Origin: Clostridia bacterium
GTDB taxonomy: Bacteria > Bacillota > Clostridia > Christensenellales > Aristaeellaceae
Direction: 5' to 3'
Length of the DNA stretch: 32,759 nt
Assembly (NCBI GenBank): GCA_017443295.1
Contig: JAFSNT010000001.1
Coordinates: 1 to 32,759, forward strand
Shown here: piece after piece, positions 1-32,759 of the stretch
Position numbering within the stretch: the first letter of the stretch is position 1
Layout: every line of letters begins with the position of its first letter
Program-made: the position numbers and the translations under genes
The notes under the pieces: model-generated
The model's database searches: none
Told to the model about the DNA's origin: nothing
The model's input: only the letters and a program-made list of their open reading frames with translations

Positions 1-41
1 CTTTATGGCTTTCTCGGAAGGGGGTCTGGGGGGAAGGCTTC

Positions 42-59
42 TCTCGTTTTACGATAAAA
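42..59 (+). repeat. Left copy of terminal inverted repeat
   Basis: TTTTACGATAAAA at 47-59 is the exact reverse complement of 29869-29881. The flanking TCTC at 42-45 is matched by GAGA at 29883-29886, with one mismatch between. It is read as the left attachment half-site of the putative element. Confidence 0.5.
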
Positions 60-66
60 ATAGCCT

Positions 67-76
67 CCCACGCTTA
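67..76 (+). repeat. CCCACGCTTA motif near left end
   Basis: The same ten bases occur at 28140-28149, and their reverse complement at 28211-28220, on both sides of the serine recombinase promoter. Here the motif lies 7 bases inside the putative left end. It may be a recombinase or repressor binding site shared by the end and the promoter. Confidence 0.4.
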
Positions 77-142
77 TAATACATGTTCATTATACCAAAG
101 TATCTCTTAAAAGAAAAGCATTGATTTGTGGAGGAAATAGGA

Positions 143-277
143 ATGGACATGTACTTTGCTCAGTTCAATATGGATACCGGATGTGTTGATGCATGGCTGA
201 TAGATGGGTCGATTGTTTCGATTAACTGTACCGCTGTGGAACGGGTAGAGGCTGATAATCTATATCAGCGTGAGTAA
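143..277 (+). pseudogene. Truncated DUF6061-like small protein
   Basis: A 44-residue ORF starts at ATG 143 behind a good ribosome binding site (GTGGAGGAAATAG, 128-140). The translation contains FNMDTGCVDAW, DGSIVSINC and AVERVEADNLYQRE, which match my recollection of the N-terminal half of DUF6061 proteins. Those are short proteins of unknown function common in Clostridia accessory DNA; they usually run about 80 residues and continue past the YQRSEL region. This ORF stops at that point, and an IS5-family remnant begins shortly after, so truncation by insertion and decay is likely. The family match is from memory. Confidence 0.4.
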
Positions 278-311
278 CTAGAATGTGTTTCTAAAAGTAT
301 ACCCGCCTGCA

Positions 312-558
312 TTATGCAAGAAGTATGCGAATACAGGCCAGATGGACAAAAGCCAGAAAACGGTCAGCGAGCTTATCATAGCGGGTAGCGACGCGGCGAA
401 ATTCTTTCAGTTTCAAGAAAAAGGTCTCTACCAAATGCCGTTCGGCACTGTGAAATCTTTTCTGTAAATGTCGGTCTTCCGTGATACGACCAAGATTGGA
501 TGGGGCTGAACGGCAGGTTCTGCCGTTCAGCTCTTGATAACAGTTCTACCAGAATCAT
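312..558 (-). pseudogene. IS5-family transposase C-terminal remnant
   Basis: The minus-strand frame ending at 312-314 (TAA) reads ...EDRHLQKRFHSAERHLVE, then TFFLKLKEFRRVATRYDKLA, then DRFLAFVHLACIRILLA. This is the characteristic C-terminus of IS5-family (IS427/IS1031 group) DDE transposases: the ERHLVExFFxKLKxFRRVATRYDK block holds the catalytic glutamate. About 75-80 residues survive. The reading frame meets a stop near 556, exactly where the left arm of a 28-bp palindrome begins, so the N-terminal two thirds with both catalytic aspartates are gone. It has no ATG and cannot encode a working transposase. Confidence 0.8.
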
Positions 559-628
559 CCAGATCTGTCAAGGGCGCCCGCGCAGCGGGCGTTCAGTTTA
601 CCCTTGACGGATCTGGATGATTCTGGTA
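547..628. repeat. 28-bp inverted repeat between two IS remnants
   Basis: Positions 547-574 and 601-628 are inverted copies of 28 bp with one mismatch. The 26-base centre carries its own GC hairpin (CGCCCGC/GCGGGCG). The right arm ends exactly at the stop codon of the IS256-type transposase. It is either the 3' end and terminator of that IS or a hybrid junction with the IS5 remnant. No poly-T tract is present on either side. Confidence 0.7.
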
Positions 629-1351
629 TCAGTCGGGCAGCCGACCGTCATACATAATGGCCAGTTCGCCGTAAACCTTACCCCAGTTGTGGATCGGCAT
701 TGTCCATTTCTTCGTAGCTTCAAACGTGGAAAGATAAAGTGCCTTCAGCAAGGCAGTGTCGCTGGGAAACACGCTGCGCTGGCTGTTCAGCCGACGGTAC
801 GTGGAATTCAGGCTTTCAATTGCATTGGTGGTGTAGATCACTGTCCGCACATCCTTGGAGAACTTGAAGATCGGGCTGACAGCGTCCCAGTTGTCGTACC
901 AGCGCTTCATGGCTCGGGGATATTTCTCCTGCCATTTCTCTGTGACTTCATCCAGCGCTTCCCGGCCTTCCTGCTCGGACGGCGCGTTGTAGATCATTTT
1001 CAGGTCATTGGCGAATGCCTTCCGGTCCTTGTCCGACACATATTTCAGCGTGTTGCGTACCTGGTGGACAATGCAGCGTTGGGATTCAGTCTGGGGATAC
1101 GCGGCGGCGATATACCCGTTCCGGGCGTCGTCGCTGTCGGAACGCTCGGACTTCTCATACCCCAGGTGCTCATCCATCTCTGCTTCCATCATTTCCTTGA
1201 TGGTGCCGCCTGACAGATCTTTCAGCGCTTCCTGTATGTCCGCGGCGCTTTCGATGTTGTATTCCTGCAGCAATCCCTGGATGATGTTCCGTTTCCCTTC
1301 CGTCATTGGTCCCGGTTTGTAATACAGTGCCATTTTCGTTGATATGACCAA
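629..1351 (-). pseudogene. IS256-family (Mutator-like) transposase, internally deleted
   Basis: The 240-residue product matches both ends of IS256-type transposases. The N-terminus shows EALKDLSGGTIKEMMEAEMD then EHLGYEKSERSDSDDARNGY. The C-terminal half shows SQRCIVHQVRNTLKYVSDKD, VRTVIYTTNAIESLNSTYRR and ATKKWTMPIHNWGK. Intact family members have about 400 residues. Here NGY is followed directly by IAAAYPQTE, so roughly 150 residues are missing, including the first two catalytic aspartates; the reading frame is kept across the junction. The C-terminal glutamate (NAIES) remains. The protein cannot catalyse transposition by itself. Possible starts are 1351, 1333 and 1303; none has a clear ribosome binding site. 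Confidence 0.85.
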
Positions 1352-1673
1352 AAATGCCCAGGATAAGATTATCCGCCGGGATGAATTGGGCCTATAACAG
1401 CAGGCTGCTCAAAGTGAATACGATTATATCCAACCACCATATTCAGCGCGAAAATTCGGAGAATCCGATGGCGAGGATGAAAAGTTTTGTTTCAATAAAT
1501 TCGGAGTAAAAAACATAAAATTACGGATAATTAATAGTAAAAATAAAGTAAATGGTAAAAAAGAGGCAAATACACACAAAAAATGCGTTTTTTACATTGA
1601 AAAACAATAGGGAAAATGTTTTAATATAAGTGAAACAGTGCTTGAATAATTCGAGGAAAGGGGAAAAGAACCT
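1352..1673. promoter_or_regulatory. Leader region of the glycan locus with a candidate promoter
   Basis: This AT-rich, non-coding stretch precedes the first sugar gene. A candidate promoter has TTGAAA at 1597-1602 and TTAATA/TAATAT at 1621-1627, with 18-19 bp spacing. Short related motifs recur upstream: AATTCGGAG twice (about 1455 and 1500), the first continuing into the dyad CGGAGAATCCG, and ATTACGGATAATT at about 1521. These could be operator sites, for instance for the ArsR-type regulator encoded at 16508. The ribosome binding site of the next gene (GAGGAAAGGGG) lies at 1653-1663. Confidence 0.35.
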
Positions 1674-4499
1674 GTGAAAAACAAAATGCGGTTTCAGCGG
1701 TACGCTTTTCTGCTGATCATTCTTCTGCTTTTATCCCTTTCCGGTGCGGCCCAGGCCGATGGGGGAATGGAAAACTATTCGGCTTATTTGGAAGCGTGGG
1801 GCGGAAAAGAACAGGTCACGGCGTCTTTTCCACTGTATACCTCGGAAGGAAAGGCGTTCAGCGAAGGGGCTTCTTTTACGTTTTCTTTTTCCGCCCCGCA
1901 GGATATGTTCGGCTATCCGGTTTTTACGTATCGCGTGACGGGAAACAACATTTTGGATAACGCTTATTCTCTGCTGCTGGATGGAGAAACGCCCTATCAG
2001 GAGTGCGGAGCGCTCAAGCTGGAAAGCCAATGGCTGATGAACGGCCCCTTTGAAAAAGACCGGTACGGCAACGAAGTGGTGAGCATGCCCATCAAGGACA
2101 CGGGCGTTCTTCAATGCCGGATGCTGGGCAAGGCCGGGCTTTACAGCCGGGGCATGGGATTATACCTGACGGCGGGAGAACATGAAATCACCCTCCTTTG
2201 CCGGGAAGGGCCCTTTGAACTGTACAGCGTCACCTTGGAAACGGATATTGTCCCCCAAGCGCAGGCAGCTCAGGGAAGCTTGGCTGGCAGCGGCATCATT
2301 ACGATTCAGGCCGAAAACGTGCCCGCCCGGAATAACCCCAACGTGCGGCCCGCGGCGGATTATGATCTTCGGCTGACCCCGTACAGCAATCAGGAAAAGG
2401 TGATCAATTATATTGAGGATATTTCCTATCACTACGCTCTGGACGTGCTGACCTATGATTTTTCCGTGGCGGAGGAAGGGTTTTATGGCCTGGCCCTGCG
2501 CCTGCGGCAGGCGGAGCTGGCCAATTTTCCGGTGTTCCGCACCTTCTATGTGGATGGGAAAATTCCTTCCCCAGCTTTTATGGACGCGGCGTTTTCCTAC
2601 TGCCTGAATTTTGAAAACCAAATGGTAAAGGATGAAAATGGGGAGCCCGCTCTTGTGTATCTGACGGCTGGCAACCATACCCTGACCATTCAAACCTCCC
2701 TGGATCCCGTCCGCCCCGCCGTGCTGCAATTGAACCGCATCTCGGATGAAATGGCGGCCCTGGCCCTGGATATTACCAAAATTACCGGCGGGAATACCGA
2801 TTTTTTCCGGGATTTCAGTCTGGCGGATTTTGATTTCCACATCGCGGAGGATTTGGCCCGATGGATTGGCGAATTGGAGGAGGTTCGTTCTTTCCTTCGC
2901 GGCGTGGCTGGAACAGAAGGAAGAATCGGGGCCCTGAGCAATCTGGATATGGCGATTGATACTTTGGAATTGCTTTCTCAAAAGCCCGATGATCTGCCTA
3001 AAAAACTGGGCCAGTTCAGTCAGGGCGCGTCCTCAGCCCGGTCCTTCCTGGTGAATATGACCGAAAGCCTGCAAAACAGCGGCATGGGCCTGGACAGCGT
3101 TCATTTTTATACCGATGCCGCTTTGCTGCCCCAAACCCCCAACGCGGGAGAACAGCTCAGCGCCGCCGCCCAGCGCTTTGGGGCGTCCTTTGGGGATCAG
3201 GGCTACGCCGCGGGTAACGAAATAGAAGAAGGCACCCTTCAGGTGTGGGTGAACCGGCCCCGGCAGTACCTGGAAATTTTGCAGCGCATGGCGGACACCT
3301 CCTTTACCCCCCAGACCGGCGTGAAGGTGGATTTTTCCATCATGCCGGATGAAAGCAAGCTGGTGCTGGCCAACGCCTCCGGCAGCGCGCCGGATGTGGC
3401 CCTGGGGGTATCCTCGGGCCGTACCTACGATCTGGCGGTGCGCGGGGCGCTGAAAAACTTGCGGGACTATGCGAATTTAAACGAAGTGGGCCGCTGGTTC
3501 CCCGCGGGGCTGCTGATTCCCGGGGTGTGCGACGAGGGCCTGTATGCCCTGCCGGAAACCTTCAATTTCTATGTACTGTTTTACCGCAAGGACATTTTGG
3601 AAAACATCGGCGTTTCCGTACCGGACAGCTATGAGGATGTGCTCGCCCTGCTGCCCACCCTGCATCGGTTTGGCCTGAATTACAACAATTTCGTGGCCAA
3701 CGTGATCGGCTACAAGAGCTTTTCCATCACCACGCCCTTCCTTTTCCAGGCGGGGGGCAGGCTGTACGAAAACGGAAACATCCATATCCTGCTGGACGAA
3801 CCGGAGGCGATCCGGGGCCTGCAAACCCTGACGGACAGCTTCATCATCTACGATATGGATTATGAAATCAATTCCTTTTATCAATCCTTCCGGGACGGAA
3901 CCCTGCCCATCGGCACGGCCAATTACGCCATGTACAATCTGCTTATGAACGCGGCGCCGGAGCTAAGTGACCGCTGGGGCATTGCCCTGTACCCTGGGCT
4001 TACGGATGAAAACGGCGCTGTGCAGCGCTGGACCAGCGGGGCGGAGCAAAGCTGTTTCATCTTTTCCTCCACGAAAATGGAAGCGGAAGCCTGGCAGTTT
4101 TTGACCTGGTGGATGAGCGAGGAAATCCAGACGGAGTTTGCCTTCACCCTCCAATCCACCTTGGGCAACGAATATTTGTGGAACAGCGCTAATACGGCGG
4201 CGTTTGCCAATTCTCCCTGGCCCACGGAGCACAAGAAAATCATTGCCGAGCAAATGCAGTGGATCCTGGAAGCGCCCCGGGTGCCTGGCAGCTACATGGT
4301 GGAGCGGGAAATATCCAACGCCATCAACGCGGTTTGCCTGGAGGGCAAAAATCTGCGGGAAGCCCTGGATGAAGCGATGAAGCGCATCGACCGGGAAGTG
4401 GAAAGGAAGCTGGAGGAATTCGGGCGCATGGAAAACGGGCGCTTGACCGCCCCCTTCCTGGCTCCCGATCTGGACACGGTAAAGGAGTGGCTGCAATGA
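1674..4499 (+). CDS. Large extracellular solute-binding protein (family 1) with N-terminal extension
   Basis: The 941-residue product is about twice the length of a normal sugar-binding protein. Residues 1-28 form a signal peptide ending in GAAQA, without a lipobox cysteine. Residues about 30-360 look like two beta-rich, CBM-like modules, followed by a helical linker (about 365-490). A family 1 solute-binding domain covers about 525-900, with typical blocks such as [29 protein letters not shown] and [14 protein letters not shown]. It should capture an oligosaccharide for the permeases downstream. The GTG start at 1674 is chosen for its spacing to GAGGAAAGGGG; ATG 1686 is an alternative. The stop overlaps the next ATG by four bases (ATGA). 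Ligand unknown. Confidence 0.85.
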
Positions 4500-5413
4500 T
4501 GAAAACAAAGCCCTTGGCCGCTCCCGCGCGGCGTCCCCAAAGCATCCGGGCTGCCTATGCGTTCATCGCCCCGTATGCGCTTTTATTCTCCCTGTTCATC
4601 GTGATCCCGGTGGCGATTGCTATTGGCCTGTCCTTTACCAACTTCAACACCATCCAAATGCCCTCCTTCGTGGGCTTCATGAATTATGTGAATCTGCTCA
4701 CCCGGGACGCCATTTTCATGCAGTACGTGCTGCCCAACACCATTCTGTTCGCGGTGATCGTGGGGCCGGGGGGCTATGTGCTCAGCTTTTTTCTGGCCTG
4801 GTGCTTAAGCCAGATTTCCAAGGGCCCCCGCACGGTGCTGGCGCTGCTTTTGTACAGCCCCTCCATGACCAGCGGCGTGGCCATGACGGTGGTATGGCGC
4901 ATCCTGTTCAGCGGCGACGAGCGGGGCTATCTGAACGCGCTGCTTTTGAATCTGGGCTGGATCAGCGAGCCCATCGCGTTTTTGCAGTCCTCCGAATATC
5001 TGATGCCCGTCATGATCGTGGTGGCCCTGTGGAGCAGTATGGGGGTGGGGTTCCTGGCCATGCTGGCGGGCATGATGAACATTGATGAAAGTATGTACGA
5101 GGCGGGTTCCATCGACGGCATCCGAAACCGGCTGCAGGAAGTATTCTATATCACCATTCCCCTCATGAAGCCCCAAATGCTTTTTGGTATGGTGATGGCG
5201 GTGGTGAACACCTTCCAGGTGGGCTACATCGGCGTCAGCCTGTCCGGGGCCAATCCCACGCCCCAGTACGCGGGCCAGTTGATCGTGAACCTCATCGAGG
5301 ATTACGGCTTTATCCGCTATGAAATGGGCTACGCCTCCGCGGCCTCCGTGGTGCTGCTGATTTTGATTTACGTGATCACCAAGCAGTCCGGCAAAATGTT
5401 CAAGGAAGACTGA
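4496..5413 (+). CDS. Sugar ABC transporter permease, MalF type
   Basis: This roughly 305-residue inner membrane protein has six predicted helices, the first at about residues 22-44. The ABC permease EAA loop reads [20 protein letters not shown] near residue 200; this is the contact point for the transport ATPase. The ATG at 4496 overlaps the upstream stop and lies 8 bases after AAAGGAG (4481-4487). An upstream GTG at 4487 overlaps that ribosome binding site and is rejected. It probably pairs with the upstream large binding protein. Its MalG-type partner could be the permease at 13292 or the one at 10511. No ATPase gene is present. Confidence 0.9.
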
Positions 5414-5429
5414 GAAAGGAGAAGGCTGC

Positions 5430-7454
5430 ATGAAAAGAATGCTTCTGCTTTGGGCGGCCCTCATCTGCCTTCTTCTTTCGCCCTTTCAGGCGCTGGCGGA
5501 TGAAGCGCCGTATTATACCCTCACCGAAACCTACGACGGGAAGCGGGTGTATTCCCAGAACGGCTATCTGCCGGAAAAAACCTATTACGAATTTGACGAA
5601 AAAGCCCTGAAACGCCCGGCGGACCTGTTTGTGGATGGGGGCACCCTGTATATTTCCGACGAGGGCAACAAGCGGGTGATCCAATGCACCCTGGATGGCG
5701 AACTGATCCGGGTGATCGGGGATAAAAAGCTGTTTTCCACCCCCGCTGGGATCTATGCCCGGAACGGGAAGCTGTATGTGTGCGACAGCAAGGAAGATGC
5801 CGTATTTGTGTTTGATACGGATTCCGGCGAATTGCTGCTGACCTTAACGCATCCCGGCACCGCCCTGTACGGCCAGAAGAACGCCTTCCGCCCCCTGAAA
5901 ATCGCGGTGGACGAGGCGGGCGGCATGTACGTGATCAGCAAGGGCAACACCAACGGCATCGCCCAGTTCAGCGCGGATGGCGCCTTCCTGGGGTACTTTG
6001 GGGCCAACAGCACGGAAATTTCCTTAGAGGAAAAAATCAAGCGCCTCACCTATACCCAGGAGCAATTGAATATGCTCAAAAAGAACGTGCCTTCCACCCC
6101 CACCTCCCTGGCCATGGATGCGCGGGGCCTGGTGTACACAGTGACCACCGGTTCGGAAACGGTGAAGCGCCTGAGCATGAGCGGGCTCAACATCATGCCC
6201 GCCGTGTCCTGGGGCTTCCAGAACGCCGTGGATATTGCGGTGAGCAAGGAAGAAACCGTTTTTGTGGTGAATGAGCTGGGCTCTATCATGGAATATACCC
6301 GGGATGGGCGGGTGCTGTTCTATTTCGGCGGCGAGGATTTGGACCGCACCCGCATCGGCCTGTTCGTGTCCACCGTGGCCATCGACGTGGACGATGAAGG
6401 CAGGCTTTATGTGCTGGACCGGGACAAGGCCCTGGTGCAGCGCTTTGAAATCACCGAATACGCGTCCTTGGTGCATGAAGCTTTGGCGCTTTATCAGGAA
6501 GGGCTGTATGCCCCTAGCCAGGAACCCTGGGAAAAAGTGATACGCCTGAACAGCATGTTCGATTATGCCCAGATGGGCCTGGGCAAGGCCTATTACAAGC
6601 TGGAACGTTATGACGACGCCCTGAAAGCCTTCCGCCTGGGCGGCGATAAGGCCGGCTACAGCGACGCTTACTGGGAAGTGCGCAACGCCTGGGCCCAGCA
6701 AAATATCCTGTGGCTGATTTTCGGCATTGCCGGGTTGATCCTTCTTCGGAAATTATGGAAGGTGTTGAAAACCAAATGGCGGCCCGCGGCATGTTTTTCC
6801 CAGGCCGTCGGGCGGGGAATGGATCAAAAGCTTCTCCGGGAAATCCGCTTTATGGGCTATTTTCCCCGAAATCCGGCGGACGCCTATTATGGCGTGCGGT
6901 TTGAAAACAAGGTGTCCGTGCTGTCCGCATCCATTCTGTACGGGGCCATGTTCCTGATTTTCCTGGTGAACAAATACGCCTGCGGCTTCCTGTTCAAGAG
7001 CGTGCAGGACGGGCACTACGAAATCATGAACGACGTGGTGCTGGTGATCGGAGGCCTGCTGCTGTTCCTGGTTTCCTGCAACCTGATCTGCTCCATCCGG
7101 GACGGGGAGGGCACCTTCAAGCAGATGTACTGTGGCCTGGCCTACGCCCTCACTCCCTACATCGTGCTTACCCCCATCGTGTTCGGCCTGTCCTTCGTGC
7201 TTACCTATAACGAGGCTTTCATCATCACATTGCTGAACATCATTTCCCTGGCCGGCTGCTTCATCCTGATCGTGATGATGGTGAAAACATTGCAAAACTA
7301 TTCCTTCCGGGAAACCATCGTGACGCTGCTGCTTTCCCTGTTCACCATGCTCATGATCGTGATTGCCCTGGTGATTGCGGCGGCACTGATCGCTCAATTG
7401 TGGGAATTCCTTTCCGGCGTTTGGAAGGAGGCGAGATTCTATTATGAAAGCTAA
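5430..7454 (+). CDS. Membrane protein with NHL-type propeller, TPR-like region and Yip1-like domain
   Basis: The 674-residue protein has several parts in order. A signal peptide (1-23, ending QALA) is followed by an NHL-type beta-propeller (about 60-345) with repeated blades such as PADLFVDGGTLYISDEGNKR and IDVDDEGRLYVLDRDKALVQ. A TPR-like helical pair (about 350-410, AQMGLGKAYYKLERYDDALK) precedes a transmembrane helix (about 426-445). A C-terminal Yip1-like multi-helix domain occupies about 490-670. The propeller and TPR should lie outside the membrane. Such genes occur beside DUF5696 and sugar ABC genes in Firmicutes (from memory), but their function is unknown. A scaffold or glycan sensor beside the transporter is my inference. 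It overlaps the next gene by 11 bases. Confidence 0.75.
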   Translation: MKRMLLLWAALICLLLSPFQALADEAPYYTLTETYDGKRVYSQNGYLPEKTYYEFDEKALKRPADLFVDGGTLYISDEGNKRVIQCTLDGELIRVIGDKKLFSTPAGIYARNGKLYVCDSKEDAVFVFDTDSGELLLTLTHPGTALYGQKNAFRPLKIAVDEAGGMYVISKGNTNGIAQFSADGAFLGYFGANSTEISLEEKIKRLTYTQEQLNMLKKNVPSTPTSLAMDARGLVYTVTTGSETVKRLSMSGLNIMPAVSWGFQNAVDIAVSKEETVFVVNELGSIMEYTRDGRVLFYFGGEDLDRTRIGLFVSTVAIDVDDEGRLYVLDRDKALVQRFEITEYASLVHEALALYQEGLYAPSQEPWEKVIRLNSMFDYAQMGLGKAYYKLERYDDALKAFRLGGDKAGYSDAYWEVRNAWAQQNILWLIFGIAGLILLRKLWKVLKTKWRPAACFSQAVGRGMDQKLLREIRFMGYFPRNPADAYYGVRFENKVSVLSASILYGAMFLIFLVNKYACGFLFKSVQDGHYEIMNDVVLVIGGLLLFLVSCNLICSIRDGEGTFKQMYCGLAYALTPYIVLTPIVFGLSFVLTYNEAFIITLLNIISLAGCFILIVMMVKTLQNYSFRETIVTLLLSLFTMLMIVIALVIAAALIAQLWEFLSGVWKEARFYYES

Positions 7455-9561
7455 AGGATTTTGCCTGCTGCTGCTTTTGCTGCTTCTGCCCTGCATCGGC
7501 ATGGCGGAAACCTATACGGTGGAAAATGAAGGCTATGCTTTGACCATAGACGGTGAAACCATGGCGCTGACGATGCTTGATAAGGCCAGCGGCAAGCTGT
7601 ATGCCAGCGGGGCAGACCCGGACAGCGTGTCCGGCAACGCCGCCTGGAAGGGCTTCCTGTCCTCCTCCTTCAGCATTGATTACGTGTCCGGCACCAGCAC
7701 TTCGGCCCAGCGGGCGGACGTGCGCACGGGAGAAGCGCAGCTTGCTATGGAAAAGCTGGAGAACGGCGCGGATTTCACGGTGGATTTTCCTTCCCTCGGT
7801 CAAAAAATGAAGGTAGAAATCCGGCTGGAGGCAGACGGGCTGTCCATTTTGGTGCCGGGGGACGCCATTCAGGAATACGGCGAAACCCAGCTTTGTGGCC
7901 TGTACCTGCTTCCCTGCTTCGGCGCGGCGCGCCTGAATGAGCAGGCGGGCTATATGCTGATCCCGGAGGCGGCGGGAGCCATCATCGCCTTTTCCGATGG
8001 CAAGGGAATGGGCAACACGCCTTATATCAAGCGGATTTACGGGGCCAACGTGGGGGTGGACCGGAGCACATCTTCCCGCCTGAACCGCCCCGCGGAGGAA
8101 ATCACCCTGCCGATTTACGGCATGGCCTATTCCGAGGAAGGCGCGGCTTTCCTGGCCGTGGCGGAAATGGGGGAGGAAGCCGCGGAAATGCTGGCCTATC
8201 CCGGCGGCGTGATCACGGAATACAATTGGGCGGCGGTTCACTTCATCCTGCGGGAATCCTATATTCGCCAAACCACCCGCACCATGGGCCTGCCCGCCCG
8301 GGAAACCAATGCCTATTGCCGGGATATGAAGGTGCGCTTCTATTTCCTGCAAGGGGAGGAAGCCAGCTACGCCGGCATGGCCCGGAAGTACCGGCAGGTA
8401 CTGGAAGCTCAAAACGCCCTGCAAAACGCCGATACCTCCTACCGCCCCCGGTTGGATTTCCTGGGCGCGGAAACGGAAAAGTTTCTGTTGTGGGATCAAT
8501 TGGTGCCTATGACCACGGTAAACCAGGCGAGGGAAATTTTACAGGACGCTTTGAGCCGGGGCCTGACGCCGCCCCTGATCAATTACCGGGGCTGGCAAAG
8601 CGGAGGGCTTTCCAAAAACTATGGCAGCGGGGCTGTGGGGCTGGAAGGCAAGCTGGGCAGCATGAAGGATTTGGCGGCCCTGCGGAATGAAACTCAAGCC
8701 GCGGGCGGAGCGTTTTTTCTGGAAACCGATCCCGTGCTGGCGAACCCGGGCCGCATGTACAATATGCGCCTGGACATCGTGCGCTCCATCGGCCAAACGG
8801 TGGCGGAAATCCCCACGGGGAAGGAATTGTACCCTTCCATGTATTACCTAACGCCCCGGCGCACGGCGGAAATCCTGGCAGATTACCAAAAGACCCATCA
8901 AACCGATTTTTCCGGCGTTACGCTGGCAACGCTGTCCAATACGCTGTTTTCCTACTATTCCGCCGGAAGGAACTATACCCGGGGCGAGGCGCTGGAAAGC
9001 GCACGGGAAGCGATGGGGCGGCTTGGAGATATGAAGCTGGCCCTGAAAAATCCCCTGGCGGCTTACTATCCTTACATGGCGGCATATCTGGATCTGCCCC
9101 TGAACTGCACCAGCTATTCCTTCATCACCGCCGAGGTGCCCTTCCTGCCCCTGGTACTCAGCGGCCATGTGCCCTGCTTCGGCAATTACAACAATTTTGA
9201 TTCCAACCAGCAGCGGCAGCTGCTCAAGCTGATCGAATACGGCGCGAACCCCTCCTTCCTGATCACGGCGGAGGAAGTGCAAAAGCTGATGAATACCAAT
9301 TCCTCCGACGTGTTCACTGCCCAGTGGGATGTCATGGCCGATACGGTACTCAAAACGGATGAGGAAATCCGAGCCCTCCGCGCACAGATCGGAGATCGGG
9401 TGATGACGGATCACACCTTGCTTTCGCCGGGCGTGGCCCAGGTGCGCTATGGTGATGATGTTTTCCTGCTGGTGAATTACGGCGATCAGCCCTGCACGGT
9501 GAACGGAACGCAGGTGGAGCCCCTGAGCTATGCTTTGGTGAAAGGGGGCGGGGCGGAATGA
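7444..9561 (+). CDS. Secreted DUF5696-like protein, possible glycoside hydrolase fold
   Basis: The 705-residue product has a signal peptide (1-21, ending GMA). An N-terminal beta-rich domain (about 25-300) resembles galactose-mutarotase-like domains preceding glycosidase barrels. The C-terminal part (about 330-690) alternates strands and helices, for example GLTPPLINYRGWQSGGLSKN and FFLETDPVLAN, as in a TIM barrel. From memory it matches DUF5696, a family found with sugar ABC genes in Paenibacillus and Clostridia. No enzymatic activity is established for it, and I cannot assign catalytic residues. The ATG follows GGAGG at about 7426-7430. The gene overlaps its neighbours on both sides, so translation is likely coupled. 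Confidence 0.7.
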   Translation: MKAKGFCLLLLLLLLPCIGMAETYTVENEGYALTIDGETMALTMLDKASGKLYASGADPDSVSGNAAWKGFLSSSFSIDYVSGTSTSAQRADVRTGEAQLAMEKLENGADFTVDFPSLGQKMKVEIRLEADGLSILVPGDAIQEYGETQLCGLYLLPCFGAARLNEQAGYMLIPEAAGAIIAFSDGKGMGNTPYIKRIYGANVGVDRSTSSRLNRPAEEITLPIYGMAYSEEGAAFLAVAEMGEEAAEMLAYPGGVITEYNWAAVHFILRESYIRQTTRTMGLPARETNAYCRDMKVRFYFLQGEEASYAGMARKYRQVLEAQNALQNADTSYRPRLDFLGAETEKFLLWDQLVPMTTVNQAREILQDALSRGLTPPLINYRGWQSGGLSKNYGSGAVGLEGKLGSMKDLAALRNETQAAGGAFFLETDPVLANPGRMYNMRLDIVRSIGQTVAEIPTGKELYPSMYYLTPRRTAEILADYQKTHQTDFSGVTLATLSNTLFSYYSAGRNYTRGEALESAREAMGRLGDMKLALKNPLAAYYPYMAAYLDLPLNCTSYSFITAEVPFLPLVLSGHVPCFGNYNNFDSNQQRQLLKLIEYGANPSFLITAEEVQKLMNTNSSDVFTAQWDVMADTVLKTDEEIRALRAQIGDRVMTDHTLLSPGVAQVRYGDDVFLLVNYGDQPCTVNGTQVEPLSYALVKGGGAE

Positions 9562-10514
9562 AAAAGAAACGTTTCGGCCTGGTGGCCCGGCGGGAAATGA
9601 AGGGCTACATCTTCCTGCTGCCCTGGCTCATCGGCTTTGTGTGCTTTTTCGCGGTGCCCCTGGTTCAATCCTTCATTTACAGCCTAAGCAACGTGAAAAT
9701 GACCGCCGCGGGCCGGAAAATGAGCTATGTGGGCTTTGACAACTTTAAGTACCTGTTCAATGAAGATACGGTGTTTACGGGCCTGCTGACCGATTTCTAC
9801 CGGGAAGCCATCCTGCGCCTGGCGGTGATCCTGGTGTTTTCCCTGGTGATTGCCATGATGCTGAACCACAACATCAAGGGCAAGGGCGTATACCGCACCA
9901 TCTTCTTCCTGCCCATCATCGTGGTGTCCGGCCCGGTGCTCCAGCGCCTGATGGACGAGGGGGCCACCACCGTGCCGCTCATTGAAAGCTACGGAGTGTC
10001 GGGCATCATTTCGGAACTGCTGCCCGCTTCCCTGGCCAATCCCTTGAACGGTCTGTTTACCCAATTGATCCTGGTGCTCTGGTATTCCGGCGTGCCCATC
10101 CTGATTTACATGGCGGGCCTGCAGAAAATAGACCGTTCGGTATACGAGGCGGCGCTGATCGACGGCGCGGGGGGCTGGGTGGCCTTCTGGAAAATCACCC
10201 TGCCCGCCATTCAGCCCATGATCCTGATCAACGGCATTTACACCTTGGTGTTTCTGGCCACCAGCGGCCTGAACAGCGTAATTTCCGAAATCAATTCCCG
10301 CATGTTCAATACGTCCTTTGGAGGCGGCTACGGCGTGGCCTCCGCCATGGCCTGGGTGTATACGCTCACCCTGGCCGTGGGGCTGCTGGTGATCTATCTG
10401 GTCACCAAGCCCCGAAAAGCCACGGTGGTTGAAGTGAGCAAAACCAGAGAGCAGATCAGGGTGGAGCGCTTGCACGCCCAGCGGGCCGCCGCCCGGAAAG
10501 GAGGCGCGGCATGA
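9558..10514 (+). CDS. Sugar ABC transporter permease, MalF type
   Basis: This 318-residue membrane protein begins with a short basic region and a first helix in LPWLIGFVCFFAVPLVQSFI. The EAA loop reads YEAALIDGAGGWVAFWKITL. The C-terminal tail is basic and cytoplasmic (VERLHAQRAAARKGG). Both ends overlap neighbours by ATGA, so it is co-translated with the DUF5696-like gene and with the partner permease. It and the next gene form a standard heterodimeric MalF/MalG pair, distinct from the permeases at 4496 and 13292. Imported sugar unknown. Confidence 0.9.
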   Translation: MKKKRFGLVARREMKGYIFLLPWLIGFVCFFAVPLVQSFIYSLSNVKMTAAGRKMSYVGFDNFKYLFNEDTVFTGLLTDFYREAILRLAVILVFSLVIAMMLNHNIKGKGVYRTIFFLPIIVVSGPVLQRLMDEGATTVPLIESYGVSGIISELLPASLANPLNGLFTQLILVLWYSGVPILIYMAGLQKIDRSVYEAALIDGAGGWVAFWKITLPAIQPMILINGIYTLVFLATSGLNSVISEINSRMFNTSFGGGYGVASAMAWVYTLTLAVGLLVIYLVTKPRKATVVEVSKTREQIRVERLHAQRAAARKGGAA

Positions 10515-11503
10515 CCACGAAAGCCAAACCCTCCGCATGGAAAAACAGGGCCCAGGCCATCAAAAAGGCCCTGGTGGGCAGCAACGGAAAGCTGGGCCTG
10601 GGGGCCAAGATCTTCCTGTATGTGATGCTCACCTCCCTGGGCTTTGTGTACATTTACCCCATTCTGCATATGGGGGTCACCAGCCTGAAATCGCTGACGG
10701 ATCTGCTGGACCCCTCCGTGCAGTGGCTGCCCCATCAATTGAGCCTGGATAATTACCAAAAGGCCCTGGAGGTCATGGGCTTCCGGGAGCATTTGATGGA
10801 TACGCTGCTGGTATCCTTCCTGCCCAGCCTCTTCCAAACCTTTTCCTGCGCCCTGGCGGGCTATGCCTTCGCCCGATTCCGCTTCAAGGGAAAGAATTTC
10901 TGGATGGCCTGCGTGCTGCTCACCTTCATTGTGCCTTTCCCGGTGCTCATGGTGCCCACCTACACCCTGTATTCCGATTACGGCATCTTAGGCTCTATCC
11001 TCACCATGATCCTGCCCGCCGCGGCCGGCCAGGGCCTGCGTAGCGCCATCTTCATTCTCATCTACAAGGCGTTCTACGAGCAGACCCCCGCCTCTCTGGA
11101 CGAGGCCGCCCGGGTGGACGGGGCCAGCGAAAAGCGCATCTTCTTCACCATCGGCGTGCCCCTGGGCCTGCCCGCCATGCTGACCACCTTCCTGTTTTCC
11201 TTCGTGTGGTACTGGAATGAAACCTACACCACCAGCCTGTACATGGGCAACGCCGCCCTGGGGGATACCCATAGCGTGTCCACGCTGCTGATGGAGCTGA
11301 GCAAATTTGAGGACAGCTACAAGGCCTACCTGGAAAAGGTCAGCGGCTGGGCCGCCAAAATGGGCGGGGCCACCAACATTCAAAACGAGGCCGTCACCAT
11401 GGCCGGCACCATTTTGACCATCCTGCCCCTCTTGATCATCTACTTCTGTTTGCAGCGGTACTTTACCGAAGCCATCGACAGAAGCGGCATCACGGGTGAA
11501 TAA
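10511..11503 (+). CDS. Carbohydrate ABC transporter permease, MalG type
   Basis: The 330-residue product has a basic N-terminus, a first helix at about residues 35-57 and the EAA loop DEAARVDGASEKRIFFTIGV. The sequence VSFLPSLFQTFSCALAGYAF and the following helices are typical of MalG-type subunits. It starts in the last four bases of the previous permease gene and is followed after 88 bases by the second binding protein, which most likely supplies its ligand. Confidence 0.9.
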   Translation: MTTKAKPSAWKNRAQAIKKALVGSNGKLGLGAKIFLYVMLTSLGFVYIYPILHMGVTSLKSLTDLLDPSVQWLPHQLSLDNYQKALEVMGFREHLMDTLLVSFLPSLFQTFSCALAGYAFARFRFKGKNFWMACVLLTFIVPFPVLMVPTYTLYSDYGILGSILTMILPAAAGQGLRSAIFILIYKAFYEQTPASLDEAARVDGASEKRIFFTIGVPLGLPAMLTTFLFSFVWYWNETYTTSLYMGNAALGDTHSVSTLLMELSKFEDSYKAYLEKVSGWAAKMGGATNIQNEAVTMAGTILTILPLLIIYFCLQRYFTEAIDRSGITGE

Positions 11504-11516
11504 CCCGATATCTTTG

Positions 11517-11548
11517 CGGAAGAAGGCGGTGCGTTGCCTTCGGTTCCG
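11517..11548 (+). other. Stem-loop between permease and binding-protein genes
   Basis: CGGAAGAAGGC (11517-11527) pairs with GCCTTCGGTTCCG (11536-11548), with a two-base bulge and an eight-base loop. No U-tract follows, so it is not an obvious terminator. It may block exonucleases or mark an RNA processing point that raises expression of the binding protein. Confidence 0.45.
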
Positions 11549-11591
11549 TGTCAGATATAGCAATACCAAGAACAAAAAAGGAGGTTTCCCC

Positions 11592-12932
11592 ATGAAAAAG
11601 CTGCTTTCCATGCTGCTGATCCTGGCGCTGGCGATGAGCGCGATGCCCTTTGCCCTGGCCGAAGGATTGGAACCCCTGACCACCGATGAAATCACCTTGC
11701 GGTATGCCTGCTGGGGCCAGGCGGAAGCCGGCGAGCCCGAAGTGCTGCAGGCGCTGATCGCCCAGTTTGAAGAAGCCCATCCCAACATCCACGTGGAATT
11801 TGTGCCCATCGATCAGGGCACCTGGGACGCGGGCCTGACCAACCTGGCCTCTCAGGGCCAGCTGCCCGATGTGTTCTGGGTCTTCTCTGTCAGCGCCGCC
11901 GTGTCCAATGAGTGGGCCCTGGATCTGACTGAATTCTATGAAAAGGACCCGGACGCTCAGGAGCTGTACCCCACCATGGTGTCCAGCAGTAAGATCGGCG
12001 GAAAGAACTATTCCTATCCCGCCGTGCTGTTCCCCCACATGGTATTCATGAACAAGACCCTGTTCGATAAGTACAATGTGGATCTGCCCTCCACTGACTG
12101 GACCTGGGACGATTACTTCGATCTGGCCGAGGAGCTGAGCCATCCCGAGGAATTCTATTTCGGCGTTTCCAATCCCCTGTATGTGGATTTGTTCCCCGCC
12201 GCCATCAACGGCAACCAGGGCAAGTTCGGCTGGGACGGCGAAGCGTACCACTTTGACGACGCTTGGGTGGAAGCTGTGGAAACCCGCGCCGAAGTGATCA
12301 ACAACAAGATTTGTGAGTGGATGAGCGCGGAAGACAAGGAAGCCGTGCTGGGCGATCCCGGCGCCTGGCCTCCCGGAAAGGGCCGCACCGCCATGCACAT
12401 TGACTGGCCCTGGACCATGGCCATGTTCAACACCACCGTGAAGGAAGAAACCGGCTGCGAATTCGTGTACTATCCGCTGCCCATGGGCGAAGGCAAGGGC
12501 GAGTTGGCCATCGTGGATAACGGCATCATCGCCGCCTCCACCGAGCATCCCCGGGAAGCCTGGGAGCTGGCCAAGTGGATGAGCTGGGGCCCCATGGCCG
12601 CTTTAAAGCGTCAGGAAACCTACCGTTCCCTGGGCTATCCCGTCAGCCGTATGCCTGTGGTAAGCACCCCCGAAGTGTGGCAGGATCTGGTGGACAACGC
12701 GGACGACACCATCAAGGGCTTCTATGAAGCAGTGCTCACCCGCGGCGTCAACTTCGTTCCCTCCAACTGGCCGGTGTGCCCGGGCTGGGGCGAAATTGAA
12801 GCCTACTACAATTCCAACGATATCGACGGCAAGATCCTGCGGGGCGAACTGAGCGCCGCCGACGTGGCCGCCGAATTGGAAGAAGTGGCCAACCGCGGCC
12901 GGGACAACTACCTGGCCTCCATCGCGGAATAA
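11592..12932 (+). CDS. Extracellular sugar-binding protein (solute-binding family 1)
   Basis: The 446-residue product has a signal peptide ending in FALA and no lipobox cysteine. The mature part is a standard family 1 binding protein, with EVLQALIAQFEEAHPNIHVE near the N-terminus, QGQLPDVFWVF and AWELAKWMSW. The ATG at 11592 sits 7 bases after AAGGAGG (11578-11584); an upstream in-frame start at 11496 would place the signal peptide inside the protein and is rejected. It follows the permease pair at 9558-11503, its most likely partners. Several aromatic residues (WGQ, TDWTWDDY, WPWTMA) fit a sugar site, but the ligand cannot be read from sequence. Confidence 0.9.
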   Translation: MKKLLSMLLILALAMSAMPFALAEGLEPLTTDEITLRYACWGQAEAGEPEVLQALIAQFEEAHPNIHVEFVPIDQGTWDAGLTNLASQGQLPDVFWVFSVSAAVSNEWALDLTEFYEKDPDAQELYPTMVSSSKIGGKNYSYPAVLFPHMVFMNKTLFDKYNVDLPSTDWTWDDYFDLAEELSHPEEFYFGVSNPLYVDLFPAAINGNQGKFGWDGEAYHFDDAWVEAVETRAEVINNKICEWMSAEDKEAVLGDPGAWPPGKGRTAMHIDWPWTMAMFNTTVKEETGCEFVYYPLPMGEGKGELAIVDNGIIAASTEHPREAWELAKWMSWGPMAALKRQETYRSLGYPVSRMPVVSTPEVWQDLVDNADDTIKGFYEAVLTRGVNFVPSNWPVCPGWGEIEAYYNSNDIDGKILRGELSAADVAAELEEVANRGRDNYLASIAE

Positions 12933-12935
12933 TCC

Positions 12936-13272
12936 CATTCAGCTGACGCTGAATGGCGCATGAAAGCGGAATCGGGATTTCGCTTTCATGCGGGGCATCC
13001 ATTTGCTGTAAAATGGCATTCTCGTCCCCTGACGGGGCCGATAGCGCTCATTTTACGGCCGCAAATGGATAGAGGAAGCGGCTTTCAGCCGCTCCTCGCC
13101 GCCGCGCATGTCGCCGGCTGCGGATTACAGTCAAGGGGTGTTCCCCCCTTGACGATTCCCCGTGGACCCGGCACTTGATTGCTTATCTGTTGCTTGATTG
13201 ATAACGATTAAGAAAAGATATTGATTTGTTCGTTTAGTTTCCCCGGGGAGGCGCGACGCACCCGCGCCTCCC
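12936..13272 (+). other. Intergenic array of six stem-loops
   Basis: The 359-base gap between binding protein and permease is filled with hairpins: 12936-12955 (8-bp stem), 12959-12990 (10 bp), 12997-13070 (10 bp plus an inner 8 bp), 13072-13097 (7 bp plus 4), 13130-13153 (9 bp) and 13246-13272 (10 bp). The last lies just before the permease ribosome binding site. None is followed by a clear U-tract. Such structures can stabilise the upstream binding-protein mRNA and lower downstream permease expression, as the malE-malF region does. A new regulatory RNA is also possible. Confidence 0.7.
13194..13222 (+). promoter_or_regulatory. Candidate internal promoter before the fourth permease
   Basis: TTGATT at 13194-13199 and GATATT at 13217-13222 are separated by 17 bp in a short AT-rich patch within otherwise GC-rich DNA. 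It would give the permease and the enzymes downstream their own transcript. Confidence 0.3.
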
Positions 13273-13291
13273 TTACGGGAAGGACAACTCC

Positions 13292-14176
13292 ATGGAAAGG
13301 CAGGCTGTTCCCATGCGCAGAACGCGATTCAACCCGGACAGATTCCATCTGAACCAGCTGCCCATGTATGCGGTGCTGGTTCCGCTGGCTTTGTTTATGA
13401 GCCTGCCCATCCTGTTTATCATTAACCATGCCTTCAAGCCCATTGAGGAATTATTCGCCTTTCCGCCCCGGTTCCTGGTCAGCAATCCCGTATGGGACAA
13501 CTTTACCAAGCTGGCCCGTCAGGCCTCCCAGGGCGGCATTTCCATCAGCCGCTATGTGTTCAACAGCCTGGTGGTCACCCTGTCCGTGGTAGGCTTGAGC
13601 GTCGTCATCAGCTCCATGGCGGCCTTCGCCCTGAGCAAGCTGCGCTTCCGGGGCAAAAGCACCTTAATGGAAATCAACAATCTGGCCATGATGTTCGTGC
13701 CCGTTGCCGTGATCATTCCCCGGTATCTGCTCATTGATAAGCTGGGCATGATCAACACCTATTTCGCCCATATTCTGCCCCTGATCGCCATGCCGGTGGG
13801 CATGTTCCTGGTGAAGCAGTTCACCGATCAGGTGCCCGATTCCCTCATCGAAGCCGCCATCGTGGACGGCGCGGGGTACTTCCGGGTATTCTTTAAAATC
13901 GTTCTTCCGCTGGTGCGGCCCGCCATCGCCACTGTGGCGATCCTGGCCTTCCAATCGGTGTGGAACAACACCGAAACCTCCATCATGTTCACCAACAAGG
14001 AAAACATGCGCACCCTGACCTTCTATATGAACACCCTTGCCAGCAACACCAACGCTGTAGCGGGCCAGGGCATTGCCGCCGCCGCGTCGCTGATCATGTT
14101 TTTGCCTAATTTGATCCTGTTTATCTGCATGCAGAGCAAAGTGATGAACACCATGGCCTATTCGGGCCTGAAATGA
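13292..14176 (+). CDS. Carbohydrate ABC transporter permease, MalG type
   Basis: The 294-residue protein has a basic N-terminus, a first helix at about residues 24-44, and the EAA loop IEAAIVDGAGYFRVFFKIVL followed by PLVRPA. The ATG at 13292 is preceded by GGGAAGGA (13277-13284). It stands apart from a MalF-type neighbour: the binding-protein gene and the hairpin array separate it from the others. It may be the partner of the MalF-type protein at 4496, which also lacks an adjacent MalG gene, giving two importers interleaved in one locus. The secreted GH43 gene follows after 21 bases. Confidence 0.9.
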   Translation: MERQAVPMRRTRFNPDRFHLNQLPMYAVLVPLALFMSLPILFIINHAFKPIEELFAFPPRFLVSNPVWDNFTKLARQASQGGISISRYVFNSLVVTLSVVGLSVVISSMAAFALSKLRFRGKSTLMEINNLAMMFVPVAVIIPRYLLIDKLGMINTYFAHILPLIAMPVGMFLVKQFTDQVPDSLIEAAIVDGAGYFRVFFKIVLPLVRPAIATVAILAFQSVWNNTETSIMFTNKENMRTLTFYMNTLASNTNAVAGQGIAAAASLIMFLPNLILFICMQSKVMNTMAYSGLK

Positions 14177-14197
14177 TATAAAGGGGGATTCATAAAA

Positions 14198-16498
14198 ATG
14201 CTGAAAAAGCTTGTGATCGTCCTCCTGGGAGTGATTTTGATGCTGCCTTTTTCTTCCCTGGGGGAGGATTACCAGAACCCCATGACCATCCCGGGCCAGT
14301 ACCCGCCCATCAGGGGCGCGTCCTACGATTACGGCATCGGCGACCCCTTCGTGATGCGGTTCAACGGCCTGTATTATCTGTACGCTTCCTCCTGCGAGGA
14401 CCGGGTGCGGGTGTACACCAGCCGGGATTTAATCAACTGGGAATTTCAGGGCTGGTGTACCGAAAATAAGGACGTGTATTTCGCCTACGCGCCGGAGGTG
14501 ATTTACTGGCGGGGAGACTTTTATATGATTACCTCCCCCAACGGCGGCGGGCATTACATATTAAAAAGCGATTCGCCCCTGGGCGTTTTCCGCCCCGTGA
14601 CGGGCAATTTCGGCTATCAGATCGATGGCTCCTTTTTCGTGGAGGATGACGGGCGGCTGATGATCCTGTTCCCGGAGGACAGCCAGATCAAGCAAGCGTA
14701 CCTGAACCCGGATACCCTGCTGCCAAACGGCATCAAGTATTCCACCACTGCCACCTTGCACCACTGGACGGAGGGCCCCGGGCTGTTCCGGAGGGGAGAA
14801 TGGTATTATCTCACCTTTACGGGCAACCATGTGCTGTCCTCCGGCTATCGGGTGGCCTACGCCAGTCGTTTGGGCAGCAGCGCGGGAAAATTCACCCAGC
14901 CCGCGGATGATACGATATTGATTCACAGCGTGTTCGGCGATGATTTTACTGGCCTGGGCCATTCCAGCAATTTCATCGGGCCTGATCTGGACAGCCTGTA
15001 CACTGCCTATCATTCCTTTGTGAACATCAACGGCCCGGCTCGGTTGTATAACCTGGACCGGCTGTTCACCAACGGCGGCGTTTTGTACACCACCGGCCCC
15101 ACCAACTTCCCCATGCCCGCGCCGAATATGCCGGATGTGTACGGCGACGCGGCGGGGGAATTGAATGATTTTTCGGAAACGGAAGCGGGCTATTTCGCTC
15201 AAATTGCGGATACGCATGTTTTTACCCAGGAATGTAATTTTTCCCTGACGGAAAACGGGGAAGCCATTTGGCAGGCGGGCCGCTGCCAAGATCAGCCGGT
15301 GATGATTCGCACAAACGGACAAGCGATTTCGCTGTACATCGGGGATGAAGAAAGAATTGCTGAACTTGTTCCCGAATTGGGAGCCCTCGGCAGGCTGCAC
15401 ACCCTGCGGGTGGAATGCAATGAAGAATTCTTTTATGCTTATATCGATGGTATGCGCCTGATCACCTTAGCGAACCCGGCCTTCACAGCGTCCCAATTCG
15501 GCGCGGTGAAGGGCGAAGGTGTATCTTATTCCTTCCTGGCCTGCACGGCCCAGGCCCTGGGCTCCGGGGACGATACCGCCCTCAAGGTGATCCCTGGTAC
15601 ATTCAGCGCCATTCACGCTTTGAACAGCGAAGAATTATCCTGGCAGGAATATGGGAAGCAAATGGAGAAAGTTCCTACTCTGGGCACAGCATATTACGCT
15701 GTCCGGGTGGTGGAGGCGGGAAATTACTGCTTCGATTTGACCGTTTTGAAGGAAGACGGCGGAAAGCAATTCACCATGCTGCTGGACGGGGAACCGCTGC
15801 TGAACGGCACAGTGCCCGCATTCAACGGGAAAGAGGACTTCTTTACCTTCACTTCTTTGCCCGTTTCCCTGCCCGCCGGGGACCATATCCTGACGGCGGC
15901 GGGCGATGAAATCACGGTCAGCCGAATCGGCAGCTTCCGGTTCGCGGAAACAATGGTATACAAAAGCGATTTTGCCGATAAGCAGCAGCGAAAGGAAATC
16001 ACCACGCTGGGCGCGTTCGCCGTGAATTTTGACAAAGCCGTTCTTTCCGTCAAGCAGGGAAAAACGGGCTTTGCGCTCTTGGGACAGGAAGGATATACCG
16101 ATTATGAAATGCGGGTGCGGTTCATCCCGCCGGTCAACGGCAGCGGGGCCAGCGGCATCCTGATTAGGGGCAGCAACGTGAGCCTGTACGACGCCCAGGT
16201 GAAGGAAAGCTATTTCGGCTATGGCATCATCCTGTCCAAGCTGGGCTTCAACGTGCAGAAAATGCATTACGGCAGCCAGAGCATGCTGGGCTTTATCAAT
16301 GTGAACGCCTGGAAGGACGCGGCGGAAGCGGAAATCGCTGTGCGGGTGCAGGGCAATACCCTGTCTATCGGCCTGCCGGGAGAGGAACCGCTCTTTACGT
16401 TCACGGACGCCCGGCCCTTCACCCACGGCCTGTGCGGCTTTTTCGGCACAGGGAAGGAATTGACCGTGCTTTCCTGCGATATGATACCGCTGAATTGA
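14198..16498 (+). CDS. Secreted GH43-family glycoside hydrolase with C-terminal beta-sandwich domains
   Basis: The 766-residue enzyme has a signal peptide (1-22). A five-bladed GH43 propeller spans about 30-310. The catalytic triad is visible: base Asp49 in GIGDPFV, pKa-modulating Asp143 in YQIDGSFF, and acid Glu192 in HWTEGPG. Two later beta-rich regions (about 330-450 and 590-760) look like concanavalin-type sugar-binding domains, separated by a CBM-like part (about 465-580). GH43 enzymes cleave arabinose, xylose or galactose side groups or beta-linked chains by inversion. Here the product would feed the nearby ABC importers. It resembles the enzyme at 19384, which lacks a signal peptide. 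The start follows AAAGGGGG. Confidence 0.85.
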   Translation: MLKKLVIVLLGVILMLPFSSLGEDYQNPMTIPGQYPPIRGASYDYGIGDPFVMRFNGLYYLYASSCEDRVRVYTSRDLINWEFQGWCTENKDVYFAYAPEVIYWRGDFYMITSPNGGGHYILKSDSPLGVFRPVTGNFGYQIDGSFFVEDDGRLMILFPEDSQIKQAYLNPDTLLPNGIKYSTTATLHHWTEGPGLFRRGEWYYLTFTGNHVLSSGYRVAYASRLGSSAGKFTQPADDTILIHSVFGDDFTGLGHSSNFIGPDLDSLYTAYHSFVNINGPARLYNLDRLFTNGGVLYTTGPTNFPMPAPNMPDVYGDAAGELNDFSETEAGYFAQIADTHVFTQECNFSLTENGEAIWQAGRCQDQPVMIRTNGQAISLYIGDEERIAELVPELGALGRLHTLRVECNEEFFYAYIDGMRLITLANPAFTASQFGAVKGEGVSYSFLACTAQALGSGDDTALKVIPGTFSAIHALNSEELSWQEYGKQMEKVPTLGTAYYAVRVVEAGNYCFDLTVLKEDGGKQFTMLLDGEPLLNGTVPAFNGKEDFFTFTSLPVSLPAGDHILTAAGDEITVSRIGSFRFAETMVYKSDFADKQQRKEITTLGAFAVNFDKAVLSVKQGKTGFALLGQEGYTDYEMRVRFIPPVNGSGASGILIRGSNVSLYDAQVKESYFGYGIILSKLGFNVQKMHYGSQSMLGFINVNAWKDAAEAEIAVRVQGNTLSIGLPGEEPLFTFTDARPFTHGLCGFFGTGKELTVLSCDMIPLN

Positions 16499-16507
16499 GG
16501 GGGTCCC

Positions 16508-17461
16508 ATGAAAAATTTAGATTTAACCATTCGGGAGCCGGAGGAACTGGCAAAGGTGGCCCGGGCCCTGGGCTCGGAGGTGCGGCTGCGCATCATGCAA
16601 TTGCTGGGAGATCAAAGCATGAGCGTGGTGGAGCTGGCGGAGGCCATGGGGGTGCCGCTCTCCACCGTGAGCAACAACATTGTGGTGCTGGAGGAGGCGG
16701 GGCTTATCCGCACGGAGCGGAAAAACGGCCTGCGGGGCACCATGAAGCTGTGCAGCCGCAAGCGCGACCAAATCCACATCGACCTGGTGGCCGCGGAGCA
16801 AAGGAAGATCGAATCCTTTTTCCAGTATATGCCCATCGGGAACTATACCGACTGCCATATCGTGCCCACCTGCGGCATGGCGGGCACCCAAAGCAGCATC
16901 GGCGTGCAGGATGATACGGCCCTGTTTTATGAGCCGGAGCATTTCGGGGCGCAGCTGCTTTGGTTCCAGGGCGGGTATGTGGAATACCGGTTCAGCAGCC
17001 GCCATGCGCTGAACAGGAAATTGCACTGCCTGGAGGTCAGCTTCGAGGCCTGTTCGGAAGCGCCCAATTACCGGCTGGATTGGCCCAGCGATATTACCGT
17101 ATGGATCAACGGCATTGAATTGGGCACCTGGCGCTGCCCCGGGGATTTCGGAGGGCGACAGGGCCGGTGCACCCCCATTTGGTGGCCCCGGTCCGCCACC
17201 CAGTACGGCATCGTGAAGCGCTGGCGGGTGGATGAAAGCGGCTGCAAGTTAGACGATGAACGGATTTCCTCCGTCACTCTGGAGCAGCTGCGCTTAAAGG
17301 AGCACCCCTACATCACCCTGCGCATCGGCATCAAGGAGGACGCGGAGCAGCAGGGCGGCATCAATTTGTTCGGCGAACAGTTTGGCGATTACAATCAAGC
17401 GATTATTATGCGGCTGGATTCCATCGCAGAGTCCGCCGCCGAAGGGAGCAATGCATCATGA
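16508..17461 (+). CDS. ArsR-type winged-helix regulator with large C-terminal domain
   Basis: The 317-residue protein starts with an ArsR-like winged helix-turn-helix (about 12-85), with LGSEVRLRIMQLL, the recognition segment SVVELAEAMGVPLSTVSNNI and a wing in RTERKNGLRGTMKL. No metal-binding cysteine pair typical of ArsR metal sensors is visible in the helix. The remaining 230 residues (rich in Trp, Tyr and Arg; for example SDITVWINGIELGTWRCPGD) probably bind a ligand, perhaps a sugar, by inference from its place between glycosidase genes. Related regulators sit beside glycosidase genes in Paenibacillus, from memory. It starts 9 bases after the GH43 stop and overlaps the GH2 gene by ATGA. 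Likely the local regulator. Confidence 0.75.
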   Translation: MKNLDLTIREPEELAKVARALGSEVRLRIMQLLGDQSMSVVELAEAMGVPLSTVSNNIVVLEEAGLIRTERKNGLRGTMKLCSRKRDQIHIDLVAAEQRKIESFFQYMPIGNYTDCHIVPTCGMAGTQSSIGVQDDTALFYEPEHFGAQLLWFQGGYVEYRFSSRHALNRKLHCLEVSFEACSEAPNYRLDWPSDITVWINGIELGTWRCPGDFGGRQGRCTPIWWPRSATQYGIVKRWRVDESGCKLDDERISSVTLEQLRLKEHPYITLRIGIKEDAEQQGGINLFGEQFGDYNQAIIMRLDSIAESAAEGSNAS

Positions 17462-19215
17462 CCACCATTCTTCGGCCCGAGCATCCCCGGCCCGACCGGG
17501 AGCGGAAAAATTGGATGACCCTGAACGGCTCCTGGCGCTTTGCTTTTGACAGGGAAAACGCGGGGAAGAAAGAAAAATGGTACGCGGGCAGGGATTATCA
17601 CCTGGAGATCCAGGTTCCCTTCGCCTACCAAAGCAAGCTCAGCGGCATCGACAGCCAGGAGCATTGCGACGCGGTATGGTACGAACGGGATTTCGTCCTT
17701 CCGGAAAAGCTGCGCCCCCTCCGCCGCCTGCTGCATTTCGGCGCGGTGGATTACAAGGCGGATGTGTGGCTGGACGGCCAGTACCTGGGCGGTCATGAGG
17801 GAGGCTATACGCCGTTCACCTTCGATATCACCGATTTGACGGAAGGCAAGGAAGCCTGCCGCCTGACCGTTCGCTGCGAGGACCGCTTGGACTTTGACCA
17901 GCCCCGGGGCAAGCAGTCCTACCGGCCCGAGCCCTTCGGCTGCTGGTATACGCCCGTTACCGGCATTTGGCAAAGCGTGTGGCTGGAGGGCGTGGGGGAA
18001 TTCTATCCCGTGGATTTCCGGCTCACCGGGCACATTGAAACAGGCTCCGTGAAGGCAGAAATTGAATTGAACGAGCTGCCCAATGGCGGCGCGGTGCGCC
18101 TGACAGCCTCCTTCCAGGGCAAAACCGTGGCCCGGCAGGAGATTGAAGTCACGTCCGATCGATTCATTCAAACGGAATTGTATCTGAACCACAACGAGGA
18201 TTTAGAGGGCATCCACATGTGGTGGCCCGGCCATCCTGCGCTGTATGATCTGACCATTGAAACCATCGCGGGCGGCCAGGTCTGCGACCAGGTGAACACG
18301 TACTTTGGCCTGCGGAAAATTGACGTGCAGAACGGCTATGTGATGCTGAATCAAACCGCGCTGTTTCAGCGGCTGGTGCTGGATCAGGGCTATTGGCCGG
18401 ATGGACTGCTCACCGCCCCCAGCGACGAAGCGCTGAAGCGCGACGTGGAATTGACGCTGCAAATGGGCTACAACGGGGCCCGGAAGCACCAGAAATTTGA
18501 GGACCCTCGGTATCTGTATTGGGCGGACCATCTGGGCCTCATCGTATGGAGCGAGCTGCCCAGCGCCTATTGGCTGCGTGACAGCGAAAAGCGGAACATG
18601 ATCCGGGATTTGAGCGAGGCCATCCGGCGGGACTACAATCACCCCTGCATCCTCACCTGGGTGCCCATCAATGAAAGCTGGGGCGTGCCCTTCATCCGTT
18701 TCCAGAAGGAAGCTCAGGAGCTGGCGGATACCCTGTACCATCTGGTGCATTGCCTGGACGGCACGCGCCTGGTGTCCGGCAACGACGGCTGGGAGCAGGC
18801 TGCCACCGATCTGGTGACGGTGCACGATTACACCGCCTGGCCGGAGCAATTGGGCCGGGAATACGGGGATATCGATTTGATGCTCAAAACCACGCCCACT
18901 GGCGGCCGCTTCGTTTCCGCCGAGGGGTACGATCACACCGGAAAGCCCCTGCTGCTGACCGAATACGGTGGCATTGCCATGCAGAAGGACGCGGGCGGCG
19001 GCAATTGGGGCTATAACGGCGCGGTGAAGGATGAGGAAAGCTTCCTCAAGCGCTTCGAGGCCATCACCCAGGCCTTCAAGCACATGCCGGGCTTTAGGGG
19101 CTATTGCTACACCCAATTGACCGACGTGTTCCAGGAGGTGAACGGCCTATTGGATATGGACCGGAATCCCAAGGCCAGCCTGGAAGAGATTCGCAGGATT
19201 AACCTGAGTCGGTAA
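17458..19215 (+). CDS. GH2-family glycoside hydrolase, cytoplasmic
   Basis: The 585-residue enzyme has no signal peptide. The GH2 layout is clear: a sugar-binding jelly-roll (about 18-180, with LNGSWRFAFD, DAVWYERDFVLPE and VWLDGQYLGGHEGGYTPFTF), an immunoglobulin-like domain (about 185-285) and a TIM barrel (about 290-585). The acid/base is Glu406 in PINESWG, and the nucleophile is probably Glu502 in LTEYGG. GH2 includes beta-galactosidase, beta-glucuronidase, beta-mannosidase and arabinosidase activities; the sequence alone does not select one. The start overlaps the regulator's stop. It likely degrades imported oligosaccharides. Confidence 0.9.
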   Translation: MTTILRPEHPRPDRERKNWMTLNGSWRFAFDRENAGKKEKWYAGRDYHLEIQVPFAYQSKLSGIDSQEHCDAVWYERDFVLPEKLRPLRRLLHFGAVDYKADVWLDGQYLGGHEGGYTPFTFDITDLTEGKEACRLTVRCEDRLDFDQPRGKQSYRPEPFGCWYTPVTGIWQSVWLEGVGEFYPVDFRLTGHIETGSVKAEIELNELPNGGAVRLTASFQGKTVARQEIEVTSDRFIQTELYLNHNEDLEGIHMWWPGHPALYDLTIETIAGGQVCDQVNTYFGLRKIDVQNGYVMLNQTALFQRLVLDQGYWPDGLLTAPSDEALKRDVELTLQMGYNGARKHQKFEDPRYLYWADHLGLIVWSELPSAYWLRDSEKRNMIRDLSEAIRRDYNHPCILTWVPINESWGVPFIRFQKEAQELADTLYHLVHCLDGTRLVSGNDGWEQAATDLVTVHDYTAWPEQLGREYGDIDLMLKTTPTGGRFVSAEGYDHTGKPLLLTEYGGIAMQKDAGGGNWGYNGAVKDEESFLKRFEAITQAFKHMPGFRGYCYTQLTDVFQEVNGLLDMDRNPKASLEEIRRINLSR

Positions 19216-19249
19216 GCAGGAAAAATGTTTGTGGGATGAAAGGCGAAAG

Positions 19250-19344
19250 AGAGAACAGAGTACAGAGTGCAGATTGAATCGTCTGATGATGGATTCCGGC
19301 TTCATGTATTCACAATAATATCTGTACTCTGAACTCTGTACTCT
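19250..19344. repeat. Imperfect 25-bp inverted repeat, possible small dispersed repeat
   Basis: Arms at 19250-19274 and 19320-19344 match as inverted repeats at 22 of 25 positions. Each arm carries internal iterations of ACAGAGT or ACTCTGT. The 45-base centre is unstructured. It lies in the only sizeable gap between the GH2 and the second GH43 genes. It may be a REP- or MITE-like unit, or a stem-loop separating transcripts. Confidence 0.6.
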
Positions 19345-19383
19345 AAAACGCAGCGACTTTCAATGCTTAATGAGGTGAAAAGC

Positions 19384-21606
19384 ATGTCCCGTTACTATTC
19401 CAACCCCCGTCCTCTTTCCGATCTGTGGGATGGGCAGGAAATCGGCGATCCTTTTCTGATGCGGTTCAACGGGCAGTATTACCTGTACTGCTCCAGCCAT
19501 GGCAACGGCCCCGGCATCAAATGCTGGGTCAGCCGGGATATGATGGATTTTACCTATCAGGGCTATGTATGCGAGGATCCCCGGATCGAGGGGGCCTACG
19601 CGCCGGAGGTCTGCTATGCGGCGGGAAAATTCTATATGGTCACCTCCCCCAAGGGCAGCGGTCATTACCTGCTGCGGGGCGACAGTCCTCTGGGTCCCTT
19701 TCAGGTGATCAGCGAAAACTACGGCCTGGGCATCGACGGCAGCCTGTTTGTGGATGACGACGGGAAAGAATATTTTTACCGAGCCAGCGCTCAGGGCATC
19801 CGGGCGCACAATATGCCCACGCCGGATGCAATCGATGTGCACAGCGCCGTGATCCCTGCCAGCTTCCTGGGCCATTGGACGGAAGGCCCGATGGTGATCA
19901 AGCGGAATGGTCGTTACTACCTCACCAACACGGGCAACCATGTATTGAGCAAGGGCTATCATGTGGATTATTTCGTATCCCATGAAGGACCGGACCGGGG
20001 CTATTACGCCCTAAAGGAACAGCAGCTTTTGCTGGAAACAAGGGATGAATACCACGCCCTGGGCCATTCCTCCACCTGCGTGGGCCCGGATATGGACACC
20101 CTGTATATCGTCTATCACAAAAACATTCTGGATCAATGGAACCGGCCCCATCACCGGTCCCTGTGTATCGATCAGCTGTTTTTTAACGGCGACCGGATGT
20201 ACACAAACGCCTGCTGGTGGCGGCAGAAAGCGCCAAGGCTTCCGGACTGCGCCTGCTTCGGCGGGGAAGGCCTGCTGGACGGGGGCGATATGCGGTTTCT
20301 GCCCATGGAAACGAATGAAACCTATACGGCGGAGCTTTGCGGCACGCTGCAAAAGGAAGCGGGCCGGATGGTATTCTCCCAAAACGAAAAAAACGGCCTT
20401 TTCCTGACCGTTCATGGATCGGGACAATGGGAAGCGCACCTGGAGGACGGGCAGCAAAGCCGTGGTTTCTCCGGCACGTTTCCCGCCGCCATCGATCCCA
20501 AAGCGCTGATGTGTGTAAAAGTAAGCCTGCGGGATGGAAAACTGTTCGTCTATGTGAATCAATTGGAAATTCTGCAGGCGGAAACGAAGCTGGGCGGCGG
20601 GAAAATCGGCCTGTCCCAGGATTTCCTGCCGGGCTTTTCCGGCTTTTCCTCCGTTGCCCAGGACAGCGAGGCGGGCCGGGATGAAAAAAAGATTCCCGGC
20701 GCGTTTGACGCTTTCCATGCCCTGGCGTGCATCAAAACGGCAGAAGGGGAACAAAACTGCCAGGCTGCGTCGATTCGGGCGGGAGAGACGCTTTCGTTCG
20801 TCGTGAATGTGTGGAAAGCGGGAGAATATCACGTGCTGTGCACGGTAAAAAACACGCCCGGCCCGCTGAACGGCAGCGTCAATGATACCCCGTTTCGCAC
20901 ACAGTCCTGCGAGCAAACGGACGAGCAGGGCATGGAAAAACGGTATTTGGGCATTGTACCTTTCTCTGCCGGAGAGCAGACTATGAAGCTGCGCCTGGAA
21001 AACGATGCGGTGCTCGACCGGATGTATGTGCTGGAAGCGGATGAAGCGCAGTCTGCTGAAATCATCCGGGATGGAAACGACGTAACAAATGGACAATTGC
21101 AGGTGATCGGCCACAAAGCGCAAAACAGCATGAACCGCAAGTTCAGCGGCTACACCTGCGCCGAGGGCTACGGGGAAGCTTATTTTGGCGGCATGTACAG
21201 GGACTGCCAGGTGGAAGCGGAAATGTACCTGGATCCCTGCTCCCCGGATGCCTCCGCCTGCATTTATCTGCGCAGCAGGAAAGAATCCTGGCACCCGCAT
21301 CAGGTGCATGAAGGCCGCCACGCCTATTGCGTGCGCGTTACGCCCGGCAGGATCGAACTGAGCAAACAGGCGTATCATGAAACCATTTTAGCGTCCGCGG
21401 CCCTTCCCAATTGCTTCCCCGCAACATTGAAGCTGATTTGCCGGGCGGAAGGAAACCAAATCACCGTTTGGCAGGAAAATGATGCCGGAAGCGTGCTGCT
21501 GCTTTCTTATCTGGATCCCTTGGCCCTGCCCTGCGGGCGGATGGGAATCGACGCGTCCGGTGACGGGATTGGATTCCTGAGCGTGCGTTTGGTAAGCATA
21601 AGCTGA
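19384..21606 (+). CDS. Cytoplasmic GH43-family glycoside hydrolase with C-terminal beta-sandwich domains
   Basis: The product has 740 residues from ATG 19384, which follows GAGGTG (19372-19377) by 6 bases. An upstream ATG at 19363 has no such site. No signal peptide is present. The GH43 propeller spans about 5-290, with base Asp22 (IGDPFLMRFNG), modulator Asp118 (GIDGSLFVDDDG) and acid Glu167 (HWTEGPM). C-terminal beta-sandwich regions follow, with the same order as in the secreted enzyme at 14198. The two are divergent paralogues, one for outside and one for inside the cell. This one should act on imported oligosaccharides. Substrate not determined. Confidence 0.85.
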   Translation: MSRYYSNPRPLSDLWDGQEIGDPFLMRFNGQYYLYCSSHGNGPGIKCWVSRDMMDFTYQGYVCEDPRIEGAYAPEVCYAAGKFYMVTSPKGSGHYLLRGDSPLGPFQVISENYGLGIDGSLFVDDDGKEYFYRASAQGIRAHNMPTPDAIDVHSAVIPASFLGHWTEGPMVIKRNGRYYLTNTGNHVLSKGYHVDYFVSHEGPDRGYYALKEQQLLLETRDEYHALGHSSTCVGPDMDTLYIVYHKNILDQWNRPHHRSLCIDQLFFNGDRMYTNACWWRQKAPRLPDCACFGGEGLLDGGDMRFLPMETNETYTAELCGTLQKEAGRMVFSQNEKNGLFLTVHGSGQWEAHLEDGQQSRGFSGTFPAAIDPKALMCVKVSLRDGKLFVYVNQLEILQAETKLGGGKIGLSQDFLPGFSGFSSVAQDSEAGRDEKKIPGAFDAFHALACIKTAEGEQNCQAASIRAGETLSFVVNVWKAGEYHVLCTVKNTPGPLNGSVNDTPFRTQSCEQTDEQGMEKRYLGIVPFSAGEQTMKLRLENDAVLDRMYVLEADEAQSAEIIRDGNDVTNGQLQVIGHKAQNSMNRKFSGYTCAEGYGEAYFGGMYRDCQVEAEMYLDPCSPDASACIYLRSRKESWHPHQVHEGRHAYCVRVTPGRIELSKQAYHETILASAALPNCFPATLKLICRAEGNQITVWQENDAGSVLLLSYLDPLALPCGRMGIDASGDGIGFLSVRLVSIS

Positions 21607-21824
21607 AATGTGAATAAAGCTGGAATTGTCAGCTAATTGGCTCCCATATAAAAAAACAAAAAGCTCAACGGTAAAACGCCAACCGTGAAATAGACATAAT
21701 TCGGAATAGACACAAATGAAAAAGCAGAGCCATACATTCAGACAGTATAAACGCCGATCTATAACCCTTCATTCGACCCATTTCATAGATTTCATTGACA
21801 GAAAGCATTCCGATCAACGCAACG

Positions 21825-22331
21825 ATGAAGTACGAAATTATCTATTTGAGTAAATCAGGAAATACCGCCAAAGTGGCCCGCGCAATTGCGTCGCGCTATC
21901 CTCAAACCCAATGCAGAATAGTGGATTTTGCAAAGGAAGAGCCTTCGCTGGACGCAGATATTTATCTCATAGGTTTTGGTGTGTATCGGGGTACCTGTCC
22001 TTTCTCATTGCTGAGCTTTCTTAGGAAATTGGAAGGAAAAACGATCATATTGTTTGGAACTGAAGCCATCAGCGCTGCCAGCCAGATCACAAAGCAGATA
22101 GAATACGTTATCCTGCCTTTCCTTTCGGAGCATTGCGCTTATAAAGGCATTTGCATTGTTCCCGGAAGTTTTTCCAAAGCGGGAATGGATTATCTCTGCA
22201 CTGCACTTCAGGTGCAAAACGATTCAGTCAAAGAGCAACAGCTTTACAACCTATACGCTGCTGCCGCCCATCGGCCTGATCAAATGGATTATGAAACAGT
22301 CCTGTCATATATTCAGAGCGCACTCGCATAG
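21825..22331 (+). CDS. Flavodoxin-like protein (BilS-like)
   Basis: The 168-residue product has a flavodoxin fold. An N-terminal strand and FMN phosphate loop (YLSKSGNTAKVARAI, residues 7-21) are followed by DADIYLIGFGVYRGTCPF and KTIILFGTEA. It resembles short flavodoxin family proteins such as BilS, which accompanies the bilirubin reductase BilR, but no bilR gene is in the window, so the role is open. The ATG at 21825 begins the conserved MKYEIIYLSKSGNT segment. An upstream TTG (21795) adds ten residues that do not look conserved. The ribosome binding site is weak. The codon usage is more AT-rich than the sugar locus, so it belongs with the mobility module or is separately acquired. Confidence 0.75.
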   Translation: MKYEIIYLSKSGNTAKVARAIASRYPQTQCRIVDFAKEEPSLDADIYLIGFGVYRGTCPFSLLSFLRKLEGKTIILFGTEAISAASQITKQIEYVILPFLSEHCAYKGICIVPGSFSKAGMDYLCTALQVQNDSVKEQQLYNLYAAAAHRPDQMDYETVLSYIQSALA

Positions 22332-22375
22332 AAAGCCATCGTGTGCGGTATTGCCATAAAAACCAAAGGAACTGC

Positions 22376-22480
22376 TCAAGATTGTTCTTTGACGCATTCC
22401 TCACATGCAATTCTGGCATTCAGCATAAACGTAAACTTGAACGGGCAATCTGCCATGCAATTGATAGCATCCAAATACAC
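22376..22480 (-). CDS. Candidate very short cysteine-rich protein
   Basis: The minus-strand frame ending TGA at 22376-22378 encodes MADCPFKFTFMLNARIACEE then CVKEQS from ATG 22456 (26 residues), or 34 residues from GTG 22480. It has two Cys pairs, CxxxC and CxxC, compatible with a small zinc-binding knuckle. The frame stays open to about 22560 without a clear start. No ribosome binding site is seen. It may be a small gene, the end of a broken one, or chance. Confidence 0.25.
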   Translation of the reverse strand: MYLDAINCMADCPFKFTFMLNARIACEECVKEQS

Positions 22481-22564
22481 CGCTCGGTGTGAAGGCCGCA
22501 GCGGCGAAAAAGAATCCAAACGTGGTTTTAAAGAAATGTGGGGAACGGATAACTCGGAAGATGA

Positions 22565-23767
22565 TTAAGAAATCATTATTGGAATCAGATTGCTTTGGGG
22601 AAGCTTCGCATGCTTGCACTTTAATATCGCATGGATTGCAGCATCCGTGATTTTCCAGGTATCGCAGGGATCATTCTCCGCAAATGTTTCCACCCAGGCT
22701 GTGCCTTCCTCCAGATTGAATCGAATCTCACCCCACTCCCCGCCGTTGTCTACCTGATAAGCGTAGATAGCGGCGGCTATTTTTTTGCCTTCGCGGTGAG
22801 TGGAGATCTGTTTGAGGCGGATGCAATGAAGCTGACCAAACTTCACCAGTTCCAGAATCAGGTTTTCTACGGCACGTTTATAGGCTCGTTCAGCGCTGGA
22901 CGCGCCGCTGCCTTCAAACAATTCGGCCAGTTTCTCAAAGGACATCTGCATTTTCATATCGCTGACTCGGCCACAGCGCATACAGATGGCGTTGCGCTGT
23001 TCCAGCAGCGTCTGATCCCGGTAAGAAAGTTTATCAAAGGCTTTGTCAACATTTTCAGCTTTTACCCCAGCCCTTAGGATACCGATATAATCCCAATGAT
23101 CCGGGATCAGTTCGTCTTCCTGTTCCTTGCTTTCACTTTCATCGTTGAGCTGCACAGGCACCCGCCTGTTGCGCTGCCGATAGGCGGCTGCTAACTTTTC
23201 GGTAGCCGTTTTCTCCGCGCAGCCATCCTGTGCCGCAAAAAGCCGGATCGTCTCTTTTGTATTGCCGTGGCAGTCTGCAAATATCTGCATGATGCGCCGG
23301 GCATCCTTGTATTCCTGCAAAGAATCGAAGGAATGATATTCTTCCCCCATGCGAAACCGAAGCAGCGCATCGGTAATATATCTGTGAATGTAGGTGATAA
23401 AGGCTGTTCCCCTGCCGGGATCATATGAGGGAAACCGCTGCAATACTTCGATCCGGCATTCCAGCTTCAAATCCATGAAGTGCTCCGGGTGAATCCGTTC
23501 CCCTTCGCCGGTAAGGAAGGTGTTGATCCGGTCGTTAAAATATTCCTCATTCTCATGGAGATAAAAGAAGACGTATTTCAGCTCATGGGTCTCCAGGGCT
23601 AAACGGATGTATTCATTCGTATTGCCCGACGGCAAACCGGGCGGAACCGGGATCAGCTGATATTCTCTGAACGCATCCTGCATGGTCAGCTTTCCACGCT
23701 CCGCCTGGGATGCCCGAGGCATATAGCCTTCCAAATCCCAGGAATAATCCTTCAGTGTCTGTTCCAA
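22565..23767 (-). CDS. Sigma-70-like protein of the mobile module
   Basis: The 400-residue product contains a segment resembling sigma-70 region 2 (about 100-155). RFPSYDPGRGTAFITYIHRY followed by ITDALLRFRM parallels the YDPxRGxxFxTYxxxxI motif of sigma factors. An HTH-like stretch follows (about 165-190, GNTKETIRLFAAQDGCAEKT). Later parts (260-330) also look helical and DNA-binding. The function could be transcription control of the element's genes. The TTG start at 23767 is favoured because GGAGG lies 6 bases upstream and no ATG is near. The gene begins 12 bases after the DUF6076-like gene, same strand, so they form an operon. Family assignment is moderate. Confidence 0.55.
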   Translation of the reverse strand: MEQTLKDYSWDLEGYMPRASQAERGKLTMQDAFREYQLIPVPPGLPSGNTNEYIRLALETHELKYVFFYLHENEEYFNDRINTFLTGEGERIHPEHFMDLKLECRIEVLQRFPSYDPGRGTAFITYIHRYITDALLRFRMGEEYHSFDSLQEYKDARRIMQIFADCHGNTKETIRLFAAQDGCAEKTATEKLAAAYRQRNRRVPVQLNDESESKEQEDELIPDHWDYIGILRAGVKAENVDKAFDKLSYRDQTLLEQRNAICMRCGRVSDMKMQMSFEKLAELFEGSGASSAERAYKRAVENLILELVKFGQLHCIRLKQISTHREGKKIAAAIYAYQVDNGGEWGEIRFNLEEGTAWVETFAENDPCDTWKITDAAIHAILKCKHAKLPQSNLIPIMIS

Positions 23768-23779
23768 TTCCGCCTCCGT

Positions 23780-24901
23780 TTATGCGAGCATCTTTTGCGC
23801 TTCGGCTTTCAGCGCGTCCTGCGCCATTTCTTCCAGATAAGAACCTTTGGCATAGGCCAAATCCGCCTTGGCCCGCTGCTTCTTGTCCTTCGCCAGCTTC
23901 TTCATTGTTACCGCCAGCGCCGGATCAAGGGTACCTCGTTTCAGGCACTGGTCAATGGTATTCATGCGCCGGGTGTAAGGCGCGTTCAGCGGATGATCTT
24001 CCGCCAATTCCCGCGCCGCCCTTCCCCGCATATTGCCGATCACCCGGCACTTTCTGCCCATGGGATCGGTGGGGCAGATATCACTGCAATATTTCGTGTG
24101 CCGGGCGTCCGTGGTCAGGAACCACCGGCCGCAAATGGCACAGCGCTTCGGGGCATGACCTACAGAAAGCCCCTCAAAGAAATCAGCCCGCAGCATCCCG
24201 CCGAAAGAGACAAAGTGCATATGCTTTTTCATCTGCATCTGCCCGTTTTTCTGGTTCACACCAGCCGTATATTGAACGGTCACATTGGTCATGGACATCC
24301 AGGAATCCGTGCCGTCACCGATACGGAAATCCTCGGGGAAGGATTGGCTGAATTGGGTCAGATAGGCTTCTTTCGTGCGGGGTAAATCCTTGGCGTCCAG
24401 CTTATCAGCAAAAGGAGCTATATGTTCTTGCAGTATGGTGATGGCGTCATAATAATTCGCCAGGGTGGGAGCCAGTATGATCAATTCGCCTGCCGGGCCG
24501 TATTTCTTTTCCGTTTCCTCGTTGATCTGCCCGTTCAGTACGGCATTGCTGAAGGATCGTATTTTCTTGAAAGCGTCTACGCTGAATACCTGATCCAGCC
24601 GCTGATCAAATTTTGGATTTGCCAGGAATGTAAAGGGCTCATTTTGAGCGATCAGTTTCAGCAGAGAATGAGCGGCTGAACACGCGCTGTTCATGGCTGC
24701 TTTATCAGCGATGCTAGTGCGCAGCATGGTGTTGACCGAAGCAATCTTTCTGCACAGCGGCAGCGATTCTTCCAAAGCCTCTTTGGGGATGTTCATAGCC
24801 ATGCAAGCCACCATCCCAGCAGGCATAATCTTGTCCCGATACTGCACTGTATCACCGGAAAAAATCAAGGTGAGCATTCCGCTTTCTTTTTCTAAATTCA
24901 T
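23780..24901 (-). CDS. DUF6076-like protein with a C-terminal zinc-binding motif
   Basis: The 373-residue product has a long N-terminal region without recognised motifs and a C-terminal cysteine cluster (Cys254, Cys257, Cys272, Cys285). It reads CAICGRWFLTTDARHTKYCS followed by GRKCRVIG, which fits a zinc ribbon of the kind in DUF6076 proteins encoded on Clostridia conjugative and mobilizable elements. Biochemical function is unknown. The C-terminus (300-373) is helical and highly charged. The ATG is preceded by GAGGGG ten bases upstream. It is co-directional with the sigma-like gene and divergent from the DUF3847-relaxase operon. Confidence 0.6.
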   Translation of the reverse strand: MNLEKESGMLTLIFSGDTVQYRDKIMPAGMVACMAMNIPKEALEESLPLCRKIASVNTMLRTSIADKAAMNSACSAAHSLLKLIAQNEPFTFLANPKFDQRLDQVFSVDAFKKIRSFSNAVLNGQINEETEKKYGPAGELIILAPTLANYYDAITILQEHIAPFADKLDAKDLPRTKEAYLTQFSQSFPEDFRIGDGTDSWMSMTNVTVQYTAGVNQKNGQMQMKKHMHFVSFGGMLRADFFEGLSVGHAPKRCAICGRWFLTTDARHTKYCSDICPTDPMGRKCRVIGNMRGRAARELAEDHPLNAPYTRRMNTIDQCLKRGTLDPALAVTMKKLAKDKKQRAKADLAYAKGSYLEEMAQDALKAEAQKMLA

Positions 24902-25182
24902 GTTTTGTCGCCCCTCATTGCAAACATACGTTCCCTTTATTCATTATATATCAATTCTCTCAAAAAGGAAAGAGGTTCTGTCATGTTTTCTGTCGCGTTT
25001 TTCTGTCATGTTTTTAGCTTTCGCCTTGTCAGGCGTTTTTCATGTTTTTTACGAATTCGATCATAATAAAGGTGGAAAGGCAAATACGCCGCAAGTATCC
25101 AGCAGTCAGCGCAAAGGGCATCGGGCAACCGGTGCTTTTTGCATTGCCTGTTGGCGGCAATAGATTGGAGGTGAAAGAGAAT
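24902..25182. promoter_or_regulatory. Divergent intergenic region with candidate minus-strand promoter
   Basis: On the minus strand, TATAAT (24948-24943) sits about 45 bases before the DUF6076-like start in an AT-rich patch; the -35 is weak. The direct repeat TCTGTCATGTTTT occurs at about 24977 and 25001. The plus-strand half leads to the DUF3847 ribosome binding site (TGGAGGTG at 25167-25174). No further gene is seen. Confidence 0.4.
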
Positions 25183-25509
25183 ATGAGTAGCCAAATGGAC
25201 AAGCTGAAAGCGGCACAGGAAAAGACGCTGCAGAAACTGCACAAAGCCCAGGAGGAAGAAAAGCAGATTAGAAAACGGATGGCGGAATTGACGCGGAACG
25301 AGCGCACTCATCGGCTGTGTACCCGTGGCGGCTATCTGGAAAAGCTGCTGATCGAACCGGAACTTTTCACGGATGAGGATGTGTTTGCCTTCCTGGATTA
25401 CGCTTTGAACACGTCATATGTGCAAACCCGGCTTAATTCCATGCTGGAAAGCAAGCGGAAAGCGGCAGCGAAGGCCGAGGAAACCGAAGCCGGGGAATCG
25501 GCTATCTAA
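25183..25509 (+). CDS. DUF3847-family protein
   Basis: The 108-residue product begins with a charged coiled coil (about 5-45, MDKLKAAQEKTLQKLHKAQE). The family signature RNERTHRLCTRGGYLEKLL follows, then a helical end with DEDVFAFLDYAL. DUF3847 genes typically sit directly upstream of relaxase genes on Clostridia elements, as here, and may help at oriT; the role is not established. The ATG lies 8 bases after GGAGGTG. Confidence 0.85.
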   Translation: MSSQMDKLKAAQEKTLQKLHKAQEEEKQIRKRMAELTRNERTHRLCTRGGYLEKLLIEPELFTDEDVFAFLDYALNTSYVQTRLNSMLESKRKAAAKAEETEAGESAI

Positions 25510-25523
25510 GCACCCGGAGTTTA

Positions 25524-25633
25524 CGGAGGGCGCAATTATATGAACTTCGTTCATCCATTGCGCTCTCCGAGGGCCCCTGCGGGGAGCTCGATGGAGAAAA
25601 GCCTTTTGTTGGCTTTTCTCCATCAGCAGGGGC
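25524..25633. other. Candidate origin of transfer (oriT)
   Basis: Between DUF3847 and the relaxase lie three nested palindromes. First, 25524-25536 with 25557-25569 (13 bp, one mismatch). Second, inside it, 25540-25545 with 25549-25554. Third, 25590-25603 with 25611-25624 (14 bp, perfect), extended by 25573-25580 with 25626-25633 (8 bp, perfect). The minus strand of the first left arm contains TGCGCCCT (25534-25527), the core of the nic region used by RSF1010-type (MobQ) relaxases. Position, structure and core agree with an oriT, which is normally next to its relaxase gene. Confidence 0.6.
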
Positions 25634-25711
25634 GGCCCCCTGCGCCGATTGCATCGGCTACCCCCTAAAGACATTGAATTGGAACGATGAAAGGAAGGAG
25701 GCGAGGCACAC

Positions 25712-27349
25712 ATCCCGTGTCCCCATTTTAACATCACGGTCATCGCCCGTGGGAAGGTGAAGGGCAACTCCGTTATGGGCGCTGCCGCCTACCAATCCGG
25801 CGATAGGCTTTATTCCGAGTATGAACACGAATGGAAATCCGGCGACCATCTGGAAAGGATCGTCCATAAAGAAATCCTGCTGCCGCCTAACGCCCCGGAA
25901 AAATACCGGGACCGGGCGACGCTCTGGAACGCGGTGGATGATGTCGAGACAAAAGCCACAGCCCAGACCGCCCGGCGCATCATCATCGCTTTGCCTAAGG
26001 AATTGACCCGGGACCAAAACATCGACCTGATCCGCAATTACTGCCAAACATCCTTCGTGGATCGCGGTATGATTGCGGATTTTGCTGTTCATGACGACAA
26101 AGAAGGAAATCCACACGCCCATGTTTTATTGACCATGCGATCCTTAAATGAACAAGGAAAGTGGAATCCGAAGACCCGGACGGAATTCGTCCTGGACAAA
26201 AACGGTGAGCGTATCCAAACAGCCAACGGGAAATACAAACGCCGCTGTGTTAGTTGGGATGGCTGGAATGACCGAGGTAATTGTGAAATCTGGCGGCATG
26301 AATGGGAGGCCATGCAGAACGCTGCCTTGGAACAGGCTGGCAGAGCAGAAAGGGTCGATATGCGATCCTACGAGCGGCAGGGAATTGAACTTGTTCCCAC
26401 TGTTCATCTTGGCCCGGCCGCAACCGCTATGGAACGAAAAGGCATCCGCACTGATTTGGGCGATCATAACCGGGCTGTGAAGATTATCAATAGCCTGTTC
26501 GCCGCGATCAAGCGCGCCTTGAAAACCTTTGCGGAATGGCTGAGAGAAATAAATGAAGTTATCAGCGACCATGAGAAGATTGATGATCCTTCTTCTTTTC
26601 CGCTTTATGAGGTGCTGTTCGCCTACTATGACCTGCGGAAAAAGGAGCGCTGGCATTGGAATATCTACGCGCAGAACAAAACGGGCGCAAGGGATTTACA
26701 GACCCTTTCGCGGACAATCATTTTTCTTAAGGAACACAATATCAACACCATCAACGATCTGGCTGTGCTGATGACAAAAACCAGCGATAGAATCGGAGAA
26801 CTGAACGCTGCCAAGAAAACGAAAGAGCAGCGCATACGTGATATTGACGCCATCTTGGAAGCGGATAAGACCATCCGCGAGTTTGGCCCGATTTTGGAGA
26901 AGTACAATGGCATCTTCTTCAAGGACGCAAAAGAAAAATACAGGCAAAAACACACTGATGAGATCGAGAAGGTAAAGACGGCTCAACGGCTGCTTTACAA
27001 ACTGAAAGTCACCCTGCCCATCAACAAGAAAGCGCTCAAAGCCGAATCCTCCCGCCTCCGGGGCGAAGTGGAATCCATGCTGCCGGAACTGGAAACAGTC
27101 AAGGCTGAAATGGATCAGCTTAAAATCTTCCGTTCCCAGGTAAGGAAGGTATTGCCCGAAGCGCTTACGGTCAAGTATGAGGACGGAAAGAAATCCTTTC
27201 AAGATATGTCTGAGGAAATCCATAATAAGGATGAATTGCGTAAGCTGATGGAGGAATCCGCTGAACGCGCGATCCGACATGCAGAGGAACAGCGTCACAT
27301 ACAGCAAGAGCAGCGATATCGACAACAGAAACAGATAGGAGCTTTATGA
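25712..27349 (+). CDS. MobA/MobL-family relaxase (MobQ type)
   Basis: The relaxase nicks oriT and leads the DNA strand into a recipient. The N-terminal domain shows the family motifs CPHFNITVI, VMGAAAYQSGDRLYSEYEHE and the metal-binding GNPHAHVLLTMR (His-Ala-His). A long helical, partly coiled-coil C-terminus follows (about 250-545), rich in Glu, Lys and Arg. The conserved N-terminus IPCPHFNI extends upstream of the first standard start (GTG 25757), and the frame is open back to a stop at 25688. The codon where ATG is expected is ATC (25712), 10 bases after AAGGAGG. Either it starts at ATC or the gene has lost its start. It overlaps the next gene by ATGA. Confidence 0.85.
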   Translation: MPCPHFNITVIARGKVKGNSVMGAAAYQSGDRLYSEYEHEWKSGDHLERIVHKEILLPPNAPEKYRDRATLWNAVDDVETKATAQTARRIIIALPKELTRDQNIDLIRNYCQTSFVDRGMIADFAVHDDKEGNPHAHVLLTMRSLNEQGKWNPKTRTEFVLDKNGERIQTANGKYKRRCVSWDGWNDRGNCEIWRHEWEAMQNAALEQAGRAERVDMRSYERQGIELVPTVHLGPAATAMERKGIRTDLGDHNRAVKIINSLFAAIKRALKTFAEWLREINEVISDHEKIDDPSSFPLYEVLFAYYDLRKKERWHWNIYAQNKTGARDLQTLSRTIIFLKEHNINTINDLAVLMTKTSDRIGELNAAKKTKEQRIRDIDAILEADKTIREFGPILEKYNGIFFKDAKEKYRQKHTDEIEKVKTAQRLLYKLKVTLPINKKALKAESSRLRGEVESMLPELETVKAEMDQLKIFRSQVRKVLPEALTVKYEDGKKSFQDMSEEIHNKDELRKLMEESAERAIRHAEEQRHIQQEQRYRQQKQIGAL

Positions 27350-27744
27350 CCAAACAGGACAATCAAATCATGCGCAGCGCAAAGCTGCTGGTGCAGAAAG
27401 AGTGTGCCAATTATGTCAAGGGCACTTGCTTGCCGGAAGATCACCCTTGCCATGTGATCAATCCGGTTTATACGACGATCCACGACGGCGCTGTGGATTG
27501 TGACTATTTCCTAACCACTGTTCTTCCCTTACAATCCGAACTGAACACAGGCGTATGGCATGAGATTCTCCGGGAGGAAGCTCAGACAGGGGAGGGCTGG
27601 AAAGAGTGCGTCCGCTGTCACAAGCCTTTCATCCCCGGCAGTAACCGTCAGTGCTATTGCGTCGAGTGCGGAGCAGCGGCAAAACAGGCCGGGAACCGGG
27701 AAAAACAGCGCCGCCACCGGGAGCGCCAGAAAACAGTCATGTAA
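27346..27744 (+). CDS. Cys_rich_VLP-domain protein
   Basis: The 132-residue product carries the Cys_rich_VLP signature at about 10-65: CANYVKGTCLPEDHPC, then DCDYFLTTVLPLQSEL. A second cysteine cluster (CVRCHKPFIPGSNRQCYCVE followed by C) forms a likely zinc ribbon at about 88-110, with a basic tail. Such proteins commonly follow the relaxase on Clostridia mobilizable elements; the function is unknown, and DNA binding is inferred from the zinc cluster and basic end. Translation is likely coupled to the relaxase. Confidence 0.85.
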   Translation: MTKQDNQIMRSAKLLVQKECANYVKGTCLPEDHPCHVINPVYTTIHDGAVDCDYFLTTVLPLQSELNTGVWHEILREEAQTGEGWKECVRCHKPFIPGSNRQCYCVECGAAAKQAGNREKQRRHRERQKTVM

Positions 27745-27802
27745 CGTAACCCTTTAGAACGAAAAAAGTCCAGGAATATCAATGTTTCCCGGGTACCCCA
27801 TC

Positions 27803-27838
27803 AGGGCAGGACGATCTATTGACCGTCCTGCCCTTTTT
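27803..27838 (+). terminator. Rho-independent terminator after the relaxase operon
   Basis: An 11-bp perfect stem (27803-27813 with 27824-27834) with a 10-base loop is followed by TTTTC. It lies 58 bases after the Cys_rich_VLP stop and 25 before the next gene. Confidence 0.85.
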
Positions 27839-27862
27839 CATGAATAATAATGGAGGAATCAA

Positions 27863-28126
27863 ATGAAGAAAGAAGAGAAAGAGATTTATCGCCTGGAAGA
27901 CGTGTGGAACTGTTATGATTTTGAAAAAGATGTCGAGGGCTTCTATAAGGCTATGGAACCTTCCATAGAAAACACATCCTTTTATGCCACGGAAGAAGAC
28001 GGCTGCCTGTATTACTACTGCGGCAATACGTGCATTAAGGTTCACGAGCATTTTGCCGACCATGGCAATACCATGAACGATCTGCTTGAGAACGTGATCC
28101 TGTACGCCGCAAAAAAGACAGCCTAA
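27863..28126 (+). CDS. Small TnpW-like protein of the mobile element
   Basis: The 87-residue product has an acidic N-terminus and ends in CIKVHEHFADHGNTMNDLLE then NVILYAAKK. The last 30 residues resemble the end of TnpW-family proteins from Tn4451-type elements, where a short strand is followed by a TMxDLL helix. TnpW has no established function. The ATG is preceded by GGAGG (27852-27856). It stands alone between a terminator and the recombinase promoter. The assignment is tentative; otherwise hypothetical. Confidence 0.5.
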   Translation: MKKEEKEIYRLEDVWNCYDFEKDVEGFYKAMEPSIENTSFYATEEDGCLYYYCGNTCIKVHEHFADHGNTMNDLLENVILYAAKKTA

Positions 28127-28139
28127 GAAATGATGATAC

Positions 28140-28220
28140 CCCACGCTTACGATCTCCTGTACCGCACCCTTGCAGATTGATAGAAGGGATGGTATAATCA
28201 AGGCGTATTGTAAGCGTGGG
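28140..28220. promoter_or_regulatory. Serine recombinase promoter enclosed by an inverted repeat
   Basis: TTGCAG at 28170-28175 and TATAAT at 28193-28198, spaced exactly 17 bp, form a strong sigma-A promoter. It is enclosed by an 11-bp perfect inverted repeat: CCCACGCTTAC at 28140-28150 and its complement at 28210-28220. The outer arm falls near the expected transcript start. The arrangement suggests an operator for autoregulation. The arm sequence recurs at 67-76 near the left end. Confidence 0.7.
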
Positions 28221-28249
28221 TTGTTTCAAACAGAAGGAGGATTTACGTA

Positions 28250-29863
28250 ATGAAACAACCATACAATACCGCACTCTATATGAGGCTCAGCTGCGATGAT
28301 GAGAACTACGGCGACAGTGTCAGCATCGAAACGCAAAGACTTGTATTGACCGCTTTTGCCCGCGAGCAAGGATTCTTCATTGTGGACGAATACGTGGACG
28401 ATGGATGGTCAGGTACGAACTTTGAACGCCCTGGTTTTCAGCGGATGCTGAAAGACATTGAAGATGGCCGCGTAAACTGCGTCGTTGTCAAAGACCTTTC
28501 CCGTTTCGGTCGGGAACACGTGATGATGGGATACTACCTGGAGTTCTACTTTCCGGAGAAGAGAATCCGCTTCATTTCCATCACCGATAACGAGGACACG
28601 GAAAAAGGGCTTTCCGACATTGTGCCGGTGAAGAATCTGTTCAATGAATTTTTCGCACGCGATACAAGCCGGAAGGTCAAAGCCGCCCTTCGTGCCAAGC
28701 ACGCCGCAGGCGAGTTCACCGGCACCCATCCGCGCATAGGATACAAGAAGGACCCGGAACGGAAGAACCGGATCATCATCGACGAGGAAACCCGGTGGAT
28801 CGTGGAAATGATTTTCGATATGGCAGCACATGGGGCCGGATCGAAAAAGATTGCCAAAGAGCTGACAATGCAGAAAGTACCGACTCCCGGCTATCTGGAC
28901 TATCAGCGATACGGCACCTTCGCCAACGCCTATCGGGATGCTCCGCCCGAGAAAACCTATACCTGGACCAGTAACACCGTGAGCAGCATTCTGAAAGATG
29001 AGACTTACATTGGCAATACGATTCATTATCGCATCACCAATGTCTCCTATAAAAGCAAGAAGCACAGAGTTAATTCGCAGGATGTATGGTTCCGGGTGGA
29101 GGGGACACATGAGCCCATTGTTGACAAAGATGAGTTCTGGCAGGTACAGGAGCAGATCACCAATCGCCGCAGACCCATGAAGAATCAAACGATCCAGATT
29201 TTTTCCGGCCTTCTGAAATGCGCTGACTGCGGAAAGCACATGGCGCTGTTCCAAACGACGCAGAAAGTTCCCTATCGCTACTTTAACTGCAATACATACC
29301 GGATGTATGGGAAAAGCGCCGGAGCATGCACTTCTCATGCCATCAGGTATGACGTCCTCTATCAATATGTTCTCAGCCGCATCCAGCATTGGACGTATCA
29401 AGCCCGTCAGGATGACCAGTCATTGCTGGAAAAACTGGTGAACGCCACAAGCCAGGAGCAGAAGGCATCTTCCAGGAAATGGGCCGCCGAGCTGAAAAAG
29501 GCCGAAAAGCGCAAAGAGGAATTGGATCGCCGCTTCATGAAGGTTTACGAGGACTGGACGGATGGACGTATCTCCGAGAGCAATTTCCGGATGCTTTCGC
29601 AGAAGTATCAGGCGGAGCAGCAGGAAACAGAAGCGAAGATCGAACACTTGAAAGCGTCCATCGCGGCAGAGAAGCAGACCGCAGCCGATGCGGAAAAGTG
29701 GATTCGCCTGATCAAGAAGTATGGCACGCCTACCGAATTGACGGCTGAGCTTCTCAATACACTCATAGAAAAAATCCTGATCCATGAGCCTGTCAAAGTG
29801 ATGAAAGGACTCAAAGAACAGGAAATCGAAATCTTTTACCGCTTTGTCGGAAAAATCGACTGA
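28250..29863 (+). CDS. Large serine recombinase (TnpX type, with DUF4368-like C-terminus)
   Basis: The 537-residue site-specific recombinase should excise and insert the element. The N-terminal resolvase domain (about 5-150) has the catalytic serine at position 14 in YMRLSCDDE, plus DGWSGTNFERPGFQRMLKDI and VVVKDLSRFGRE. The recombinase domain (about 175-290) is followed by a zinc ribbon (CADCGKHM...YFNCNTYRMYGKSAGAC) at about 325-365, a coiled coil (about 390-500) and a C-terminal segment typical of TnpX relatives. All catalytic blocks are present, so it is likely functional. The ribosome binding site is AGGAGG at about 28234-28239. The inverted end repeat begins 5 bases after the stop. Confidence 0.95.
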   Translation: MKQPYNTALYMRLSCDDENYGDSVSIETQRLVLTAFAREQGFFIVDEYVDDGWSGTNFERPGFQRMLKDIEDGRVNCVVVKDLSRFGREHVMMGYYLEFYFPEKRIRFISITDNEDTEKGLSDIVPVKNLFNEFFARDTSRKVKAALRAKHAAGEFTGTHPRIGYKKDPERKNRIIIDEETRWIVEMIFDMAAHGAGSKKIAKELTMQKVPTPGYLDYQRYGTFANAYRDAPPEKTYTWTSNTVSSILKDETYIGNTIHYRITNVSYKSKKHRVNSQDVWFRVEGTHEPIVDKDEFWQVQEQITNRRRPMKNQTIQIFSGLLKCADCGKHMALFQTTQKVPYRYFNCNTYRMYGKSAGACTSHAIRYDVLYQYVLSRIQHWTYQARQDDQSLLEKLVNATSQEQKASSRKWAAELKKAEKRKEELDRRFMKVYEDWTDGRISESNFRMLSQKYQAEQQETEAKIEHLKASIAAEKQTAADAEKWIRLIKKYGTPTELTAELLNTLIEKILIHEPVKVMKGLKEQEIEIFYRFVGKID

Positions 29864-29868
29864 CACAA

Positions 29869-29886
29869 TTTTATCGTAAAAGGAGA
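29869..29886 (-). repeat. Right copy of terminal inverted repeat
   Basis: TTTTATCGTAAAA (29869-29881) is the exact reverse complement of 47-59. It lies between the recombinase stop and the fprA terminator and is read as the right attachment half-site. Confidence 0.55.
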
Positions 29887-29887
29887 T

Positions 29888-29927
29888 GGGGGAACCGCTC
29901 TTTGGCCCCCAAAGAGTGGTTTCCCCC
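29888..29927 (-). terminator. Terminator of fprA
   Basis: The arms 29888-29905 and 29909-29927 pair over about 18 bp with one bulge and one G-T pair, around a three-base loop. On the minus strand the hairpin is followed by ATCTCCTTTT. The T run belongs to the putative element end, so an insertion may have replaced the original tract. Confidence 0.7.
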
Positions 29928-29934
29928 AGAAAGA

Positions 29935-31083
29935 TTAGCCTAACAATTCGTTCACCAGGGCGGCAATCTGCGCCTTGTTTTCTTCCTTCACGGTGGATTT
30001 GATGGTCACGACGTTTTCGCAGAGGGCCATATCCTTCATCTGTTCCAAATATGCTTTCATGCACTTGGCGGCCATGGGCGCCCAGGAGCCGTTTTCGATG
30101 AGGGCGACATTGCGCTTCTGGAAGGCCTTGGCTTTCAGGTGCAGCAAAAAGTCTTCCATCTTGGGGAAGAAATTGCCGTCGTAGGTGGAGCAGGCCAGCA
30201 GTAGCTTGTCATATTTGAAGGCTTCAGAAAGGGCGAAGGACATATCGTCCCGGGCCAGATCAACCACCGTCACCTTCACGCCATGCTCTTTGATCAGCTC
30301 CGCCGCCAGCTTGGCGGCCTTTCCGGTGTTGCCGTGGAGGGAGCCATAGGCCACCAGCACGCCCGCTTCCTCGGGGGCATAGCTGCTCCAAACCTGGTAT
30401 TTGCCCAGGTATTCGGATAAATCGCCGATGAGCGCGGGGCCGTGGAGGGGGCAAATCGTCGCGATATCCAGGGCAGCCGCCTTTTTCAGCAGGGTGGTAA
30501 CGGGGGAGCCGTACTTACCCACGATGTTGAAATAATACCGCCGGGCTTCGGGCAGCCAGGGATCGGTTTCCGGGTTGCCGAAGGTGCCGAAGGCGTCAGC
30601 GGAGAACAGCACCTTTTCGCTGCTCTCATAGGAAAGCATCACCTCGGGCCAATGTACCATGGGGGCGGTGATGAATTTCAGGGTGTGTACGCCCAAATTC
30701 AGGGTATCATTTTCTTTCACGGCCACGGCGCGGGCGGCCAGGGCGGCGTCCACGAACTGGGGCAGCATGGAAAGGGCCTTCACGGTCATGACCAGCTTCA
30801 TTTCGGGGTACTTCTCCGCGATGGCCTGGATGCTGCCGCTGTGATCCGGCTCCAGGTGGGCGATCACCAAATAATCCGGCGCTTTGCCGTTCAGGGCCGC
30901 TTCCAGGTTGGCCAGCCATTCTCCGGTCTTCCGCGCGTCCACGGAATCCATCACGGCGATTTTTTCATCAAAAATGACGTAGGAATTGTAGGATACGCCC
31001 GCGGGGACGGCGTACTGCCCCTCGAACAGATCAATATCCTTATCATAAACCCCAACGTATTGAATGGTATCGGAAATCTTCAT
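29935..31083 (-). CDS. fprA: FprA family A-type flavoprotein (flavodiiron protein)
   Basis: The 382-residue cytoplasmic enzyme reduces oxygen to water, or nitric oxide to nitrous oxide, protecting anaerobes. The N-terminal metallo-beta-lactamase-like domain carries the diiron ligands: His76, Glu78, Asp80 and His81 in HLEPDHSGS, His144 in MVHWPE, Asp163 in SADAFGTFG and His214 in CPLHGPAL. The flavodoxin domain (about 240-382) has the FMN loop YGSLHGNTGKAAKL. No rubredoxin domain is attached, so an external electron donor is needed. The start at 31083 follows GGAGGA by 9 bases. An open frame continues upstream antisense to guaA but has no support. Confidence 0.93.
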   Translation of the reverse strand: MKISDTIQYVGVYDKDIDLFEGQYAVPAGVSYNSYVIFDEKIAVMDSVDARKTGEWLANLEAALNGKAPDYLVIAHLEPDHSGSIQAIAEKYPEMKLVMTVKALSMLPQFVDAALAARAVAVKENDTLNLGVHTLKFITAPMVHWPEVMLSYESSEKVLFSADAFGTFGNPETDPWLPEARRYYFNIVGKYGSPVTTLLKKAAALDIATICPLHGPALIGDLSEYLGKYQVWSSYAPEEAGVLVAYGSLHGNTGKAAKLAAELIKEHGVKVTVVDLARDDMSFALSEAFKYDKLLLACSTYDGNFFPKMEDFLLHLKAKAFQKRNVALIENGSWAPMAAKCMKAYLEQMKDMALCENVVTIKSTVKEENKAQIAALVNELLG

Positions 31084-31289
31084 GTATTGCCGTCCTCCTT
31101 CGTCTTTCCGCCTGGCTTTGCCGCCAAACAAAAAAAGTATATCACATTTGGGAGAAAAAGAGAAGTATTTTTCAATATGCGAATGATATTTTTTGATACG
31201 TGAAAAAAGTTCGGAAATACGGCGGAAAAATCGAAAATATTCCGTTATTTTGATTGCGCGGGCGCTTTTTTTATGCAATAATAACGAGG
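31084..31289. promoter_or_regulatory. fprA upstream region
   Basis: On the minus strand, TATACT at 31141-31136 is a candidate -10 element for fprA; the -35 is poor. The AT-rich stretch 31168-31197 includes an imperfect dyad, AATATCATTCGCATATT on the minus strand, that could bind a redox or iron repressor of the PerR/Fur kind. This is speculative. A GC-rich segment followed by seven T (about 31257-31272) looks terminator-like in the plus direction. Confidence 0.35.
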
Positions 31290-31430
31290 CAACCGGCGCG
31301 AAGCGCGGTTGGCCGTCCTGCCGACTCCCGAAGGGAAAGGCGGCAGGCGTTAAGGGATAATGATTAGGAAAACCGAAGGTTTTCCGGGTCGCCGGGCAAG
31401 CGAGCGAAGCGAGTTGCGCAGCACGGCGAC
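31290..31430. other. Four consecutive hairpins with GAA (plus) or UUC (minus) loops
   Basis: Stem-loops lie at 31290-31311, 31317-31347, 31367-31385 (8 bp, perfect) and 31388-31430 (outer 7 bp). Each carries CGAAG at or near its tip on the plus strand, hence CTTCG on the minus strand. The GCGAAGC type of loop is very stable in DNA, and C(UUCG)G is very stable in RNA. It could be a structured RNA on either strand, or a REP-like dispersed repeat. It lies upstream of the guaA promoter proposed here, so it would not be in that mRNA. Confidence 0.65.
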
Positions 31431-31444
31431 AATCATGGTATAAT
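31418..31444 (+). promoter_or_regulatory. Candidate guaA promoter
   Basis: TATAAT at 31439-31444 is preceded by a weak -35 (TTGCGC, 31414-31419, about 19 bp spacing). It would give a leader of about 60 bases. I see no purine riboswitch aptamer in it. Confidence 0.4.
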
Positions 31445-31509
31445 AAAGCCGCTTCCAGGGAACATCCCCGCGAAGGACACAGCCGACGCAACCAAAGGAG
31501 GAATGCGCA

Positions 31510-32490
31510 ATGCAGAATAACGTACGCCCCGAAACCATGGAACGGATCACCACCCCCGCCCTGGCCCAGGCCTTCATTCAGGAACAACTGGCCGCCATCA
31601 AAGCCCAGGTAGGGGATAAGAAGGTGCTGCTGGCCCTGTCCGGCGGCGTGGATTCCTCCGTCGTGGCCGCTCTGCTCATCAAGGCCATCGGCCGGAATCT
31701 GGTCTGCGTACACGTGAACCACGGCCTGCTCCGCAAGGGCGAACCCGAGCAGGTGATCCAGGTGTTCCGCAACGAAATGAACGCCAACCTGATCTACGTG
31801 GACGCGGTGGACCGGTTCCTGGACAAGCTGGCGGGCGTCAGCGATCCCGAACAGAAGCGCAAGATCATCGGCGCGGAATTCATTCGCGTGTTTGAGGAAG
31901 AAGCCCGCAAGCAGGAGGGCATCGAATTCCTGGCCCAGGGCACCATTTATCCCGACATTCTGGAAAGCGGCCCCGTCAAGGCCCACCACAACGTGGGTGG
32001 CCTGCCCGAAGACTTGAAATTTGAGCTGGTGGAGCCTCTCAAGTTCCTCTTTAAGGACGAAGTGCGCGTGGTGGGCCATGAGCTGGGCCTGCCGGACGGC
32101 ATGGTGTACCGTCAGCCCTTCCCCGGCCCGGGCCTCGGCGTGCGCTGCGTGGGCGCCATCACCCGGGACCGCCTGGAAGCCGTTCGCGAAAGCGACGCCA
32201 TCCTGCGGGAAGAATTCAAAAAGAACGGCCTGGAGGGCAGAGTCTGGCAGTATTTCACCATCGTGCCCGATTTCAAAACCGTGGGCGTTAAGGACAATAA
32301 GCGCTGCTTCGAGTGGCCCGTGGTTCTCCGCGCCGTCAATACCCGCGACGCCATGACCGCCACCGTGGAGGACGTGCCCTTCGCTCTCCTCCAGCACATC
32401 ACCCAGCGCATCACCGCCGAAGTCCCCGGCGTCAACCGCGTCCTGTTCGATTTAACGCCCAAGCCCACGGGAACCATCGAGTGGGAATAA
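31510..32490 (+). CDS. guaA: GMP synthase, ATP-pyrophosphatase subunit without glutaminase domain
   Basis: The 326-residue enzyme converts XMP to GMP with ATP and ammonia. The PP-loop SGGVDSS is at residues 44-50. The dimerization domain ends in the conserved PFPGPGLGVRCVGAITRDRL, RAVNTRDAMTA and the C-terminus FDLTPKPTGTIEWE. Typical bacterial GuaA has about 510 residues with an N-terminal class I glutamine amidotransferase. Here that domain is absent: only about 35 residues precede the PP domain, and no glutaminase remnant lies upstream. It is therefore a two-subunit type, with a separate glutaminase elsewhere, or ammonia-dependent. AAAGGAGG (31495-31502) sits 7 bases before the ATG. Confidence 0.93.
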   Translation: MQNNVRPETMERITTPALAQAFIQEQLAAIKAQVGDKKVLLALSGGVDSSVVAALLIKAIGRNLVCVHVNHGLLRKGEPEQVIQVFRNEMNANLIYVDAVDRFLDKLAGVSDPEQKRKIIGAEFIRVFEEEARKQEGIEFLAQGTIYPDILESGPVKAHHNVGGLPEDLKFELVEPLKFLFKDEVRVVGHELGLPDGMVYRQPFPGPGLGVRCVGAITRDRLEAVRESDAILREEFKKNGLEGRVWQYFTIVPDFKTVGVKDNKRCFEWPVVLRAVNTRDAMTATVEDVPFALLQHITQRITAEVPGVNRVLFDLTPKPTGTIEWE

Positions 32491-32511
32491 TGATTTCTAG
32501 AATCCTTTTGT

Positions 32512-32549
32512 CCCGGAAGTGCTGATTTTACCGGCACTTCCGGGTTTTT
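32512..32549 (+). terminator. guaA terminator
   Basis: An 11-bp perfect stem (32512-32522 with 32534-32544), an 11-base loop and TTTTT form a classic intrinsic terminator 22 bases after the guaA stop. Confidence 0.92.
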
Positions 32550-32559
32550 GCGTTTTGGA

Positions 32560-32601
32560 CTGGCTACAAAATGGCTACATTCTCCTGAATTTTGTAGCCA
32601 G
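32560..32601. repeat. 13-bp inverted repeat near the integrase end
   Basis: CTGGCTACAAAAT (32560-32572) and its complement (32589-32601) are perfect inverted repeats with a 16-base spacer; GGCTACA is repeated once more inside. It may be the integrase gene terminator, an arm-type integrase site, or part of an attachment site. Confidence 0.55.
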
Positions 32602-32625
32602 ACCGTTCTTGATGACAAGTACTGC

Positions 32626-32759
32626 TCATGGGATCAGGCTGTTGAGCTGCTTGGCGACCTCCACCTGCTTGTTGGGGTATAAATGACTGTAGGTATCCAT
32701 CGTCGTCTGTACCTTTTCATGGCCTAAGCGTTCCGCGATCAGCAGCGGGGAGAATCCCA
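32626..32759 (-). CDS. Tyrosine recombinase/integrase, C-terminal fragment
   Basis: The last 43 residues of a phage-type integrase are visible; the gene continues beyond the window. The segment LIAERLGHEKVQTTMDTYSH followed by LYPNKQVEVAKQL contains the LGH box and the catalytic tyrosine in DTYSHLYP, both typical of the tyrosine recombinase catalytic domain in Firmicute prophages and conjugative elements. It is convergent with guaA and lies 135 bases after its stop, so it marks the edge of another integrated element. Confidence 0.88.
   Translation of the reverse strand, partial: GFSPLLIAERLGHEKVQTTMDTYSHLYPNKQVEVAKQLNSLIP

What the first reader, a model, noticed from the sequence alone, without database searches (positions are those of the whole stretch)
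42..29886. A 29.8-kb mobilizable element may carry a whole glycan-utilization locus
A 13-bp perfect inverted repeat (17/18 extended) occurs at 47-59 and 29869-29881. The right copy lies 5 bases after a large serine recombinase stop. By rough calculation, an exact 13-mer match in so small an end region is unlikely by chance. Known Tn4451-type elements are small and mostly carry resistance genes; a cargo of four permeases, two binding proteins and three glycosidases would be unusual. Caveats: no shared core dinucleotide was found, and the sugar genes have host-like GC.
Basis: partly seen in the sequence, partly recalled or inferred. Interest (0 to 1): 0.75.

Follow-up and report, generated by a model that had tools for sequence, protein, structure and literature searches.

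The report
Sugar-locus mobile element targeting hairpin repeats
A 29.9-kb piece of DNA that carries a complete set of sugar-uptake and sugar-breakdown genes sits letter-for-letter identical at different places in two related gut bacterial species, each time inside a copy of a common hairpin repeat, so it behaves as one mobile unit that recently jumped between species.

Summary
The 13-bp inverted repeat is real and marks the ends of one mobile element of 29,859 bp (window 36-29894). Comparative proof: (1) a second species of the genus (G008, goat-reticulum MAG) carries 36-29894 with zero differences at another locus; (2) empty sites were found for both insertions and for a 16-kb relative; (3) left and right junctions share GGGGGAA, whose AA lies at the symmetry centre of the inferred circular joint, so the missing core is found. 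Target: a hairpin repeat family with tens of copies in many genomes of the genus; the element splits its 5' arm. Backbone: DUF4368/TnpX-like large serine recombinase, MobQ relaxase, candidate oriT, no conjugation genes seen. Cargo: a ~20-kb glycan-utilization locus (1410-21606) that three other species hold in unrelated surroundings with no sign of the mobility module. Two further loci with such ends carry an exopolysaccharide cluster or pectin/ABC-transport genes with only a recombinase remnant. It is an integrative mobilizable element, a new variant of a known kind: unusual in cargo, size and repeat targeting. Excision and transfer are inferred, not shown.

The parts
1..35 (+). Left half of the hairpin repeat used as target (leader CTTTATGGCTTTCTCGGAAGGGGGT plus start of the 5' stem arm CTGGGGGGAA); attL host side
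   Evidence: Same leader next to uninterrupted stems in relatives; exact 141-base overlap with contig G000:C3
34..35 (+). Inferred crossover core AA, left junction (within shared GGGGGAA, 29-35)
   Evidence: Junction comparison of two insertions; symmetry centre of the inferred joint
36..29894 (+). Whole mobile element, 29,859 bp
   Evidence: Identical in G008:C28 at another site; empty sites
42..59 (+). Left inverted-repeat arm (recombinase-binding arm, inferred)
547..1351 (.). Insertion-sequence debris: 28-nt inverted repeats 547-574/601-628 and a shortened Mutator-type (IS256-like) transposase frame on the minus strand (240 aa; best stretch profile positions 241-377 of 379), next to the left edge of the cargo
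1410..21606 (+). Cargo: glycan-utilization locus
   Evidence: Also found in G015, G026 and G003 without a match to the mobility module; GC 0.567 against 0.495-0.497 for the backbone
1674..4499 (+). Solute-binding protein with long N-terminal extension
   Evidence: SBP_bac_8
4487..5413 (+). ABC permease
   Evidence: BPD_transp_1
5430..7454 (+). NHL-repeat/Yip1 membrane protein
7444..9561 (+). DUF5696 protein
9558..10514 (+). ABC permease
   Evidence: BPD_transp_1
10511..11503 (+). ABC permease
   Evidence: BPD_transp_1
11496..12932 (+). Solute-binding protein
   Evidence: SBP_bac_1
13292..14176 (+). ABC permease
   Evidence: BPD_transp_1
14198..16498 (+). GH43 glycosidase
16508..17461 (+). Winged-helix regulator
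   Evidence: HTH_20
17458..19215 (+). GH2 glycosidase
19363..21606 (+). GH43 glycosidase
21795..22331 (+). Flavodoxin-like protein at the start of the right backbone
   Evidence: Flavodoxin_3
22565..23767 (-). Weakly sigma-70-like protein
   Evidence: Below cut-off
23780..24901 (-). DUF6076 protein
25042..25509 (+). DUF3847 protein
25524..25624 (+). Candidate oriT: two strong hairpins (25524-25569, 25590-25624) before the relaxase
   Evidence: 231-nt region z = -6.6
25757..27349 (+). MobQ (MobA/MobL) relaxase; its conserved N-terminus continues in frame upstream of this listed start
   Evidence: (208 bits, cut-off 200)
27346..27744 (+). Cys_rich_VLP protein
27863..28126 (+). 87-aa protein; its relatives lie just before the recombinase in a number of other loci; directionality factor or regulator (guess)
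28250..29863 (+). Large serine recombinase (Resolvase, Recombinase, Zn ribbon, DUF4368)
   Evidence: best solved relative by sequence TnpX 2mhc
29869..29886 (+). Right inverted-repeat arm
29893..29894 (+). Inferred crossover core AA, right junction (within GGGGGAA, 29888-29894)
29895..29929 (+). Right part of the target hairpin repeat; attR host side

Best explanation
Window 36-29894 is one integrative mobilizable element. Shown by comparison: it integrates as a unit at the GGGGGAA position in the 5' arm of an interspersed hairpin repeat, and it has done so in two species with identical sequence. Inferred: its DUF4368/TnpX-like serine recombinase pairs attL with attR, cuts at the AA core, releases a circle with a symmetric attP and restores the hairpin repeat; the MobQ relaxase nicks a hairpin-rich oriT (about 25524-25624) and the strand leaves through the conjugation channel of a helper element; in the recipient the recombinase joins attP to one of tens of copies of the repeat. 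The cargo, a 20-kb glycan-utilization locus found at other places in related species, was captured into a smaller mobile backbone, perhaps with help of insertion sequences whose debris lies at its left edge.
For: Identity over 29,859 of 29,859 bases with G008:C28, where the only differences in window 1-29935 are 4 bases, all in the target repeat beyond the junction. Different flanks on both sides. Empty site for the window insertion in G024 and for the G008 insertion in G018. Symmetric joint, 36 of 50 positions against a maximum of 28 in 2000 letter shuffles. A similar end design in a 16-kb relative (G008:C30; also 36 of 52 symmetric positions) with an empty repeat in G024. DUF4368, MobQ and a structured region before the relaxase. 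Published work ties DUF4368 to multi-targeting serine recombinases (PMC10083194, passages read).
Against: No circular form seen: the exact joint is absent from viral contigs and, with up to 3 mismatches, from all 29 genus assemblies. All sequences of G000 and G008 are metagenome assemblies, and the left flank rests on a 141-base contig overlap plus synteny, not on one contig. Only 1 of 12 relatives whose right flank was fetched has C3 joined to it. Transfer by a helper is assumed. One of five right ends found (G024:C20) is not followed by a recognizable hairpin repeat. The left ends of G008:C30 and G000:C148 were found with a query that contained the repeat leader, so they are not unbiased evidence for the target.
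Confidence: 0.88

Rival explanations
1. Only the right 8 kb (about 21.6-29.9 kb) is mobile; the sugar locus is resident DNA beside it.
For: The sugar locus has host-like GC, and occurs in G015, G026 and G003 without a match to the mobility module.
Against: Both the empty site in G024 and the second copy in G008 put the left end at 35/36; the cargo moved with the module at 100% identity; the flanks of the locus in G015, G026 and G003, as far as held, match neither each other nor C3 nor the window's right flank.
Confidence: 0.03
2. Assembly or binning artefact: the element is in one species only and was joined wrongly to the other.
For: Both genomes are metagenome bins (G000 86% complete, 7% contamination); the window's left end is a contig break at exactly the base where the C3 and G008 flanks diverge.
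Against: The G008 copy sits inside a 166-kb contig with flanks syntenic to G018; the window runs uninterrupted through its right junction into a flank 92% identical to G024; each junction lies in its own repeat copy with its own base differences.
Confidence: 0.05
3. The unit moved once between species by large-scale homologous recombination or transduction, and the recombinase is no longer active.
For: No circle seen; related copies have lost most of the recombinase.
Against: Insertion at two unrelated loci, exactly at the same point of a repeat, is what a site-specific recombinase gives; the reading frame is intact with all four domains.
Confidence: 0.04

Closest known systems
Tn4451/Tn4453 mobilizable transposons (TnpX)
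   Same: TnpX-type large serine recombinase, a mobilization gene, an IME without own conjugation machinery, low site specificity with a 2-bp core (PMC5704250, passages read).
   Different: Relaxase MobQ here against MobV; inferred core AA against GA; 29.9 kb against 6.3 kb listed for Tn4453; sugar-utilization cargo against chloramphenicol resistance; a repeat family as target against 'numerous sites'.
Tn6104 of Clostridioides difficile
   Same: TnpX-related recombinase, 2-bp direct repeat, mobA/mobL mobilization gene, sigma-factor-like proteins and a transporter among its accessory genes (PMC3158075, passages read).
   Different: Listed as inserted inside traG of a conjugative element (PMC5704250 table), not in a dispersed hairpin repeat; no glycosidase locus mentioned in the passages seen.
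Multi-targeting DUF4368 large serine recombinases (Cp36 and kin)
   Same: DUF4368 architecture, several targets, AA core as in Cp36 (PMC10083194, passages read).
   Different: The Cp36 target motif is described as A-rich 5' and T-rich 3'; here the target is a G-rich interspersed hairpin repeat. The paper notes other members with more complex motifs.
Gut mobile elements with polysaccharide-utilization or capsule loci (ImmeDB)
   Same: Carbohydrate loci as mobile cargo (PMC6907783, passages read).
   Different: The polysaccharide-utilization loci counted there are SusC/SusD loci of Bacteroidetes; here ABC-transporter/GH43/GH2 cargo in a Clostridia-type genus.

Membership tests
Integrative and mobilizable element (IME) | Encodes its own integrase | tested here: met
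   Large serine recombinase 28250-29863; junctions and empty sites
Integrative and mobilizable element (IME) | Relaxase | tested here: met
   MobQ above cut-off
Integrative and mobilizable element (IME) | oriT | tested here: inconclusive
   Structured region before the relaxase; nic site not identified
Integrative and mobilizable element (IME) | No type IV secretion machinery of its own | tested here: met
   No such family among the 29 ORFs scanned with Pfam, out of 91 frames of 80 aa or more listed, most of them overlapping
Integrative and mobilizable element (IME) | Excision and transfer by a helper | not testable with these tools
   No joint found in assemblies; needs culture or reads
Tn4451/TnpX family | TnpX-like recombinase | tested here: met
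   TnpX 2mhc, E 3.5e-30 over residues 7-117
Tn4451/TnpX family | GA core | tested here: inconclusive
   Shared GGGGGAA contains GA, but the symmetry centre is AA
Tn4451/TnpX family | MobV-type mobilization protein | tested here: not met
   MobQ here; MobV for Tn4451 in PMC5704250
Tn4451/TnpX family | TnpV, TnpW, TnpY genes | not tested
   No reference sequences were compared; gene names partly recalled
Multi-targeting DUF4368 recombinase clade | DUF4368 present | tested here: met
   E 4.2e-22
[quoted passage not shown]
   Two sites for the identical recombinase; more only if relatives with remnants are counted

The most novel reading that the evidence does not exclude
A lineage of serine-recombinase mobile elements has specialized on a genus-wide hairpin repeat as a many-copy landing pad and ferries whole carbohydrate loci (glycan use, exopolysaccharide, pectin) among species of a ruminant-gut genus; the recombinase-less copies are non-autonomous members moved in trans by intact ones such as G008:C28, and insertions at neighbouring repeats let the ends pick up resident loci as new cargo.
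Probability: 0.35. Interest if true: 0.78.

Novelty: new variant of a known kind. Interest (0 to 1): 0.62.

Why it matters
It catches, in one comparison, how a gut bacterium can gain a complete carbohydrate niche in one step: an exact 29.9-kb unit, its two landing sites, their empty sites and relatives of the cargo elsewhere in the genus. It also offers a natural large serine recombinase with a predicted attP and a repeat-family attB, of use for study of target choice, and a hint that dispersed hairpin repeats serve as safe harbours for mobile elements.

Tried and rejected
Right-hand-only element (left end near 21.7 kb): rejected by the G008 copy and the G024 empty site. Chance repeat: rejected. 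Circular joint in viral contigs and in 29 genus assemblies: not found. Rfam: nothing at gathering score. Window's empty site: of 12 relatives whose right flank was fetched, only G024 has C3 joined to it; G017 has the first 1.1 kb of C3 some 3.5 kb away, the other ten have no match to C3 (without the overlap) longer than 60 bases; in G008, G018 and G016 the right flank does lie next to a hairpin repeat. For the G008 site G018 has both flanks, G024 only the left one. For the 16-kb relative G024 has both flanks around a repeat, while G000 has both flanks with no repeat between. Paper searches for serine-recombinase or mobilizable elements with polysaccharide, glycosidase, rumen or repeat-target terms (open-access library; listings only, except the papers cited as passages; one search listed 10 of 16) showed no description of this combination. 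I did not predict structures: families were clear by sequence.
Full report
Observation. The inverted repeat at 47-59 and 29869-29881 is exact. Shuffled end regions never gave an inverted match of 13 bases (0 of 300, longest 11). The window is the whole of contig C80 of a metagenome bin, G000, so the left repeat lies 46 bases from a contig end.

Left neighbour. Window 1-141 equals the last 141 bases of contig G000:C3. A 141-base overlap is what a de Bruijn assembler with k = 141 leaves between neighbours (inference). C3 1-1105 and 3878-8975 align at about 95.5% to G024:C15, ending at base 2781 of that contig; window 29869-32601 aligns at 92% from base 2802 downward on the same strand. So in G024 the two flanks meet, and between them lies one uninterrupted hairpin repeat: the empty site. 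Of 12 relatives whose right flank was fetched it is the only one with C3 joined.

Second insertion. G008:C28, a 166,481-base contig (same length as JAFSKN010000016.1, goat reticulum MAG RGIG3226), holds window 1-29935 with 4 mismatches, at 29897, 29908, 29917 and 29933, all in or just after the right part of the target repeat. From 36 to 29894 all 29,859 bases are identical. The flanks differ on both sides. The genome set holds one genome per species (tool description), and the resident flavodiiron-type gene right of the window is 88-94% identical between G000 and G008, so the element is far younger than the species split. G018:C55 has both flanks of the G008 site joined by a hairpin repeat: a second empty site. 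Other contigs of this genus have the lengths of named rumen or red-deer records (G016:C73, G019:C80, G024:C25), so it is a ruminant-gut genus (inference).

Ends and core. Both left junctions read GGGGGGAA/GGCTTCTCTCG; both right junctions read AAAAGGAGATGGGGGAA/CC. Shared by left and right: GGGGGAA. Joining the ends gives a 50-base joint with 36 of 50 self-complementary positions (maximum 28 in 2000 letter shuffles) and AA at its centre. AA is also the core published for the DUF4368 recombinase Cp36 (PMC10083194).

Target. The repeat consists of a leader (TATGGCTTTCTCGGAAGGGGGT) and a stem such as CTGGGGGGAACCTCTCTTTGG-cct-CCAAAGAGAGGTTCCCCCCAG. Of 30 distinct copies of the leader (up to 1 mismatch) in the loci held, 13 carry a perfect stem of at least 12 pairs; three of the other 17 are element left ends. 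A leader pattern with up to 3 mismatches occurs in 28 of 29 genomes, 47 times in G000 (1 in the reversed control), 61 in G008 (0), 99 in G018 (0), but only 2-11 times in ten or so of the genomes and never in G028. Right ends of the element type were found at 5 places in 3 of 29 genomes: window, G008:C28, G008:C30, G000:C99 and G024:C20; four are followed by the right part of the repeat, the last is not. Four left ends (G000:C3/C80, G008:C28, G008:C30, G000:C148) follow the leader, but two of them were found with a query that contained it.

Relatives with other cargo. G008:C30:48717-64740 has both ends, 16 kb apart, with the last 47 residues of the recombinase and genes for a rhamnose-type exopolysaccharide: Wzz, CpsB/CapC, LytR, Bac_transf, four glycosyltransferases, EpsG, RmlD and RmlC. 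G024:C17 holds its empty site, a repeat with both flanks; G000:C15 has both flanks without a repeat. G000:C99 has a right end, a recombinase remnant interrupted by stops, and a binding protein, two permeases (one just under cut-off), an AraC-type regulator, a PF00144 serine hydrolase and a pectinesterase; its left end was not placed. Whether these lost the recombinase after insertion or move in trans is open.

Cargo. Window 1410-12932 matches G015:C277 at 98.5%, 13290-21597 matches G015:C266 at 90-96%; G026 matches at 87-88% and G003 at 68-81%. None of these loci matches the mobility module, C3 or the window's right flank by blastn, their flanks do not match each other, and the recombinase gene has no match at E <= 1e-60 in these three genomes; but only 808 bases beyond the locus are held for G015 downstream, and little for G026. 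So the locus is a widely kept or travelling unit of the genus, here built into a mobile backbone. A shortened Mutator-type transposase frame lies at its left edge. Enzyme families (two GH43, one GH2) suggest arabinose- or xylose-containing glycans (recalled family knowledge, not tested).

Mobility genes. Recombinase: Resolvase, Recombinase, Zn ribbon and DUF4368 domains, best solved match TnpX. Relaxase: MobQ, above cut-off. No conjugation-channel gene among 29 ORFs scanned. The 231 bases before the relaxase fold far better than shuffles as single-stranded DNA (z -6.6). A DNA search for the recombinase over 308 family genomes (E <= 1e-60) found matches in 10, the identical one only in G000 and G008, the next best at 72-73%.

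Literature. IMEs are mostly 5-15 kb and a large proportion of those identified carry resistance genes (PMC5704250, passages). Carbohydrate loci on gut mobile elements are known (PMC6907783, passages). DUF4368 recombinases are known as multi-targeting (PMC10083194, passages). The combination seen here, a relaxase-bearing serine-recombinase element with a 20-kb ABC/GH locus in a hairpin repeat family, did not turn up in my searches of the open-access library.

Verdict. The unit and its ends are established by comparison (confidence 0.88); the enzyme steps and transfer are inferred. New variant of a known kind.

Noticed in passing
window 1: The contig begins at exactly the base where the C3 flank and the G008 flank diverge, as if the G000 sample's assembly graph held both insertion sites.
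   Followed up: partly
L163, L164, L166, L167, L168 (isolates named Lapin, rabbit gut by recall): Five loci keep only the last 108 codons of a related recombinase, with the same breakpoint after a shared ~90-bp terminator-like stretch, and a kept right end: looks like a non-autonomous derivative family of serine-recombinase elements.
   Followed up: partly
L085, L178, L179, L180, L181, L183, L184 right ends: Relatives at ~72% identity end in ATTTTTATCGCTAAGT followed by a different G-rich hairpin (GGGGCTGAAKAAGCCCC), perhaps another repeat target or part of the element.
   Followed up: no
window 12935-13147: Intergenic repeat with many copies, about 71-86% identical, in genomes of the genus; no Rfam match at gathering score.
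   Followed up: no
window 31271-31447: Intergenic stretch whose ~85-base parts recur many times, in places side by side, in genomes of the genus.
   Followed up: no
window 25712-25757: The relaxase's conserved N-terminus (PCPHFNITVIARGK) lies in frame upstream of the first ATG/GTG/TTG, also in L178; translation may start at ATC/ATT.
   Followed up: partly
L081 (G000:C3) 1105-3878: A 2.8-kb stretch present in G000 and absent at the same place in G024.
   Followed up: no
L221/L222 (G015) against window 1410-21597: Identity to the cargo changes stepwise (98.5, 96, 90, 92%), pointing to mosaic recombination in the sugar locus.
   Followed up: no
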